Origin: an uncultured Bacteroidia bacterium
GTDB lineage: Bacteria > Bacteroidota > Bacteroidia > Bacteroidales > UBA932
Length of the DNA stretch: 64,000 nt
Assembly: GCA_902778105.1 (NCBI GenBank)
Contig: CACYWN010000008.1
Span: 39,487 to 103,486, forward strand
Direction of reading: 5' to 3'
This document shows positions 1-64,000 of this stretch, in pieces. Position 1 is the first letter of the stretch; each line of letters starts with the position of its first letter. The notes under the pieces are model-generated. The model worked only from the letters and a program-made list of their open reading frames with translations. It searched no databases and was not told the origin of the DNA. A program made the translations under genes and the position numbers.

Positions 1-1785
1 AAGGCCGGCATTGGGCGAAAACACATTGGCGGAAACGCCGTCACTGGAGCCGAAGCGCTCTTCACTCCCGTCGCGGAGGGAATGTCGGACGATGCCGGTA
101 TTGGTCGAGAACCAGAGCTGGCTGCCGTCGAAGGCGATCCTCTGTACATCCTCTTGGTCCAGAATCGTTTCCACCTTATCTTCGGAAATCCGTGCGATGC
201 CGTTCTGCAGGCCGGCGAACACCCCTTGCGGTGTGGAAAGCAGGCAGTTGACGTGATTGGACGGCAGGCCGCTGTCAACGGTATATTCCTGCCAGGAACC
301 GTCCGGAGACCGGCGCAGGACACCGCTTCGGGAGGTTCCGAACCAAAGGTGCCCGTCGGCATCCGCCTGGATGTCCAGGATCCAGTCTTCTGCATTTCGT
401 TCCAGGGAGAATCGGTCGGACTTGGCGTCGTACCGGCAGATGCCGGAACTGGAGCCCGCCCACAGGGCGCCATCGGGCCCGACGCACAAGGCATAGACGC
501 TGGGGGCGTCCAGCCCGTCTTTTTCTCCGTATACCTTGATCCTGCCCGAGTGGAGGTCCAGGCGGACCAGTTCGTCGGAATAGGTTCCGATCCAGAGGTC
601 GTTTCCCTCCCGGAGCAGGGCGTGGATGTTGAGGGAGGCGAGCCGCTCGGTCCAGCCGCCCGGGGCCGTCCATCTCCCGGCGGTGTTCCGGACCGGGTCG
701 AAGTGGAACAGGCCTCCGTTGTCGGAGCCGATCCAGAGCGTCCCGTCCGGGTCTTCGCAGAAGCAGCTGACGATATAGTCCTCGTCGGCGTTCACCAGGT
801 CGGACAGGGAGCGGAAAGAGAACTGCCCCCGGTTGGGAGCGACGTAATTCACGCCGCCATAATAGGTTCCGATCCACAGGCCGCCTTCGTGGTCCCGGGT
901 GACGGGATAGACGAACTTGTCGGAGAGGGAGGACGGGTCGCTCCGGTCGTTGCGGTAGAGGGTCTGTTCCCCCGTCAGCAGGTTCACTTCCAGCAGGCCG
1001 TCGTCCGACCCCAGCAGGAAGTTCCAGGCGCCGTCGTGCGTGAGGGAGTGGATGTGGTTGAGGCCTTTTCCGGGCGGGAGGGCCGGATGGACCGTCCTCC
1101 CGGCGGCGTCAACCCGGTAAAGGCCGCTGTTCCAGGTCCCCAGCCATAGGTCGCCGTCCTGGTCTTCATCAATGGCACACACGCGTGCGTGGCCGCAACC
1201 TTGGAACAGCAGTCCCGGGGAAACGAAGGTCCGGGAGGCGGAGCTGTACACGAGAAGACCTTCTTCCGTCGAGGAATCCGCAATCCACAGGCGCCCGTCA
1301 CGGGCTGCATGGACGTCCTCCACCAGGTGTCCGTCCAGAAATGCGGACAAGGTACCGTCCCGGTACCGGTAAAGACCCTTTCCCCAGGTTCCGATCCAGA
1401 GGTTTCCGTCCCGGTCTTCCTCGAAGGCCGTGATTTCCACCCCGACGCTTTCGACACGGACCAGGTTGTCGGATACATAGCGGAAAACGGCATCTTCCGT
1501 TCCCACCCAGAGAACGCCCGCGGCATCTTCGTACAGGCATTGGACGGCTCCGCCATCCTCACCGGGCAGGGGGTGATGGATGATTTCCCGCCCGTCAAAA
1601 CTGTCCAGGCCGCTGCCGGTTCCCAGCCAGATGAGGCCCTGGCTGTCCTGGATGATGGCGCGTACCGCATTGGAGGCCAAGCCTTCCCGGGAGGTGTAGT
1701 GGCGGAAGGAATAGGCCTCTGCCGTTACCGGCATCGCCGGGATGGCGAAGAAAAGAAGGAGGCGGAGGATGGACTTTTTCTTCAT
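1..1785 (-). CDS. Two-component regulator propeller sensor, N-terminal part (partial at left edge)
   Basis: An open frame runs leftward from an ATG at 1785 to the window edge with no stop (595 codons). It begins with a basic, hydrophobic signal peptide. A long series of beta-propeller repeats follows, each marked by aromatic/Gly motifs such as LIWLGTGSGLDSFDG, LWIGTWGKGLYRY, LWLGTWNSGLYRV and LWIGTYYGGVNYV. This is the Reg_prop (two-component regulator propeller) pattern. In Bacteroidales such periplasmic sensors are usually the N-terminal half of hybrid two-component systems (HTCS) that sense oligosaccharides and switch on an adjacent polysaccharide utilisation locus. The kinase, receiver and AraC-type parts would lie outside the window, so HTCS is an inference. 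It stands divergent to the GH127-GH51 run, which makes it the likely regulator of that run. Confidence 0.85.
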   Translation of the reverse strand, partial: MKKKSILRLLLFFAIPAMPVTAEAYSFRHYTSREGLASNAVRAIIQDSQGLIWLGTGSGLDSFDGREIIHHPLPGEDGGAVQCLYEDAAGVLWVGTEDAVFRYVSDNLVRVESVGVEITAFEEDRDGNLWIGTWGKGLYRYRDGTLSAFLDGHLVEDVHAARDGRLWIADSSTEEGLLVYSSASRTFVSPGLLFQGCGHARVCAIDEDQDGDLWLGTWNSGLYRVDAAGRTVHPALPPGKGLNHIHSLTHDGAWNFLLGSDDGLLEVNLLTGEQTLYRNDRSDPSSLSDKFVYPVTRDHEGGLWIGTYYGGVNYVAPNRGQFSFRSLSDLVNADEDYIVSCFCEDPDGTLWIGSDNGGLFHFDPVRNTAGRWTAPGGWTERLASLNIHALLREGNDLWIGTYSDELVRLDLHSGRIKVYGEKDGLDAPSVYALCVGPDGALWAGSSSGICRYDAKSDRFSLERNAEDWILDIQADADGHLWFGTSRSGVLRRSPDGSWQEYTVDSGLPSNHVNCLLSTPQGVFAGLQNGIARISEDKVETILDQEDVQRIAFDGSQLWFSTNTGIVRHSLRDGSEERFGSSDGVSANVFSPNAGL

Positions 1786-1791
1786 ACCGTG

Positions 1792-1799
1792 CAAAGTTA
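1792..1799 (-). promoter_or_regulatory. Bacteroidales -7 box for the propeller sensor
   Basis: TAACTTTG on the minus strand matches TAnnTTTG. It ends only 7 nt before the ATG at 1785, so the transcript would have almost no leader. Confidence 0.5.
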
Positions 1800-1896
1800 A
1801 ATGAAAAATCCAAAAAACAGCGGACCAATCTTGGACGATTTTACAAAAAGAATGGATTTCCATGCAAAGGGATACTGCTGTTAAACAATAATTTTA

Positions 1897-1904
1897 TAAT
1901 TTTG
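1897..1904 (+). promoter_or_regulatory. Bacteroidales -7 box for the GH127 run
   Basis: TAATTTTG matches TAnnTTTG and lies 22 nt before the GH127 start. It sits in the AT-rich divergent intergenic region with the sensor gene. No clear TTTG -33 box is seen. Confidence 0.5.
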
Positions 1905-1926
1905 TAAAGACCCTTTTTTTGACACT

Positions 1927-4362
1927 ATGACTGGAAAATTCCTACTTCCCCTGGCCGGCCTCCTGGTCGCCGCAACCCTGCAGGCGCAGCCTGCCGCAAC
2001 CTCCGCTTCCGGCGGATATCCGATTGACCCCGTCCCTTTCACCAGCGTGAAAGTCACCCCGGATTCTTTCTGGGGGCAGCGCCTGAAGGCATCCCGTGAG
2101 GTCACGATTCCCCTGGCTTTCTCCAAGTGCGAAAGCGAAGGCCGCTACGAAAACTTCGTGAAGGCCGCCAGGCAGATGCATTCGCCGGTGAACCTCGGTT
2201 ACGAGGTGAAGGGCTATTCCTTCGACGACACGGACGTCTATAAGACCATCGAAGGCGCCTCCTACGTGCTCCAGACCTATCCGGACAAGAAGCTGGAGGC
2301 CTATATCGACAGCGTCCTCGTGATCGTCGCCGCGGCGCAGGAGCCGGACGGCTACCTGTACACGGCCCGGACCATGAATCCGGAACATCCGCACGAGTGG
2401 GCGGGCGACCGCCGCTGGGTGAAGGACGAGGAACTCAGCCACGAGCTCTACAACCTCGGCCACATGGTGGAGGGCGCGATCGCCCACTGGCAGGCCACCG
2501 GCAAGCGCAACTTCCTGGACATCGCCATCCGCTATGCGGACTGCGTGGTCCGCGAAGTGGGCTCCGCCTCCGGCCAGGCCCGGGTGGTTCCCGGTCACCA
2601 GATCGCCGAAATGGCCCTCGCGAAGCTGTATCTCGCCACGGGCGAGAAGAAATACCTGGACGAGGCCAAGTTCTTCCTGGACGAGCGCGGTAAGACCGAG
2701 TACCGGGATGAATACAACCAGACGCACCTCCCGGTCCTGGAGCAGAGCGAAGCCGTGGGCCACGCCGTCCGCGCCGCCTACATGTACGCCGGCATGGCCG
2801 ACGTGGCCGCCCTCACGGGGGACCAGGGCTACATCGACGCCATCGACCGCATCTGGGAGAACATCGTCGGGAAGAAGCTGTACATCACCGGCGGCATCGG
2901 CGCCACGAACAACGGCGAGGCCTTCGGGGCCAACTACGAACTCCCGAACATGAGCGCCTACTGCGAGACCTGCGCCGCCATCGGCAACGTGTATGTCAAC
3001 TACCGGATGTTCCTCCTGCACGGCGACGCCAAGTACTACGACGTGCTGGAGCGCACCCTCTACAACGGCCTCATCAGCGGCGTGTCCCTGGAGGGCAACG
3101 GGTTCTTCTATCCCAACCCGCTGGAATCCATCGGACAGCACCAGCGCCAGGCGTGGTTCGGCTGCGCCTGCTGCCCGTCCAACATCTGCCGCTTCATCCC
3201 GTCCGTCCCCGGCTATGTGTATGCCGTGAAGGACAACGCCCTCTATGTCAACCTGTTCATGCCCAATACGATGACCCAGAAGGTGGGCGGCAAGGCCGTC
3301 ACCCTGAGCCAGAAGACGGCGTATCCCTGGAACGGCGACGTGGAGATCACCATCGACAAGACCGCCCTCAAGAAGGAGATGGCCCTGAAGGTCCGTATCC
3401 CCGGCTGGGTCCGGAACGAGACCGTTCCTTCCGACCTGTACACCTATGTGGACGGCAAGCGCCTGGGTTATACCGTGACAGTGAACGGCGTTCCCGTAGA
3501 AAGCAAGCTCGAGCAGGGTTACTTCACCATTTCCCGGAAGTGGAAGAAGGGTGACAAGGTGGAGGTCCACTTTGACATGGAACCCCGCGTGGTGAAGGCT
3601 GACGGCCGCGTGAAGGCCGACGAGGGTCGCGTCGCGGTGGAGAAGGGTCCCGTGGTGTACTGCGCCGAATGGCCGGACAATCCGGGCTTCTCCGTGCGGA
3701 GCGTCCTGATGAACCAGGATCCGACGTTCACCGTGAAGCACTCGGATGAACTCTTCGGCATCGACAAGATCGTCACCAAGGCCCAGACGCTCTCCTTCGG
3801 GAAGGACGGACGCCTGGAGGCGAAGGACGTAGACCTGACGCTTATCCCTTACTACGCCTGGTGCCATCGCGGCAGCGGCGAGATGACCGTGTGGCTGCCG
3901 CGCGAACTGCGCGCCACCCTTCCCACCAAGCCCGCCACCCTGGCCTCCCAGAGCAAGCTGAGCGCTTCTACGCCTACCCGCGCCCTCGGCTCCGTGAGCG
4001 ACCGGCTGGTCCCGCAGCATGACGGCGACCGTTCCGCCCCGTATTACCACTGGTGGCCCAAGCAGGGCGGCACCGAGTGGATCGTCTATGACTTCGCGGC
4101 GCCCGCGAAGGTGTCCCGCAGTTCCGTGTGGTGGTTCGAGGACCAGCCCTGGGGCGGCTGCGGCCTCCCTTCGGCCTGGCGCGTCTACTACAAGGATGCG
4201 GCCGGCAACTGGGTCGAAGTCCAGGATCCTTCCGGCTACCCGGTTGCGAAGGGCCGCGCCTGCGAGGTGCAGTTCACCCCCGTCACCACGTCGGCCATGA
4301 AGCTGGAAGTCGACCTTCCCGCCGAGCTTTCCGCCGGCCTCTTTGAGTGGGAGGTGAAATGA
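1927..4362 (+). CDS. GH127 beta-L-arabinofuranosidase (DUF1680 family)
   Basis: Secreted protein of 811 residues; signal peptide at residues 1-21 ending in LQAQ. The family removes beta-L-arabinofuranose, including from hydroxyproline-linked beta-L-arabino-oligosaccharides (HypBA1 of Bifidobacterium longum). Family hallmarks are visible. TNNGEAFG contains E331, equivalent to the proposed acid/base E322 of HypBA1. CETCAAIG gives E347 and C349, and CACCPSN gives C415 and C416; together these form the zinc/cysteine centre that carries the nucleophilic cysteine. After the (alpha/alpha)6 barrel and beta-sandwich, residues about 680-811 form an extra F5/8-type-C-like carbohydrate-binding region rich in W. 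It is first in a run with a 4-nt overlap to GH51. The family call is firm; the exact linkage is not shown. Confidence 0.93.
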   Translation: MTGKFLLPLAGLLVAATLQAQPAATSASGGYPIDPVPFTSVKVTPDSFWGQRLKASREVTIPLAFSKCESEGRYENFVKAARQMHSPVNLGYEVKGYSFDDTDVYKTIEGASYVLQTYPDKKLEAYIDSVLVIVAAAQEPDGYLYTARTMNPEHPHEWAGDRRWVKDEELSHELYNLGHMVEGAIAHWQATGKRNFLDIAIRYADCVVREVGSASGQARVVPGHQIAEMALAKLYLATGEKKYLDEAKFFLDERGKTEYRDEYNQTHLPVLEQSEAVGHAVRAAYMYAGMADVAALTGDQGYIDAIDRIWENIVGKKLYITGGIGATNNGEAFGANYELPNMSAYCETCAAIGNVYVNYRMFLLHGDAKYYDVLERTLYNGLISGVSLEGNGFFYPNPLESIGQHQRQAWFGCACCPSNICRFIPSVPGYVYAVKDNALYVNLFMPNTMTQKVGGKAVTLSQKTAYPWNGDVEITIDKTALKKEMALKVRIPGWVRNETVPSDLYTYVDGKRLGYTVTVNGVPVESKLEQGYFTISRKWKKGDKVEVHFDMEPRVVKADGRVKADEGRVAVEKGPVVYCAEWPDNPGFSVRSVLMNQDPTFTVKHSDELFGIDKIVTKAQTLSFGKDGRLEAKDVDLTLIPYYAWCHRGSGEMTVWLPRELRATLPTKPATLASQSKLSASTPTRALGSVSDRLVPQHDGDRSAPYYHWWPKQGGTEWIVYDFAAPAKVSRSSVWWFEDQPWGGCGLPSAWRVYYKDAAGNWVEVQDPSGYPVAKGRACEVQFTPVTTSAMKLEVDLPAELSAGLFEWEVK

Positions 4363-6395
4363 GAAAGGGACTGACGCTCTGTTTGTCCGTACTGTTTTTC
4401 ACTACGGCCCTCCCGGCGCAGCCGCGGGGGCCTTATATGGTGGTGGACGAGACGGCGGCGGGAATCCCCGTCCAGCCCACGATGTACGGCATTTTCCTGG
4501 AGGACATCAATTTCGCGGCCGACGGCGGCCTGTATGCGGAGAAGATCTGCAACCGTTCCTTCGAATACGACAATCCCCTGCAGGGGTGGAAGACCTTCGG
4601 CAAGGTGGAGGTCCTCTCGGAGGGCGGCCCCTTTGACCGGAACCCGCATTATGTGCGGCTTCGCTATCCGGGGCATCCGGCCCGTCAGTGCGGGCTGGAG
4701 AACGGGGGCTGGCTGGGCATCGGCCTGGAGGCGGGTGCGGAGTACCGGCTTTCATTCTGGGCCCGGACGGCGGGGAAGCCCCGCACGGTGGGTCTTCTGG
4801 CCGTCCTCTGCGAGCCTTATGGCAACGTCGAGGACCAGGTCCTGGCCGCGGAGGAGGTGACGGTCACTTCTGCCAAATGGACGAAATACGAGGTTGTGCT
4901 TACCGCTTCCCGCACCGTTGCAAAGGGCGCTTTCCGGCTGCTGCTGTGGGATGAGAGCCAGGAAGCCGTGGTGGACCTCGAACATGTCTCCCTGTTCCCT
5001 GTGGACACGTTCCATGGGGATGAGAACGGCCTCCGGAAAGACCTGGCGCAGGCCCTGGCGGACCTCCACCCCGGCATCCTCCGGTTCCCCGGCGGCTGTA
5101 TCGTGGAAGGGACCGACCTGGAGAACCGGTATCAGTGGAAGAATACCGTGGGGCCGGTGGAGAACCGTCCCATCAACATCAACCGATGGAACTACGGTAC
5201 TTTCGAGCGCATGTTCCCCGACTATTACCAGAGCGGCGGCCTGGGCTTCTATGAGTATTTCCGCCTGGCGGAGGAGATGGGCGCCGAGCCCGTCCCCATC
5301 GTCAGCTGCGGCATGGCCTGCCAGTTCCAGAACGATCCGGCGTGGCATCCCAACTGCTCCATGGAAGACCTCGGGACCTATATCCAGGACGCCCTGGACC
5401 TCATCGAATTCGCCAACGGGTCCCCGAAGAGCAAGTGGGGGAAGGTCCGTGCGGAGATGGGCCATCCGGAACCCTTCGGCCTCAAGTACCTGGGCATCGG
5501 CAACGAGCAGTGGGGCGCGGAATTCATCGAACGGTTCGAGCCGTTCATGAAGGCGGTCCGGGCGAAGTATCCCGATATCCGCATCATCGGCACCTCCGGA
5601 CCCTATCTGGGCGGAGAGTGGTTCGACGACCTGTGGAAGGAGATGCGCCGGCTGGGGGTGGACCTCGTGGACGAGCACTATTACAGCAGCGAGCGCTTTT
5701 ACGAGCGCAACGCCGGCCGTTACGACAATTACCCCCGCACCGGTCCCAAGGTCTTTGCGGGCGAATACGCCTGCCACGGCAGCGACGGAAAGAAGTTCAA
5801 CCACTTCAACGCCGCCCTGCTGGAAGCCTCCTTCATGACCGGCCTGGAGCGGAACGCCGACCTGGTGGTCATGTCCAGCTACGCCCCCACCTTCGCCCAT
5901 GTGGACGGGTGGCAGTGGCGTCCCGACCTGATCTGGTTCGACAACCTGCGCGTGATGCGCTCCTGCAGTTACTATGTCCAGCAGCTCTATGCCGCCAACA
6001 AGGGAAGCCGCGTCCTTCCCCTGACGATGGGCGGCAAGCCGGTCGTGAACGCGGGCGACCTGAACGCCACCTGCGCCGTGGATGACGCTACGGGCGACCT
6101 GATTGTCAAGATCGCGAACGTGAGCGCCTATTCCCAGGTTGTCACCTTCGAACTTCCCGGCGGCCTGACCGGGGCCGACAGGACTACCCTCCACAGCGAC
6201 AATCCCATGGAGGAAAACACGCTGGACGAGCCGGAGCGCATCGTCCCCGTCACGGAGGCTCTGGACCTCACGCCGGTGTCCGATCCGGCGAACGAGTGGC
6301 TTCTGGGTGTCCGGGAACTGGATTCCGGCCGCATCGCCTACAGTGAGCGGCTGGGCGGACGGACCTTTGCGGTGTACAGATTCCATCGGAAATGA
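4359..6395 (+). CDS. GH51 alpha-L-arabinofuranosidase
   Basis: Secreted enzyme of 678 residues. I chose the ATG at 4359 because it overlaps the GH127 stop (ATGA), has a GGGAGGTG ribosome-binding site just upstream, and starts a clean signal peptide (MRKGLTLCLSVLFFTTALPA). A GTG at 4347 would only add MGGE. Residues about 60-215 look like a carbohydrate-binding beta-sandwich, followed by the catalytic TIM barrel (LRFPGGCIVEGTD is the family signature). The acid/base is E383 in GIGNEQWG and the probable nucleophile is E469 in FAGEYACH. A C-terminal beta domain follows. It releases terminal alpha-L-arabinofuranose from arabinan, arabinoxylan or hydroxyproline-arabinosides. Translational coupling to GH127 suggests that the two act on the same arabinosylated substrate. 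Confidence 0.92.
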   Translation: MRKGLTLCLSVLFFTTALPAQPRGPYMVVDETAAGIPVQPTMYGIFLEDINFAADGGLYAEKICNRSFEYDNPLQGWKTFGKVEVLSEGGPFDRNPHYVRLRYPGHPARQCGLENGGWLGIGLEAGAEYRLSFWARTAGKPRTVGLLAVLCEPYGNVEDQVLAAEEVTVTSAKWTKYEVVLTASRTVAKGAFRLLLWDESQEAVVDLEHVSLFPVDTFHGDENGLRKDLAQALADLHPGILRFPGGCIVEGTDLENRYQWKNTVGPVENRPININRWNYGTFERMFPDYYQSGGLGFYEYFRLAEEMGAEPVPIVSCGMACQFQNDPAWHPNCSMEDLGTYIQDALDLIEFANGSPKSKWGKVRAEMGHPEPFGLKYLGIGNEQWGAEFIERFEPFMKAVRAKYPDIRIIGTSGPYLGGEWFDDLWKEMRRLGVDLVDEHYYSSERFYERNAGRYDNYPRTGPKVFAGEYACHGSDGKKFNHFNAALLEASFMTGLERNADLVVMSSYAPTFAHVDGWQWRPDLIWFDNLRVMRSCSYYVQQLYAANKGSRVLPLTMGGKPVVNAGDLNATCAVDDATGDLIVKIANVSAYSQVVTFELPGGLTGADRTTLHSDNPMEENTLDEPERIVPVTEALDLTPVSDPANEWLLGVRELDSGRIAYSERLGGRTFAVYRFHRK

Positions 6396-8218
6396 AACTG
6401 GAAAGACTTCTGAACCTCCTTCTCATCGCCGGGTTGGTGGCGGGCGTTTCCGCCTGCCATCCCGATGAAATCGTCGACGAGCGCGGGCAAAGGGTAGAAC
6501 CCGTTCCCGAAGACAAGGACTATCCGGCCCCCGAGGTCGATCCCGCTACGGTCCCTTTCACGGCGGATGCCATCGCACAGGTGGACATCGTGACGGACAA
6601 GGGCACCCCCGTGGATTCCAAGGAAGACTATGTCCCCTGCACCGTGAAAGTGACGGGAGGAGAACCCTCCTGGGCGGCCGAAGTGTCCGGACGGATCCGC
6701 GGCCGGGGCAACTCCACCTGGAACTGGTATCCCAAGAAGCCCTACCGCATCAAGCTGAACACGTCCTCCTCCTTCCTGGGGATGGCGTCGAACAAGGACT
6801 GGGTGCTGCTGGCCGACTATCGGGACGTCACGCACATGATGAACCTCACGGGGTTCTACCTGGCCCGTACGCTGGGCCTTCCCTACACCAACCACGTCCG
6901 TTACGCCTCCGTTTCCCTGAACGGGGAAGACCTGGGCCTGTATATGGTCACCGAGCAGGTGGAGGAAGGCGGAAACCGGGTGCAGCTGGACCCGAAACAG
7001 GGGATCCTGCTGGCCCTGGACATCAACGACGGGCCGGACGACGTGCCGCGGGCGACCGACAATTTCTGGTCCGACGTGTTCGGGATGGCCGCCGCGGTCA
7101 AATTCCCCCGCGACGCCACCACGGCGGACCGGGACCGGGTGAAGGCGGCCTTCGCCCAGTTGGAGGAGGCCATCGATGACATGGACTGGGAAGCCCTCCA
7201 GGAACTGCTGGACGTGGATTCGATGATCCATTACATCCTCGTCCAGGAAATCATCGGCAACGTAGAGGTGGACAACGACCCCAGCATGCGGAGCGGCTTC
7301 CTGTTCCGGCAGGATGACAAGTCCAAGTGGGTGATGGGACCCCTTTGGGACTGTGACGGCGGTTTCAGCTATGACTGGGGCGATATGTACGATTCCAGGG
7401 GATGGGGACATACTTTCTTCGGGAATCAGCGGTATCTGGTGTTCGGGTCGGATCCCTATCGACACCGGGGTGCCTACGGCTCGACGGCCTCGGACTTCTT
7501 CTGCCGCCTGTTCGGCATCCCGGAATTCGTGGAACGGCTCCAGGCCCGCTGGGCCGGGGTGAACGGCACCCTGCTGGACGGCCTCCTGGAATGCCTCGGC
7601 GAGACGGAAGACCTCATCGGCGAGGCTGCGCAGGAGGACATGGACCGCTGGGGCATCCGCAATTACGATCATGCGGAGGAGTACCGGGCTCTGTGCGCCT
7701 GGCTCGCCGGGCGGTTCAGCTATCTGGACGGCGTCATCCGGAATTATCCCCTGGCGCCGGACAGTTCCTCCGGACCTTCCGCCGATGCCGAAATCACCGC
7801 AACCCTGTCTTTCGAAGCCTCTTTTCCGCAGGACGGCCACCATGTCGGCACGTTCCTCTACCTGTCGGATTCCGACAAGCGGACCCTGGCGGAAGGCTTG
7901 GGCGTGCCCTCCTTCGACGAACTCGCCGAACTGTATGAGCTCGGAAGCCTCGGCTTCTGGGCCGTGGAACCGGACGGATCCTTTAATCCGACCAATACGG
8001 CGAATGCCCCCGGCCACTGGTTTGACAGTACGGGCCGGGTGGCGGTCTACGGCCAGAACAGCTTCGTCTACTCCGAGTTCGACTTCTGGTTCGAAGGCTT
8101 CACCCTCGGAAAGCATCCGACCCTCTGCACGCCTGGACAGTACGATGTTTCCCAGGCTTTCGTGTACGGAAAGAAGGCCGTCCGGGTGGATTTCCACATT
8201 ACTATCACGGACGAATAG
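6392..8218 (+). CDS. CotH-kinase-family lipoprotein with C-terminal DUF4859 domain
   Basis: 608 residues, starting in a 4-nt ATGA overlap with GH51. It is a lipoprotein: the lipobox ends VSAC at about residue 22. Residues about 60-420 are a CotH-type fold (KKPYRIKLNT, NHVRYASVSLNGEDLG, GPLWDCDGGFSYDW), the family of spore-coat protein H kinases. Bacteroidales carry many secreted CotH-like proteins of unknown substrate. Residues about 465-608 look like DUF4859 (APGHWFDSTGRVAVYG ... FVYGKKAVRVDFHITI). Similar modules occur in two lipoproteins 17-23 kb downstream (25529-27823 and 29586-31628). Its place between glycosidases and a peptidase suggests action on a glycoprotein or cell-surface protein; whether it phosphorylates anything is unknown. 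Confidence 0.82.
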   Translation: MKLERLLNLLLIAGLVAGVSACHPDEIVDERGQRVEPVPEDKDYPAPEVDPATVPFTADAIAQVDIVTDKGTPVDSKEDYVPCTVKVTGGEPSWAAEVSGRIRGRGNSTWNWYPKKPYRIKLNTSSSFLGMASNKDWVLLADYRDVTHMMNLTGFYLARTLGLPYTNHVRYASVSLNGEDLGLYMVTEQVEEGGNRVQLDPKQGILLALDINDGPDDVPRATDNFWSDVFGMAAAVKFPRDATTADRDRVKAAFAQLEEAIDDMDWEALQELLDVDSMIHYILVQEIIGNVEVDNDPSMRSGFLFRQDDKSKWVMGPLWDCDGGFSYDWGDMYDSRGWGHTFFGNQRYLVFGSDPYRHRGAYGSTASDFFCRLFGIPEFVERLQARWAGVNGTLLDGLLECLGETEDLIGEAAQEDMDRWGIRNYDHAEEYRALCAWLAGRFSYLDGVIRNYPLAPDSSSGPSADAEITATLSFEASFPQDGHHVGTFLYLSDSDKRTLAEGLGVPSFDELAELYELGSLGFWAVEPDGSFNPTNTANAPGHWFDSTGRVAVYGQNSFVYSEFDFWFEGFTLGKHPTLCTPGQYDVSQAFVYGKKAVRVDFHITITDE

Positions 8219-8233
8219 ACAACTTGAACGGAT

Positions 8234-9760
8234 ATGATGAAAAACAGACTGCTGATTTCGCTCGCATGCGCCCTGGCTTTCGTCGCGTGCGGAGAAAAGA
8301 AGGACACGTCCTACCGAATGGACTATACGGTCGCGCTGGATACGGCCGGACACTATATCCTCGTGGACCTGGATATGGCGGTCGCCCCCGGTACGGGCAG
8401 CGTCACGCTCAACATGCCCCGCTGGACGCCCGGCTACTATGAGATGCTGGATTTTCCCAAGCATCTGTGCGATTTTGCCGCGGCCGATGCGGCGGGCAGC
8501 GCCCTCGACTGGGAGAAGGAGGGCATGAACCGCTGGAAGGTCACCGTCCCCGCAGACGGACGGGTGAAGGTCAGCTACCGCATCTATGCCAACCGGAGGG
8601 ATGTCGGCTCCAGCCGCGTGGAAAGCGGAATCGCTTTCATTTCCCCGGCGGGCGTGTTCCTGCACCGGGACGGCGACCTGCAGCATCCGGTCACCGTCCG
8701 CTTCGACCTCCCCGGAGGTTGGGAGAAAATTTCCTCCGGACTCCTCCCCGTGGAGGGGACGACGGACACGTTCCGGGCCGATGACTTCGACCGACTGTAC
8801 GACTGCCCGTTCCTTCTGGGCAATTACTACACCTGCGATTTCGAGCATGAAGGCCACCCCTACCGTTTCGCCGTCGAAACCCCGGAAGGAATCGAGGAAA
8901 GCGGTTTCCGGGAGGACTTCTGCCGGATTGTGAGCGCCGCGACCCGGCTGATGGGAGAGGTTCCCTATGACAATTACTGCCTCATCCACATGGGCGCCGG
9001 CGGCGGTGGCCTGGAACATTGGAACTCCCAGGCCTGTTACACGGACGGCACCTATCGGTTCGCCGACCGCGGCCGGCAGGTCTCTTTCCTGGCCTTCACC
9101 GCGCACGAGTACTTCCACCTGTATAACGTCAAGTGCATCCGCCCGGCGGAGCTGTGGCCCTTCAACTATGACACCGAGGCGGTTACGCCCATGCTGTGGG
9201 TGAGCGAAGGGCTCACCTGCTACTATGAGTTCCGCCTGCTCCGCACCTCCGGCGTGGCGACGCCGGACGAGGCGCTCGCCCAGCTTTCGGGCTATTTTTC
9301 CCGATATGCGCCCTATGAGGGCCAGCGCCACATGAGCCTGCGGCAGAGCAGCTACGACATCTGGCTCAATTTCATGAACGGGGACGCCAACGAACGGGAC
9401 GTCCGGATCAACTACTATTTCAAGGGTCCGGTCGTCGGGCTTCTGATGGACATCGACATCCGGCGTCATACCGCGCAGGAGAAGTCCCTGGACGACGTGA
9501 TGCGCGGCCTGTACGACCGCTATTACAAGCAGCTGCAGCGGGGCTTTACGGAAGAGGAGTTCTGGCAGGAGGTGGAAAAGGTGTACGGCGGTCCCGTCCC
9601 GCATCTGCGCGCCCTTGTGAACACCACGGATGAAATTGACTACGGCTCCTACCTGGAGGATGCCGGATTCTTCGTAGACACGGAGTCCTGGGCCATCCGC
9701 CGGGTGGAAAACCCGACGCCTGCCCAGGAAGCTTTCCTGGAAAGCATGGACCTGCTTTGA
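8234..9760 (+). CDS. M61-family metallopeptidase, lipoprotein
   Basis: 508 residues; ATG at 8234 is followed at once by a second ATG, and either could start it. Lipobox FVAC at about residue 20. An N-terminal beta-sandwich leads to the catalytic domain with HEYFHLYNVKCIRP (H291, E292, H295) and a downstream WVSEGLTCYYE that supplies the third zinc ligand. The GGGLEHWNS motif before the active site is typical of M61 (glycyl aminopeptidase-like) enzymes. The C-terminal PDZ-like part looks short or degenerate. It lies 15 nt after the CotH gene and 9 nt before the next gene, so it is probably co-transcribed with the arabinofuranosidases. It probably acts in the periplasm or at the surface on peptides of the target glycoprotein. 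Confidence 0.85.
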   Translation: MMKNRLLISLACALAFVACGEKKDTSYRMDYTVALDTAGHYILVDLDMAVAPGTGSVTLNMPRWTPGYYEMLDFPKHLCDFAAADAAGSALDWEKEGMNRWKVTVPADGRVKVSYRIYANRRDVGSSRVESGIAFISPAGVFLHRDGDLQHPVTVRFDLPGGWEKISSGLLPVEGTTDTFRADDFDRLYDCPFLLGNYYTCDFEHEGHPYRFAVETPEGIEESGFREDFCRIVSAATRLMGEVPYDNYCLIHMGAGGGGLEHWNSQACYTDGTYRFADRGRQVSFLAFTAHEYFHLYNVKCIRPAELWPFNYDTEAVTPMLWVSEGLTCYYEFRLLRTSGVATPDEALAQLSGYFSRYAPYEGQRHMSLRQSSYDIWLNFMNGDANERDVRINYYFKGPVVGLLMDIDIRRHTAQEKSLDDVMRGLYDRYYKQLQRGFTEEEFWQEVEKVYGGPVPHLRALVNTTDEIDYGSYLEDAGFFVDTESWAIRRVENPTPAQEAFLESMDLL

Positions 9761-9769
9761 TCTCTCCCC

Positions 9770-12391
9770 ATGAACGCCATCCTGTTATCCTTCCTCGTTG
9801 CTGCCGCCTCTCTCTGGCAGGTTTCGTACGACTCCCTGGGTATCCGCCGGCTGGTCGCCCCGTCGGACCCTTATGAAGCCAATCTCATCGAAGGCGGACG
9901 GTTGGGACAGGTCCTGGTGACCTACAAAGTGCAGGACGGCCTGTGGCAGACCCTCTCACCCTCCCGCCGGAAATGGGACGGGAAGGGGACGTATGTGGAC
10001 CGGGGGCTCGGAGACGCAATGGTCCTGACCCAGACTTTCACCGAGCGGGAGGACGGGTCCCTGCACTGGGACATCCTGCTGGAGAACAAGTGTCCCTTTT
10101 CCGTGTATGTGGGGGACCTGGCGGTGGGCATTCCCTGGAAAGGCGGCGGCGACGAGCCGGCCGAGATCTTCGAGCGCTCGTTCATCAAGCACGCTTTCGT
10201 GAGCGGCGACGCCTCTTTCTTCTATTTTACGCGTTACAGCGGGGAGGCGCCGTATGTGATGCTGATTCCGGACAAGGGCACCCCCCTGGAGTATTTCGGA
10301 AACGCCCAGCGGCAGTATATGGCCTATATCCGGTCGGCCAAAAGCGGGGCGGCCGAAACGCGCGGAACCTGGCGGCAGCCCCATACCGGAGACACCCTCG
10401 GGCCGGGGGAAAGCCGCCGTTACGGGTTCACCTACCGGGAGGCCGGCTCCTATCCGGAGATGCGGGATATCCTGTATGAGGCAGGATCCATTGACACCAA
10501 GATCGTTCCCGGAATGACCGTTCCAAGGGGGCAGAAAGCCGTTTTCGCCCTTCGGACGAAGAACGGGCCCGATTCCCTGAAAGCGGAGTTCCCCGACCGG
10601 ACCGTCCTCCGGCTGAAGGAACGCAGGGGCGATACAGCCCTGTACGAGGTTGAATTCCGGCGGCTGGGGGAGAATCTCGTCACGGTCTGGTTCGACGGCG
10701 GCCGCAAGACCTATCTGGAGTTTTTCTGCAGCCTTCCGCCGAAAGACCTGATCCTGAGGCGCAGTTCCTTCCTGGTGAACCACCAGCAGTTCCGGGATAC
10801 GGGCCGCTGGTATGACGGCCTGTACGGGGTTTACGACATGGCTGCCGGACAGCTCCGCGGCCCGGACAATCCCGATTATTTCGACGAGCGCCTCACCTAT
10901 TTCCTGGCGAGCGACGACCCCATCCTGGGGAAGGCCCCGTTCATCGCCTCCAAGAATGCGGTATGGCCGGACCGGGAGGAGATCGAGAGCCTGGAATACC
11001 ACCTGCAGCACTTCGTCTGGGGCGGCCTGCAGCGGACCGACCGGGAAACACCTTATGAATATGGTGTTTACGGAACGCCCAACTGGTATATCAACCGCCA
11101 TCAGGACCTGCGGGAAACCCAGACGGACTACAAGCTCGGGACGCTCCGTACCTGGCGCACCTACGATTATCCCCATGTGACGATGCTTTGGTGGGAGATG
11201 TACAAGGTGGCCCGGGACTATCCCGAGCTGGTTTCCTATGCACCGGCCGACACCTTGCTGGAGCGGGCTTACCGGACGGCCAGCGCCTTTTTCCGTTATC
11301 CGAAGGAGTTGCTGGGCGAGTATTATGAACCATTCAAGTGGGGGGACTACAACGAGCTGGTCATCCCCGACATCATCGACGAGCTGGAGAAGAAAGGCCG
11401 GCGGGAAGCCGCGCAGGAGCTTCGGGGGCAGTGGGAGCGGAAGTTCCATTATTTCGTGTATGAGGACCGCTATCCGTACCGCTCGGAATACGCCGCGGAC
11501 CGGACGGCCTTCGAATCCACCTATGCCCTAGCCCGTTACGGCCTCCGGAACGGGCTGGACCCGGTGGCGACCCGCGATTTCATGGAGCGGCAGCATTATG
11601 CCAATCTCGCCTGCCGCGGCGTCCTGGAGAACCAGTGGTTCCTGCTGGGCAGCGATTTCTTCCGGTCTTCCGACTGGAGCGCCATGAGTTACATGGCCCG
11701 GATGGGCGGCTGGTCCGTGCTGGATTACGGACTCCGTTATGCCGACGAGCCTTATGACTGGATCCGGCTGGGCTATGCCAGTTATCTGGATCCCTTCGGC
11801 CTGGTGAATGCCGGTGACCGGGAGTCGAACTATGGCTACTGGTATCCTGGAAAGGAAAAGGATGGCGCTATGGGTCAGGCATTTACGCCTACGAAATACG
11901 GCCGTGCCTGGATCGGGACGGAAGAGGGGCGTGGCCCCTGGCGCTACTGCGGGGAAGGAGACCTTGGGATGTGTGCCATCACCCGGACGGCGGCGACCAT
12001 CCTGGTCGACGACCCCCTGTTCGGCTGGACGCTGTATGGCGGGAACCTCACCGAAGGGAAGGATGCGTTCTCCTTCATTCCGGAGGACGGCGTGAGCCGG
12101 AGCCTCTATCTGGTGACGGACGACCGCCGCGTGGGAATCGCCATCGACCGGGGACACTGGTCGGCCGACACTCTGGTCTGCGTCCGGCGGGACCAGTCCC
12201 GGATGACGCTTCCCGTGGAGACCGGAGGAAAGGCCGTCACGCTCACCGTCGACCCGCTGCGGGAGGACATGCGCGCGCCCCTGGTCCGCGCCGCCGGAAA
12301 GCGGCTCCAGCCCCGGAAAGACCGCTACGGCCGATGGCTGTTCGACCTCCCCGCCGACGCGTCGGTGACGGTGGAGGTCCTGTTCCGATAG
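9770..12391 (+). CDS. Large secreted protein, DUF5695-like, function unknown
   Basis: 873 residues with a short hydrophobic N-terminus (NAILLSFLVAAASLW) that is probably a signal peptide. Residues about 1-310 look like a beta-sandwich. From about 330 the sequence becomes helical and aromatic-rich (SSFLVNHQQFRDTGRWYDG, YGVYGTPNWYINRH, LWWEMYKVARDYPE), like an (alpha/alpha)6 six-hairpin glycosidase barrel. The C-terminus returns to beta structure. From memory the overall pattern resembles DUF5695, but I could not test this. It could be a glycoside hydrolase or lyase lacking a family number. It is the last gene of the GH127-GH51-CotH-M61 run, separated by only 9 nt from M61, so its substrate is probably the same glycan or glycoprotein. 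Confidence 0.6.
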   Translation: MNAILLSFLVAAASLWQVSYDSLGIRRLVAPSDPYEANLIEGGRLGQVLVTYKVQDGLWQTLSPSRRKWDGKGTYVDRGLGDAMVLTQTFTEREDGSLHWDILLENKCPFSVYVGDLAVGIPWKGGGDEPAEIFERSFIKHAFVSGDASFFYFTRYSGEAPYVMLIPDKGTPLEYFGNAQRQYMAYIRSAKSGAAETRGTWRQPHTGDTLGPGESRRYGFTYREAGSYPEMRDILYEAGSIDTKIVPGMTVPRGQKAVFALRTKNGPDSLKAEFPDRTVLRLKERRGDTALYEVEFRRLGENLVTVWFDGGRKTYLEFFCSLPPKDLILRRSSFLVNHQQFRDTGRWYDGLYGVYDMAAGQLRGPDNPDYFDERLTYFLASDDPILGKAPFIASKNAVWPDREEIESLEYHLQHFVWGGLQRTDRETPYEYGVYGTPNWYINRHQDLRETQTDYKLGTLRTWRTYDYPHVTMLWWEMYKVARDYPELVSYAPADTLLERAYRTASAFFRYPKELLGEYYEPFKWGDYNELVIPDIIDELEKKGRREAAQELRGQWERKFHYFVYEDRYPYRSEYAADRTAFESTYALARYGLRNGLDPVATRDFMERQHYANLACRGVLENQWFLLGSDFFRSSDWSAMSYMARMGGWSVLDYGLRYADEPYDWIRLGYASYLDPFGLVNAGDRESNYGYWYPGKEKDGAMGQAFTPTKYGRAWIGTEEGRGPWRYCGEGDLGMCAITRTAATILVDDPLFGWTLYGGNLTEGKDAFSFIPEDGVSRSLYLVTDDRRVGIAIDRGHWSADTLVCVRRDQSRMTLPVETGGKAVTLTVDPLREDMRAPLVRAAGKRLQPRKDRYGRWLFDLPADASVTVEVLFR

Positions 12392-12501
12392 ACAGAACCG
12401 GAGATTCTTGCTTTACGGGGCCTTCAGGCGGCATTTTTGGAGAAATTTCATAATAAAATAGACCTTTTTTACAAAAAAATTGGGGGTTGTTTTGCAATTT
12501 T

Positions 12502-12535
12502 GGACCGAAACCAACGGTCCATTTTTTATTTTTTT
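12502..12535 (+). terminator. Intrinsic terminator or leader attenuator before susC
   Basis: GGACCG, a 7-nt loop and CGGTCC are followed by a T-rich tract to 12535. It lies 110 nt after the previous stop and 28 nt before the susC ATG, so it could end the upstream run or act as an attenuator. A near-match -7 box (CAATTTTG, 12495-12502) overlaps its left arm. Confidence 0.5.
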
Positions 12536-12563
12536 GCGACCAACCACTAATCTAACTATTATA

Positions 12564-15500
12564 ATGAAAAGCATTAAAAGTTGTCTCCTTTCCCTCGCCG
12601 TCCTGGTTGCGGCCATCCCTGCCATGGCGCAGCAGACGGAGGTGAGGGGAACGGTCACCGACCCTGCGGGGGAACCCCTGGTCGGTGTCACCGTCATGGC
12701 GGATGCCACGCACGCGACCATTACGGCAGCGAACGGCACCTACTCCCTGCGCGTTCCTTCGAACGCGGTTCTCACATTCTCTTCCATCGGCTACAAGACC
12801 GTGGAGGAAGCGGTCGACGGCCGTACCCTCATCAACGTGGTCCTCACCGAGGACGCGGAGTACCTCGATGAAATCGTCGTCGTCGGCTACGGTGTCCAGA
12901 AGAAGGCCACCCTCACGGGTTCCATCTCCGCCGTCAACGGCGAGGAACTCAAGAAGGTCTCCACCGCCAATCTCTCCAACACCCTGGCCGGCAAGACGGC
13001 CGGCGTCATCGCCAACATGCGTTCCGGCGAGCCGGGCGAGGATGACGCCGTGATCCTCATCCGCGGTAAGGGCACCCTCGGCGACACCAGCCCGCTCATC
13101 GTGGTGGACGGCATCGCCGACCGTGACTTCTCCCGCCTGAACCCCGAGGACATCGAGAGCATTTCCATCCTGAAGGATGCTTCCGCCGCCATTTACGGCG
13201 CCCGCGCCGCGAACGGCGTCATCCTCGTGACCACCAAGCGCGGAGCGGAAGGAAAGGTCCGGGTGAGCTACAACGGCAGCTACACCCTTTCCCAGCCGAC
13301 CCGCGTTCCCAAGATGCTGAACGCTTATCAGTACGGCACCTATGTGAATGAGTATGACGCCCAGGAGCGTCACGCCCAGGCCGGCCAGACCTACACGGAG
13401 GAAGTGTTGAACCACTATCTCACCGGGGACGATCCGGTCAATTACCCGAGCGCCGACTGGTGGGGCGAGACCACCAAGAAGTGGGCCGGAAAGACCCAGC
13501 ACAGCGTTTCCCTGAGCGGCGGTTCCGACCGGGTCTCCTTCTACACCTCCGCCCAGTACATGACCCAGGATGCCATCTACAAGAACAGCGCGTACGGGTA
13601 CAATCAGTACCAGTTCGTCACGAACGTGGACGCCAAACTCAACAAATCCATCCGGATGTCCCTCGACATCCTGGGCAGGCAGGAGAACCGCAAGCGGGGC
13701 AACTCCTCCACGGATTACCTGTTCACCTATTTCCTGACCACGTTCCCGGGCTCGGCTCCCTATTATCCCAACGGGCTGCCGCGCGTCGGCTATGACGGCC
13801 TCACGAACAACGCCGCCATCATGATGACGGATGCCCCGGGCCACAGCAACACCGTCCGGAACATCCTCACCCTGAAGCCGCTCCTGCACATCGACCTGGA
13901 TGTCCTGACCCCGGGCCTGTACCTGGAAGGATACGCCGCCTTGGACATGATGTTCTCGAATACCAAGTCCATGGGCCAGCCCTTCGACCTGTACCAGTAC
14001 GACCGCGCCGCCAACGAGTATGTCAATCGTCACGACGACACGGGTGTCATCTGGGTGGACAATTCCGCGTCCAACTCCAGGACGGTCACGCTGAATGGAC
14101 GGATCGGCTATCGCCGGACGTTCGCGGACCATCACCATGTCGATGCCTTCGCCGCCTACGAGCAGATGAAGTACGATTTCAGCTACATGTCCGCTTCCCG
14201 GACGAATTACCTTTCCGCGGCCATTCCCGAACTGTTCGCCGGCTCCGCCAAGCCCGAGGACAAGGACAACACCGGTTACTCCAACGCCGAGGCCCGCGTG
14301 AACTTCTTCGGCCGCGTGAACTACGACTACAAGGAGAAATACCTGGCTGAACTCACCTGGCGCTACGATGGTTCCATGAATTTCGCGCCCGGTCACCGCT
14401 GGGGTTTCTTCCCCGGTGTCTCCGCCGGCTGGGTCCTCTCCGAAGAGGACTTCTGGGAGCCCCTGAAGGGCACGGTGAGCTTCTTCAAGCTCAAGGGATC
14501 CTGGGGTATGATGGGTAACGACAATGTCGCAGCCTACCAGTACATGACCCAGTACCAGTTCACAAATTACGCCCCGTTCTTCGACGGTTCTCCGGTCCAG
14601 GGCTTCGAGAAAGTCCGCACCGCGAATCCGGATATCACCTGGGAGAAGGCCACGACCTACAATGTGGGTCTTGTCGCCGGATTCCTGGGCGGCAAATACA
14701 CCCTGGAGGCCGATTATTTCCTGTCGAACCGCCGGGACATCCTCATCACCCGCAACGCTTCCATCCCGACGTACTCGGGCCTGACCCTTCCGCAGGAGAA
14801 CCTTGGAAAGGTGCGGAACCAGGGCTTCGAGCTCGTCGGCACCTACCGGGACAAGGCGGGGGACTTTGAATGGGGCGTGACGGGCAACGTCACGTATGCC
14901 CGCAACAAGATCATCTACATGGATGAGGCCGCCGACACGCCCGACTGGCAGCGCCGCGAAGGCTATCCCATTGACAGCCAGCTCCTGTACGACGCTGTGA
15001 AGATCTACCAGACCGACGCCGAGGCCGCCGGTACCGTCCGGGTGGATGAAACGGTGGGCGCCGGTGACCTGATGTATGTGAACATGGATGGAAACGACGT
15101 GATCGATGCCAACGACCGCATCCGCATCTTCGACACCGCCACCCCGCGCCTGATGTACGGCCTGACGCTCAATGCCGCCTGGAAGGGCATCGACGTAAAC
15201 TGCTTCTTCCAGGGACAGGGACTGTCCAAGCGCCTGGTGATGCCCACGATGAACATGCCCGTGGACTTCTACGAAGGCCGCTGGATCGATTCCGACGCCT
15301 CCACCCATGCGGACGCCCGCTGGCCGCGCGCCCTCATCAAGCAGACCTACACCGACAAGTGGAACGGCCTGAGCAGCACCTGGTGGCTCCGGGATGCGTC
15401 CTTCCTGCGCCTGAAGTCCCTCGAAATCGGGTACACCTTCCCCAAGGACCTTGTCCGCCGCATCAACGTGGAGAATCTCCGGCTCTATGTGAACGGAAGC

Positions 15501-15644
15501 AACCTCTTCACCATCGACAAGTTCAAGGTCGCGGACCCGGAGGTGGGCTATGTCAGCTCCAACGACCGGTTCTCCGTCAGCAACCCTATCCTCGGCTATC
15601 CGCTCCAGCGGATGATCAACTTCGGCGTGAACCTCACTTTCTAA
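12564..15644 (+). CDS. SusC-family TonB-dependent receptor
   Basis: 1026 residues from the ATG at 12564, which opens a signal peptide (MKSIKSCLLSLAVLVAAIPA). The frame is open further upstream, but that stretch is the AT-rich leader. After the signal come a carboxypeptidase-D-like regulatory domain (TEVRGTVTDPAGEPLVGVTV), the TonB box region (LDEIVVVGYGVQKK), the plug (IRGKGTLGDTSPLIVVDGI) and a 22-strand barrel ending FGVNLTF. SusC proteins form the outer-membrane channel of a bipartite importer with the SusD encoded directly downstream. The final strand ends exactly at the C-terminus, in contrast to the second SusC in this window, which carries an extension. The substrate is unknown; the GH27 gene behind it suggests alpha-galactosylated material. 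Confidence 0.95.
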   Translation: MKSIKSCLLSLAVLVAAIPAMAQQTEVRGTVTDPAGEPLVGVTVMADATHATITAANGTYSLRVPSNAVLTFSSIGYKTVEEAVDGRTLINVVLTEDAEYLDEIVVVGYGVQKKATLTGSISAVNGEELKKVSTANLSNTLAGKTAGVIANMRSGEPGEDDAVILIRGKGTLGDTSPLIVVDGIADRDFSRLNPEDIESISILKDASAAIYGARAANGVILVTTKRGAEGKVRVSYNGSYTLSQPTRVPKMLNAYQYGTYVNEYDAQERHAQAGQTYTEEVLNHYLTGDDPVNYPSADWWGETTKKWAGKTQHSVSLSGGSDRVSFYTSAQYMTQDAIYKNSAYGYNQYQFVTNVDAKLNKSIRMSLDILGRQENRKRGNSSTDYLFTYFLTTFPGSAPYYPNGLPRVGYDGLTNNAAIMMTDAPGHSNTVRNILTLKPLLHIDLDVLTPGLYLEGYAALDMMFSNTKSMGQPFDLYQYDRAANEYVNRHDDTGVIWVDNSASNSRTVTLNGRIGYRRTFADHHHVDAFAAYEQMKYDFSYMSASRTNYLSAAIPELFAGSAKPEDKDNTGYSNAEARVNFFGRVNYDYKEKYLAELTWRYDGSMNFAPGHRWGFFPGVSAGWVLSEEDFWEPLKGTVSFFKLKGSWGMMGNDNVAAYQYMTQYQFTNYAPFFDGSPVQGFEKVRTANPDITWEKATTYNVGLVAGFLGGKYTLEADYFLSNRRDILITRNASIPTYSGLTLPQENLGKVRNQGFELVGTYRDKAGDFEWGVTGNVTYARNKIIYMDEAADTPDWQRREGYPIDSQLLYDAVKIYQTDAEAAGTVRVDETVGAGDLMYVNMDGNDVIDANDRIRIFDTATPRLMYGLTLNAAWKGIDVNCFFQGQGLSKRLVMPTMNMPVDFYEGRWIDSDASTHADARWPRALIKQTYTDKWNGLSSTWWLRDASFLRLKSLEIGYTFPKDLVRRINVENLRLYVNGSNLFTIDKFKVADPEVGYVSSNDRFSVSNPILGYPLQRMINFGVNLTF

Positions 15645-15657
15645 AATGGATCCGATC

Positions 15658-17361
15658 ATGAAAAAGATATTCAACTATATGCTGGTGGCCCTTGCGGCCC
15701 TTTCCCTCGGTTCCTGCACGAGTCTCCTGGACCAGGAACCGCTGGATTCCTTCACGGACGAGGCGGTCTGGGGCGACCTTTCCCTGGCCGAGACCTACCT
15801 GAACGCCCAGTACAGCTGCAACGGACTGCGGGGCGAGAATTCCAAGAACGTCCGCTATGCCTGCTTCATCGACGAGCTTTTCCACAAGCACGGTTATGGA
15901 ACGGCCAACACCACCCATACCGAGTATACCCCTTCCCAGCCGTACATCTGGTACTATGAGGAAGGATGGCGTCCCTGGAACACCTTCTACGGAAATATCT
16001 CCCGGGTGAACCTGTTCCTTGAGAATATCGACGGGGTCCCTGCCGAGGGCGAGGAAAACGTGGCCAAACGGAACCGGATGAAGGGCGAGGGGCTCTTCCT
16101 GCGTGCCTGGAACTACCACATGCTGTACGCCATCTATGGCCGGGTTGTGCTGGTGGACCATGTCTATGACCTGGACGCCACCTTCGACGAAGGCCTGTCC
16201 GAGATGGACGACGTCGCTGATTTCATCCTGAAGGACCTGGATGCCGCCATCGGCCTGCTTCCCCTGGAGAACGAAGCCGGCCGCGCCACGAAGGGCGCCG
16301 CGATGGCCCTGAAAGCCCGTGTGCTCCTGTACAAGGCCTCCCCGCTGTTCGGAACACCGTCCACCGCTAAATGGCAGGCTGCGTCCGACGCTGCCAAGGC
16401 CGTCATCGACCTCGGCCTGTATGAGCTTGCCCCGGTCGAGGGTTGGGAGGACTACGCCGCCCTCTTCTATGACAACGACAATCCCGAAGGGATCTGGGTC
16501 AAGCACTACGACCCCAACCATCCGGATGCGTGGGACGATCCCGAGTCCACCACGATGGGTGTCGTGCACACCGTTCCCCCGGGACCGGGCAACCTGTATG
16601 AAGGCTGGGGCACCTTCGATGTGACCCAGAACCTCATCGACAAGATCCAGATGGCCGACGGCACGCCGTATGTGAAGCCCTCCGGCGTTACGACGGAGAA
16701 TCCCTGGGAAGGCCGTGAAATCCGCCTGAAAGCCAACATCCTCTGCGACGGCGACCTCTGGGGTTATGCCGACGACCAGCGCGAGGTGGAAGTGTTCCTC
16801 GGCAGCGACGACTCGGTGGTCCCCGGCAAGGACAGCTCGGAGGGCGAAAACTGGTGGAACGCCTCCAACACCGGCTATTCCATGCGCAAAGGCATGGACC
16901 CGGACTATGACATGTACGGCACCACCCAGATGGACTGGCCCTGGTTCTATTTCCGTCTCTCCGAAATGTACCTGGACTATGCCGAATGCCAGATCGAGCT
17001 CGGGAACAACACCGAGGCCGCCAAGTACATCAACAAGATCCGCAACCGCGCCCTTCTTCCGGACTTCACCGGCGACATCCGGGCCGCCTACCGCTACGAG
17101 CGCCAGATGGAGCTGATGTTCGAGGGTCAGTGGTGGTTTGACAAGCGCCGCTGGAAGGAGATGGACCACGAATACAACGACGGCCCCATCCTGGGCGTGT
17201 CCGTCACCAAGTATCCCGACGGTCACAAGACCTATGACCAGAACAATGTCATCGACCAGCGCGTCTGGCACGGAGATGCGTTCTACTTCTATCCCATCCC
17301 CCAGGATGAGTTGAACAAGTCGGCGAAACTCAAGGAACAGTACAAGACATATCCATTCTAA
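15658..17361 (+). CDS. SusD/RagB-family substrate-binding lipoprotein
   Basis: 567 residues from the ATG at 15658; an in-frame ATG at 15646 would add only four residues before a clear lipoprotein signal (MKKIFNYMLVALAALSLGSC). N-terminal helices include LDQEPLDSFTDEAVWGD and the typical RRWKEMDHEYN region comes near the C-terminus. The C-terminal YFYPIPQDELNKS is the family's closing motif. SusD forms the lid over the SusC channel and binds the substrate at the cell surface. It sits 13 nt after SusC and 5 nt before the GH27 fusion gene, so the three are one transcriptional unit. Confidence 0.94.
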   Translation: MKKIFNYMLVALAALSLGSCTSLLDQEPLDSFTDEAVWGDLSLAETYLNAQYSCNGLRGENSKNVRYACFIDELFHKHGYGTANTTHTEYTPSQPYIWYYEEGWRPWNTFYGNISRVNLFLENIDGVPAEGEENVAKRNRMKGEGLFLRAWNYHMLYAIYGRVVLVDHVYDLDATFDEGLSEMDDVADFILKDLDAAIGLLPLENEAGRATKGAAMALKARVLLYKASPLFGTPSTAKWQAASDAAKAVIDLGLYELAPVEGWEDYAALFYDNDNPEGIWVKHYDPNHPDAWDDPESTTMGVVHTVPPGPGNLYEGWGTFDVTQNLIDKIQMADGTPYVKPSGVTTENPWEGREIRLKANILCDGDLWGYADDQREVEVFLGSDDSVVPGKDSSEGENWWNASNTGYSMRKGMDPDYDMYGTTQMDWPWFYFRLSEMYLDYAECQIELGNNTEAAKYINKIRNRALLPDFTGDIRAAYRYERQMELMFEGQWWFDKRRWKEMDHEYNDGPILGVSVTKYPDGHKTYDQNNVIDQRVWHGDAFYFYPIPQDELNKSAKLKEQYKTYPF

Positions 17362-17366
17362 CAGTT

Positions 17367-19859
17367 ATGATATTGTCCAAACGAATCTTAACCGCCGCGG
17401 CCGCACTGCTTCTGTGCGGCCCCGGCCTTTTCGCACAGGCCCCGCAGAAGCCGGAACCCCTTTCGGATTCCTTGTACCGGAGCCTGGCGGCGACCCCGCC
17501 GATGGGCTGGAACAGCTGGAACAAGTTCGGCTGCAATGTGAGCGAGAAGCTCATCAAGGAGATGGCCGACGCCATGGCCGCCTCCGGGATGGCCGACGCC
17601 GGCTACGAGTACATCGTCATCGACGACTGCTGGCAGGTGGAACGCGATGCCGACGGAAACATCGTCCCCGACCCCGAGCGCTTCCCTTCCGGGATGAAGG
17701 CCCTTGCGGACTACATCCATGACCTGGGCCTGAAGTTCGGTGTCTATTCCTGTGCCGGTTCCCTGACCTGTCAGGGCCGTCCCGGCAGCAAGGGCCACCA
17801 GTTCCAGGACGCCCTCCAGTATGCGAAATGGGGCGTGGACTATCTGAAATACGACTGGTGCTCCAATGACGGCCAGAACGCCAAGGCCGCCTACCAGACC
17901 ATGGCGGAGGCCATCAAGGCCAGCGGTCACCCGATCGTCCTCTCCATCTGCGAATGGGGCGAGAACAAGCCCTGGGAGTGGGGCGAGGGCATCGGCCACC
18001 TGTGGCGGGTCACCCCGGACATCCGCGCCTGCTACGACTGTGCCTTCGACTGGGGCGGCGTGGGCGTGCTCCAGTGCATCGACGCCGATGCGGACCTGTA
18101 TCCCTATGCCGGTCCCGGCCATTGGAACGACGCCGAGATGCTGGAAGTCGGCAACGGCGAGCTCACCTGGGACGAAAGCGTGACGCATTTCTCCATGTGG
18201 TGCATGCTGGCCGCTCCGCTGATGTCGGGGAACGACCTTCGCGAGATGGATTACAAGACCCTCCAGATCCTCACCAACAAGGAGGTCATCGCCGTGAACC
18301 AGGACCCGCTGGGCAAGCAGGGCATCCGCTTCATGGATATGGGCGACCAGGAAATCTGGGCGAAGCCCCTCGCGAACGGCGAGATCGCCGTCTGCTTCCT
18401 CAACCGGAGCTCTTCCGTGTGGAACCTGGACTACAACTGGCTGAACCAGACGATGTACTTCGCCCGGGACATCAACTTCCGGAAGAAGGAGTACACCGTC
18501 CGCGACCTCTGGGCCCACAAGGACCTCGGAACCAGCAAGGACCGCCTCAAGGCCGCCATTCCCGGCCACGGTGTGCTGATGGTGCGCCTGAGCCCCAAGA
18601 AGGCCGATCCGGTGGCCCTTCCCAAGGGCAAGGCCATCTACATCGGCGAAGAGGAGCGGAACATGGACTGGAACGATCCGGAAAGCAAGTGGAGCTACCA
18701 CCGGATGTACTGCACCCCGAACGTGGCAATCTTCTGGGAGAAAGGCTTCGGGGACGACCCGGCCAAGGCCCCGCAGTGCGACGGTCACGATATGACCTGG
18801 GACCTGCCGAACCTGGCCGCCAAGCTGGAGGAATTCTACAAGGTCTATGCAAACGACATGAAATTCATCCTCCCCGGCTCCAAGGCCGAAAAGTACCGGA
18901 TGAACTGCTATGTCCTCTACGAGTACAAGGACGAGACGGCCTACGGCGGCTGCGTGGATGACGTCATCGGCGGCCTGTGGCTGACGCCCGGACGGATCCG
19001 CCGGACGGACGAACTCAATGTCGTGGCCCACGAACTGGGACACTGCTTCCAGACCCAGATCATGTGCGACGGGAAGGGAGAGTCCGGAGGCGGCGGCCTG
19101 TACGAGATGGCCGCCCAGTGGATGCTCTGGCAGGTGAACCCGAACTGGCAGACCAGCGAGAAGTACCATTGGGATGCCTGGAACACATTGACCCACAAGG
19201 CTTTCATGGCCGGCGAGAATATGTATCACAGCCCCTATGTGCTGGAATACTGGAGCACGAAGCATGGCATCACCGTGATCGCCGACCTTTTCCGTGCCGG
19301 CAAGCGCGGAGAGGATCCCGTCCAGATCTACAAGCGGATGTTCAACCTGTCGCAGGAACAGTTCAACGCGGAGATGTTCGACGCCTGCCGCCATTTCGTG
19401 AACTGGGACTTCGACCGGGTCTGGAAGGAAAGCCGCCCCTATGCCTGCAAGAACGTGACGGCCCTGACTCCGCTCGGTGACGGATGGATGCGGGTCGCCG
19501 CGTCCAACTGTCCGGAAAACTACGGCTTCAACGCCGTGCCGATGCCCGTTCCCGCTGTCGGGAAAACGGTGACCGTGGACTTCCGTGGAGAGGCCGGGGC
19601 CGAAGGCTTCTCGGCCGTGAACACGGACAAGGCCGGCTGGCGCTACGGTTTCGTCGCTGTCGGGAAGGACGGGAAGTCGGTTTACTCAGACATGCATTCC
19701 GAGGTGAACGGCACGGTCTCCTACACGGCCGACAGGGAACTGACCCACCTCTATCTCGTGGTGATGGGTGCGCCGGCGGAGCACTGGCCGAATCCTTCGG
19801 GCTGGCGCAGGAATCCAGAGCCGGCCGCCCAGTGGCCCTATAGCATTCGGATTCGTTGA
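17367..19859 (+). CDS. GH27 alpha-galactosidase fused to a C-terminal zincin (DUF6055-like) domain
   Basis: 830 residues with a signal peptide ending LFAQ. Residues about 38-410 are a GH27 barrel plus C-terminal beta domain: TPPMGWNSWNKFGC, IDDCWQ, nucleophile D163 in YLKYDWC and acid/base D218 in WRVTPDIRA. A typical bacterial GH27 would end near here. Residues about 425-700 are a separate putative zinc-peptidase domain with VAHELGHCFQTQ (H555, E556, H559). It aligns by eye with the protein at 29586-31628 (IFWEKGFGD against IFWDKDFGD; VAHELGH against VAHEIGH; YEMAAQW against WEQTAQW). The last 130 residues are a beta-rich module. One polypeptide may therefore remove alpha-galactose and bind or cut the protein carrying it. 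DUF6055 is named from memory; peptidase activity is inferred from the motif. Confidence 0.88.
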   Translation: MILSKRILTAAAALLLCGPGLFAQAPQKPEPLSDSLYRSLAATPPMGWNSWNKFGCNVSEKLIKEMADAMAASGMADAGYEYIVIDDCWQVERDADGNIVPDPERFPSGMKALADYIHDLGLKFGVYSCAGSLTCQGRPGSKGHQFQDALQYAKWGVDYLKYDWCSNDGQNAKAAYQTMAEAIKASGHPIVLSICEWGENKPWEWGEGIGHLWRVTPDIRACYDCAFDWGGVGVLQCIDADADLYPYAGPGHWNDAEMLEVGNGELTWDESVTHFSMWCMLAAPLMSGNDLREMDYKTLQILTNKEVIAVNQDPLGKQGIRFMDMGDQEIWAKPLANGEIAVCFLNRSSSVWNLDYNWLNQTMYFARDINFRKKEYTVRDLWAHKDLGTSKDRLKAAIPGHGVLMVRLSPKKADPVALPKGKAIYIGEEERNMDWNDPESKWSYHRMYCTPNVAIFWEKGFGDDPAKAPQCDGHDMTWDLPNLAAKLEEFYKVYANDMKFILPGSKAEKYRMNCYVLYEYKDETAYGGCVDDVIGGLWLTPGRIRRTDELNVVAHELGHCFQTQIMCDGKGESGGGGLYEMAAQWMLWQVNPNWQTSEKYHWDAWNTLTHKAFMAGENMYHSPYVLEYWSTKHGITVIADLFRAGKRGEDPVQIYKRMFNLSQEQFNAEMFDACRHFVNWDFDRVWKESRPYACKNVTALTPLGDGWMRVAASNCPENYGFNAVPMPVPAVGKTVTVDFRGEAGAEGFSAVNTDKAGWRYGFVAVGKDGKSVYSDMHSEVNGTVSYTADRELTHLYLVVMGAPAEHWPNPSGWRRNPEPAAQWPYSIRIR

Positions 19860-19880
19860 TACGGTTGGTTCTGAATGGTG

Positions 19881-19914
19881 GGTGCGTTTCCTTCGGGGGA
19901 CGCACCGTTTTTTT
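19881..19914 (+). terminator. Rho-independent terminator after the GH27 gene
   Basis: GGTGCGT pairs with ACGCACC across a 12-nt loop, followed by a run of seven T. It closes the SusC-SusD-GH27 unit 22 nt after its stop. The remainder of the gap to 20078 is AT-rich with a weak -7 candidate (GATATTTG, 19999-20006). Confidence 0.8.
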
Positions 19915-20077
19915 ATGAACGCCGTTCGGAGAGGCCTTTTTTGGACGAAAATAGCAGACGATTGGACTATTTTAACAAGAGGTTCCTTTTAGAATTAGGA
20001 TATTTGTATCTATCCGGGCCGGAAGTCCCGGCGGACCGCAAACAACCTAATTACCATAACCAATTCAAAACAACCGT

Positions 20078-23000
20078 ATGAAACATTTTCATCAATTCTG
20101 TCTGACGCTCGCACTGCTGCTGGCGGCCCTTCCTTCGATGGCGGCCGTGACGGTGCGGGGAACCGTCACCGACGAAGCGGGCGAGCCCGTGATCGGAGCC
20201 GGCGTTGTGGAAGTGGGAACGACGAACGGTGTCGTGACCGGTATTGACGGTACTTACGTCATTTCCGTCGCGGGCGCCTCCTCCGTCCTCCAGTTCTCCT
20301 GCATCGGCTATGAAACAGTGGAAGAGACCGTCGGCAACCGCGGCGTCATCGACGTCGTGCTCCGCGAGGCCGTCTCCTTCCTCCAGGAAGCCGTGGCCAT
20401 CGGTTACGGTACCCAGAAGAAGGCGGACGTCACGTCCTCGGTCCAGAGCGTGAAGTCCGGTGATTTCATCCAGGGTGCCGTCATCGACGCCGGCCAGCTC
20501 GTCCAGGGCAAGGTCGCCGGCCTGCAGATCACCATCCCTTCCGGTGACCCGACCTCCTCCTCCACCATCATGCTCCGTGGTACGTCCTCCCTGTATGGTT
20601 CTTCCCAGCCCCTCGTGCTCGTGGACGGCATTCCCGGTTCCCTCGCGACGGTCGCACCGGAGGACATCGAGTCCATCGACGTGCTGAAGGACGGTTCCGC
20701 AACGGCCATCTACGGTACCCGCGGTACCAACGGCGTCATCATCATCACCACCCGCAACGCCAAGCGCGAGATGCCCGCCACGGTCGAGTATTCCGGCTAT
20801 GTGACGGCCTCCCAGTGGCTCAAGCGTCCGGACTTCATGACCGCTGACGACGTCCTTGCGCGCCGGGCGGAAGGATGGAGCTTCCAGGGCGCCAACGGCC
20901 AGCTCGCCGTCGAGAAGCCCACCGACTGGCTGAGCCTCATCAGCCGTACGGCCATCTCCCAGAACCACAACCTGTCCATCCGCGGCGGTTCCCAGCACAA
21001 CTTCTACACGGCCAACGTCACTTACAACGACAACAACGGTACCATCATCAACACGGGCCGCGACAACATCCGCGCCCGCGCCCTCGTCTCCCAGTACCTG
21101 TGGGATGACCGGGTGAAACTCACCGCCGAGGTGATGGCGAACGAAACCAACGTGGATTCCCGCGTGAACGCCTCCTACGCCTACCGTCAGGCCTGCATCC
21201 AGGGACCGCTCCAGCCGGTGTACAACGAGGACGGTTCCTACGTGACCCGCGACATCTACCTGTATGCGAACCCGATGACCCTCCTCAAGGAGCAGCTGGG
21301 CATGTACCGCAACCGCAACGTCCGCTTCAACGGCACCGTCGAGTTCAAGCCGTGGGATCCTCTCACCCTTAAGATGATGTATGTCCGCAAGGGCCAGAGC
21401 GGCCTGGGCGGCTACTACAATACCCGTAAGGACGAAAGCACCACCAAGAGCGGCGCCAACGGCCAGGCCGGCCGCAGCACGTCCGACTATGTTGCCAACA
21501 TGCTGGAACTCAGCGCCTCCTATGTGCAGGATTTCGGTCGCCACCATGTGACCGCCGTGGCCGGTTACTCCTATGAGGACGGCTACAGCGAGAATTTCAG
21601 CGCCTCCAACTGGAATTTCCCGAACGACGGTTATCTGTGGAACAACCTGGGCAAGGGAAAGGCCCTCAAGGAAGGCAACGCCTCCATGGACTCTTACAAG
21701 GAGATGTCCAAGCTCATCGGTCTGTTCGGCCGTGCCACCTATAACTTCGACGACCGCTACCTGCTGATGGTCTCCCTCCGTGTGGACGGCTCCACCAAGT
21801 TCGGAAAGAACATGGAATGGGGTTATTTCCCGGGCGTTTCCGCCGGCTGGCGTATCAACAACGAGGACTTCCTCAAGGGCGTCAAGTGGCTGAACAACCT
21901 CAAGCTCCGCGCCGGTTTCGGTATCACCGGCATCGATGCGGGTGCCCCTTACCAGTCCCTCGCTTCCATCGACTACAGCGGCAACTACATGTACAACGGG
22001 GATTGGATCCAGCCTATCATCCCTACCCGAAATGCGAATCCCGACCTCCATTGGGAGAAGAAATACGAGTACAATGTGGGTTTGGACTTCTCCGTGTTTG
22101 ACGAGCGTTTGAACGGTAGCGTCGACCTGTATCGCCGCGACACCAAGGACGGCCTGTACTACTACTCCGTCCCTACCCCGCCGTGGACCTACGGTACCAT
22201 CATGGCCAATGTCGCCCAGATCCGCAACGAAGGCGTCGAGGTGCTCCTCAACGCCATCCCGGTCCGTACGCGCAACTTCGAGTGGAACACGTCCGTCACT
22301 TTCTCGCACAACCGCAACGAACTGCTCTCCATCTCCAATGACCAGTTCAAGTCCGAAACCGACTATATGGACGCCGGTTATACCGGTGAGCCTATCCAGA
22401 AGACCACGCACCAGATCAAGGTGGGACAGCCGATCGGCAACTTCTTCAACCTGCGTTCCGTGGGCCTTGACGCCGGCGGCAAGTGGGTCGTCGAGCGCCT
22501 GCGCCGCGATGCGGACGGCAATGTGGTGTCGAAGTACTACGGCCTCGCCTCCGATGCCGGCTACAACGACTGGCAGATCCTCGGAAACGGTGTTCCGGAC
22601 ATCTACCTGAACTTCAACAACAACTTCCGCTACCGCAACTTCGACCTCGCCGTCACCATGCGCGGTGCCTTCGGGTTCCAGATCCTGAACTTCCAGAAGA
22701 TGTTCTACGGCAACCCGAACATCCTGTACAACACGCTTAACTGCGCCTTCGACCAGTTCGACGTCGTGGACGCCCGCACCGGCGAGAAGACCGGTGACAA
22801 GGTGAACCTTTCCGACACCCAGCGCATCGTCAGCTACTACATCGAGGACGGCGACTACTGGAAGATCGACAACGTGACCCTCGGGTACACGCTCAACTTC
22901 AAGAACAAGCGGATCATCGACCGCCTCCGCGTCTATGCGTCCGTCCACAACCTCGCCACCTTCACCCGCTACACCGGCCTGGATCCCGAGGTCAGGGTGA

Positions 23001-23572
23001 CCGGTTTCGACGCCGGTACCGACGAGCGTGACAAGTATCCGACCATCCGTTCCCTCACCTTCGGCCTGAACCTCACCTTCGGCGGCGGCGGATCCGGCAA
23101 GCGCCCTGCGGCGTCCCGCGTGAGCACTACCGTTCCCGAGCGCATCGTGGAGAAGGTGGTGGAAAAGGTCGTGGAGAAGGAAGTGATCAAGGAAGTTCCC
23201 GTGGAAGTGGTCAAGGAAGTCAAGGTGGCCGCCCCCGGCGCCAAGTTCGAGGGTTCCTATGAGGACGACCTGTTCTTCCTGATCGGCAAGTCCGAGCTCC
23301 GTCCCGACGAGGCCTTCAAGCTGGGCCAGATTGCCCAGATCCTGAAGGACAACCCGGAGACCACCATCACCGTGACCGGATATGCCGACAGCGCCACCGG
23401 TACGGCCGGCATCAACCAGGACCTCTCCGAACAGCGCGCCCGGGTCGTCGTGGACATGCTCAAGAAAGCGGGCATCGCCGCCGACCGCATCAGTTTCAAG
23501 GCCGAAGGCAGTGACCGGAACGCTTCCCAGAGCCCCGAGTCCAACCGCGTCGCCGTATGTATTGTCAAATAA
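20078..23572 (+). CDS. SusC-family TonB-dependent receptor with C-terminal OmpA peptidoglycan-binding domain
   Basis: 1164 residues. A signal peptide (MKHFHQFCLTLALLLAALPS), CarboxypepD-like domain (VRGTVTDEAGEPVIGAG), plug (MLRGTSSLYGSSQPLVLVDG) and SusC barrel run to residue 1001, where the usual last strand SLTFGLNLTF ends. A further 163 residues follow without a break: a GGGGSGKRP hinge, a charged linker of VEK/VEV repeats (about 1022-1049) and an OmpA-like domain (about 1060-1164). The domain keeps the peptidoglycan-contact residues D1104 (GYADSATG) and R1157 (ESNRVAV), and LSEQRARVVVDML. A SusC C-terminus faces the periplasm, so the domain is placed correctly to hold the cell wall. SusD is 17 nt downstream. 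No stop, frameshift or repeat marks the junction at 23081, so this is a genuine fusion in the reading frame. Confidence 0.93.
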   Translation: MKHFHQFCLTLALLLAALPSMAAVTVRGTVTDEAGEPVIGAGVVEVGTTNGVVTGIDGTYVISVAGASSVLQFSCIGYETVEETVGNRGVIDVVLREAVSFLQEAVAIGYGTQKKADVTSSVQSVKSGDFIQGAVIDAGQLVQGKVAGLQITIPSGDPTSSSTIMLRGTSSLYGSSQPLVLVDGIPGSLATVAPEDIESIDVLKDGSATAIYGTRGTNGVIIITTRNAKREMPATVEYSGYVTASQWLKRPDFMTADDVLARRAEGWSFQGANGQLAVEKPTDWLSLISRTAISQNHNLSIRGGSQHNFYTANVTYNDNNGTIINTGRDNIRARALVSQYLWDDRVKLTAEVMANETNVDSRVNASYAYRQACIQGPLQPVYNEDGSYVTRDIYLYANPMTLLKEQLGMYRNRNVRFNGTVEFKPWDPLTLKMMYVRKGQSGLGGYYNTRKDESTTKSGANGQAGRSTSDYVANMLELSASYVQDFGRHHVTAVAGYSYEDGYSENFSASNWNFPNDGYLWNNLGKGKALKEGNASMDSYKEMSKLIGLFGRATYNFDDRYLLMVSLRVDGSTKFGKNMEWGYFPGVSAGWRINNEDFLKGVKWLNNLKLRAGFGITGIDAGAPYQSLASIDYSGNYMYNGDWIQPIIPTRNANPDLHWEKKYEYNVGLDFSVFDERLNGSVDLYRRDTKDGLYYYSVPTPPWTYGTIMANVAQIRNEGVEVLLNAIPVRTRNFEWNTSVTFSHNRNELLSISNDQFKSETDYMDAGYTGEPIQKTTHQIKVGQPIGNFFNLRSVGLDAGGKWVVERLRRDADGNVVSKYYGLASDAGYNDWQILGNGVPDIYLNFNNNFRYRNFDLAVTMRGAFGFQILNFQKMFYGNPNILYNTLNCAFDQFDVVDARTGEKTGDKVNLSDTQRIVSYYIEDGDYWKIDNVTLGYTLNFKNKRIIDRLRVYASVHNLATFTRYTGLDPEVRVTGFDAGTDERDKYPTIRSLTFGLNLTFGGGGSGKRPAASRVSTTVPERIVEKVVEKVVEKEVIKEVPVEVVKEVKVAAPGAKFEGSYEDDLFFLIGKSELRPDEAFKLGQIAQILKDNPETTITVTGYADSATGTAGINQDLSEQRARVVVDMLKKAGIAADRISFKAEGSDRNASQSPESNRVAVCIVK

Positions 23573-23589
23573 TCAAGACCGAGCGAGTT

Positions 23590-25509
23590 ATGAAAAAGAT
23601 ATTATCTTCGATAGCGATCCTTGCGGTTTCCGCATCTTGCCTTACGGCCTGTTTCAACCTGGACGAAATCGCCTATTCCGAGATTCTCCAGGAGACCTTT
23701 GAGCCGACGGACCAGGACGTGGCCGCCCTCCTCGCGAGCTCTTACTCCGAGTTCGGCGCCATGATGGACTGGTATGGCATGTTCGATGCCCAGGAAGAGG
23801 CGGCGGACGTGGTCATCACCCCGGCGCGCCCGAACGGCTGGGTGGACGGCGGTGTGTACCAGCGCATGCATGAGCATACCTGGTATGCCGACGATCCGGG
23901 TTCCCCGTCTTCCCTGTACTATTACGCTTTCGCCGGAATCAATGCGGCCAACCGCGTCATGGACCAGGTGAAGGACGGTTCCCTCAATACCGGAGACCTG
24001 CATGACTATATCATCGACGAGCTCAAGGCCGTCCGCGCCCTCTGGTACGCCGTGCTCCTGGACAGCCATGGCAATGTCCCGATCGTGACCTCCTACAAGG
24101 ATACCGAGCTTCCCCAGCAGAGCTCCCGCCGCCGCGTGTACGAGTTCGTGACCAAGCAGTTTCAGGAAGTGATCGACCACGGCGTCCTCAGCGAGGAAAA
24201 ATCCGCCGCGACCTACGGCCGCCTGAACATGTGGGGCGTCAAGATGGCGCTCATGCGCGTGTACCTCAACGCCGAGGTCTATACCGCCACCGAGCAGGGC
24301 AAGGGCACTCCGGCTTACGACAAGGCGCTCGCCCTTGCGGAAGATATCATCGAAAACGGACCGTATTCCCTGTCCTCCAAGTACCTGGACAACTTCCAGG
24401 CCTTCGATGACGCTTCGGCCGTGAACAATCCCGAAATCATCTTTGCCATCCCTTACGACAACACCTACAACACCGGTGAGCACGTCTTCTGCATGGCGAT
24501 GAAGTTCTATCCCCCGTCCGAGGGCAAGCTCCACTTCGGCTACACCCGCAACACCTGGGGTGGCAACTGCGGAAACCCGCAGTTCATCAACTCCTACCAG
24601 GAGGGTGACACCCGCCTGACCGACACCTGGCTGTATGGTCCCCAGTTCGTGGCCACGCCCGTCCGTGCCGACAACGACTCCAAGACGGCCAAGTACTTCA
24701 ACGACGTGGAAGACGGTGTTGAAGTGGGCAAGCGCGACCAGATTGCCTGGTGGTGCCTGAACTACCTGCCGTCCATCACCGGCGCGAAGGGCAAGGAGAG
24801 CATCACCTCCATCGACTTCGGTTGCCGCCAGGCCAAGTATCAGCCCGACTTCGATGCCGCCTACACCAGCCAGTGGACCAACGATTTCCCGTGGTTCCGT
24901 CTGGCCGAGGCCTACTACACGGCCGCCGAGTGCATCCTGCGCGGAGCTTCCAGCAGCTATGGCCATACTCCGGATGAGTTGGTGAACGCCGTCCGCCAGC
25001 GTTCGGCGCCCGCCATCACCCTGGCCGACCTGCAGAGCACCCAGTCCAAGATGAAGTACGGCCTTGCCAGTTTCGGCGACATCACCACCGACATGCTGAA
25101 TATCTATGGCAATGGTTACATGAAGGACGGCGACTCCTGGAGTGCCGACCCCGCCCGCCAGGCGCATGACTGGACGGAGGTTTATGAAGCCCTCGAAGCT
25201 TCCCAGAAGACGACACCCAGCGGCCACGACAACGACCCCATCAGCTTCGCCGGCATGTATGACGAGTGGGGCTGGGAGTTCGCCCTGGAGGGCCTCCGCC
25301 GCCAGCAGATGATCCGTTTCGGCACCTTCGGCACCCGTAACTGGTTCAACCACGCCGCCATCGGAGATAACCATACGGCGTTGTTCCCGATTGACAAGAG
25401 TACCCAGCAAGACAACAAGAACCTGGGCCAGAATCCGGGTTATGTGACTGCCAACGGCTCGATGGCCGCGGATGTGGCCATCGACGATCCGATTCCCGCT
25501 GATATGTAA
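23590..25509 (+). CDS. SusD/RagB-family lipoprotein
   Basis: 639 residues from the ATG at 23590. The frame is open back into the SusC stop region, but MKKILSSIAILAVSASCLTAC is an evident lipoprotein signal with a cysteine at residue 21. It has the SusD helical repeat architecture (SKYLDNFQAFDDASAVNNPEI; TNDFPWFRLAEAYYTAAECI; WGWEFALEGLRRQQMIRFG) and the closing ALFPIDKSTQQDN region. It is larger than the other two SusD proteins here and should form the lid of the SusC-OmpA channel. A DUF4859-repeat lipoprotein follows after 19 nt. Confidence 0.93.
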   Translation: MKKILSSIAILAVSASCLTACFNLDEIAYSEILQETFEPTDQDVAALLASSYSEFGAMMDWYGMFDAQEEAADVVITPARPNGWVDGGVYQRMHEHTWYADDPGSPSSLYYYAFAGINAANRVMDQVKDGSLNTGDLHDYIIDELKAVRALWYAVLLDSHGNVPIVTSYKDTELPQQSSRRRVYEFVTKQFQEVIDHGVLSEEKSAATYGRLNMWGVKMALMRVYLNAEVYTATEQGKGTPAYDKALALAEDIIENGPYSLSSKYLDNFQAFDDASAVNNPEIIFAIPYDNTYNTGEHVFCMAMKFYPPSEGKLHFGYTRNTWGGNCGNPQFINSYQEGDTRLTDTWLYGPQFVATPVRADNDSKTAKYFNDVEDGVEVGKRDQIAWWCLNYLPSITGAKGKESITSIDFGCRQAKYQPDFDAAYTSQWTNDFPWFRLAEAYYTAAECILRGASSSYGHTPDELVNAVRQRSAPAITLADLQSTQSKMKYGLASFGDITTDMLNIYGNGYMKDGDSWSADPARQAHDWTEVYEALEASQKTTPSGHDNDPISFAGMYDEWGWEFALEGLRRQQMIRFGTFGTRNWFNHAAIGDNHTALFPIDKSTQQDNKNLGQNPGYVTANGSMAADVAIDDPIPADM

Positions 25510-25528
25510 TCTATAAAGGAGCAAGAAA

Positions 25529-27823
25529 ATGAAAAAGATATTTGTATACATGGCGCTTGCCTCCCTTGCGCTCACGGCCTGCCATACCAAGGACTGGTAC
25601 GAGAACGACGGCATTCCCATCGAACCCGAACCGGAACCCGTGATTACGTACGAAGGAGAGGGCCATCTCGTGCGCCTGGACAAGGATGGCAATGTCCAGG
25701 AGACCAAGCATACCTATAAGTGGAATGCCGAGGAAACCACCATTACCATCGAGGCCTGGGTGGACGGCAGCCAGTATGTCAACGGTGATGAGACCTTCAA
25801 GGGCGGCAGCGACGGTGAGTTCAGCATCGGCTGGTTCACGCTTCCCCGGGTGTCGCTCAATGACTTCCTGGGCATCGATGTCAAGAGTGGACTGGACGAA
25901 TCCACTTTCTACGGCGTTCAACCCGACGGAAGCCGGGTGGAGTCCATGACCTCTTACAAACCCGGCATGTGGGTGCTCGCAGACGGAACTTCCTGCAACT
26001 GGGGTGACGGCCGCATGTACTGGCAGTGGTACATCTGGGGGGACGAAGACGGTGGCGGTTACGACATGAACGCCAACGACTATCCCGACATCATCTATCT
26101 GGGCACCAATCCCGGCAATGTGGCCGACGTCCTGGGCAAGGATGTCACTTCCAAGGCCAAGATTGTCGTAGGCGACGTGACGTATGACTGGATCGTCACC
26201 GTTCACTTCAGCGAGGCCGAGAAGAAGGTTACCGGCGAAGGCAAGCTCAGCTATCACAACTGGACGTCCGAGAATGCCTACGAAATCGTCGAGACTACCA
26301 GCAAGTACAGCTATGTGCTGCACGAGACGGAAGGTCTGGAGGTGAATGTCGAGGTCAATACGGAAGAATGGCGGGATTCCGGCGACTGGGAGATCGGTTT
26401 CATCGGCGACCTGACCGCCGATGTCGTTTCCGACGTCTGGGGCTTCGATCCCGGCACGCTTACCGACGAGGAATTCTATCCCGTGAACCCCGACGGCTCC
26501 AAGGTGACCTGGTCTTCCTATGCTCCCGGCATGTGGATCGATGGTGATGGTGCCTCCACGGACTATTCCGCCGGTATTGCTTACTGGCAGTGGTACACCA
26601 AGGAAGGTGACCGCGACTACGACTACACGGGCAGCGAAGGCATCTTCCTCGTGGGCGGTAACCGTGACAATATCGCCAAGATCGAGTTCGATACCCCGAT
26701 CGTCTCCACCGCCAAGATCGTGAAGGATGGCAAGGAGCTCACTGTCACGGTTACCTACATTTTCCACGATGTCATCCTCCCGGAGACCGAAGGTTATCCC
26801 GAGGCTGTGTTCGAGGGTACCGGCACCCCGTATCCGTACGGCGGCGGCGTGGACGGCGACCATACCATCAACTGGTACTTCGACGAGGAAGGCCTCACGG
26901 TGGACGTAGATGCTTATGTGCCGACTATCCAGGCCAACGGCAACTGGGTCTTTACGGCCGCTACCATTCCTACGGAAGTGATGGCCGGGTATCTGGGCGT
27001 CGACATCGAACAGCTCTTCGATACGTCCTACTTCTATCCGCTGAATGCGGACGGAACCGCTTCCGGAAGTTGGACTTGTGACAATACGCCCGGCCAGTGG
27101 GTACATGCCGACGGATCAGCCTCTGGCTGGAGTGACGGTGTGATGTACTGGTGGTACCAGTGGGGTGACCACAAGTATGAGGGCCACTTCACAGAGGGTC
27201 TCTTCCTGGTGGGTACGAACCCGGGCAACGTCGAAACTGTCGTTGGTCAGACGGTCACCTCCAAGGCGCAGCTGGGCGACAAGATCCTCACTGTCAATGT
27301 CCACTATTACGCCGAATATCCGACCGCCAAGACCGGCAAGGTGGGCCCGTTCGACTATTCCTGGACGATGGCCGACGGCGCTTTCGACGTGGTTGCGAAC
27401 GTGAGCATCGCCCAGGCTGACGCCAGTTGGGCATGGATGGGCTTCTTTATCAATGAGAAGTATGTCAACGAGGCCTTCGGTGTGGATATCGACGCCCTGG
27501 CGGCCGAGAAGGATGCCGACGGCAATTACACCGGTTTCTATCCGCTCGACGGAGCCGGCAACCAACTCGCCGGCTGGACCTCCTACATCCCTGGACAGTG
27601 GTTCCTGGAGAACGGCGATGCCGGTGATTACAAAACGGGCGTAAGCTTCTGGCAGTACTTCACGTCGAATTATGCGGAGATCGATCCCCGTCACGAGTTC
27701 ACGGCTCCGAACTTCTTCTACGTGGGCAAGAACCCCGGCTACGCATTCACGCCCGGCACCTATGTGTCCAAGGCGAAGTTCGCCGGCAACGACTTCACGT
27801 TCACGATCAACATCGCTGAGTAA
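25529..27823 (+). CDS. Surface lipoprotein with four DUF4859-like repeats (putative glycan-binding protein)
   Basis: 764 residues; the lipoprotein signal ends LTAC at residue 18 and is followed by an EPEPEP spacer. The rest is four copies of one module: about 42-228, 235-412, 425-594 and 603-764. Each has a PGMW or PGQW motif (near 145, 333, 521 and 688), an aromatic W-Q-W stretch and an LGTNPGN or VGKNPGY motif, the pattern of DUF4859. The position after SusC-SusD is that of SusE/SusF-type surface glycan-binding proteins, so binding of the imported substrate is the likely role. No catalytic motif is seen. The repeats differ from each other, so they are not a recent tandem duplication. The stem-loop at 27845 ends the unit. 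Confidence 0.75.
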   Translation: MKKIFVYMALASLALTACHTKDWYENDGIPIEPEPEPVITYEGEGHLVRLDKDGNVQETKHTYKWNAEETTITIEAWVDGSQYVNGDETFKGGSDGEFSIGWFTLPRVSLNDFLGIDVKSGLDESTFYGVQPDGSRVESMTSYKPGMWVLADGTSCNWGDGRMYWQWYIWGDEDGGGYDMNANDYPDIIYLGTNPGNVADVLGKDVTSKAKIVVGDVTYDWIVTVHFSEAEKKVTGEGKLSYHNWTSENAYEIVETTSKYSYVLHETEGLEVNVEVNTEEWRDSGDWEIGFIGDLTADVVSDVWGFDPGTLTDEEFYPVNPDGSKVTWSSYAPGMWIDGDGASTDYSAGIAYWQWYTKEGDRDYDYTGSEGIFLVGGNRDNIAKIEFDTPIVSTAKIVKDGKELTVTVTYIFHDVILPETEGYPEAVFEGTGTPYPYGGGVDGDHTINWYFDEEGLTVDVDAYVPTIQANGNWVFTAATIPTEVMAGYLGVDIEQLFDTSYFYPLNADGTASGSWTCDNTPGQWVHADGSASGWSDGVMYWWYQWGDHKYEGHFTEGLFLVGTNPGNVETVVGQTVTSKAQLGDKILTVNVHYYAEYPTAKTGKVGPFDYSWTMADGAFDVVANVSIAQADASWAWMGFFINEKYVNEAFGVDIDALAAEKDADGNYTGFYPLDGAGNQLAGWTSYIPGQWFLENGDAGDYKTGVSFWQYFTSNYAEIDPRHEFTAPNFFYVGKNPGYAFTPGTYVSKAKFAGNDFTFTINIAE

Positions 27824-27844
27824 TCGGCCCGTTGCAAGTTTTTG

Positions 27845-27884
27845 ATTCAAGGCTGGATCCTCGAGGATTCAGCCTTGAATTTTC
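27845..27884 (+). terminator. Rho-independent terminator after the DUF4859-repeat gene
   Basis: A 16-bp stem (ATTCAAGGCTGGATCC, with one G-T pair, against its complement) closes a TCGA loop and is followed by TTTTC. It separates the SusC-OmpA unit from the next gene. Confidence 0.7.
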
Positions 27885-27955
27885 ATATTTGATGTTTTTG
27901 GACGAAAGTACAAGCAATATGGACTTTCCGGACGGAAAGAGTGGGCGAATAGGTC

Positions 27956-27963
27956 TAACTTTG
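27956..27963 (+). promoter_or_regulatory. Bacteroidales -7 box for the zincin pair
   Basis: TAACTTTG matches TAnnTTTG. It lies 16 nt before the ATG at 27980 and follows the terminator, so the next two genes appear to have their own promoter. Confidence 0.5.
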
Positions 27964-27979
27964 AAGCGACACAAGACTG

Positions 27980-29566
27980 ATGACCATGTTCCGTTCGAAG
28001 TTTTTGCTTTTTTTCTTCGCCGTGGCGATGCTGCTCCCCGCCTGTGGCAAGACCGACCCGGAGATGAATCCGGAGAGTCCGATGACCCAGACGTTCGGCG
28101 AGTGGCCATCCTATGAGGGAATCGACTACGATTTCCTGCAGGATTATACCATGCCCGAAATGCCCACGAAGAACATGACCGGCGTGGTGACGGGGGAGGC
28201 CTGGCGCTATGACGACGGTTGGTTCACGTTCGTCCAGGGCAAGCGGGCCAACAGCTTGGTGAAAGAGAAGGAGGCCTCGGCTAAGCGGATGCTGCAGCAG
28301 CTGAACGATGACTTCCGCTACTTGCGCGAGGAGATGGGCTGGCTGCCGGACCGCAACGCCATGGAAGGCTACCGCAGCGCCGTCTATCTCTACGGAAGCG
28401 GTCTGAGCACCGACAACGAACCCAACACCGCTACCGGCGGCTGGCAGGGCTCCGTGTATCGGAACGGCAAGGAATATCCCATGCTCCTGCTGTCCTATTA
28501 TCCGGTCTATTGCTTCGATCCGGCCTGCACTTACGGCGATAAGGATTACCATACCTACAATGTGACCCATGAGGGTATCCACTGCCTCTTCTCATCCCGC
28601 CCCGGCGGAAAGAAGATCAGCTGGTTCCATGAGGGGTGCGACGTGTGGCTCCAGCGGGCGATGAATATCCGCCGGGGAACGACCGCTCCGAAAGACATCG
28701 AGTTCGGCTGGCTGGCTTCCGGGACTCTCCTGGCTCCGTTCATCCCCATCGAATGCTATGGCGGCTGGAAGAGCGACGGAACATGGGGCCCGCCGGATTG
28801 GATGATGCGGTCCACCGGTGACAATCGCAACATCCTGGGAGGCGTGCAGTATTCCGAGGTGTTCCCTTCCTTCATGGAAATCAGCGTCGGTGACGGCGCC
28901 ATCAAGTGGATCTGGGAGCACTGCCAGGGGTATCTGCTGGAGAGCCTGGCCCTTTCGTCCCCCATGGGACATGATCAGGTCCAGCGTATGATCCTGGAAT
29001 TCCGCTCCCGCGTGGCCCTGTGCGACCTGGGTATCTACTCCGACGCCGCCAGGAAACTTTCCAACCAGTATTTCGGTACTACCGTGGAGTCGGAAGGATC
29101 GCACAAGTGCCTGCCCTGGAAGATGACCCCCTATGTGGAAACCTATCCGGCCGATAACGGCTGGATCATTCCCGAAAGCAGCACCCTTCCCGGTTGGACC
29201 GGTGCCAATGTCATTCCCATCAAGGTGAAGGGAGACAAAGTGACGGTGTCCTTCGAGGGGACGCCGTGGCCGTCCATCAACGGGGTCAACGAACCACTGG
29301 ACCTGGTTTGCCAACTCTGCTGGAGAACGACGGACGGACGTCCTGTCTATGCCCAGCCCTTTGATGGCGGGGACTGCACGGTGAGCCTGGATGGACAACA
29401 GCCGGCTAACGGTGTAATTTTTGCGGTGGTATGCAACCGCACGTACAAATTCAAACCGGCGCTCCTGAAACTGAAGTACGGGTATAAACTCAAACTGGGC
29501 GAGGGAACGGACGGAACCGCGTCGACCCAGGTCAAATGGTTCAACTATGACCAGAAACTCTCTTAG
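27980..29566 (+). CDS. Secreted putative zinc metallopeptidase (HEGIH), lipoprotein
   Basis: 528 residues; MTMFRSKFLLFFFAVAMLLPAC is a lipoprotein signal. An ATG two codons later would serve equally well. The motif NVTHEGIHCLF (HExxH) is followed by ISWFHEGCDVWLQ, which could give the third zinc ligand. The layout (about 180 residues before HExxH, a helical domain and then a beta-rich C-terminus with KVSFEG-type strands) resembles the zincin domains of 29586-31628 and of the GH27 fusion, but identity is low. I do not recognise a named peptidase family. It shares a transcript with the next gene (20 nt apart) and lies at the end of the SusC-OmpA locus, so a role in attacking the protein part of the substrate is plausible. 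Confidence 0.65.
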   Translation: MTMFRSKFLLFFFAVAMLLPACGKTDPEMNPESPMTQTFGEWPSYEGIDYDFLQDYTMPEMPTKNMTGVVTGEAWRYDDGWFTFVQGKRANSLVKEKEASAKRMLQQLNDDFRYLREEMGWLPDRNAMEGYRSAVYLYGSGLSTDNEPNTATGGWQGSVYRNGKEYPMLLLSYYPVYCFDPACTYGDKDYHTYNVTHEGIHCLFSSRPGGKKISWFHEGCDVWLQRAMNIRRGTTAPKDIEFGWLASGTLLAPFIPIECYGGWKSDGTWGPPDWMMRSTGDNRNILGGVQYSEVFPSFMEISVGDGAIKWIWEHCQGYLLESLALSSPMGHDQVQRMILEFRSRVALCDLGIYSDAARKLSNQYFGTTVESEGSHKCLPWKMTPYVETYPADNGWIIPESSTLPGWTGANVIPIKVKGDKVTVSFEGTPWPSINGVNEPLDLVCQLCWRTTDGRPVYAQPFDGGDCTVSLDGQQPANGVIFAVVCNRTYKFKPALLKLKYGYKLKLGEGTDGTASTQVKWFNYDQKLS

Positions 29567-29585
29567 ACAGAAAAACATATTCAGA

Positions 29586-31628
29586 ATGAAACGTATAGGA
29601 TTCAGCATGCTGCGAATGCTGGCCCTGGCCGCATTCCTCGTCATCGGCTGTGAAAAACAACCGGAACCTACCCCGACGCCTCCGGACGACAAGGAAAAAC
29701 CGGAACCGAAGCCTACCAACGGCGTCCTGACCCCGGCCGACGTCCCCAACTATGATATGATCTACATGTGCTCCGAGTTCTACAAGAACAAGCGGGGCTG
29801 GGATGTGACCAGTACGTTCTATGACCCGCTGAAGCCGGAGAGCCTGTACTATTTCGGGCGCAGCAAGCAGAGCGAGCATTTTATTATCTTCTGGGACAAG
29901 GACTTCGGCGACAAGAGTCCGGACGAGTCGGCCGCGCCGTACCATCTGGACACGGACGCTTTCCTGGCCTGGTGCGAGGAAATCTATGCGTATTATGTCA
30001 ATACGCTCAAATTCGCGCATTACACCCCGGCGGACAAGTCTTATCTGGACCAGTACAAGTTCCAGATCTATCTGTGGCACCAGACCGAGTGGGCGGCCTA
30101 CGGGTCCGGTCCCAACGACAACATCACGGGATGCCTGTGGGTGAATCCGGAGGCGGCGAACAGCCGTGCCACCGTGGCCCATGAGATCGGCCATTCCTTC
30201 CAGTACCAGACGGCCTGCGACCTGAAGTTGAACGCCCCTGAAATCGATCTCTTCCAGACCGCCTTCCGGTACGACCAGGGCCAGGGCAGCACTTTCTGGG
30301 AGCAGACGGCCCAGTGGCAGGCCTACCAGATGGTTCCGGAAGAGACCTTTACGAACTATAACTTCACCGGGTTCTGCGACAACTGCCACCGGCATTTCGC
30401 CCATGAGGACATGCGCTATGGCAGCTACTTCTTCCACTACTACTGGGTGGACAAGTACGGGATCGACGCCGTGGCCAATGTCTGGCGCTCGGCCCGGAAA
30501 CCGAAGGACGCACTGGAGTCCTACATGGCGACTTACGGGATCGGGATCGACGAATTCAATGCGCAGGTCTATGACTATGCCGCCCGCGTTGCCACCTGGG
30601 ATTTCAAGCAGATCCGGGATGCGGGAGCCCGCTATGCAGGGTCCGTTTCGTGGAAGGGAGCGGACGACGGGACAGGTTACTGGGCTGTGGATCCCGCCAA
30701 GGCTCCGGAAGCGACCGGTTTCAACCTGATCCGGCTGAGCGCCGTACCCGGCCAGGAACTGACGATGGATTTCGTCGGCATGCCCAATGCGGCCGGGTAC
30801 AACAGGAGCGGCGACGCCTCTCAGGCCGGCTGGACCATCGGCTTCGTCTCCCTGGGAGAGGACCTGAGCACCCGTACATACAGCGAGTCCACCACCGCGA
30901 CGGCCGCTACGAACAATTACGCCACGGTCAAGTGGACCGTTCCCGCCGGCGCCAAGTATGTGTGGGCCGTCGTCGCCTGTACGCCTACGACTTATATCAC
31001 CCACCTCTGGGACGAAAACAACGCCAATGACCGTCACTGGCCGTACAAGGTCAGGTTCCTCGCCGACGGGGAGGCCATGGATCTCGGGACCCCGTCCAGC
31101 GGTAGCCTCGAAGGCGCCGGGATCGGCAGCAACTACTCCTGGACGCTTTCCGGATCGACGATTGCGGTCGATGTGGACATCGACACGGACGACGCGGCTT
31201 CCCGCGGCGGTTTCCAGGTGGGCTATTTCGAGCTGCCCGTGGACAAGGTGAACGCCTTCATCGACGCCGATGTCCGCCAATTGGACGAGAATGGTTTCTA
31301 CGGTGTGAACGCCGACGGTACCAAGATTCCGGAATTCACCTCGTACAAGCCCGGCATGTGGGTGGACATCAATGAGAAGCCTTGCGCCTGGGACAAGGGA
31401 ACCGCTTTCTGGCAGTGGTACATCTGGGGCGGCAAGAAGGACAAAGCCGGCGCCAAGATCTGGTATGACGGCGACCCGGACGGCACCGGCGCCAACCAGG
31501 GCCGCTTCGTCGTGGGTATGAACCCGAACAATGTGGCCGCCGCCAAGGGCAAGACCCTCGTATTCCGGAACAAGATCGCCGTCCACGGCACCACGTTCGA
31601 TTTCATCATCACGTACAAGTACCATTGA
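29586..31628 (+). CDS. Secreted zincin (DUF6055-like) with C-terminal DUF4859 module, lipoprotein
   Basis: 680 residues from the ATG at 29586; the open frame reaches back to 29547 inside the previous gene, but the lipoprotein signal (MKRIGFSMLRMLALAAFLVIGC) starts at 29586. A Pro/Glu/Lys-rich spacer leads to a putative zinc-peptidase domain with VAHEIGHSFQYQ (H199, E200, H203) and WEQTAQWQAYQ. This domain is the same type as the one fused to GH27 at 17367-19859. A beta domain follows at about 350-510. Residues about 515-680 are a DUF4859-like module with YKPGMW and FWQWYIWGG, similar to the repeats of the protein at 25529-27823. Presumably the DUF4859 part binds and the zincin part cuts. Catalysis is inferred only from the motif. 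Confidence 0.75.
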   Translation: MKRIGFSMLRMLALAAFLVIGCEKQPEPTPTPPDDKEKPEPKPTNGVLTPADVPNYDMIYMCSEFYKNKRGWDVTSTFYDPLKPESLYYFGRSKQSEHFIIFWDKDFGDKSPDESAAPYHLDTDAFLAWCEEIYAYYVNTLKFAHYTPADKSYLDQYKFQIYLWHQTEWAAYGSGPNDNITGCLWVNPEAANSRATVAHEIGHSFQYQTACDLKLNAPEIDLFQTAFRYDQGQGSTFWEQTAQWQAYQMVPEETFTNYNFTGFCDNCHRHFAHEDMRYGSYFFHYYWVDKYGIDAVANVWRSARKPKDALESYMATYGIGIDEFNAQVYDYAARVATWDFKQIRDAGARYAGSVSWKGADDGTGYWAVDPAKAPEATGFNLIRLSAVPGQELTMDFVGMPNAAGYNRSGDASQAGWTIGFVSLGEDLSTRTYSESTTATAATNNYATVKWTVPAGAKYVWAVVACTPTTYITHLWDENNANDRHWPYKVRFLADGEAMDLGTPSSGSLEGAGIGSNYSWTLSGSTIAVDVDIDTDDAASRGGFQVGYFELPVDKVNAFIDADVRQLDENGFYGVNADGTKIPEFTSYKPGMWVDINEKPCAWDKGTAFWQWYIWGGKKDKAGAKIWYDGDPDGTGANQGRFVVGMNPNNVAAAKGKTLVFRNKIAVHGTTFDFIITYKYH

Positions 31629-32107
31629 CGGGCCTCTCCGCCGTTGCGGTCTGCCGCCGTGCGATCTGTAAAGCGTTGATATATAAGATAATATAAAGAT
31701 GTTGGCGGCAAGGGGTCTCCTTTGAGGGATACCTTGCCGCCAGTGTTAATAGAAGGTGCTTATTATCAGGCATATACATTTTCCACTGCGGCAGAGGGGA
31801 GTACCCACTGTTCCCCGGTAGCCTGCTGTTGTACGCTTGTGATGCGTGCATGGAAACCGTTGTGAAAGGACGCTTTTGGAGTACGCTTCTCCTGTGATTC
31901 GTTCGTTTTCCGGGTTATCGGGGAGATGCGTACCCGGAAAGTGCGAACAGTGCGGGAAAGCCTGTACGCATCGGATGCGAACAAAGGGATGCGGGACAAA
32001 GGAACGTCCTTTTCAGGTATGGAGACTCTTTCCAGGCGGTTCTGGACGATAATACAACACGTTTGTACTTTCTTGTTACCGGGGAGCGGAAAGGCAGCAT
32101 CCCGGTC
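31629..32107 (+). other. Non-coding gap between the zincin genes and pruA
   Basis: About 480 nt without a credible gene. It holds the stem-loop at 31703-31742. A less GC-rich stretch follows, with scattered GTACGC and GATGCG words (for example near 31833, 31879 and 31960). The frame of pruA stays open through part of it, but it has no start context. I see no RNA gene or coding signal. Confidence 0.5.
31703..31742. terminator. Strong stem-loop, possible terminator
   Basis: TGGCGGCAAGG pairs perfectly with CCTTGCCGCCA over an 18-nt loop, 75 nt after the preceding stop. There is no T-run on the plus side, and only a mixed A/T tract upstream, so termination is likely but not certain. Confidence 0.45.
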
Positions 32108-32138
32108 TTTGTTTTGTCGCAGGAAAACCGTAAATTTG
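32108..32138 (+). promoter_or_regulatory. Complete Bacteroidales promoter for pruA
   Basis: TTTG (32108-32111), a 19-nt spacer and TAAATTTG (32131-32138) form the full -33/-7 consensus. It fixes the pruA start at 32160 and excludes the longer upstream frame. Confidence 0.75.
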
Positions 32139-32159
32139 ATGTCACAAAAAATAACTGAT

Positions 32160-33785
32160 ATGAACAACGCAATCCTGAACTTCCCGGTACCGGCCAACGA
32201 GCCGGTCAAGTCCTATCTTGAAGGCTCTCCGGAGCGCATCGCCCTCGATGCCGAACTCGAGCGTCAGTGGAACACCGTCCTGGACATCCCGATCATCATC
32301 GGAGGCAAGGAAATCCGTACCGGCAACACCGGCAAGGTGGTGTGCCCGCACGATCACAAGCATGTCCTCGCGACCTTCCACAAGGTAGGCGAAAAGGAAG
32401 TGGAAATGGCCGTCGAGGCTGCCATGAAGGCCCACAAGGTTTGGTCTGAGACCCCTTGGACCACCCGTGCCGCCATCGTCCTGAAGATGGCCGAGCTCCT
32501 CGCTACGAAGTATCGTCCGATCATGAACGCCGCCTGCATGCTGGGCCAGTCCAAGAACATCTATCAGGCCGAGATCGACTCCGCCTGCGAGACCATCGAC
32601 TTCTTCCGCTACAACGTGCACTATGCATCCAAGATCTACGGCATGCAGCCGAAGGACGGTTACATGAATATCAACCACACGGAGTATCGTCCGCTCGAGG
32701 GCTTCATCCTCGCGGTCACTCCGTTCAACTTCACCTCCATCGCCTCCAACCTGTGCATGACGCCGGTCCTGATGGGCAATGTCGCCCTCTGGAAGCCGTC
32801 CACCACTTCCACCCTGTCCAACTATTACCTGATGCAGCTGTACAAGGAAGCGGGTCTTCCGGACGGCGTCATCAATTTCCTCCCGGGCAGCGGCTCCCTC
32901 ATCGGCAAGGTCGCGACCTCTTCCAAGTGGTTCTCCGGCATCCATTTCACCGGCTCCACCGGCACCTTCAACAGCCTCTGGCGCCAGGCGGGCGAGAACC
33001 TGGGCAAGTATGTGAGCTACCCGCGCCTCGTGGGCGAGACCGGCGGCAAGGACTTCATCTTCGTGCACCCGAGCGCCGATCCGAAGGCCGTCGCCACCGC
33101 CGCCTTCTGCGGTGCGTTCGAATTCCAGGGCCAGAAGTGCTCCGCCGCTTCCCGCATGTACGTTCCGAAGAGCCTGTGGCCGGAAGTGCTGGGTATCATG
33201 AAGCAGTATGCCTCTGAGGTCAAGATGGGCGACGTCCGTGACCACACGAACTTCATCAACGCCGTCATCGACGAGGCCTCCTGGAACAATATCGACAGCT
33301 ACATCACCTACGCCGAGCAGTCTCCGGACGCGAAGGTCGTCCTGGGCGGCGGCCGCGACAAGAGCGTGGGCTACTTCGTGCAGCCGACGGTCATCGAGAC
33401 CACCGATCCTCATTTCAAGTCCATGGAAGAGGAGATCTTCGGACCGGTCCTCACCGTGTACCCTTACGATGACGACAAGGTCGACGAGGCCGTGAAGCTT
33501 TGCGATACCACCTCCCCGTACGGCCTCACCGGCGCCGTGTTCGGCAAGGACCGCCTCGCCGTGGAGAAGATTACGGACGCCCTCCGCTATGCGGCCGGCA
33601 ACTTCTACATCAACGACAAGCCCACCGGAGCCGTGGTCGGCAACCAGCCGTTCGGCGGCGCCCGTGCTTCCGGTACCAACGACAAGGCCGGCGGCGAGTT
33701 CAACCTCATCCGCTGGATCATCCCCAGAGTGATCAAGGAAACCCTCGTCTCCCCGACCGACTACCGTTACTCCTACATGAAGTAA
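32160..33785 (+). CDS. pruA: L-glutamate gamma-semialdehyde (pyrroline-5-carboxylate) dehydrogenase
   Basis: 541 residues from the ATG at 32160, chosen because a complete promoter ends 21 nt upstream. The enzyme oxidises L-glutamate gamma-semialdehyde (in equilibrium with 1-pyrroline-5-carboxylate, P5C) to glutamate with NAD in the cytoplasm. Hallmarks are GETGGKDFIFVHPSA (catalytic Glu), FQGQKCSAASRMYV (catalytic Cys), EEIFGPVLTVYPY and the C-terminal QPFGGARASGTNDKAGG. The length fits the stand-alone P5C dehydrogenase family rather than the long PutA fusion. It lies 4 kb before a gene for a 4-hydroxyproline dehydratase-like enzyme, whose product would be P5C, so the two probably form one pathway. 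A terminator closes it as a single-gene unit. Confidence 0.92.
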   Translation: MNNAILNFPVPANEPVKSYLEGSPERIALDAELERQWNTVLDIPIIIGGKEIRTGNTGKVVCPHDHKHVLATFHKVGEKEVEMAVEAAMKAHKVWSETPWTTRAAIVLKMAELLATKYRPIMNAACMLGQSKNIYQAEIDSACETIDFFRYNVHYASKIYGMQPKDGYMNINHTEYRPLEGFILAVTPFNFTSIASNLCMTPVLMGNVALWKPSTTSTLSNYYLMQLYKEAGLPDGVINFLPGSGSLIGKVATSSKWFSGIHFTGSTGTFNSLWRQAGENLGKYVSYPRLVGETGGKDFIFVHPSADPKAVATAAFCGAFEFQGQKCSAASRMYVPKSLWPEVLGIMKQYASEVKMGDVRDHTNFINAVIDEASWNNIDSYITYAEQSPDAKVVLGGGRDKSVGYFVQPTVIETTDPHFKSMEEEIFGPVLTVYPYDDDKVDEAVKLCDTTSPYGLTGAVFGKDRLAVEKITDALRYAAGNFYINDKPTGAVVGNQPFGGARASGTNDKAGGEFNLIRWIIPRVIKETLVSPTDYRYSYMK

Positions 33786-33794
33786 CTTTCTTCC

Positions 33795-33830
33795 AGGCAC
33801 ATCCTTCCGTGGGGAGGGTGTGCCTTTTTT
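33795..33830 (+). terminator. Rho-independent terminator after pruA
   Basis: AGGCACA pairs with GTGCCT, with TCCTTCC/GGAGGG extending the stem, and six T follow. It begins 10 nt after the stop codon. Confidence 0.85.
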
Positions 33831-33864
33831 CTCCCCAATAAACCCCGTAATTGATAACACGTCC

Positions 33865-34734
33865 ATGAAAAAGTTGTTTTTTTATGCCGCCGTGGGCACC
33901 CTGCTCGTCCTGTCCTGCGGCCGGCCGGCCCCGAAGCAGCAGGCCGAAGAAGTGGATTTCGTGAAGGCCCTCGGCATTCCCGAGTGCGTGATCACGACCC
34001 CGCCGGATTCCCTGCACCTGGATCCCTGGTACAAGAAGTATGTGGATGTGAACGGCATTCCGCTGTGTTCGTCCTGGCGCTGCCCGGACAGTGCGCTCGT
34101 CGCCGGTCATAACACGCTGTACGCCATGACGTCCATGCTGTCGGACGACGTGATGAACGCCCTTCGCAAGGCGGGCACCCGCGTGACGATGATGGGCCGC
34201 TACGAAGGCACCACCGACGTTCCGGAGCACCACTACCTGATCAACGACACGACCCTGAACTGGGACCTGAGGGCCCGCGGCCTGGGCGGTGACCTCGAGT
34301 TTCCGCTCACCTCCTGCGCGGAGGAGAACGTGCTGGGCTACCAGATCGACAAGTACCACGCGGAGGACATCCTCATTCATGAGTTCGCCCACTCGATCCA
34401 CCTCGTGGGCATCGTGCAGGTGGATCCGGACATCAACGACAAACTGACAGCCCTCCTCGAGAATGCCAAGGCGAAGGACCTCTGGTGGAACACCTACCGC
34501 CTCTCCGACATCGCCGAGTACTTTGCCGAGGGTGTCCAGGACTGGTTCAACGTGAACGCGGAAATGGACCATCCCGACGGTAAGCACAATTACGTGAACA
34601 CCCGTGACGAGCTCAAGGAGCGCGACCCGGGCCTCTACGAACTCCTGGCCAAGTACTTCCCGGCCACCGACCAGCAGATCTCCAAGCACAAGTTCGTGAA
34701 CGAGTGCACCAAGGAAAACAGCCGTACGAGGTAG
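33865..34734 (+). CDS. Small zincin lipoprotein (HEFAH)
   Basis: 289 residues from the ATG at 33865. The open frame extends upstream into the pruA terminator, but MKKLFFYAAVGTLLVLSC is the obvious lipoprotein signal. The core motif is LIHEFAHSIH (H172, E173, H176), with YFAEGVQDWFN about 45 residues later providing a Glu as third ligand, a gluzincin-like arrangement. The closing region NYVNTRDELKERDPGLYELL is close to FNYDDLKEYDPQGFAVM in the protein at 43735-44544, so the two are paralogues. I do not know a named family with this pattern; the ATLF (anthrax lethal factor) type is a possible relative. It probably acts outside the cytoplasm on peptides, next to the aminopeptidase gene that follows. 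Confidence 0.7.
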   Translation: MKKLFFYAAVGTLLVLSCGRPAPKQQAEEVDFVKALGIPECVITTPPDSLHLDPWYKKYVDVNGIPLCSSWRCPDSALVAGHNTLYAMTSMLSDDVMNALRKAGTRVTMMGRYEGTTDVPEHHYLINDTTLNWDLRARGLGGDLEFPLTSCAEENVLGYQIDKYHAEDILIHEFAHSIHLVGIVQVDPDINDKLTALLENAKAKDLWWNTYRLSDIAEYFAEGVQDWFNVNAEMDHPDGKHNYVNTRDELKERDPGLYELLAKYFPATDQQISKHKFVNECTKENSRTR

Positions 34735-34762
34735 TGTCATTCTGAGCGAAGCGAAAGAATCT
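34735..34762 (+). repeat. TCATTC(T/C)GAGCGAAGC-type repeat, single copy
   Basis: TCATTCTGAGCGAAGC plus GAAAGAATCT fills the whole gap between the zincin stop and the pepP-like ATG. The same element occurs as a tandem cluster at 38593-38700. Confidence 0.75.
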
Positions 34763-36136
34763 ATGTTTAGTAAAGAAACCTATGCAACCCGTCGCGCCCG
34801 CCTCGTGAAGGAGGTGGGCGACGGCGTCCTGCTGTTCCTGGGGAACCAGCTCGTGGGCATGAACTACCATGACAACGAGTATCCGTTCCGCCAGGACAGC
34901 ACGTTCCTGTACTATTTCGGCCTGGACCAGGCCGGGCTGGCCGCGGTCATCGACATCGACCGGGGCGAGGAAGTGATCTTCGGCGATGAACTCACCATCG
35001 ACGACATCGTCTGGACCGGGACCGTGCCGACGCTGGAGCACAACGCGCAGCTGTGCGGCGTGGAGAAAACCATGCCCCTGAGCGCGCTCAAGGGCTATCT
35101 GGCGGGCCGGAAGGTCCGGTTCCTGCCGCCGTACCGCGGTGACCATGAAGTGTGGCTGCAGCAGCTGCTGGGGATCGCCCCCGGGGAGCAGCGGGCCGAC
35201 GAGGCCTTCATCAAGGCCGTCGTGGACATGCGGAACCACAAGACTCCGGAGGAGGTTGCCGCCATCGAAGAGGCGGTGGACATCTCCACACGGATGCACC
35301 TGATCGCCTACCGGATGGCCCGCCCGGGCGTCCACGAGGCGGAAATCGCCGCTGCGGTGCTGCAGGAGGCGACTTGCCGGCCCGGCTGCGGCCTGGCGTT
35401 CCCGACCATTGCCACGACGCATGGGCAGATCCTTCACAACCACGGGTTTATCCATACTTTGAAGGAGGGAGACATGTTCCTCCTGGATGCCGGTGCGGAA
35501 AACCATCTGCATTATGCGGGTGACCTTTCTTCGTCCATGCCGGTGGGAGAGCGCTTCTCCGAGCGGCAGGAGCTCATCTACAACATGTGCCTCAGGAGCT
35601 TCTATGCTGCGGTGGATCAGCTGCGTCCCGGGAATCCGTACCGGAATGCGCATCTCGCTGCCGCGGAAGCAATTGCCGAGGGCATGGTGGACCTGGGCCT
35701 GATGAAGGGCAACCCCCGCGACATCGCGGAGAGCGGCGCCTACGCGCTCGTGTTCCCGTGCGGAACGGGCCACATGATGGGCCTGGACGTGCATGACATG
35801 GAGAACCTGGGCGAGCAGTTCGTCGGCTACTCCGAGGGGATGGTCAAGAGCAAGCAGTTCGGCTTCAAGTCGTTGCGCCTGGCGCGTCCGCTGGAGCCCG
35901 GATTCGTGTTCACGGTGGAGCCCGGCATCTACTTCATGCCCGAGCTCATCGACTACTGGAGGGCCGAGGGCCGCTTCAAGGAATTCATCAACTACGACAA
36001 GTTCGAGGCCTGGAAGGATTTCGGCGGCCTGCGCAACGAGCTGGACTACCTGATCACGGAGGACGGCTGCCGCGTGCTGGGTACGCTCAAAAAACCGATG
36101 ACCCTCGAAGAAGTATATGCCGCAAAGCTTGGATAA
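34763..36136 (+). CDS. pepP: Xaa-Pro aminopeptidase, M24B family
   Basis: 457 residues, no signal peptide, so cytoplasmic. The N-terminal aminopeptidase-P domain (about 1-175; FLYYFGLDQAGLAAVID) is followed by the pita-bread catalytic domain. The metal ligands are visible: LLDAGAE (Asp), YAGDLSSS (Asp), GTGHMMGLDVHD (His), TVEPGIYF (Glu) and the Glu near RNELDYLITEDG. The enzyme removes the N-terminal residue from peptides whose second residue is proline. Its start codon directly follows a dispersed repeat that supplies the 5' leader. Its neighbours (HypD and pruA) suggest that it feeds (hydroxy)proline released from Pro-rich peptides; whether it accepts Xaa-Hyp is not known. No terminator separates it from hypD, but hypD has its own -7 box. 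Confidence 0.9.
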   Translation: MFSKETYATRRARLVKEVGDGVLLFLGNQLVGMNYHDNEYPFRQDSTFLYYFGLDQAGLAAVIDIDRGEEVIFGDELTIDDIVWTGTVPTLEHNAQLCGVEKTMPLSALKGYLAGRKVRFLPPYRGDHEVWLQQLLGIAPGEQRADEAFIKAVVDMRNHKTPEEVAAIEEAVDISTRMHLIAYRMARPGVHEAEIAAAVLQEATCRPGCGLAFPTIATTHGQILHNHGFIHTLKEGDMFLLDAGAENHLHYAGDLSSSMPVGERFSERQELIYNMCLRSFYAAVDQLRPGNPYRNAHLAAAEAIAEGMVDLGLMKGNPRDIAESGAYALVFPCGTGHMMGLDVHDMENLGEQFVGYSEGMVKSKQFGFKSLRLARPLEPGFVFTVEPGIYFMPELIDYWRAEGRFKEFINYDKFEAWKDFGGLRNELDYLITEDGCRVLGTLKKPMTLEEVYAAKLG

Positions 36137-36151
36137 TTGACCGAAGGTCAT

Positions 36152-36159
36152 TATCTTTG
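36152..36159 (+). promoter_or_regulatory. Bacteroidales -7 box for hypD
   Basis: TATCTTTG matches TAnnTTTG and lies 26 nt before the ATG at 36186. No clear -33 box is seen. Confidence 0.6.
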
Positions 36160-36185
36160 CGGTCCAATTTGGAATTGTTCAAAAC

Positions 36186-38585
36186 ATGAGTTTTACGATC
36201 AAGCACCCCGAAAATGACGGGGGAATGAATGCGCGGATCAAGCGCCTCCGCGAGGAGAGCGTGACCACGCCCGCAACCCTGACTATCGAGCGCGCCCTCA
36301 TCGAGACGGCTTTCTACAAGGAAAACTACGGAAAGTACTCGATTCCCGTGCTCCGCGCGAAAAACTTCTACGAAATCTGCAAGAAGAAGACCATCTACAT
36401 CGGCCCGGACGAACTCATCGTGGGTGAGCGCGGTCCCAAGCCCAAGGCGGTCCCGACCTTCCCGGAACTCACCTGCCACTCCGTGGAGGACCTCCATGTC
36501 CTGGACACCCGTGAGTTGCAGACCTATCACATCAGCCAGGAGGACATCGACACGTACGAGCGTGAGGTGATTCCCTACTGGAAGGGCAAGACGCAGCGCG
36601 AGCGCATCTTCGGCCACGTGTCCAAGGAGTGGGAAGAGGCGTACCATGCCGGTGTGTTCACCGAGTTCATGGAGCAGCGTGCCGCGGGCCACACCGCCAT
36701 GGACGGGCGGATGTACCGGGAGGGCCTCCTGGACATGAAGGCGCGGATCGAGAAGAACATCGCCGCCCTGGATTACATCAACGACCCCGAGGCCACCGAC
36801 AAGGAGCAGGAACTGGACGCCATGCGCATTTCCTGCGACGCCGCGATCCTTTTCGCCGAGCGCCATGCCGCCCTGGCGGAGGAGATGGCTGCGAAATGCA
36901 CCGACCCGCAGCGCAAGGCCGAGCTCGAGAAGATCGCTTCCGTCTGCCACTGGGTCCCTGCCCATGCCCCCCGCGACCTCTGGGAGGCCATCCAGATGTA
37001 CTGGTTCGTGCATCTCGGGACGGTCACGGAGCTGAACGGATGGGATTCCATGAACCCCGGCCACATCGACCAGCACCTCTATCCCTTCTACAAGAAGGGC
37101 GTGGAGGAGGGCACCCTCACCTACGAGAAGGCGAAGGAGCTCCTGTGCTGCCTGTGGATCAAGTTCAACAACCAGCCGGCTCCGCCCAAGGTGGGTATCA
37201 CCGCCCGCGAGTCCGGTACCTACAACGACTTCACGAACATCAACATCGGCGGTATCGACAAGTACGGCAACAGCGGTGTGAATGACCTCTCCTACATGAT
37301 CCTCGAGATCCAGGAGGAACTGCACGAGCTGCAGCCGGGCCTCTCGATCCATATCGCGGAGAACACCCCCGACGAGTTCCTGGAGGCCGGCGTGAAGGTC
37401 ATCCGACTGGGCCACGGCTATCCGTCCGTGTTCAATCCGGACACCTACGTGAAGGAGCTGGTGCGCCAGGGCAAGTCCCTGGAGGACGCCCGCGAGGGCG
37501 GCTGCTCCGGCTGTATCGAGGTGGGTGCCTTCGGCAAGGAAGCGTACCTGCTGACGGGTTACCTGAACACGCCGAAGATCCTGGAGATCACTTTGAATAA
37601 CGGCGTGGACCCGGAGACGGGCAAGAAGATCGGCCTGGAGACCGGCGACCCGCGCGGCTTCAAGACCTTCGAGGAACTGTACGCCGCCTGGCACAAGCAG
37701 ATGGAGTACTTCGTGAACCTGAAGCTCGCGGTGAACAACTACATCGAGCGGATGTTCTCCCTGTACGCCCCGGCCACGTTCCTGAGCCTGTACATCGAGG
37801 ACTGCATCGACAAGGGCAAGGACTATTACAGCGGCGGCGCCCGGTACAACACGACGTACATCCAGTGCACCGGCCTCGGCACGATCACGGACTGCTTCAC
37901 CACCCTGAAGAAGCACGTCTTCGAGGACGGCAAATACACGATGGACCAGATGCTTACGGCTGTTGCTGATGACTGGAAGGGTCACGAGCCCATGCGCCTG
38001 TACATCCGCAACCACACCCCGTTCTTCGGCAATGACGACAAGTATGCCGACGATATCGCGGTCCGCGTGTACGACGACCTGGTGAAGGCCATCGAAGGCC
38101 GTCCCAACACCCGCGGCGGCAAGACGCAGCTGAACATGCTCTCCACCACCTGCCACAACTACTTCGGCCAGGTGTGCGGCGCCTCCGTGAACGGCCGCTT
38201 CGCGCATTTCGCCATCTCCGACGGCACCTCGCCGGCCCACGGTTCCGACACCAAGGGCCCGACCTGCGTCGTCCGTTCCCTCGGCAAGCTGGACCAGACC
38301 AAGAGCGGCGGCACCCTGCTGAACGTCCGCTTCATCCCGGCCCTCCTGAAGACCGATGCGGAAGTGAAGAAACTCGGCCAGCTCATCCGCGAGTACTTCA
38401 AGCTCGGCGGCCACCACATCCAGTTCAACATCGTGGACACGGAAACCCTCTGCGACGCCCAGCAGCGCCCGGACGAATACCGTGACCTCCTGGTGCGCGT
38501 CGCCGGCTACTCCGACTACTTCAACGACATGACCGCCCAGCTCCAGAACGAAATCATCGCCCGCACGGAGAACGACGACCTGTAG
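36186..38585 (+). CDS. hypD: Glycyl radical enzyme, probable trans-4-hydroxy-L-proline dehydratase
   Basis: 799 residues, cytoplasmic. The thiyl-radical cysteine is C443 in GGCSGCIEVG, followed by E445; the glycyl radical site is G774 in RVAGYSDYF. From memory, the published Clostridioides difficile HypD active site is F152, H160, D278, S334, F340, C434, E436, Y450, T645 and G765. Adding 9 gives F161, H169, D287, S343, F349, C443, E445, Y459, T654 and G774 here, and every one is the same residue. That is strong support for HypD over pyruvate formate-lyase, choline lyase or glycerol dehydratase. HypD removes water from 4-hydroxyproline to give P5C, which pruA (4 kb upstream) would oxidise. The activase gene lies convergently 2.1 kb downstream, beyond a RAYT element. 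Glycyl radical enzymes are oxygen-sensitive, which implies an anaerobe. Confidence 0.88.
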   Translation: MSFTIKHPENDGGMNARIKRLREESVTTPATLTIERALIETAFYKENYGKYSIPVLRAKNFYEICKKKTIYIGPDELIVGERGPKPKAVPTFPELTCHSVEDLHVLDTRELQTYHISQEDIDTYEREVIPYWKGKTQRERIFGHVSKEWEEAYHAGVFTEFMEQRAAGHTAMDGRMYREGLLDMKARIEKNIAALDYINDPEATDKEQELDAMRISCDAAILFAERHAALAEEMAAKCTDPQRKAELEKIASVCHWVPAHAPRDLWEAIQMYWFVHLGTVTELNGWDSMNPGHIDQHLYPFYKKGVEEGTLTYEKAKELLCCLWIKFNNQPAPPKVGITARESGTYNDFTNINIGGIDKYGNSGVNDLSYMILEIQEELHELQPGLSIHIAENTPDEFLEAGVKVIRLGHGYPSVFNPDTYVKELVRQGKSLEDAREGGCSGCIEVGAFGKEAYLLTGYLNTPKILEITLNNGVDPETGKKIGLETGDPRGFKTFEELYAAWHKQMEYFVNLKLAVNNYIERMFSLYAPATFLSLYIEDCIDKGKDYYSGGARYNTTYIQCTGLGTITDCFTTLKKHVFEDGKYTMDQMLTAVADDWKGHEPMRLYIRNHTPFFGNDDKYADDIAVRVYDDLVKAIEGRPNTRGGKTQLNMLSTTCHNYFGQVCGASVNGRFAHFAISDGTSPAHGSDTKGPTCVVRSLGKLDQTKSGGTLLNVRFIPALLKTDAEVKKLGQLIREYFKLGGHHIQFNIVDTETLCDAQQRPDEYRDLLVRVAGYSDYFNDMTAQLQNEIIARTENDDL

Positions 38586-38592
38586 GCACGGG

Positions 38593-38700
38593 TTGTCATT
38601 CCGAGCGGAGCGGCTCGTTCCGAGCGAAGCCTTGTCGTTCCGAGCGAAGCCTTGTCATTCCGAGCGGAACCTTGTCATTCCGAGCGAAGCGAAGGAATCT
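38593..38700 (+). repeat. Tandem cluster of TCATTCCGAGCGAAGC-type units
   Basis: Five imperfect units of about 20 nt, all in one orientation, with variants at the third C/T (GTCATTCC, CTCGTTCC, TGTCGTTCC). The last unit ends GAAGGAATCT, as the copy at 34735-34762 does (AAAGAATCT). It begins 8 nt after the hypD stop. Confidence 0.85.
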
Positions 38701-38711
38701 GAAACGAATTC

Positions 38712-38843
38712 GGGCACGGTCTGTTTTTTAACGACAGACCGTGCCCTTTGTTTCCGCCCTGGAGATACATGAAAGGCCGATTCGGTGGGCAAGGTCTGCC
38801 GCCCAAAAGCAGGCCTTGCCCAAAACCACCGCAGACCTTGCCC
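38712..38843 (+). repeat. REP-like composite repeat, copy A
   Basis: Palindrome 1 (GGGCACGGTCTG ... CAGACCGTGCCC, 38712-38746), a 40-nt spacer, palindrome 2 (GGGCAAGGTCTG ... CAGGCCTTGCCC, 38787-38821) and a single arm CAGACCTTGCCC (38832-38843). The same order recurs in copies B and C on the same strand. Confidence 0.9.
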
Positions 38844-39071
38844 GCGTACGAAATTACGGAAGAGGGATGGGGAGTTTGGGAAGAGGGAGACCGATACCGA
38901 TCCTTTTGGTCAGCATCTCTATGGCCACATTGACTTGTTCGGATACCATTTTCGTCCTGGAGAAGATACTTCAGACTCCTCGATAGTAAAACGAAACTGT
39001 CAAGACTTCTTTCCCTTGCCGGAACTGTCCTGGAAATATAAGCCACCACGTCACCGGACCACCGGACCACC

Positions 39072-39247
39072 GGGCAAGGCCTGTCGTTCTTTAGGACAAG
39101 GTCTGTCAAAGACTTGGGCATGGTCTGTTTTTGGGCGACAGACCGTGCCCGTGCATTCTGCCCTGTAAGCGCCTGAGAGGTCGATTACGTGGGCAAGGTC
39201 TGTCGCCCAAAAGCAGGCCTTGCCCAAAACCACCGCAGACCTTGCCC
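39072..39247 (+). repeat. REP-like composite repeat, copy B
   Basis: Two extra single arms (39072-39083, 39094-39105) come first, then palindrome 1 (39116-39150), palindrome 2 (39191-39225) and the terminal arm (39236-39247). The 39248-39477 stretch up to the RAYT promoter holds only degenerate traces of the repeat and GGCGGCC motifs. Confidence 0.9.
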
Positions 39248-39477
39248 CAAACCACTATAGACTTTGCTCGTACGCTCTGCAGAACTCGAGAAGGAGATGT
39301 GGCGGACCTGAGGTGTCGACGAAAACGGTTCCGGCGGCCTTTTCGGCGGCCTTTATTGACACGGGTGGCGCCGCATCCCCGGGTTTGGGTGAAGGGATAA
39401 ATCAACGGAATCATTAAAAAGCATACTGAAACAACACAAATTGACGCTGGAGAATTGCTTTTCTGAGGGGTAAGGCG

Positions 39478-39485
39478 TATGTTTG
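39478..39485 (+). promoter_or_regulatory. Bacteroidales -7 box for the RAYT gene
   Basis: TATGTTTG matches TAnnTTTG, 34 nt before the RAYT ATG. An ATTG at 39454-39457 gives a 20-nt spacing to a possible -33 box. Confidence 0.5.
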
Positions 39486-39519
39486 CCGGGAAGGCGGGCT
39501 TTTTCCCCCTTGAGTAAAA

Positions 39520-40431
39520 ATGGAGCGAAGTGTTGTGCGGAAACTGCCTGACGGGAGTGTCAGGCGCGTGGAGCCTTATCACGTATGCGTGAAAGGGCTT
39601 GAGGATGCGGTCCTGTGCCGGGATGCGGAGGATTATGATGTGATGGTGAAGACGTTGGCGGTGTGTGCGTGGAGGAACAATGTGATCATCATTACCTATA
39701 ACGTTGTTTCCAACCATAGCCATACGGCGGTGCTCTCGCTCCGCCAGGAAGAGGCGAAGGCCTTCGGCGAGGATTGTAAGAAGGTGTATTCGATGTATTT
39801 CCGGCGGAAGTACAACGAGGAAGGAGTCCTCCGGCGGGTGGAGGTGAAGGCACTATGGCTGGACAATCCGTTTTATCTGCGGAACACCTTGGCGTATATT
39901 CCCCGCAACGCCCTGGACAACGGTTGTGACATTGCCGATTATCCCTGGTCCGGACACCGGGCGATGTTTCGAAGGGACTGTCCTTCGGGACGGCCGGTAT
40001 CGGCCCTCACAAAAAGGGAGCGCAGGGAACTGCTTCATACGGGGGATTCGCTGAAAGGTGTACCCTGGCTTTTGGACGGAGAGGGGCGCCTGATCTCCTA
40101 TAGCATCTGCGACTACGCCTACCTTGAACAGACCTTTGACGGGGATCCGGCTTTTTACCTGAGAATTATCGGCAGTCTCAATGTCGCCGAAATGCGGTAC
40201 CTTTTGGAAGAAAAACCATACCTCCGCCTGCCGGACTCGGAATTCTATAAAATGGTGGAGGAGGTGAGTGAACGCTGGTTCAAGACCGGCCTCTCCACGC
40301 TCTCGCTGGAACGCAAGATCCGCCTTCTCCCCTACATCTACCGCACCTCGAAGACGACGATTCCCCAGCTCGCCCGTGTCTTCGGCCTCAGCCGCGACCG
40401 CGTCGCCTCCACCCTGGGCAAGGCCAAATGA
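39520..40431 (+). CDS. REP-associated tyrosine transposase (RAYT, Y1 HUH family)
   Basis: 303 residues. The N-terminal half is the IS200/REP-transposase fold: PYHVCVKGLEDAVLCRD, the HUH-like pair in VSNHSHTAVLSL and the catalytic-tyrosine helix motif LAYIPRNALDNG, followed by DYPWSGHRAMF, which is very characteristic of RAYTs. The C-terminal half ends in a helix-turn-helix (TIPQLARVFGLSRDRVASTL), as in many RAYTs. RAYTs are thought to recognise and spread REP palindromes. This one is flanked by two composite repeats on its left (38712-38843, 39072-39247) and one on its right (40466-40663), which are its probable substrates. It carries its own promoter and separates hypD from its activase. The frame is intact. 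Confidence 0.9.
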   Translation: MERSVVRKLPDGSVRRVEPYHVCVKGLEDAVLCRDAEDYDVMVKTLAVCAWRNNVIIITYNVVSNHSHTAVLSLRQEEAKAFGEDCKKVYSMYFRRKYNEEGVLRRVEVKALWLDNPFYLRNTLAYIPRNALDNGCDIADYPWSGHRAMFRRDCPSGRPVSALTKRERRELLHTGDSLKGVPWLLDGEGRLISYSICDYAYLEQTFDGDPAFYLRIIGSLNVAEMRYLLEEKPYLRLPDSEFYKMVEEVSERWFKTGLSTLSLERKIRLLPYIYRTSKTTIPQLARVFGLSRDRVASTLGKAK

Positions 40432-40465
40432 GCCCATGGCAAGCCCCGCGAGGTTCGGGGCCATC

Positions 40466-40663
40466 GGCCAAGGTCTGTTGCTCTTATGGGCTAGGTCTGT
40501 CATCCTTCTGGCCAAGGTCTGCCAAATAATTGGGCACGGTTTGTTTTTCAGTAACAGACCGTGCCCATGCTTTATGCCCTGGAAGTACCTGAGAGGCCGA
40601 TTCAGTGGGCAAGGTCTGCCGTCCAAAAACAAGCCTTGCCCAAAACCACCGCAGACCTTGCCC
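40466..40663 (+). repeat. REP-like composite repeat, copy C
   Basis: Three single arms (40466-40477, 40488-40499, 40510-40521) precede palindrome 1 (40532-40566), palindrome 2 (40607-40641) and the terminal arm (40652-40663). It starts 35 nt after the RAYT stop and ends 30 nt before the activase stop. Confidence 0.9.
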
Positions 40664-40692
40664 GTACACAGATCTCTCCTGAAACGGAGAAC

Positions 40693-41619
40693 TTACCCCC
40701 CGATCGTGACAGTGAGGCCAGCGTCGGTGAACTGGCGGAGGCAGCGGTCCTGGTCGTCCTTGGAGGGGGCGGAGAGGGAGAGGCCGTCGGGGTTATAGAC
40801 CGTGCCCAGGCGTTCGTGCTTGCCTTTGCCGATGTCGTGGTAGGGAAGGAGGTCCACCTGGTCGGGCTTGCGGTCCAGGGAACAGAGGAAGGCGGCGGTG
40901 GCGGCGATGTTGGCCTCGGAGGCGTTGACCTCGGCGATAAGGGGGATGCGGATGCGGTAGGGGTGGCCTTCGGGGGCCGCGGGGCTGAACGAGGCGATCA
41001 TGCGCAAGTTCTGCAGGATCAGTTCATTCGGGACGCCGGTGTAATGCCGGTGCACCTCGGAGTCCATGGCTTTCAGGTCCACGAGGAACAGTTCGCACGC
41101 GGCGGCGACGGAACGGACGACCTCCGGAGCGGCGAAAAGGGTGGTGTCCACGGCGCGGTGGAAGCCCCGCCGGCCCAGTTCCTGAAGCAGTTCCAGGGTG
41201 TACGAGGGGTGCAGCAGCGGTTCGCCGCCGCTGAGCGTGACACCGCCGCCGGAGTCCGTCATGACCCCGCGCTCCTTTTCCACTTCGGCCATCAGGTCGT
41301 CCAGGGCCCATTCGCGGCCGCAGATTTCCATGGCGAGGGCGGGGCAGGCTTCGGCACAGGCACCGCACAGGCGGCACGGCCGCCCGGTAGGCTTGATTCC
41401 GTCCGGGGTGAGCATCAGGGCGCCTTCCGGACAGGCCTCCACGCAGGAGGAGCAGCCGATGCATTTCACTTTCTTATAGAGTCTTTGCTTGCCGGAAGAC
41501 CAGCTTTCCGGGTTGTGGCACCATACGCAGCGGAGCGGGCACCCCTTCAGGAAAAGGGTGGTCCGGATCCCGGGGCCGTCGTGGATGGCGTATCGTTTGA
41601 TGTCAAATATCAGAGCCAT
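40693..41619 (-). CDS. Glycyl-radical enzyme activase (radical SAM), probable HypD activase
   Basis: 308 residues from the ATG at 41619; a longer frame to 41670 would start inside the divergent promoter region, and MALIFDIKRYAIHDGPGIRT is the classical N-terminus. The radical SAM cluster motif is CPLRCVWC (CxxxCxxC). Two further ferredoxin-type clusters follow: CIGCSSCVEACP and CRLCGACAEACP, as in activases of HypD and glycerol/choline dehydratases but unlike the smaller PFL activase. GGGVTLSGGEPLLHP is the GGE/SAM-binding motif. It would use S-adenosylmethionine to place the glycyl radical on G774 of the enzyme at 36186-38585. Its tail-to-tail position across 2.1 kb of RAYT/REP DNA suggests that the pair was split by insertion. 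Confidence 0.92.
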   Translation of the reverse strand: MALIFDIKRYAIHDGPGIRTTLFLKGCPLRCVWCHNPESWSSGKQRLYKKVKCIGCSSCVEACPEGALMLTPDGIKPTGRPCRLCGACAEACPALAMEICGREWALDDLMAEVEKERGVMTDSGGGVTLSGGEPLLHPSYTLELLQELGRRGFHRAVDTTLFAAPEVVRSVAAACELFLVDLKAMDSEVHRHYTGVPNELILQNLRMIASFSPAAPEGHPYRIRIPLIAEVNASEANIAATAAFLCSLDRKPDQVDLLPYHDIGKGKHERLGTVYNPDGLSLSAPSKDDQDRCLRQFTDAGLTVTIGG

Positions 41620-41643
41620 GTTGCGAATATACGGAAAAATGCC

Positions 41644-41651
41644 TATCTTTG
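41644..41651 (+). promoter_or_regulatory. Bacteroidales -7 box for the S9 peptidase
   Basis: TATCTTTG matches TAnnTTTG, 17 nt before the ATG at 41669. The 49-nt gap is shared with the leftward activase, for which only a weak box (TATATTCG on the minus strand) is seen. Confidence 0.6.
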
Positions 41652-41668
41652 GAAACAAAGGTTTGATC

Positions 41669-43678
41669 ATGCATCGATTTTTCTCTCATGCTCTCCTTGC
41701 TGCCGCCCTGCTTGCGAGCCCTTCGGCCTGGGGACAGCGTACCGTCACCTTGGATGATTTCCTGAACGGTGAACGTGTCTCGGGAGTGGAACTCTCCCAC
41801 AACGGAACTTACGCCTTGGAGCATTTCACCGTCACCGACGGTCCTAAAACCCAGCACCACAGCATCGTGAAACGGCTTTCCGACGGTGCGCAGGTGGCCC
41901 GGTACGACTCCGTCCGCGTGGAGTGGATGCCCACGACGGAGGCGCTCCTCCTGCATCGCGGCGATTCGCTCGTCCGCATCGACCCGAATACCGGCACGAC
42001 CGCCGTCCTGGCCCGGAACCTGCCCAAGCGCAGCCGCATCTCGATGGCCCCGACGGAGGACTACCTGATCCTTTCCCGCACGAAAGTGGGCCCGAAGGAG
42101 GATCCGGACGTATTCCGCATCCTGGAACCGGAGGACCGGCAGCCGGGTTGGCGCGACCGCACCTATCTCGTGAAATGGGATCTTGCCACGGGCGACACGC
42201 TCGTCCTGGCCAAGGGTCGCTATTCCAGCCATCTGGAGGACATCTCCGCCGATGGCCGGCACATCCTCATCGCCAGCCCCCGCTCCCGTCTGGAGAAACG
42301 GCCTACGACGGTGGAGGATGTCGTTGTGATGGACGTGAACTCCGGCCAGGCCGATACCGTCTTCCATGACGCCGAATTCCTGGAGACGATGTGTTTCTCG
42401 CCCGACGGGAAGCAGCTCCTGGTCCGCGCTTCGCCCGAGGCCTTCGACCGCATCGGCGAGCACATCAAACCCGGACAGACCTCCAGCATGATCTTCCAGG
42501 TCCTGTACCGCGTGGACGCTGCGACCGGGAAAGTTACGCCGCTGACGGACCGCATTCCGCAGTCGGTCCATGATTTCGTATGGTCCCCGGACGACGGACA
42601 GGTGTATTTCATGGCGGAAGACCGTGACTATCAGGCCCTTTTCTCCCTAAATCCCAAGAACGGGAAGGTCACGAAGCTCCCCGTGAAGGAAGAGATGATC
42701 ACCGGATTCAGCGTCGAAAACGGGAAGCTCGCCTATGTGGGCGAGGGCGTTTCCAACTCCATGCGCTGCTGGCTCCTGGACGTGAAGAAGGGAACGAACA
42801 CCCTCCTGGAGGACTCCTCGAAAAAGATTCTCGAGGGCATCGAACTAGGTGAGGTCCATGACTGGAACTATACCCACAGCCGCGGCGAAACCATCTACGG
42901 CCGCTACTACCTTCCGCCGCACTTCGATCCGGCGAAAAAGTATCCGATGATCGTCAATTACTACGGCGGCTGCTCCCCGACGGGACGCAACTTCGAGAGC
43001 CGCTACCCGCATCATCTCTATGCCGCCCGCGGCTATATCGTGTATATCGTCCAGCCTTCCGGTGCGACGGGCTTCGGGCAGGAATTCGCCGCCCGCCACG
43101 TCAACACCTGGGGTGAAGGCGGGGCCGAGGACATCATCGAGGGCGTGGAGAAGTTCTGCCAGGAGCATCCTTTCGTGGACAAGGGCCGCATCGGCTGCAT
43201 CGGCGCCTCCTTCGGCGGTTTCATGTCGCAGTACCTCGTGATGAAGACGGACCTGTTTGCCACGGCGATCAGCCATGCCGGCATCTCCGACATCACCAGC
43301 TACTGGGGCGAGGGCTACTGGGGCTACTCCTACTGCGAAGTGTCCACGGCGAACAACTATCCCTGGCAGCCGGAGGCGCAGAAGATGATCCTGAGCCAGA
43401 GTCCGCTCTTCAACGCCGACAAGATCAATACGCCCATCCTCTTCCTCCACGGCATGTCCGACACGAATGTCCCCGTGGGTGAGAGCATCCAGCTGTACAC
43501 GGCCCTGAAACTCCTCGGGAAAGACACCTCCATGGTGCTCGTCAAGGACCAGGACCACCATATCCTGGAATACACCAAGCGCCAGAAGTGGCAGGACACC
43601 ATCTTCGCCTGGTTCGCCAAATACCTCAAGGACGATCCGTCCCTGTGGGACGCGATGTATCCGCCGGTGGAGCTCTGA
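41669..43678 (+). CDS. S9-family (prolyl oligopeptidase/DPP IV-like) serine peptidase
   Basis: 669 residues from the ATG at 41669, which opens a signal peptide (MHRFFSHALLAAALLASPSAWG). Residues about 40-385 are a beta-propeller that filters peptide substrates. About 400-669 is an alpha/beta-hydrolase with the nucleophile S514 in GCIGASFGGFM, D598 in GMSDTNVP and H630 in DQDHHILEYT. S9 enzymes cut short peptides, often after proline, which fits the Xaa-Pro aminopeptidase and HypD genes on its left. I see no clear double-Glu motif for the peptide N-terminus, so DPP IV activity is less certain than the S9 family call. It opens the rightward run that leads to the third SusC/SusD. Confidence 0.88.
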   Translation: MHRFFSHALLAAALLASPSAWGQRTVTLDDFLNGERVSGVELSHNGTYALEHFTVTDGPKTQHHSIVKRLSDGAQVARYDSVRVEWMPTTEALLLHRGDSLVRIDPNTGTTAVLARNLPKRSRISMAPTEDYLILSRTKVGPKEDPDVFRILEPEDRQPGWRDRTYLVKWDLATGDTLVLAKGRYSSHLEDISADGRHILIASPRSRLEKRPTTVEDVVVMDVNSGQADTVFHDAEFLETMCFSPDGKQLLVRASPEAFDRIGEHIKPGQTSSMIFQVLYRVDAATGKVTPLTDRIPQSVHDFVWSPDDGQVYFMAEDRDYQALFSLNPKNGKVTKLPVKEEMITGFSVENGKLAYVGEGVSNSMRCWLLDVKKGTNTLLEDSSKKILEGIELGEVHDWNYTHSRGETIYGRYYLPPHFDPAKKYPMIVNYYGGCSPTGRNFESRYPHHLYAARGYIVYIVQPSGATGFGQEFAARHVNTWGEGGAEDIIEGVEKFCQEHPFVDKGRIGCIGASFGGFMSQYLVMKTDLFATAISHAGISDITSYWGEGYWGYSYCEVSTANNYPWQPEAQKMILSQSPLFNADKINTPILFLHGMSDTNVPVGESIQLYTALKLLGKDTSMVLVKDQDHHILEYTKRQKWQDTIFAWFAKYLKDDPSLWDAMYPPVEL

Positions 43679-43734
43679 CCGTCCTTTCTGGTTTACTGTA
43701 CCGACAATCCATACAACACTAAAGAGAAACTATC

Positions 43735-44544
43735 ATGGTTTTAAAACGTCTTTCGACCGCATGGATGGCGGTTTCCCTCCTTCTATGCCTGTCCTGTCAG
43801 GAAAAGGTCAACGATCCCGGCAAGGAGGGGAAGGGAAACCAGAATCCGCAGGAACTGGTTGCCGTGCAGGGTTTCTATACCCTGGAGCACGAAGGGTTCA
43901 AGTTCAAGATCCGCGAGGAAGTGTATGCTTCCTCCGCCGCCCAGGACGCCATCGCCCACCTGAAGGAGGACCTGACGGAAATCAACGGCCTCATTCCGGA
44001 ATCGGCCCTGAAGGTCATGAAGAAGAATCCCATCTGGTTGGAGAAGGACCTGACCGACGGTGCCGCCTGGTACCATGCCAACCGGGACTGGCTGGCGGAG
44101 CAGTCGTTGAGCGATTCCCGCTACATGACCGCCAAATGGCATTGCGTGGAACTGTGCAACTATGTCCATTATGTCAGTTGGTCCGACCAGAACCAGCCCT
44201 ACATGGTTCTCCACGAGCTGTGCCATCTCTATCATGACCAGGCGCTTCCGGGCGGTTTCGAGAACCCCGACGTGAAGGCGGCGTACAATGCGGCCATGGC
44301 CGCCGGCAAGTACGTGAATACGGCCTACCGCCTCGACAAGAATACCGTCATCGAACACTACGACGACTATTATCACGCCAAGGTCTATGCCACGACCAAC
44401 CAGATGGAGTACTTCTCCGAGATCTGCGAGGCCTACTGGGGCGAGAACGACTATTATCCCTTCAACTACGACGACCTCAAGGAGTATGATCCGCAGGGCT
44501 TCGCCGTCATGGAGAAGGTCTGGGGAAAGCGCGAGAACAAGTAA
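43735..44544 (+). CDS. Small zincin lipoprotein (HELCH), paralogue of the one at 33865
   Basis: 269 residues; lipobox LLCLSC at residue 21. The core motif is MVLHELCHLYHDQA (H160, E161, H164). MEYFSEICEAYWG follows about 70 residues later and would carry the third ligand, and FNYDDLKEYDPQGF closes the domain. This is the same layout as in the protein at 33865-34734, but the middle parts differ. The residues before the motif (KWHCVELCNYVHYVS) form the edge strand. I do not recognise a named family. It lies between an S9 peptidase and a SusC/SusD pair and was probably made with them, 35 nt before susC. A surface or periplasmic endopeptidase is the likely role. Confidence 0.68.
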   Translation: MVLKRLSTAWMAVSLLLCLSCQEKVNDPGKEGKGNQNPQELVAVQGFYTLEHEGFKFKIREEVYASSAAQDAIAHLKEDLTEINGLIPESALKVMKKNPIWLEKDLTDGAAWYHANRDWLAEQSLSDSRYMTAKWHCVELCNYVHYVSWSDQNQPYMVLHELCHLYHDQALPGGFENPDVKAAYNAAMAAGKYVNTAYRLDKNTVIEHYDDYYHAKVYATTNQMEYFSEICEAYWGENDYYPFNYDDLKEYDPQGFAVMEKVWGKRENK

Positions 44545-44579
44545 TCCATACACTATAAACCCTTAAAACTTCCAGCCCA

Positions 44580-47500
44580 ATGAAAAAGATGAAGATCTTA
44601 TTCACTGCCTTGGTATGCCTGGTGGCCACGCTCGCCGCCTCCGCACAGAACATCGACGTGCGGGGAACGGTGAAGGATGCCGCCGGAAATCCTGTGGTGG
44701 GCGCGGGTATCGTACTCCGCGGCAACAACAGGGTGTATACCATGAGCGATGCTGCAGGTTCGTTCCACCTTTCGGTCCCGCAGGACGGGGCCCTGGTCGT
44801 GACGTGCCTGGGGTATCAGGAACAGACGGTTTCCGTCGGCGGTCGCCGGGTCATCGACATCGTCCTCGTGGATGACAGCCAGATGCTCGACGAGACTATC
44901 GTCGTGGCCTACGGTACCGCTTCCAAGTCTTCCTTCACCGGTTCCGCGACCGTCGTGAAAAAGGAGGACATCCAGAAGATCGCGACGTCCAACGTGACCC
45001 AGGCCCTTCAGGGTCTCAGCGCGGGCGTCCAGGTCATCAACTCCAGCGGCCAGCCGGGTGACGGCGGATCCATCAACATCCGCGGTATCGGCTCCATGAA
45101 TGCCTCCAGCTCCCCGCTGTACGTGGTGGACGGGGTGGCCTATTCCGGCTACATCAACGCCATCTCCTCCAGCGACATCGAGTCCATGACCGTCCTGAAG
45201 GATGCGGCGGCGACCTCCCTGTACGGCTCCCGCGCCGCGAACGGCGTCATCGTGATCACCACGAAGAAGGGCCAGAGTGAAGATGGCAGGATTTCCTTCC
45301 GCTCCAACCTGGGCTTCGCCTCCATGGCCGTTCCGCTGCCCCGCCAGCTGGCTCCGACCGAGTACGCGTGGATGGCCTGGCAGGGCCTGTACAACGCGGC
45401 CATCGACGGTGGCAACACCCCGGCCGAGGCCGGTACCATCGCGGCGAACAACCTCGCGAACGAACTCAAGATCGTCCCCTGGAATACGCGTAATATCATC
45501 GATTCGACCGGCAAGCTCCTGGTCTCCGACGACGACCTCCTGTGGTACGGTGACTGGCGCGGCGAAATGCTCCAGGTCCGTCCCCGTCAGGAATACAACG
45601 TGGACCTGAGCGGCCGCAAGGGCGACACGAACTACTATTTCTCCGGCGGCTACCTGAACGACAAGGGTATCTTCACCACCCAGCAGTTCGAGCGTATCTC
45701 CGGCCGTGCCAATGTGTCCACGCACGTGAAGAAGTGGCTGGAAGTGGGTACCAACACCTCCTTCTCCCACTCCTATACCGACGCCCCCGCCGGCGACTCC
45801 GTGGTGTGGTTCCTCCGCACGGTTCCTTCCACCTTCAATATCTGGCAGTATGACTACGCGAAGGGCGGCTATGCCACCGACGCGAACGGCGACTACATCT
45901 ACGAGTACGGCTCCGACCGTCCCAACTGGTCCGGCTGGAACATGCTGGCCGATGCGGCCTACAACAAGTACGTCACCAATGTGGACCAGATTTCCACCCG
46001 TAACTTCGCCGAGATCACCTTCATCCCCAACCTGACCTTCCGCAGCACCGTGTCCATCGACTACTACATCACCAAGTACGACGGTTACGGCAGCGCCGAG
46101 CACGGCTACTCCGCCGGTGAAGGCGGCAACGCGCAGAAATCCTACGACCGCAACGTCGCCACCACCTGGACGAACATCCTGTCCTGGAATCCGAAGTTCG
46201 GCGACCACAGCATCGGTGTGATGCTGGGCCAGGAGAGCTACAGCCGCAATGTGGCAGGCGTCTCCGCCGGGCGCAAGGGCTTCCCCTTCGGCGGCCTCTA
46301 CGAACTGAGTTCCGCGGCCGAGCCGGACTATTCCAGCTCCTACGTGGACAACTACCGGCTCCTGTCCCTGTTCAGCCGCGTGGAGTACAACTACGCCGAC
46401 AAGTACTACGTCTCCGGCTCGGTCCGTACCGACGGTTCCTCCAAGTTCTCGCCCATCTCCCGCTGGGGTACCTTCTGGAGTGCCGGCGCTTCCTGGAGAA
46501 TCAACAACGAGGACTTCATGCGCGGAGCCACCTGGATCGACAACCTCAAGCTCAAGGCCAGCTACGGCGCCGTGGGTAACGACAACCTGTCCTCCTGGTA
46601 CTGCTACCAGGGCCTGTACGCCGCCGGTTACAACGACCTCTCGAACGCGGGTGTGGTGATCTCCCGTCTCCCCAACGAGACCCTCAAGTGGGAGACCAAC
46701 CTCCAGTTCAACACGGGTATCGACTTCTCCCTGTTCCGCCGCCTCTCCGGTTCCATCGAGTACTTCGACCGCAAGTCCAAGGACCTGCTGTTCACCATGC
46801 CGATGGCCCTTTCCACCGGTTTCTCCGGTATTGACCGCAACATCGGCGACGTGAAGAACTACGGTGTGGAAGCCACCCTCGACTGGGCGGTCGTGAACCG
46901 GGACTTCTTCAAGTGGAACATGAACTTCAACGCCACCCACTACCGCAACGTGATCACCTCCCTTCCGCAGAAGGAGATGAACGCGGGCGTGTTCAAATGG
47001 CGCGAAGGCCGGAGCCGCTACGACTACTGGGGTCCGGAATACGCCGGCGTGAACCCGGCCAACGGTAACGACCAGTACTGGATGAACATCTACGACGTCG
47101 ATGCCGACGGCAACAGTGTCGTCGTGGACCGGGTTGTGACGGAAAGCACGTCCGACATCCAGGGAGACGAGCAAAAGAAGTATCTCGGCAGCTCCATCCC
47201 GGATGTGTTCGGCGGTTTCACCAACACCTTCCAGATCGGCGGCGTGGACCTCTCCGTGATGCTCTACTACTCGATCGGCGGCCTGATGTACGACACCGAC
47301 TACTCCCAGATGGCGGCCTACCGCCAGGGCTTCCAGCTCCATCCGGACCTGATGAACGCCTGGACGCCGGAGAACCCGACCTCCACCATTCCGAGAATCA
47401 ACCGGAACACAGTGGACGTGTTCTCCACCAAGTACCTGTTTGACAATACCTTCCTCCGCCTGAGGAACGTGACGCTGGGCTATACCTTCCCGAAGCGTCT

Positions 47501-47675
47501 GATGAACAAGGTGGGCATCGACGTACTCCGTCTCTATGTACAGGGGGACAACCTCCTGACCTTCGGCAGCGCCGCCAAGCGCGGCACCGATCCCGAGCAG
47601 AGCGTCTCCGGTACCACGAGCAACCGTTTCCCGACCACCAAGAATGTTTCCTTCGGCGTTCAGATCACTTTATAG
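44580..47675 (+). CDS. SusC-family TonB-dependent receptor
   Basis: 1031 residues; signal peptide MKKMKILFTALVCLVATLAA. CarboxypepD-like domain (VRGTVKDAAGNPVVGAGI), TonB-box region (LDETIVVAYGTASK), plug (NIRGIGSMNASSSPLYVVDG) and a 22-strand barrel ending VSFGVQITL. No C-terminal extension. It pairs with the SusD 12 nt downstream to form a surface importer. The neighbouring genes are peptidases (S9, zincin and S46) with no glycosidase nearby. The cargo may therefore be peptide or glycopeptide rather than free glycan, as known for the RagAB peptide importer of Porphyromonas gingivalis. Confidence 0.95.
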   Translation: MKKMKILFTALVCLVATLAASAQNIDVRGTVKDAAGNPVVGAGIVLRGNNRVYTMSDAAGSFHLSVPQDGALVVTCLGYQEQTVSVGGRRVIDIVLVDDSQMLDETIVVAYGTASKSSFTGSATVVKKEDIQKIATSNVTQALQGLSAGVQVINSSGQPGDGGSINIRGIGSMNASSSPLYVVDGVAYSGYINAISSSDIESMTVLKDAAATSLYGSRAANGVIVITTKKGQSEDGRISFRSNLGFASMAVPLPRQLAPTEYAWMAWQGLYNAAIDGGNTPAEAGTIAANNLANELKIVPWNTRNIIDSTGKLLVSDDDLLWYGDWRGEMLQVRPRQEYNVDLSGRKGDTNYYFSGGYLNDKGIFTTQQFERISGRANVSTHVKKWLEVGTNTSFSHSYTDAPAGDSVVWFLRTVPSTFNIWQYDYAKGGYATDANGDYIYEYGSDRPNWSGWNMLADAAYNKYVTNVDQISTRNFAEITFIPNLTFRSTVSIDYYITKYDGYGSAEHGYSAGEGGNAQKSYDRNVATTWTNILSWNPKFGDHSIGVMLGQESYSRNVAGVSAGRKGFPFGGLYELSSAAEPDYSSSYVDNYRLLSLFSRVEYNYADKYYVSGSVRTDGSSKFSPISRWGTFWSAGASWRINNEDFMRGATWIDNLKLKASYGAVGNDNLSSWYCYQGLYAAGYNDLSNAGVVISRLPNETLKWETNLQFNTGIDFSLFRRLSGSIEYFDRKSKDLLFTMPMALSTGFSGIDRNIGDVKNYGVEATLDWAVVNRDFFKWNMNFNATHYRNVITSLPQKEMNAGVFKWREGRSRYDYWGPEYAGVNPANGNDQYWMNIYDVDADGNSVVVDRVVTESTSDIQGDEQKKYLGSSIPDVFGGFTNTFQIGGVDLSVMLYYSIGGLMYDTDYSQMAAYRQGFQLHPDLMNAWTPENPTSTIPRINRNTVDVFSTKYLFDNTFLRLRNVTLGYTFPKRLMNKVGIDVLRLYVQGDNLLTFGSAAKRGTDPEQSVSGTTSNRFPTTKNVSFGVQITL

Positions 47676-47687
47676 GAGGACCACAGC

Positions 47688-49196
47688 ATGAAAAAGATAT
47701 TGATTTGGGCCCTTGCGGCCATCGCCACGCTTTCCGTCGTCTCCTGCAAGGACTTCCTGGAAACCAACCCTACGAGTTCCGTCTCCGACAACCAGGTCTT
47801 CACCTCCATCCAGGGTGCCAATGCGGCCCTGAACGGCTGCTACAACCTGCTTCATTTCAATGACGAGAACTACGGCCGCGGCGACGTATCCGGCTATATC
47901 AGCCAGATCTGCACCTTCGACACCACCGGCGAGGACATCATCGTCAACGGCGGCTGGTACGGCTACGACTACAACTTCTGGGGCCACCAGCGGGGCGACA
48001 TCTTCAAGACGTACACCCTCTGGAACTACTACTATGTGCTCATCAACAACCTGAACAGCGTGATCAAGTACACGCCCGAGATCGAGGGAGCCTCCGAGGC
48101 CGACGTGAACGCGGTCGTGGGACAGGCGCTCGTGATGCGCGGCTGGTCCTACTTCATGCTGGCCCAGCTGTTCCAGCACACCTACCAGCTTTCCTCTCCG
48201 AGGAATATGCCGGGCGTCCCCATCTACACCGAACCCACCACCGACGAGACCGAGGGCCAGCCCCGCGGCACCATCAACGACACCTACGACCAGATCCTGA
48301 AGGACCTGACCGAGGCGGAGACGAAACTCGCCGGTTACAGCCGCCTGGCGAAGAACCACGTGGACCAGTCCGTGTGCCAGGGCATCCTGGCCCGTGTGTA
48401 CCTCGTGATGCAGAACTGGAGCAAGGCGGCCGAATATGCGGCAAAGGCCCGTGCCGGCTATCCGCTTACGAGCAATGCCGACTACACGTCCGGATTCAAC
48501 GACATCAACACCGGTTCCTGGATGTGGGGCCTGATGCAGGACAAGGAGAACAAGCTCTACGGCAACGGCGACTACGGTCCCTTCGCCCTTTGGGCCAACT
48601 GGATCACCCGCAACGGCGGCGACCTGTGGTCCTTCAACTGCTTCTTCCTTCCGGACGCTTTCGTGAACCTGTTCGAGGAAAGTGACATCCGCCGTCAGCA
48701 GATGTTCTACCGTTCCGACCAGGGCAACGGCCTCTGGTGTTCCGGCAAGTTCTATGACAACCTGGACCTCACCGGTTCCTTCGTGTACATGCGCGCCGAG
48801 GAAATGCTCCTCATCGAGGCTGAGGCCAAGGCCCGCGGCGGCGATCCCACCGGCGGTCTGGCCCTCCTGAACCAGTTGCAGTCCATGCGTGGCGCCACGC
48901 CCACGACCAAGACCGGCGACGCCCTCATCGAGGACATCCTCCTGGAGCGCCGCAAGGAGCTCTACGGCGAAGGCTTCGGCTGGCTGGACATCATCCGCAA
49001 CTGCAAGCCCCTTGTGCGGGAAGGCAACCATGCCGACTACAGCGGCCATACGCCCATCCCAGCCAAGTCCTGGGCCTTCGTGTACCAGATCCCGCAGAGC
49101 GAGATCCTGAACAATCCGAACATCAACGGCGATATCTGGCCCGACGGAGACCAGAACCCCTTCGCCCAGTATTATGACAACAAAATCCTGGAGTAA
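47688..49196 (+). CDS. SusD/RagB-family lipoprotein
   Basis: 502 residues; lipobox SVVSC at residue 20 of MKKILIWALAAIATLSVVSC. Typical SusD features: DFLETNPTSSVSDNQVF at the N-terminus, VGQALVMRGWSYFMLAQLF (helical repeat), LLERRKELYGEGFGWLDIIR and the closing VYQIPQSEILNNPNI. It is the lid of the receptor encoded just upstream. It is the smallest SusD of the window, in the size range of RagB. The repeat lipoprotein follows after 3 nt. Confidence 0.94.
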   Translation: MKKILIWALAAIATLSVVSCKDFLETNPTSSVSDNQVFTSIQGANAALNGCYNLLHFNDENYGRGDVSGYISQICTFDTTGEDIIVNGGWYGYDYNFWGHQRGDIFKTYTLWNYYYVLINNLNSVIKYTPEIEGASEADVNAVVGQALVMRGWSYFMLAQLFQHTYQLSSPRNMPGVPIYTEPTTDETEGQPRGTINDTYDQILKDLTEAETKLAGYSRLAKNHVDQSVCQGILARVYLVMQNWSKAAEYAAKARAGYPLTSNADYTSGFNDINTGSWMWGLMQDKENKLYGNGDYGPFALWANWITRNGGDLWSFNCFFLPDAFVNLFEESDIRRQQMFYRSDQGNGLWCSGKFYDNLDLTGSFVYMRAEEMLLIEAEAKARGGDPTGGLALLNQLQSMRGATPTTKTGDALIEDILLERRKELYGEGFGWLDIIRNCKPLVREGNHADYSGHTPIPAKSWAFVYQIPQSEILNNPNINGDIWPDGDQNPFAQYYDNKILE

Positions 49197-49199
49197 GTT

Positions 49200-51197
49200 A
49201 TGAGAGCCATCCATACAATCATTCGGACCCTGGCCCTCGCGGCCGTCCTGCTTCCGCTGGCTTCCTGCGTGGAGAAAGAAGAGCAGCTGCCGGCGCTCTC
49301 CCAGCCGGGAAACATCAACTACGAGGCGGACTTCTGCTCGCTGAGCCTGACCTGGGCTCCGGTCGAGAATGCCGCCCAGTACTACTACAAGCTGGAAAAC
49401 GCCCTGGGCTATACCGTGACTAAGGGTACCACGAAGGAAACCCACGTCACGATCGGCTCCCTGCAGCCCGCCACCACCTATACGGTGCGGATCAAGGCGA
49501 TCCCCGCCGGTGTGGACGTGAACACCTACGCCGCTTCCGACTTCTATGTCACCGAGGCGACGACCGCCGCTCCGAAGTCCTATGACTTCGAGTGGTCCTA
49601 TCCGGCCACCATCTGGTGGTATTATGACACGGACGTCTATCGCGAGACGAAGGGCAAGACCACCTTCGGCTGGGACAAAACCCTGCAGGCCTATGTCATC
49701 CAGGCCTGGGCCGGCGTGATGGGCATGGACATCGTCTTCACCCTGTCCGACAAGGGCGAGTGGCTGATCAACTATGCCGAATCCACGGCTTATACGGGAG
49801 GCCCGGACGCCAACATGGTGGTGGGTCTCGCCCATGGCATCGGCGGAACCTCTGCCGCCACCTGCTGGTTCTATACCAACAACACCGGCAGTTCTCTGGA
49901 ACTCAGTTCCAAGGGCGGCCGCGCCTATGCCTGGATGTTCAATCCGGACGGCAACTGGACGGGCTACTGCGTGGAATTCGGCACGTACGAGCCGGACCCG
50001 CCGGCACCGTTCGTTCCGACGGCCGATGCGGAGGAATCCTGGGCCAAGGACGGCATGGCCTATTTCGAGGGCGAAGAACTGGGCCCGGTGTCCATCGCGT
50101 TCGACGCCGCGACTGGCCAGTACTCCATCGAAAGCTGGTACGGCGTGGAAGGGCACGGCATCGCCTTCACCCGCAACGCCGAAACCGGTCTCTGGCAGAT
50201 GAATACCGAGGCCTCCACCGCCTATATCGACGGTCCTTACGAGGGCACCGGCCTGTATGAACTCTCTCACGGCAAGTACGGCAAGGGCCTCGCCTCCACC
50301 CTCCTGCTCGATCCTTCGGACAGCGGCTATGACGGCGACGGCAAGAACGGCAACGTCTGGGCCCGCGTCACGGATCCTTCCGGCAAGACCGGTACGTACG
50401 AAGTCCGTTGGGTGACCGACATGACCCCGTTCAAGTGGACCTGCGACATCTATGTGGGCGGGAACTACCTGGCCGAGGGCACGATTTCCTACAATGCCGA
50501 GGCGGGCGAGTACACGATCGATTCCTGGCATGGCGTACCCGGTTACGGCATCGTGTTCACGCTCTCCGACAGTGGTGAATGGCTGATCGACTACGAAAAG
50601 TCCACGGCTTACCTGAGCGGTCCTGACGACAACACCGCCCTGGGTCTCGCCCATGGTATCGAAGGCGCGGCCCTGGCCAACTGCTGGTTCTACGAGAACA
50701 ACACGGGCAGCTGGGTCTCCGGCGACAGCTCGGCGGGCAACGCCGGCTGCTGGATGTACTGCTACGACGGCAACTGGGCCGAGTACCGTGTCGAATGGAA
50801 GGAAGGCAGCTGGAGTGCCGATGCCGTCATCTCCGAATGGGGCGGAGAGGTCCCGGACTACACGGAACTGGGTACGGCCACGATTTCTTATGACATCGAA
50901 ACCGGCCAGTACACCATCTCCAACTGGCTCGGGGCCGAAGGCTATTCCATCGTCTTCACGCTTGTGGACGGTGCCTGGCTGCTGGATTGGGAACACTCCA
51001 ACGCCGCGCAGGGCGAGCCTGATGCGAACCAGGCCGTGAGCCTCCTGCATGGCCGCACCGACGGCGCCCAGGCCAACTGCTGGTACTGGATGAACGGCAA
51101 CTACAGCTGGTTCGAAGGCGGCCCCGTGGCCGGCAACACCGGCTGCTGGCTCCGCGACCACAACAACGCCTGGACGGAATACCGCATTACCTGGTAA
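49200..51197 (+). CDS. Repeat lipoprotein with fibronectin-III-like domain, putative surface binding protein
   Basis: 665 residues; lipobox LASC at about residue 22. Residues about 40-120 look like a fibronectin type III domain (LSLTWAPVENAAQYYYKLEN; LQPATTYTVRIKAI). Four copies of an approximately 120-residue beta module follow, recognised by YxIxSWxGVxGxxIVFTL, a STAY motif, GLAHGI and a closing CWFY/GNWxxYxVxW. The second copy is the most divergent. I do not recognise the module. Its position directly after SusC-SusD is that of a SusE/SGBP-type binding lipoprotein, so substrate capture at the surface is the likely role. A REP-like element lies 26 nt behind it. Confidence 0.7.
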   Translation: MRAIHTIIRTLALAAVLLPLASCVEKEEQLPALSQPGNINYEADFCSLSLTWAPVENAAQYYYKLENALGYTVTKGTTKETHVTIGSLQPATTYTVRIKAIPAGVDVNTYAASDFYVTEATTAAPKSYDFEWSYPATIWWYYDTDVYRETKGKTTFGWDKTLQAYVIQAWAGVMGMDIVFTLSDKGEWLINYAESTAYTGGPDANMVVGLAHGIGGTSAATCWFYTNNTGSSLELSSKGGRAYAWMFNPDGNWTGYCVEFGTYEPDPPAPFVPTADAEESWAKDGMAYFEGEELGPVSIAFDAATGQYSIESWYGVEGHGIAFTRNAETGLWQMNTEASTAYIDGPYEGTGLYELSHGKYGKGLASTLLLDPSDSGYDGDGKNGNVWARVTDPSGKTGTYEVRWVTDMTPFKWTCDIYVGGNYLAEGTISYNAEAGEYTIDSWHGVPGYGIVFTLSDSGEWLIDYEKSTAYLSGPDDNTALGLAHGIEGAALANCWFYENNTGSWVSGDSSAGNAGCWMYCYDGNWAEYRVEWKEGSWSADAVISEWGGEVPDYTELGTATISYDIETGQYTISNWLGAEGYSIVFTLVDGAWLLDWEHSNAAQGEPDANQAVSLLHGRTDGAQANCWYWMNGNYSWFEGGPVAGNTGCWLRDHNNAWTEYRITW

Positions 51198-51222
51198 ACA
51201 CCCTCCCTGCCTGTTCAATGAT

Positions 51223-51303
51223 GGAGGTGTCCCTGAAATGGGGACACCTCCTGCGTTTTACCCCGGTTTTTGTCGGAGATGTCCCCGTTTCAGGGACACC
51301 TCC
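51223..51303 (+). repeat. REPIN-like paired palindromes, GGAG(A/G)TGTCC family, copy 1
   Basis: GGAGGTGTCC/GGACACCTCC (51223-51251) and GGAGATGTCC/GGACACCTCC (51275-51303) are two hairpins separated by a 23-nt spacer. A second copy in the opposite orientation lies at 57479-57559. Confidence 0.88.
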
Positions 51304-51337
51304 GACAGTCGGGGTTGCTCCTCCGCGAAATTCTTGT

Positions 51338-51345
51338 TACATTTG
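51338..51345 (+). promoter_or_regulatory. Bacteroidales -7 box for the S46 peptidase
   Basis: TACATTTG matches TAnnTTTG. A GTTG at 51314-51317 gives a 20-nt spacing. The box follows the REPIN and precedes the ATG by 22 nt, so this gene starts a new unit. Confidence 0.6.
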
Positions 51346-51367
51346 CGTAATTATCGACAAAAAGCGT

Positions 51368-53503
51368 ATGAAACGATTCTTTGCTATCCTGGCGGCCCTG
51401 AGCCTGACGCTGACCGCCGCGGCCGACGAGGGAATGTGGCTCCTGCCGCTCCTGCAGAAGATGAACGGCAAGGCCCTTCACGATGCCGGCTGCAAACTTT
51501 CGATGGATGACATCTACAGCATCAACCATTCTTCGCTGAAAGACAATATCGTCCATTTCGGCGGCGGCTGCACGGGCGAGATCATCTCCGCCGAAGGCCT
51601 CATCGTCACCAACCACCACTGCGGCTACAGCAGCATCCAGGCCCTGTCCACCGACGAGCACAACTACCTGATGGACGGCTACTGGGCGATGACCCGCGAC
51701 GGGGAGCTCCCCGCCAAGGGCCTCAGCGTCACCTTCCTCCAGTCGATGACCGACGTTACGGACTTGCTGGCGAAGGCCGAGAAGAAGATCGCGAAGAAGG
51801 TAAGTGATCCCGCCCAGGTGGATTCCCTGATGCAGATCGAGCGCAAGGCCCTCCTCGACAAGGCGCTCAAGGGAAACAAGAACTGCAAGGCCACCTTCAC
51901 CACCTTTTACAACGACAATTACACGTATATCATCGTTACCAAGACGTATACCGACATCCGCTTCGTCGGCGCTCCGCCGGCATCGGTGGGCAAGTTCGGC
52001 GGTGAGACCGACAACTGGATGTGGCCCCGCCACACCGGCGATTTCTCCATGTTCCGCGTGTACGCCGGCAAGGACAATGAGCCGGCCGACTACAGCCCGG
52101 AGAACCGTCCCTACAAGGCCAAGAACCACCTGAAGATATCCCTTGACGGCCTCCAGGAGGGAGACTTCGCGATGATCATGGGCTACCCGGGCCGCACCCA
52201 GCGGTTCCAGACGGCCGCCCAGCTCAAGCAGATGATCAAGGGGCAGCGGATCGCCATCGACGCCCGCACCGTCCGCCAGGACATCATGTGGGAGGCCATG
52301 TGCGCCGACCCGTCCGTCCAGCTCAAGTACGCGAACAAGTATGCCGGTTCCGCCAACGGCTGGAAGAAGTGGCAGGGCGAGGAGCTCGCTTTCCAGAACC
52401 TGAACATCATCGGCCGGGAGGAGCAGAAGGAACGGGACTTTATGGCCTGGGTGAACCAGAAGCCCGACCGCCAGAAAGCCTATGGCGATGCCCTGCAGAA
52501 GATCGAGGACGCCGTCACCGCCTCCGCCGAGGCGGAAAATGCCGTCACCCTCCTTTCCGAAGCCCCTTACCGCATCGAACTCGTGGGCCTCGCCGGCCGT
52601 CTGACGCAGGCTGTCTCCCGGGGCGGACAGGATCCGAAGGTCCTGGAGCAGATGCAGTCCGCCTACCGCGACTATGTCGTGGACCTGGACCGCAAGGAGG
52701 CCGTGGCCCTGCTGGACTTCTACCGCCAGCGGGCTTCCGAGGAGGACTATCCGAAGGGACTCGGCCTGGATTTCGAGGACTTTGGAACCATGGACATCCC
52801 GGCCTATGTGAACTACCTGTTCGACGAGTCCGCCTTCACCTCCTATGACAAGATTGCGGAACTCGTGAATGCCGGCGAATGGGACAAGGTATGGGCCGAT
52901 CCCGCCTATCGTCTGTACACCGCCCTCATCACCGAAATCATGGAACGGTATCCCGCGATGCTGGCTCCGGCCGACGCCATCGACGAGGGGGCCAAGGCCT
53001 TCACCGCCGGTCTCCTGGAGTGGGAGAAGGGCAAGCCTTCCTATCCGGATGCGAATTCCACGATGCGCCTCACCTACGGCCACGTGCTTCCGTATTCCCC
53101 GAAGGACGCCGTCCTGTACAAGCACTATTCCACCGTCAAGGGCGTCCTGGAGAAGGAAGATCCGACGAACCCGGAATTCATTGTCCCTGAGCGCCTCAAG
53201 CAGCTCATCGAGCACCATGCCTTCGGCCGCTATGCCGACCCTTCCGACGGCCTCGTGCATACCTGCTTCCTCACGAACAACGACATCACCGGCGGCAACT
53301 CCGGCTCCCCGGTCCTCAACGCCCGCGGCGAACTCATCGGCCTGGCCTTCGACGGCAACTGGGAGTCCATGTCCTCCGACGTGATGTTCGAACCCGACCT
53401 CCAGCGCTGCATCTGCGTGGACATTCGTTACGTCCTCTTCCTCACCGAGCGCCTCGGCGGCGCCCATCATATCATCCGCGAACTGGATATCGTACAGCGA
53501 TAA
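51368..53503 (+). CDS. S46-family dipeptidyl peptidase, DPP7-like specificity
   Basis: 711 residues from the ATG at 51368; the open frame continues upstream through the REPIN and promoter and is not coding there. Signal peptide MKRFFAILAALSLTLTAAA, then the conserved start DEGMWLLPLLQ. Chymotrypsin-like halves flank a helical domain. The catalytic His is H84 in TNHHCGY, the Asp is in GGETDNWMWPRHTGDF, and the Ser is the first one in GGNSGSPV. Eighteen residues after that Ser is a glycine (FDGNW). That position is Gly in DPP7 and Arg in the Asp/Glu-specific DPP11, so hydrophobic P1 preference is expected. S46 enzymes act in the periplasm to trim oligopeptides into dipeptides. It overlaps no gene and is 1 nt from mrp. 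Confidence 0.92.
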   Translation: MKRFFAILAALSLTLTAAADEGMWLLPLLQKMNGKALHDAGCKLSMDDIYSINHSSLKDNIVHFGGGCTGEIISAEGLIVTNHHCGYSSIQALSTDEHNYLMDGYWAMTRDGELPAKGLSVTFLQSMTDVTDLLAKAEKKIAKKVSDPAQVDSLMQIERKALLDKALKGNKNCKATFTTFYNDNYTYIIVTKTYTDIRFVGAPPASVGKFGGETDNWMWPRHTGDFSMFRVYAGKDNEPADYSPENRPYKAKNHLKISLDGLQEGDFAMIMGYPGRTQRFQTAAQLKQMIKGQRIAIDARTVRQDIMWEAMCADPSVQLKYANKYAGSANGWKKWQGEELAFQNLNIIGREEQKERDFMAWVNQKPDRQKAYGDALQKIEDAVTASAEAENAVTLLSEAPYRIELVGLAGRLTQAVSRGGQDPKVLEQMQSAYRDYVVDLDRKEAVALLDFYRQRASEEDYPKGLGLDFEDFGTMDIPAYVNYLFDESAFTSYDKIAELVNAGEWDKVWADPAYRLYTALITEIMERYPAMLAPADAIDEGAKAFTAGLLEWEKGKPSYPDANSTMRLTYGHVLPYSPKDAVLYKHYSTVKGVLEKEDPTNPEFIVPERLKQLIEHHAFGRYADPSDGLVHTCFLTNNDITGGNSGSPVLNARGELIGLAFDGNWESMSSDVMFEPDLQRCICVDIRYVLFLTERLGGAHHIIRELDIVQR

Positions 53504-53504
53504 A

Positions 53505-54575
53505 ATGACAGAAAAAGAAATATTCCAATGGCTGGCGGAGGTCGAGCACCCCGCGAAGGACGACAAGGATATCGTATCCCTCGGGATTGTCGACGAGGTG
53601 GTCGTATCCGAGGGAAAAGTTACGGTGACGCTCGCCTTCGGGAAGCGGCCGGATCCGCTGAAGAATTACCTGGAGGGCGCTGTCCGGGCGGCCATCTACC
53701 GGAACGCGCCCGGCGGGACGGAAATCGAAGTGAAGTCTGTCGTGAAGGAGGCCCCGAAGCCCAAGAAGCCCACGCTGGACCTGAACCTGGACCAGGTGAA
53801 CGAGGTCGCGCACATCATCGGCGTCGCTTCCGGAAAGGGCGGTGTGGGCAAGTCCACCGTCGCGGTGAACCTGGCCATCGCCCTCTCGCGCCTGGGCTAC
53901 CGGGTGGGCCTCGCGGATGCCGACGTCTATGGCCCGTCCGTGCCCATCATGACGGCGACCGAGGACGTCCAGCCGGAGGCGGAAGAAGGCGCGGAGGAAG
54001 GCAAGGAACTCTTCATCCCGATCGAGAAGTACGGCGTCAAGTGGATGTCCATCGGCTATTTCGCCCAGCCGGGCCAGGCCCTCATCTGGCGAGGTCCGAT
54101 GGCCTGCAGCGCCCTGAAACAGATGATCCTGCAGGTCAAGTGGGGACCGCTGGACTACCTTCTCGTGGACATGCCCCCGGGAACCGGCGACATCCATATC
54201 TCCCTGGTGAACGACATCCCGATGGAAGGCGCGGTCATCGTCACGACCCCGCAGCCCGTGGCCCTCGCCGATGTGGAGAAGGGCGTGAACATGTTCCGGA
54301 ACCCCTCCGTCAACCGCCCCATCTTCGGCCTGGTGGAGAATATGGCCTGGTTCACGCCGGAGGAGCATCCTCAGGAGAAACACTACATTTTCGGCAAGGG
54401 GGGCGGCGCCGCGATGGCGGAGCGCCTGGGCATCGGCCTGCTCGGCCAGATTCCGCTTGTGCAGTCCATCCGCGAAGCCGGCGACAACGGCGAACCCGTC
54501 GCCCTGGGCACAAGGCCTGACAGCCTCGCGTTCCTGGAACTGGGGAGGAAGCTGGTGGATGCCGTGAATAAATAG
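53505..54575 (+). CDS. mrp: Mrp/NBP35-type iron-sulfur cluster carrier ATPase
   Basis: 356 residues, cytoplasmic. Residues about 1-85 are a MIP18/DUF59 domain (SLGIVDEVVVSEGKVTVTLAF). From about 100 comes a deviant-Walker P-loop ATPase: GVASGKGGVGKSTVAVNLA, LADADVYGPSVP and LLVDMPPGTGDIH. PMACSALKQM and the GGGAAMAERLG region are typical of ApbC/Mrp. Mrp proteins bind and hand on Fe-S clusters. The start is 1 nt after the S46 stop, so the two are co-transcribed. This is a housekeeping gene, although a need for Fe-S supply to the nearby radical SAM activase is conceivable. The negatively charged EAEEGAEEGKE insertion is unremarkable. Confidence 0.92.
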   Translation: MTEKEIFQWLAEVEHPAKDDKDIVSLGIVDEVVVSEGKVTVTLAFGKRPDPLKNYLEGAVRAAIYRNAPGGTEIEVKSVVKEAPKPKKPTLDLNLDQVNEVAHIIGVASGKGGVGKSTVAVNLAIALSRLGYRVGLADADVYGPSVPIMTATEDVQPEAEEGAEEGKELFIPIEKYGVKWMSIGYFAQPGQALIWRGPMACSALKQMILQVKWGPLDYLLVDMPPGTGDIHISLVNDIPMEGAVIVTTPQPVALADVEKGVNMFRNPSVNRPIFGLVENMAWFTPEEHPQEKHYIFGKGGGAAMAERLGIGLLGQIPLVQSIREAGDNGEPVALGTRPDSLAFLELGRKLVDAVNK

Positions 54576-54617
54576 TAGCTTGTGGCGGCTAACCTGCTGA
54601 ACTGCAGGTGTTTAAAT

Positions 54618-54663
54618 GGTGGTGCCCTGTGCGTTTCGACACAAGGCATCATCCTTGTTTTTG
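54618..54663 (+). terminator. Terminator after mrp, with an overlapping alternative hairpin
   Basis: ACAAGG/CCTTGT (54641-54658) followed by T is a plausible intrinsic terminator. An upstream arm (GGTGCCCTGTG, 54621-54631) can instead pair with CACAAGGCATC (54640-54650), excluding the terminator stem. Confidence 0.5.
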
Positions 54664-54802
54664 CTGATTATCAGTCGTTTAGGCGCCACGGCAAACATGT
54701 TGCGGTTGCCGATACAGATTTCCTATATCCCGCATAGGGGATATATTCCCGTCATAGCCGCATTTGAGCGCTTTTTCCCGGCAGCATTTTATTAAAGATA
54801 CA

Positions 54803-54810
54803 TATCTTTG
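54803..54810 (+). promoter_or_regulatory. Bacteroidales -7 box for the TPR regulator
   Basis: TATCTTTG matches TAnnTTTG and lies 21 nt before the ATG at 54832, in a distinctly AT-rich leader. Confidence 0.6.
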
Positions 54811-54831
54811 TAGGGTAACGATCGAACCGAT

Positions 54832-56508
54832 ATGAAAGAATTCCTCTGCTTTCTTTGTTTACTCTTTATGATGTCTTGTTCGGAGAACCGGCAAATCCGA
54901 ACAGGACTTGACCTTGCCGAATCATACCTATCCACCGCCCCCGACAGCGCCCTTGCCGTCATTCAAGGAATAGACGGGCCCTCCCTGCCCACCAGGAGCC
55001 TTCGTGCCCGCCATGCCTTACTACAGACAATGGCACAGGACAAATGCTACATAGATGTCGCCGAAGACTCCACCGTGCTGGTCGCTTATGATTATTATCA
55101 ACATCACGGTGGTAAGAGGGACCGTCTTCTGGCTACCTATTACCTGGGGGTCATCCGCCAGAATGCGGAAGCGTACATTCCGGCCGCATGGGCATTCCGT
55201 GAGGCGGAGCCCCTTGCGGAGGCACTGGAGGATTACCGCCAGTTGAGCCTGATCGATCAGCACCTGTCCCGCCTTTTCGCCATCAACTATGACCACGTCC
55301 GGGCGCTGGAATATGCCGAAAAGGCATTGGACGCGGCCGAACTTGCCGGAGAGAGCCTTATGGCCGATTACTGTCGGCTGGACATGGCGAATCAGCAGAT
55401 GGCTCAAAAAGAGTATTCCCAAGCGGCGGACTTGTTAAGAGGCTTGCATGGGAAAGGAAACGAGAACAGCGATTTATACGCCCGCGCATCACTGGCCTTG
55501 GCAAGAACCTTGATCTATCAGCCCGGTCCGGATTTTCAATCCGCCAAGGGAATGCTGGAAGAGATTCAAAGGATCCGCAAGCCGGAGCAGTTGGAAACAA
55601 ACCTCCTTTATCTGATGAGCCTTGCGATGGTTTATGAGAATGAGGGGCATCAAGAGCAGTCTGATAAGTGTCTTGAACAAGCGTCGTCGCTGTTGAACAT
55701 CCCTATTGACAGCGCTGTTTTCTATGATTCCAAAAGATATATTTTAGAATTAAGAAGGGACTGGGATAATGCATATCGCTCTCTTTACCAGGCTGTTACC
55801 ATTCAGGACAGGATCGTGTCAAGATTATTGGACCAGTCCGTCACCCATTCGATGGAGCAATATTTTGCAGACAAGTGGGAGATGGAGCGGACGCGCAGCC
55901 GCTCGCGGCTCTATCTGCTGGGATTCCTTGGGATGCTTCTTTTTGGTATCATCGCGGGACTGCTCCTGTTGTTGAGAAAGAAGAATAAGAGACTTCTCGA
56001 GGAGATGCTTACGATCCAGGAGGTCAGCGACGACCTGGACCAATTGCGTAAGGAACACGCCGCATCGTATGAACTGGTCGAACGGTTCATCACAGATAAG
56101 GTCAATTCGCTGCAACGGCTGTCTGAATCCTATTTTACCTGGGAAGATGCCGCCGTTAAAAAGCGGGAGACCCAACAGGGTATACTGACCCGGGATGACA
56201 TCATCCGCCAGTTTCGGATGCAATTGGGCGAATTGCGTCGTGACCAATCTTTCATCCCGGCCTTGGAGCAATCTCTGAATTATACCGATGACGGCATCAT
56301 GGATAAAGCACGGCAATTGTTCAAGAAGGATAATGAACTGGATTATTCTTTCCTGACGCTGTTGTTTTCCGGCTTTTCCATCAAAAGCATCAGTTATCTG
56401 CTCCGGATGTCGGAAGCATCCCTGCGGATGAGAAAGACACGTATTAAGCAACAGATTGAAACCCTGCAGGAACCTTATCGGAGTCGTTTTCTGGACAAAT
56501 TAGGCTGA
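54832..56508 (+). CDS. Membrane-anchored TPR protein with C-terminal HTH-like segment (putative regulator)
   Basis: 558 residues. MKEFLCFLCLLFMMSC is a lipoprotein-type signal. Residues about 20-330 are tetratricopeptide helices (DYRQLSLIDQHLSRLFAINY; RALEYAEKALDAAELAG; YSQAADLLRGLHGKG). One transmembrane segment comes at about 360-382 (LYLLGFLGMLLFGIIAGLLLLL), followed by a Lys-rich stretch and a coiled coil. The cytoplasmic C-terminus ends in a helix-turn-helix-like part (LFSGFSIKSISYLLRMSEASLRMRKTRIKQQI). Bacteroidales have many such TPR-TM-HTH proteins annotated as regulators of unknown signal. Base composition is clearly more AT-rich than the surrounding genes, which hints at a different history. 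It stands alone with its own promoter, and an AT-rich gap follows. Confidence 0.75.
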   Translation: MKEFLCFLCLLFMMSCSENRQIRTGLDLAESYLSTAPDSALAVIQGIDGPSLPTRSLRARHALLQTMAQDKCYIDVAEDSTVLVAYDYYQHHGGKRDRLLATYYLGVIRQNAEAYIPAAWAFREAEPLAEALEDYRQLSLIDQHLSRLFAINYDHVRALEYAEKALDAAELAGESLMADYCRLDMANQQMAQKEYSQAADLLRGLHGKGNENSDLYARASLALARTLIYQPGPDFQSAKGMLEEIQRIRKPEQLETNLLYLMSLAMVYENEGHQEQSDKCLEQASSLLNIPIDSAVFYDSKRYILELRRDWDNAYRSLYQAVTIQDRIVSRLLDQSVTHSMEQYFADKWEMERTRSRSRLYLLGFLGMLLFGIIAGLLLLLRKKNKRLLEEMLTIQEVSDDLDQLRKEHAASYELVERFITDKVNSLQRLSESYFTWEDAAVKKRETQQGILTRDDIIRQFRMQLGELRRDQSFIPALEQSLNYTDDGIMDKARQLFKKDNELDYSFLTLLFSGFSIKSISYLLRMSEASLRMRKTRIKQQIETLQEPYRSRFLDKLG

Positions 56509-56609
56509 AATGGAGCCTGTTATATCATGTTTGCATAACTGATTGATTATCAATCAACATTCTAATCATTTGTTATATCTTATTTTAGGGCTTCTCTAAG
56601 TATTTATAG

Positions 56610-56617
56610 TACCTTTG
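56610..56617 (+). promoter_or_regulatory. Bacteroidales -7 box before the small ORF
   Basis: TACCTTTG matches TAnnTTTG. A transcript from here would carry the 31-codon ORF at 56642 and the gene at 56741. Confidence 0.55.
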
Positions 56618-56641
56618 GAATGGAATAATAGACTTTATAAC

Positions 56642-56737
56642 ATGTATCATTACGACCCAGGGGAAGAACTGAATAATGCTTTTACGTTCTGGTTTGATTA
56701 TTACTTAAACAGTTATATTTACAATATACCTTTTTGA
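56642..56737 (+). CDS. Candidate small protein of 31 residues
   Basis: An ATG 24 nt after the -7 box opens MYHYDPGEELNNAFTFWFDY and continues to a TGA at 56735-56737, 3 nt before the next ATG. The peptide is acidic and aromatic-rich, with no signal or membrane helix. It is too short for composition tests. It could be a real small protein, a leader peptide controlling the following gene, or chance. The immediate spacing to the next start favours translational linkage. Confidence 0.35.
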   Translation: MYHYDPGEELNNAFTFWFDYYLNSYIYNIPF

Positions 56738-56740
56738 TCT

Positions 56741-57442
56741 ATGAAAAGAATACTGCTATTTACCATAGCACTCCTCCTCGCCAGCCTGTGCGCCCACGGT
56801 CAGATTTGGGTTCGGACGATGGACGGAAAGACGGCTTCCGCTACCGAAACCGGGCGGATGAATGGTTTGAAGGTTCGGTTGAAAGGGGTCGCAGGCACGC
56901 CGGAATCGGGCGTGTCCGTTCCGGTGACGTTCATCGAGGAGATCCAGCTGCCGGACGGCTGCCGGATGGTCTTCAATGGTGCGCCATTGACGCTGGCGGG
57001 TATCCGGGACCTGAGGTTCCTGTCCAGCGGTGGAGACAACCTGTATGCGGAGGATCTGTATAAACTGTCCTCTACGGAAGTTCGTACACTTTTCGGCGAG
57101 GAGAAGTACCGGGCTTATAGCAAGAGCAAGGCTCTGATGCGTGTCGGCGAAGTGTCAATGGGCCTGGGGTTTGCGGCCGGGATGGCATATTGTTCGTTAT
57201 TGGCAAGTGGGAAAATGACCCCCGATCAAATCATGTTCAATCGCTATAAGGAGGAGCATGGCTATCCGGTAAGCAAGCCGATGGACAAAGGCAGGACAGC
57301 AACGATACTATGGGGCGGAGTCGCCCTGTTTACGGGCGGCCTGGTGCTGACGCTCGTGGGTAATCACGGCATCAAGCAGTTGAGGGACGATTACAATCTG
57401 GGCCTTTCCAAAAACGGCGTAGGGCTCGTCTTTGAGTTCTAG
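56741..57442 (+). CDS. Hypothetical exported protein with C-terminal membrane helices
   Basis: 233 residues. Signal peptide MKRILLFTIALLLASLCAHG. A beta-rich part follows (VRTMDGKTASATETGRMNGLK; VPVTFIEEIQLPDG), then a helical stretch LYKLSSTEVRTLFGEEKYRAYSKS. Two hydrophobic segments follow, about 132-152 (VSMGLGFAAGMAYCSLLAS) and 190-208 (ATILWGGVALFTGGLVLTLVG). The C-terminus closes with GVGLVFEF, which could be a terminal outer-membrane-type strand. I do not recognise a family. It follows the small ORF by 3 nt and lies behind the AT-rich TPR regulator gene; a functional link to either is possible but not shown. Confidence 0.7.
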   Translation: MKRILLFTIALLLASLCAHGQIWVRTMDGKTASATETGRMNGLKVRLKGVAGTPESGVSVPVTFIEEIQLPDGCRMVFNGAPLTLAGIRDLRFLSSGGDNLYAEDLYKLSSTEVRTLFGEEKYRAYSKSKALMRVGEVSMGLGFAAGMAYCSLLASGKMTPDQIMFNRYKEEHGYPVSKPMDKGRTATILWGGVALFTGGLVLTLVGNHGIKQLRDDYNLGLSKNGVGLVFEF

Positions 57443-57478
57443 AACTCCATTTTCCTCTCGCCCAATCTCCCGACTGAT

Positions 57479-57559
57479 GGAGATGTCCTTGAAAATGGGA
57501 CATCTCCGACAAAAACCGGGTTAAAATGACGGAGATGTCCCCGTTCAAGGGACATCTCC
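57479..57559 (-). repeat. REPIN-like paired palindromes, GGAGATGTCC family, copy 2
   Basis: Two hairpins (57479-57507 and 57530-57559 region) with a 23-nt spacer. The spacer is close to the reverse complement of the spacer in the copy at 51223-51303, so this copy is inverted. It lies between two convergent genes. Confidence 0.88.
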
Positions 57560-57605
57560 GTCGTTTCACACACAGTAAAGCCGGTGCTCCGGCGCCGAAG
57601 GCAAC

Positions 57606-59462
57606 TTATTCCTTGACCAGCACGATCTGGGCCGTGTAGGCCTTGTTGACGGCCCGGATGAAGGTGCGGAAACGGTCGTAGCTGTCGGGCGATTCCCGGA
57701 AGGGACGGATGCGGAAATCCTGGAGGACGGTAACCATGCCGCCATCTTCTTTTGCCTCGACCGTGAGGCTGCCCCATTCCGTGTCCAGGGAGACCGGTGC
57801 GGGAAGGCTTTCCACCTGGTAGCCCTCCGGAATATGGAGGCGGATGCGGTCCCGGGAGCGGCTCCCCCGCTTGAACACGAGGTCGTTTTCCCGCTTGGAC
57901 CGCTGAAGCGCGGCGTTCATCGGGTAGGGATTGGCGGGAACGAAGAGCCGGTCCTTTCCGGTGGTGGCGTATTGACGGGAGTCGAAGGAATAATCGACCT
58001 GCATCCAAGGGCAGTAATCCGCCCCGTCATAGCTCCGGAAATTGTCCTGTACGCCGGTGAGGGTGACGGACTGCGGCTGGACGGTCAGGCCGGAGGTGAG
58101 TCGGCTGCGCAGCGTCTCGTTCTTCCATTCCCGGATTCCGATCCAGCTTTCCGTATGGTCAAGGTATAAATCTCTCCGGATGGACGCCTTCGCGGAGCCG
58201 TCGGCGGAAAGGTCGATGTCCATTTCGGTGAAGACCCGGCTCAGCGAATCCGCATAAGCTCGCACCCGGACCGGGACTCCGCCTTCGGCCGTGACCAGGA
58301 CAACGTCGTGTCCGGCGACGTCCTCGTGCCGATAGCCCAGCGGAAGGGTCGGATTGGTACATTCCAGCCAGAGGGTGTCTTTCTTTTCCGGAAGGGGAAC
58401 GCACAGCATCGCATGGTTCATCTGGCCGATGCCGGAATAGCCGGGCAGGAACCGCTCGCGGTTGGTGTTGACGATCGTGTAAAAGGAGGGGATGCCCACG
58501 GCGTGAAGCATTGCCTGCATGTAGTTGGAAAGGCCCTTGCAGTCCCCGAAGCCGGACTTGTGCACCTGGGAGGCCGGGAACGGTTTGTAACCGCCGATGC
58601 CCAGCTGGATGCTCACATACCGTGTCCGCTCCCGGAGGTCGTCATAGAGGATCCGGATCTTCTCCAGGTCGGTAGGGGCCGATGCCGTCATCTCTTTCAA
58701 CCGGGTGACGGCGTCTTCCGGAAGGGTTTCCGTCCCTTTCTGGAGCGCATGGCAGAACGCGCCCACATCGGCCCAGGTACCCTGGCTTCCCGAAACACCG
58801 GCGTAGGAAAAGTCGACGGGACAGGCCATGACAAACGGGACCATCTCCTGCCAGGACGGCATCAGGCTCTCCTCGGTATATCCTTCAAAGACAGGAAAAT
58901 CCCATTGGTAGGAATCGGTCATGCCCGTTTGCATCCGAAGTTCACCGGCTTTCTCGGTGTAGGTCTTGATCCGCGTTCCGGCCGGGACCTGCAGGGTGTA
59001 AGAGGCCTTCTCCACCTTGACTTTTTCTCCGGAAACCGGGAAGAAGGCGGGGAAAGAAGCGATACCTTTCCGGAAGGAAAGCGTGTATTCGTATGTCACC
59101 GTGAAAGGATAGGATGCCGTCGGCCTGTAGCCGTTGACAAAGCCGTCCTCGGCCAGGCCGGAGGCGAGGGAGACGGTCACGAGATCATCCTTTTTGATCC
59201 TCACGGGCTTTCCTCCATCCCGCGCGACGGTGCCCTTGAACGAGGCGATTGTGCGGAACTGGTCCGTATACTCCTGGAATACGGCATCTTCCAGGCCGGC
59301 GTCGTTGAAGACGCGGACGCTTCTACGCACGGTCAGGCTGGCGGAGGTGGCGGAAGACATCGTGAAGGTCTCGATGTCCTCCAGCACGACGGCGTTGTAC
59401 TTCTCCTGCGCGGAGAGGAGGCTTTGCCCCAAGAGCAGGAACAGAAGGAGGCGGTATCTCAT
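57606..59462 (-). CDS. DUF3857/transglutaminase-like exported protein with intact triad
   Basis: 618 residues, leftward. Signal peptide MRYRLLLFLLLGQSLLSA. The N-terminal half matches DUF3857 (VLEDIETFTMSSATSASLTV; VTYEYTLSFRKGI). A transglutaminase-like domain occupies about 260-400: KSGFGDCKGLSNYMQAM holds the Cys, GQMNHAMLCV the His and WLECTNPT the acidic partner. A C-terminal beta region follows. The substrate is unknown; bacterial relatives are thought to be peptidases or protein cross-linkers of the envelope. Its ATG overlaps the stop of the upstream gene (59459-59462), so it is translated together with the related but altered protein at 59459-61426. Confidence 0.85.
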   Translation of the reverse strand: MRYRLLLFLLLGQSLLSAQEKYNAVVLEDIETFTMSSATSASLTVRRSVRVFNDAGLEDAVFQEYTDQFRTIASFKGTVARDGGKPVRIKKDDLVTVSLASGLAEDGFVNGYRPTASYPFTVTYEYTLSFRKGIASFPAFFPVSGEKVKVEKASYTLQVPAGTRIKTYTEKAGELRMQTGMTDSYQWDFPVFEGYTEESLMPSWQEMVPFVMACPVDFSYAGVSGSQGTWADVGAFCHALQKGTETLPEDAVTRLKEMTASAPTDLEKIRILYDDLRERTRYVSIQLGIGGYKPFPASQVHKSGFGDCKGLSNYMQAMLHAVGIPSFYTIVNTNRERFLPGYSGIGQMNHAMLCVPLPEKKDTLWLECTNPTLPLGYRHEDVAGHDVVLVTAEGGVPVRVRAYADSLSRVFTEMDIDLSADGSAKASIRRDLYLDHTESWIGIREWKNETLRSRLTSGLTVQPQSVTLTGVQDNFRSYDGADYCPWMQVDYSFDSRQYATTGKDRLFVPANPYPMNAALQRSKRENDLVFKRGSRSRDRIRLHIPEGYQVESLPAPVSLDTEWGSLTVEAKEDGGMVTVLQDFRIRPFRESPDSYDRFRTFIRAVNKAYTAQIVLVKE

Positions 59463-61426
59463 TGCTTTTTCAGTACAATCATGCTTTTTTCGATGCCGAC
59501 GGCCGTTTCCCAGAAGAGGCGGAGGTCCGGGTAGGCTTCGGGAAGAATCAGCACCTTGTCCAGGGAGACACGGTAGGCGGCGGTGATGGTGTTTCCGGAC
59601 TGCTGGACCAGGAATTGGATGCGCCCCCCTACGGTAGGGACACTCAGGTTTGTGTTCTTCGGAAGTTCCTCCACGGTGTAACCGTCCGGTATTTCCAGCG
59701 AGAACGAGTAGGCGATGGATTCGGGATAGGGGAAGTCCACGGGCAGTTTCCGCTCCTCCTGGCGGAAGGTCGAGGGGGAGTGGAAGGAGCTCAGGACCGG
59801 CCGGATGTACAGCCGGTCGCCCGCGTCGTTGTCCTTTTCAAAATCGTAGGAGACTTCCACGGCGGGGCCATACTCTTTCTTGATCTCGAAACGGGTGATT
59901 TCGATATCCTCCTCCGATTCAATGTCTTCGATGAAAGCGTCCTCCGAGTCAAATCCGTTGTAATGGGACTTGATGGCATAGGAGTCCTCCAGGAAGCCTG
60001 AAACCGAGGCGCTCCCCGTCAGGGTTCCGTCCGGGGCCATCTGCATCTTGACGATTTCCGCGACCCGGCTCCGCGTCAGTTTGGTCAGGTCCACCCACTC
60101 GCCGGGGGAGCCGTCGAAAGGTATCAGCCGCGCATTTTCCACGAGGAAGCGGGGGTCCAGTACGTTCAGGAACGCTTCGTCGCGGGCTGCATCCAGGTAC
60201 CAGGACTCTCTGCCGTCCGGTGATTTGACACGGAGGATGAACGTGTCGAAGGAGCGCAGGGAGATATGGAAGTCGATCAGCATCCCGCTCGTGCGCAGCT
60301 TGACCATCACCGGCTCCGCTGTGTATCCGAGTGCGTTCAGGGCGCTGGCCGTCAGTGCGTTGATGTCCGCGTCGGTGCCGGACCCCTGTTTGAGCACCGT
60401 CCGCGCCTCGGCGGGCACCAGGCGGCTGGTGCCGTCCCATTTCACCTTTCCGGCGACGTGGTTCCGGACTGCGGCGATGCGGGCGGCGTCACCTTCCACG
60501 CCTTCTAGTTCTCTTTCCAGTTCCTTGACATCCCGGAACCTGGATTTGCATACGCGGAAAATGTCCGATTCCCGGATGGCCTTGTCCACGTCGGACCAGT
60601 TCATGCTGATGCTCTCGTAGACGGCGCCGGGGATGACCACGCCGGACAAATCGTAACTGATCGCGCTCCGGTACTGTTCCGGGCAGAAGGAGTGGGATTC
60701 CGACGGAAGGGCCGGTACATCCACGGCATCATAGATGTCGATGTTCTCCCGGTAGTTCGTCGGACCGGTGCCCAGGATCTGGTTGCGTCCGTCCTGCCGG
60801 TACCGGGTGGGCACGGATCCGCGCTGGGTGCGGTTTATGGTCAGAAACTCCGCCGTCCCGACCTCCACGTGCACCATGTTGACGGGAATCGACAGCTGGA
60901 TATCCACATCGGCAATGTCATAATAGCGGGGAGAGGAGAACTTGTAGTACACCTCGATGACCGACCCTACCTTCACGTTCTCCGCGGAGAAGGAACGCCG
61001 GCGGACGTCCTCGGAAAAGACTTCGTCGAAGTCATACTTCCTGGACATCTTCGTCCGCACGACCTTGCCGTTCTCCCGGTTGTATGTTTCCACCTTGACG
61101 CCGGAGTACGCCTCTTTCAGGTTGCTGGAACTGATATACCGGAAACTGTAGTCGCCGAATTTCTTCCCTTCCTCCTTGAGCACCTTGATGCGCTCGTGGA
61201 CGGTGATCTCCTTGCTGAAGTCTCCCGTAATGTGGCTGATGGTCAGGCTCATCGTATATTCCCGGTACAGCATGACCGCCACGGCCGAGGTGTCCGGCGC
61301 ATAGGTGGTCATGTCGATTTCGGCGTCCGAGACGGCACCGAATTTCGGATTGACCGGAATGGTCTGGGCTTTCGCCGCGAGGACGAAAGTGAGGATGATA
61401 AGGACAGTGGTAAAGATCCGTTTCAT
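59459..61426 (-). CDS. DUF3857/transglutaminase-like exported protein lacking the catalytic Cys
   Basis: 655 residues, leftward. Signal peptide MKRIFTTVLIILTFVLAAKA. Residues about 60-240 fit DUF3857 (ITVHERIKVLKEEGKKFGDY; NVKVGSVIEVYYKFSSP). The transglutaminase-like region is present, but at the expected Cys position it reads KQGSGTDADINALTASAL, so the nucleophile is absent. This G-x-x-x-ADIN form is common in Bacteroidota members of the family, as I recall, so it is probably a non-catalytic relative. It shares an ATGA overlap with the intact paralogue (59462). The two may act as one complex, with this one binding the substrate. A -7 box lies 18 nt upstream. Confidence 0.85.
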   Translation of the reverse strand: MKRIFTTVLIILTFVLAAKAQTIPVNPKFGAVSDAEIDMTTYAPDTSAVAVMLYREYTMSLTISHITGDFSKEITVHERIKVLKEEGKKFGDYSFRYISSSNLKEAYSGVKVETYNRENGKVVRTKMSRKYDFDEVFSEDVRRRSFSAENVKVGSVIEVYYKFSSPRYYDIADVDIQLSIPVNMVHVEVGTAEFLTINRTQRGSVPTRYRQDGRNQILGTGPTNYRENIDIYDAVDVPALPSESHSFCPEQYRSAISYDLSGVVIPGAVYESISMNWSDVDKAIRESDIFRVCKSRFRDVKELERELEGVEGDAARIAAVRNHVAGKVKWDGTSRLVPAEARTVLKQGSGTDADINALTASALNALGYTAEPVMVKLRTSGMLIDFHISLRSFDTFILRVKSPDGRESWYLDAARDEAFLNVLDPRFLVENARLIPFDGSPGEWVDLTKLTRSRVAEIVKMQMAPDGTLTGSASVSGFLEDSYAIKSHYNGFDSEDAFIEDIESEEDIEITRFEIKKEYGPAVEVSYDFEKDNDAGDRLYIRPVLSSFHSPSTFRQEERKLPVDFPYPESIAYSFSLEIPDGYTVEELPKNTNLSVPTVGGRIQFLVQQSGNTITAAYRVSLDKVLILPEAYPDLRLFWETAVGIEKSMIVLKKQ

Positions 61427-61444
61427 TGTCTGCCGATGTTTTTA

Positions 61445-61452
61445 CAAAGGTA
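61445..61452 (-). promoter_or_regulatory. Bacteroidales -7 box for the DUF3857 pair
   Basis: TACCTTTG on the minus strand matches TAnnTTTG. It lies 18 nt before the ATG at 61426 and just after the rnhB stop. Confidence 0.55.
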
Positions 61453-61457
61453 GCAAA

Positions 61458-62090
61458 TCAATCGCAGGGGAACAAGGATAAGGCCGGTTCCAACTCCTTT
61501 ACATGGAACGACTTCCGGTGCCAGGGCGTAAAGCCGTGGCGCCGGATCGCTTCGATGTGCTCCGGGGTGGGGTAGCCCATGTTGCGGTCCCAGCCGTACT
61601 GCGGGTATTCCTGCGCGAGTTTCCGCATGAATTCGTCCCGGTATGTCTTCGCGAGGACCGATGCCGCGGCGATGGAGGCGAAGGTGGCGTCGCCGTGGAC
61701 TACGGTGCGGAAGTCCTTGAAGCCGTAACGGCCGAAGGGACGGAACTTGTTGCCGTCGATGAGGAGGAAATCCGGTGCCGGGTCCAGCTTCAATACCGCC
61801 CGCTGCATCCCCGTGACGGAGGCCCAGAGGATGTTGAGCCGGTCGATCTCGTCGGCCTGGACGGCCTCCACGGCCCAGGCGACGGCCTCAGCCTCGATGA
61901 CGGGCCGCAGCTCCTCCCGCGCCTTCTCCGTCATCTGCTTGGAGTCGTTCAGGAGCGGGTGGTGGAAGTCTTCCGGCAGGATGACGGCGGCGGCGTACAC
62001 CGGTCCCGCGAGGGGGCCGCGTCCGGCCTCGTCGCAGCCCGCCTCCAGCCGTCCCGGCTCCAGGCATCCCGACAGGTGAATTTCCTTCAT
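61458..62090 (-). CDS. rnhB: Ribonuclease HII
   Basis: 210 residues from the ATG at 62090; a TTG at 62099 would add three residues but overlaps the -7 box. The enzyme cuts RNA in RNA/DNA hybrids and single ribonucleotides in DNA. AGCDEAGRGPLAGPVYAAAV holds the first catalytic Asp and Glu; LLIDGNKFRPF the next Asp; HGDATFASIAAASVLAKTYRD the fourth. The closing YPTPEHIEAIRRHGFTPWHRKSF is typical of RNase HII. The gene is head-to-head with the EF-G-like gene. Confidence 0.95.
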   Translation of the reverse strand: MKEIHLSGCLEPGRLEAGCDEAGRGPLAGPVYAAAVILPEDFHHPLLNDSKQMTEKAREELRPVIEAEAVAWAVEAVQADEIDRLNILWASVTGMQRAVLKLDPAPDFLLIDGNKFRPFGRYGFKDFRTVVHGDATFASIAAASVLAKTYRDEFMRKLAQEYPQYGWDRNMGYPTPEHIEAIRRHGFTPWHRKSFHVKELEPALSLFPCD

Positions 62091-62096
62091 AGGGCC

Positions 62097-62104
62097 CAAA
62101 GGTA
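62097..62104 (-). promoter_or_regulatory. Bacteroidales -7 box for rnhB
   Basis: TACCTTTG on the minus strand matches TAnnTTTG and ends 7 nt before the rnhB ATG, implying a leaderless or nearly leaderless mRNA. Confidence 0.5.
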
Positions 62105-62136
62105 GCCATTTTTATTGGATTTGCCGGAAAAATCGT

Positions 62137-62144
62137 TATCTTTG
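62137..62144 (+). promoter_or_regulatory. Bacteroidales -7 box for the EF-G-like gene
   Basis: TATCTTTG matches TAnnTTTG. An ATTG at 62114-62117 gives the usual 19-nt spacer. The leader to the ATG at 62204 is about 55 nt. Confidence 0.65.
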
Positions 62145-62203
62145 CGGACTGCGCGTAATAAGCGCGGGAAACGCTGAAAAATTAGTAATCCAATATCATT
62201 GCA

Positions 62204-64000
62204 ATGAAAAGCTACACAACTGACAAAATCCGCAACGTGGTCCTCATCGGTGCTTCCCGTTCCGGTAAGACCTCGCTGTCCGAGGCCATGCTCTACGAGG
62301 GCAAGGTAATCGACCGCCGTGGCAGTGTCGAAGAGAAGAACACGGTTTCCGACAACACCGAGTTCGAACAGACCAACCAGAAGTCCATCAACGCGACTCC
62401 CCTGTACGGCGAGTTCGGCGGCTGCAAGATCAACTTCATCGATGCGCCGGGTTCCGATGACTTCAGCGGCGGTGCCCTTTCCGCTTTCAAGGTTGTCGAG
62501 AGCGCGATCATGGTCATGAACGGCACGGCCGGTGTCGAGGTGGGTACCACCATCTTCTCCCGCTATGCCGACCAGTACGGCAAGCCCATGGTCATCGCCG
62601 TGAACCAAATGGATCACGACAAGGCCAACTGGGAAGGTGTCCGTCACGCCATCAGCGAGGAGTTCGGCTCCAAGGCCGCCATCTGCCAGTTCCCGGTGAA
62701 TCCGGGTCCGGGCCTGGAAGGTTTCGTGGACGTCATCACGATGAAGTTCTACAACGCCAAGAACGAGGAACTTGACATCCCCGCCGCCTATGCCGACGAG
62801 GCCGAGGAACTCCGCGCCGAACTCATGGAGAAGGCCGCCGAAGGTTCCGACGAACTGATGGAGAAGTTCTTCGAGACGATGGAACTTTCTACCGATGAAA
62901 TCCGCGAGGGTATCCGCGCCGGACTTGTCAAGTGCGAAGTGATTCCCGTCTTCTGCGTGTCCGCGAAGGCCAACATCGGTGTCCGCCGCCTCATGGAGTT
63001 CATCGTCAATGTGTGCCCGAGCCCGCTCGGTACGGTCCAGAAGACCATCGACGGCGGCGACGTCGTCTGCGATCCGGCCGGTCCCGTGAGCATCTTCATC
63101 TACAAGACTTCCGTGGAGCAGCACCTCGGTGAGGTGTCCTACTTCAAGGTGATGAGCGGTACCCTCAACGAGGGCGCCGACCTCGTGAACCCTGAGACCG
63201 GCAACGGCGAGCGCCTCAGCGCCATCTACGCCGTCGCAGGTTCCAAGAAGGAGAAGGTTTCTTCCATCTGCGCTGGTGACATCGGCTGCGTCATGAAACT
63301 CAAGGCCGGCAAGACCGACGTCACCCTCGCCGCTCCCGGCCAGGAGGCCATCGAGCACATGGTGTTCCCGGATGCGAAGTACCGCTGCGCCGTCAAGGCC
63401 GTCGACAAGAACGACGAGGCCAAGGTGGGCGACGCCCTGAACAAGATCGCGGCCCAGGATCCGACCATCACCGTCGAGTACTCCAAGGAACTCCGCCAGA
63501 CCATCCTTTCCGGTATGGGCGAGCAGCACATCAACTACGTCAAGTGGAGAGTGAACAACGAGTTCAAGCAGAACATCGAGCTCTACGCTCCGAAGGTGCC
63601 GTACCGCGAGACCATCACCAAGATCGCGACCGCCCAGTACCGTCACAAGAAGCAGTCCGGCGGCGCCGGCCAGTTCGGTGAGGTGCACCTCCTCGTGTGC
63701 CCGTACGTCGAAGGCCAGGAAGCCCCGAAGAACTTCAAGATCGACGGCAAGGATACCGTGTTCAACTTCAAGAGCCAGGACATCACCGACCTCGAGTGGG
63801 GCGGCAAACTGGAGTTCTACAACTGCGTCGTCGGCGGTTCCATCGACCTCGGCTTCATGCCCGCCATCCTCAAGGGTATCAAGTCCAAGATGGAGGAAGG
63901 CCCGCTCACCGGTTCCTACGCCCGCGACATCCGCGTGTATGTGTACGACGGTAAGATGCACCCGGTGGACTCCAAGGAAATCGCCTTCATCATCGCCGGC
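62204..64000 (+). CDS. Elongation factor G-like GTPase (partial at right edge)
   Basis: 599 codons from the ATG at 62204 to the window end, no stop. The G domain has an atypical P-loop, IGASRSGKTSLSEAML, where canonical EF-G reads AHIDAGKTT. The other G motifs are IDAPGSDDF (G3) and NQMD (G4, normally NKMD). Domains II to IV follow, with ILSGMGEQHINYV, YRETITK and FGEVHL. This is the EF-G-like paralogue type (FusA2-like) found beside the essential fusA in many bacteria, not the main translocase. Its function is uncertain; ribosome recycling or stress translation are possibilities. The last 100 or so residues are outside the window. Confidence 0.88.
   Translation, partial: MKSYTTDKIRNVVLIGASRSGKTSLSEAMLYEGKVIDRRGSVEEKNTVSDNTEFEQTNQKSINATPLYGEFGGCKINFIDAPGSDDFSGGALSAFKVVESAIMVMNGTAGVEVGTTIFSRYADQYGKPMVIAVNQMDHDKANWEGVRHAISEEFGSKAAICQFPVNPGPGLEGFVDVITMKFYNAKNEELDIPAAYADEAEELRAELMEKAAEGSDELMEKFFETMELSTDEIREGIRAGLVKCEVIPVFCVSAKANIGVRRLMEFIVNVCPSPLGTVQKTIDGGDVVCDPAGPVSIFIYKTSVEQHLGEVSYFKVMSGTLNEGADLVNPETGNGERLSAIYAVAGSKKEKVSSICAGDIGCVMKLKAGKTDVTLAAPGQEAIEHMVFPDAKYRCAVKAVDKNDEAKVGDALNKIAAQDPTITVEYSKELRQTILSGMGEQHINYVKWRVNNEFKQNIELYAPKVPYRETITKIATAQYRHKKQSGGAGQFGEVHLLVCPYVEGQEAPKNFKIDGKDTVFNFKSQDITDLEWGGKLEFYNCVVGGSIDLGFMPAILKGIKSKMEEGPLTGSYARDIRVYVYDGKMHPVDSKEIAFIIAG

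What the first reader, a model, noticed from the sequence alone, without database searches (positions are those of the whole stretch)
1927..53503. Possible complete system for degrading plant hydroxyproline-rich glycoproteins (extensins)
The sequence shows, in one stretch, GH127, GH51, GH27, at least five secreted HExxH proteins, S9, S46, M61 and M24 peptidases, HypD with its activase, and pruA, with three SusC/SusD importers. From family knowledge: GH127 removes beta-L-arabinofuranose from hydroxyproline, extensin chains end in alpha-L-arabinofuranose (GH51), and extensin serines carry alpha-galactose (GH27). HypD converts 4-hydroxyproline to P5C and PruA makes glutamate. Each step of glycan removal, backbone opening, uptake and hydroxyproline use has a candidate gene. 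Ordinary arabinan or pectin loci do not include HypD or this many peptidases. That these genes act as one pathway is an inference from proximity. No hydroxyproline transporter or proC was seen in the window.
Basis: partly seen in the sequence, partly recalled or inferred. Interest (0 to 1): 0.92.

Follow-up and report, generated by a model that had tools for sequence, protein, structure and literature searches.

The report
Plant hydroxyproline-glycoprotein utilisation locus
A gut bacterium carries one gene cluster that appears to strip the sugars from plant hydroxyproline-rich wall proteins, cut up the protein and burn the hydroxyproline, joining sugar and protein feeding in one system; the genes are clearly there and travel together, but the substrate is inferred.

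Summary
The window holds GH127, GH51, GH27, three SusC/SusD pairs, six HExxH proteins, S9, S46, M24, PruA and a HypD with all ten active-site residues checked. In G038 and G005, GH127-GH51-CotH-M61-GH27 share a contig with PruA-HEFAH lipoprotein-M24-HypD. In G003, GH127, GH27 and part of PruA share a contig; the rest of PruA and HypD begin another; GH51, CotH and M61 were not found on either. By marker genes, most genus members lack the locus. Elsewhere in the order, HypDs of a different clade sit beside GH127, DPPIV, the same HEFAH lipoprotein and M24 (G444), and beside GH127, GH43 and DPPIV (G091). Named Bacteroides stretches repeat the glycosidase-peptidase part, with no HypD in the stretches fetched. 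Two peptidase families stand out: DUF6055 (gluzincin-like fold, fused here to GH27) and a possibly ATLF/M34-like lipoprotein. Extensin itself is inferred; the nearest GH127 structure is, by recall, an arabinogalactan enzyme. No inner-membrane transporter was seen, and no proC was found in the 84%-complete genome. Verdict: a new variant of polysaccharide utilisation locus, coupled to radical hydroxyproline catabolism.

The parts
1..1863 (-). N-terminal part of an HTCS-type hybrid regulator (whole ORF 1007 aa, C8:38326-41349, running upstream of the window)
   Evidence: ORF L038:2327-5350 minus; Reg_prop, Y_Y_Y and HTH_18/AraC in its C-terminal part
1927..4362 (+). GH127 beta-L-arabinofuranosidase, N-terminus looks secreted
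   Evidence: PF07944/PF20736/PF20737; best PDB 6ex6 1043.5 bits, then 4qjy 425.7 (labelled GH127), 3wkw 355.3, and 5opj 72.6 (GH146 by recall); ETC 347 and CACC 413
4347..6395 (+). GH51 alpha-L-arabinofuranosidase
   Evidence: PF22848, PF06964; 6zps MgGH51 278 bits
6392..8218 (+). CotH-kinase lipoprotein with DUF4859
   Evidence: PF08757, PF16151; CotH homologue in 13 of 80 named DUF6055 loci
8234..9760 (+). M61-type peptidase lipoprotein (HEYFH)
   Evidence: PF05299, PF17899
9770..12391 (+). DUF5695 protein, possibly carbohydrate-active
   Evidence: PF18951; weak match to 5no8 BACCELL_00875, E 8.4e-8
12480..15644 (+). SusC1 TonB-dependent importer
   Evidence: Plug/TonB barrel
15646..17361 (+). 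SusD1
   Evidence: PF07980, PF14322
17367..19859 (+). GH27 alpha-galactosidase fused to DUF6055 metallopeptidase domain (HELGH)
   Evidence: PF16499 241 bits + PF19527 467 bits; neighbouring separate matches in L043, L045, L105; 412-aa GH27 alone in G005
20078..23572 (+). SusC2 with C-terminal OmpA domain
   Evidence: PF07715, PF00593, PF00691
23557..25509 (+). SusD2
   Evidence: PF07980
25529..27823 (+). DUF4859 lipoprotein
   Evidence: PF16151
27980..29566 (+). HEGIH protein with DUF6055-like C-terminal part
   Evidence: PF19527 E 1.3e-4, 21.5 bits, below cut-off 27; hhalign 82.7%
29547..31628 (+). DUF6055 metallopeptidase lipoprotein (HEIGH)
   Evidence: PF19527 376 bits
31926..33785 (+). 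PruA, P5C (glutamate semialdehyde) dehydrogenase
   Evidence: TIGR01236 751.9 > 613.6
33820..34734 (+). HEFAH lipoprotein, possibly ATLF/M34-like metallopeptidase
   Evidence: two orthologues hit PF07737 below cut-off, the window protein does not; Foldseek top rows are ATLF-family, E 0.04 and TMq about 0.3
34763..36136 (+). M24 Xaa-Pro aminopeptidase/prolidase, probably cytoplasmic
   Evidence: PF00557 + AMP_N; no lipobox match, N-terminus without signal by eye
36186..38585 (+). HypD, trans-4-hydroxy-L-proline dehydratase
   Evidence: NF043068; PDB 6vxc 906 bits; 10 of 10 active-site residues
40693..41670 (-). radical-SAM glycyl-radical activase, probably for HypD
   Evidence: TIGR02494 306 > 174; NF043069 306 < 425
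41489..43678 (+). S9 prolyl-oligopeptidase-family peptidase
   Evidence: PF00326; 8wt1 136 bits
43735..44544 (+). HELCH lipoprotein, related to the HEFAH family
   Evidence: hhalign 95.5%, E 1.5e-8; homologues (27-34%) beside HEFAH homologues in L204, L210, L211
44580..47675 (+). SusC3
   Evidence: PF07715
47688..49196 (+). SusD3
   Evidence: PF14322, PF07980
49200..51197 (+). lipoprotein with a weak fn3 match
   Evidence: PF00041 22.7 bits, below cut-off 25
51218..53503 (+). S46 dipeptidyl-peptidase, possibly a border gene
   Evidence: PF10459 713 bits; best PDB hits are Asp/Glu-specific S46 enzymes; FDGNWE motif

Best explanation
The locus is a glycoprotein utilisation system for plant hydroxyproline-rich glycoproteins of the extensin type. 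Lipoprotein metallopeptidases (DUF6055 gluzincins and the HEFAH and HELCH proteins) open the Hyp/Pro-rich backbone at the cell surface, and SusC/SusD pairs import the glycopeptides. In the periplasm GH51 removes terminal alpha-arabinofuranose, GH127 removes beta-arabinofuranose down to hydroxyproline, and GH27 removes alpha-galactose from serine. S9, S46 and M61 peptidases trim the peptides. Cytoplasmic M24 splits Xaa-Pro/Xaa-Hyp bonds, HypD dehydrates hydroxyproline to P5C, and PruA oxidises it to glutamate. Shown: gene families, catalytic residues of HypD and GH127, gene order, conservation. Inferred: substrate, cell location, order of action, regulation.
For: Families and catalytic residues. 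Glycosidase block and PruA-HEFAH-M24-HypD on one contig in G038 and G005; in G003 GH127, second PF07944 protein, GH27, SusC2/D2, DUF6055 and part of PruA on one contig, the rest of PruA, HEFAH, M24 and HypD on another. HEFAH protein in 6 of 61 genus genomes, exactly the six with DUF6055; 4 of the 5 genomes with HypD matches of 540 bits or more are among them, p 1.4e-4. G444 contig: two PF07944 proteins, DPPIV-type S9, HEFAH protein, M24, HypD and activase within 13 kb. G091: GH127, GH43, DPPIV S9, HypD. Both HypDs lie in another clade from the window's. G024: GH127 next to M24, and GH51 next to HEFAH next to S9. In 393 order genomes the HEFAH family co-occurs with DUF6055 (8 of 15, p 2.8e-7) and HypD (11 of 15, p 1.3e-3). 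No Pfam match to core enzymes for pectin, galactomannan or arabinogalactan in the 40 ORFs scanned.
Against: No expression or enzyme data. No inner-membrane transporter among the ORFs scanned. proC not found in a genome that is 84% complete. GH51, CotH and M61 were not found on either G003 contig. HypD in G003 and G005 and GH127 in G003 read in two frames (assembly error or decay). Congeneric linkage may be plain descent, and the Fisher tests ignore ancestry. In 88 HypD neighbourhoods outside the genus only 2 hold GH127. Loci of the same make-up in G279 and Bacteroides show no HypD in the stretches fetched. Of 16 HEFAH stretches, 4 show no other window homologue and 2 only SusC. The closest GH127 structure is, by recall, an arabinogalactan enzyme.
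Confidence: 0.66

Rival explanations
1. The substrate is an arabinogalactan protein or similar Hyp-rich glycoprotein, not extensin: GH127 and GH51 trim terminal arabinose from type II arabinogalactan, GH27 trims galactose, and the DUF5695 protein acts on the glycan.
For: Best GH127 structure 6ex6, recalled as BT3674; BT3674 aids larch arabinogalactan degradation (PMC10850190, passage). DUF5695 weakly matches BACCELL_00875, a gum arabic PL27 lyase (PMC8377490, passages).
Against: No Pfam match to GH43, GH16, GH30, GH35 or GH2 in the 40 window ORFs scanned, and AGP cores need such enzymes (recalled). G444 and G091 versions also pair GH127 with proline peptidases; G091 does have a GH43.
Confidence: 0.16
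2. An ordinary arabinose/galactose utilisation locus happens to lie beside an unrelated amino-acid (hydroxyproline) cluster.
For: HypD is common in the order (129 of 393 genomes over cut-off) and usually has no GH127 beside it (86 of 88 neighbourhoods). PruA also occurs in four genus genomes without HypD.
Against: The two halves stay linked in G038 and G005, including the shorter G005 version where GH27 is one gene away from PruA, and by a contig break inside PruA in G003; HypDs of another clade join the same partners in G444 and G091; GH127-M24 adjacency in G024.
Confidence: 0.13
3. The hydroxyproline comes from collagen or gelatin; the glycosidases serve other glycans.
For: Hydroxyproline is linked with collagen in a C. 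difficile paper (PMC9044972, start of abstract in a listing); a paper on a fungus predicts an M106/DUF6055 peptidase to be a collagenase (PMC11241649, one passage); Labilibaculum HypD lies near DUF6055 with a GH97 and no GH127 homologue in the stretch.
Against: Collagen carries no arabinofuranose (recalled); GH127 lies inside the same conserved block; congener G007 appears to be a deer-rectum MAG, by equal contig length.
Confidence: 0.05

Closest known systems
Bifidobacterium longum / Xanthomonas euvesicatoria HypBA1-HypBA2-HypAA system (GH127, GH121, GH43)
   Same: Removes arabinofurano-oligosaccharides from hydroxyproline of extensin and solanaceous lectins; Xanthomonas also has an adjacent prolyl oligopeptidase gene (a pseudogene) (PMC6085000 passages)
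   Different: No SusC/SusD, HypD, PruA or metallopeptidases in the passages read; here a GH51 is present, no GH43 was matched in the window, and GH121 was not sought with its own model
Clostridial and gut hydroxyproline pathway HypD + activase
   Same: HypD with the same active-site residues (PMC7077986 passages)
   Different: In the 88 other HypD neighbourhoods sampled, homologues of the window's peptidases are occasional (C69 11, M24 9, S9 7) and GH127 is rare (2)
Bacteroides arabinogalactan-protein loci (BT3674 type)
   Same: Closely related GH127, if 6ex6 is BT3674 as recalled
   Different: No galactan-core enzymes matched here; HypD and peptidases present
Bacteroides / Parabacteroides loci with SusCD, DUF6055, GH127, GH27, M24, CotH or HEFAH protein (L043, L044, L047, L051, L062; G279)
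   Same: Overlapping glycosidase and peptidase sets
   Different: No HypD in the stretches fetched; the searches made found no paper that describes them
Pro-Pro endopeptidases, family M34
   Same: Two HEFAH orthologues match the ATLF model weakly
   Different: Sub-threshold similarity; specificity untested

Membership tests
Polysaccharide utilisation locus (PUL) | tandem SusC/SusD pair with CAZymes | tested here: met
   three pairs plus GH127, GH51, GH27
Polysaccharide utilisation locus (PUL) | nearby regulator of the usual kind | tested here: met
   HTCS-like ORF divergent from GH127; that it controls the locus is inferred
HypD (trans-4-hydroxyproline dehydratase) | equivalog score and H160, D278, S334, D339, F340, C434, E436, Y450, T645, G765 | tested here: met
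   1146 > 1100; 10 of 10 residues; G765 is named from recall
HypD activase | equivalog cut-off of NF043069 | tested here: not met
   306 < 425, though it is the best model; general activase cut-off TIGR02494 is met
GH127 | family domains and Cys3-Glu zinc site | tested here: met
   PF07944/20736/20737; ETC and CACC motifs aligned with 4qjy; site type named in PMC10850190 (passages), residue places in the motif recalled
GH127 | activity on beta-Araf-Hyp | not testable with these tools
   needs an assay
P5C dehydrogenase (PruA) | TIGR01236 cut-off | tested here: met
   751.9 > 613.6
GH27 | PF16499 domain, closest to alpha-galactosidases | tested here: met
   6f4c 357 bits
DUF6055 (MEROPS M106 per PMC11241649) | Pfam score and HExxH with a further conserved Glu | tested here: met
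   467 and 376 bits; H136, E137, H140 and E161 invariant in 25 sequences; Foldseek to M1-type aminopeptidases E 2.7e-5, prob 1.00, but TMq only 0.37
M34/ATLF peptidase (HEFAH protein) | Pfam ATLF cut-off or confident fold match | tested here: inconclusive
   window protein has no ATLF match; orthologues 23.9 and 24.5 bits vs 27.4; M90 matches compete in the window protein (E 0.31) and L044 (4.2e-4); Foldseek E 0.04, TMq about 0.3
Bifidobacterium-type extensin system | GH121 beta-L-arabinobiosidase and GH43 partner | tested here: inconclusive
   no GH43 match in the 40 ORFs scanned; GH121 not searched with a dedicated model
AGP-type locus | exo-beta-1,3-galactanase (GH43) and related core enzymes | tested here: not met
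   none among the 40 ORFs scanned

The most novel reading that the evidence does not exclude
These loci define a class of glycoprotein utilisation systems in Bacteroidales in which dedicated peptidases (DUF6055, in this genome fused to an alpha-galactosidase, and possibly ATLF/M34-like lipoproteins) recognise glycosylated Hyp/Pro-rich backbones, and into which radical hydroxyproline catabolism (HypD) was recruited from at least two HypD clades, most simply on three occasions, so that both sugar and protein of plant extensins are consumed.
Probability: 0.43. Interest if true: 0.82.

Novelty: new variant of a known kind. Interest (0 to 1): 0.7.

Why it matters
Extensins are a recalcitrant, crosslinked protein part of plant walls. 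Bacterial removal of their arabinosides is known, but my searches (open-licence papers only) gave no paper that links it with breakdown of the protein and use of its hydroxyproline. If right, the locus gives named genes to test who eats wall protein in herbivore guts, gives a dietary plant source for gut hydroxyproline metabolism besides collagen, and supplies two under-described peptidase families with a likely substrate.

Tried and rejected
Considered and set aside: plain adjacency (partners recur with HypDs of another clade); AGP, collagen and galactomannan readings (partner enzymes not matched). The 2-of-88 rate of GH127 near HypD is weak taken alone and could be close to chance; no chance rate was computed. 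The argument rests on the make-up of those two loci. HELCH protein: no PDB match. DUF6055 profile: no credible PDB match by sequence. tRNA and Rfam (gathering threshold) scans of the window: nothing. One search failed on a row name and was repeated. No species tree of the genus was made, so descent is not removed from the Fisher tests.
Full report
What was checked. Forty window ORFs were scanned with Pfam and ten with NCBIfam. HypD exceeds its equivalog cut-off, and ten residues of the C. difficile enzyme (nine named in the passages read of PMC7077986; Gly765 recalled) are conserved. The activase is below its specific cut-off. Six of 25 locus proteins have HExxH against 0.44 expected after shuffling.

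What the locus looks like. It seems to begin upstream of the window with a C69 peptidase, a second PF07944 protein, two DUF6055 proteins and an HTCS-type regulator divergent from GH127. Then follow GH127-GH51-CotH-M61-DUF5695-SusC1/D1-GH27/DUF6055, SusC2/D2, more lipoproteins, PruA-HEFAH-M24-HypD, a 2.1 kb repeat-rich gap, the activase, S9, and a third SusC/D module with the HELCH lipoprotein. By eye, PruA, M24 and HypD show no lipobox or signal (no signal-peptide program was run). No inner-membrane transporter was matched in the scanned ORFs.

Is it a unit? In the genus (61 genomes, G000-G060 by handle numbering; not all rows were printed), HypD matches of 540 bits or more occur in G000, G003, G005, G008 and G038. 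DUF6055 occurs in G000, G003, G005, G007, G024 and G038, and the HEFAH protein in exactly those six. Overlap of HypD with DUF6055 is 4 of 5, p 1.4e-4 without correction for descent. Gene order is kept in G038 (one contig; SusC/D1 not matched between M61 and GH27, DUF5695 moved) and G005 (shorter: GH27, a DPPIV-type S9, then PruA-HEFAH-M24-HypD, where the contig ends). In G003 one contig reads second PF07944 protein, GH127, SusC-like, GH27, SusC2/D2, DUF4859, DUF6055, part of PruA; the other reads rest of PruA, HEFAH, M24, HypD, activase, S9, Mrp, S46. GH51, CotH, M61, DUF5695 and the HEGIH protein were not matched on these two contigs, both searched whole. HypD in G003 and G005 and GH127 in G003 read in two frames, which may be assembly error or decay. 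G008 has HypD only on a 3.2 kb contig, 99% identical to the window, possibly misbinned. G007 and G024, 61% and 58% complete and without a HypD match of that strength, show rearranged versions: GH127 next to M24 (G024), GH51 next to HEFAH next to S9 (G024), SusCD-DUF6055-HEGIH-GH51-HEFAH (G007).

HypD of other clades. In an order sample of 393 genomes, HypD passes its cut-off in 129 and DUF6055 in 24. I examined 89 stretches (up to 20 kb, some cut by contig ends) from HypD contigs outside the genus, of which 88 hold HypD; not all of the 129 were fetched. GH127 homologues are near HypD in 2, M24 in 9, C69 in 11, DPPIV-type S9 in 7, HEFAH in 1. The two GH127 cases are G444 (PF07944 protein, DPPIV S9, HEFAH, M24, HypD, activase, GH127) and G091 (GH127, GH43, DPPIV S9, HypD). 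A tree of 94 HypD proteins puts the window in a clade of 18 (support 100) and these two in the other clade of 76; within it G091 groups with L195 (SH-aLRT 99) and G444 with L142 (92) (quick method, midpoint root for drawing). The most simple reading is three separate joinings. The tool's own count leaves out the 86 ungrouped rows and forces only one change for the G091/G444 pair, and one old association with many losses is not excluded; two clades are the firm part. G391 has M24-HEFAH and an activase homologue at a contig end.

The HEFAH family is rare, 15 of 393 genomes, and co-occurs with DUF6055 over cut-off (8 of 15) and HypD over cut-off (11 of 15). Of 16 HEFAH stretches fetched, 4 (L203, L209, L212, L214) show no other window homologue and 2 (L201, L205) only SusC; L203 (52% identical) is not a distant copy, so the partners are not always there. 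L043 reads SusC1-SusD1-GH27-DUF6055, the unfused form of the window's fusion protein.

The peptidases. The DUF6055 model (pLDDT 92.9) matches M1-type aminopeptidases at E 2.7e-5 with low TM-score (0.37), and its C-terminal part is mostly strands; one paper ties a DUF6055 protein to MEROPS M106 (PMC11241649, one passage). The HEFAH model is weaker (pLDDT 71.9); its best fold neighbours are ATLF-family chains at E 0.04 and TMq about 0.3, and two orthologues match the ATLF model below cut-off, with M90 as a competing weak match. Family M34 includes Pro-Pro endopeptidases (PMC9147577, passages), which would suit a Ser-Hyp4 backbone; this is inference. HELCH is related to HEFAH.

Substrate. GH127 is closest to 6ex6 (recalled as BT3674, an enzyme of arabinogalactan breakdown per PMC10850190, passage), then to 4qjy and the HypBA1 chains. 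HypBA1 releases arabinose from Ara1-3-Hyp (PMC6085000, passages), so GH121 is not strictly required. DUF5695 weakly resembles a gum arabic lyase. Extensin-type glycoprotein is the best single fit, with AGP as main rival.

Hydroxyproline fate. proC was not found in the own genome and is patchy in the genus, 21 of 61, so glutamate through PruA is the likely outlet. PruA (E <= 1e-60) is found in 8 of 61 genus genomes: G000, G003, G005 and G038, and four without HypD.

Literature. Searches gave no paper joining HypD with extensin. The nearest are Bifidobacterium and Xanthomonas arabinosidase systems and a genome-based HRGP proposal for Latescibacteria with GH127 and general peptidases, no HypD in the passages read (PMC4454575). 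Subscription papers and preprints are not covered.

Noticed in passing
window 38586-40692: 2.1 kb apparently non-coding gap with three copies of a 176-nt repeat and tandem 20-nt units; in 38500-40800 8 terminator-like hairpins against 2.6 expected. The activase beyond it is inverted relative to G003.
   Followed up: partly
window 20078-23572: SusC-type receptor with a C-terminal OmpA domain, unusual by recall; the G038 alignment covers all 1164 residues, that of G003 only 1-1001.
   Followed up: no
window 17367-19859: GH27 fused to a DUF6055 metallopeptidase domain here; GH27 alone in G005, separate neighbouring genes in L043, L045, L105.
   Followed up: partly
L012 (G008:C50): 3.2 kb contig with M24 and HypD 99% identical to the window in another species bin: misbinning or recent transfer.
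   Followed up: no
L011, L013 and L216 (G003, G005): HypD (both) and GH127 (G003) read in two frames, suggesting assembly error or decay.
   Followed up: no
window 57606-61426: Two adjacent DUF3857 proteins on the minus strand, one with a transglutaminase-like core.
   Followed up: no
L103, L115 (Labilibaculum): DUF6055 close to HypD and its activase, with GH97 between in L103: perhaps another Hyp-rich protein source.
   Followed up: partly
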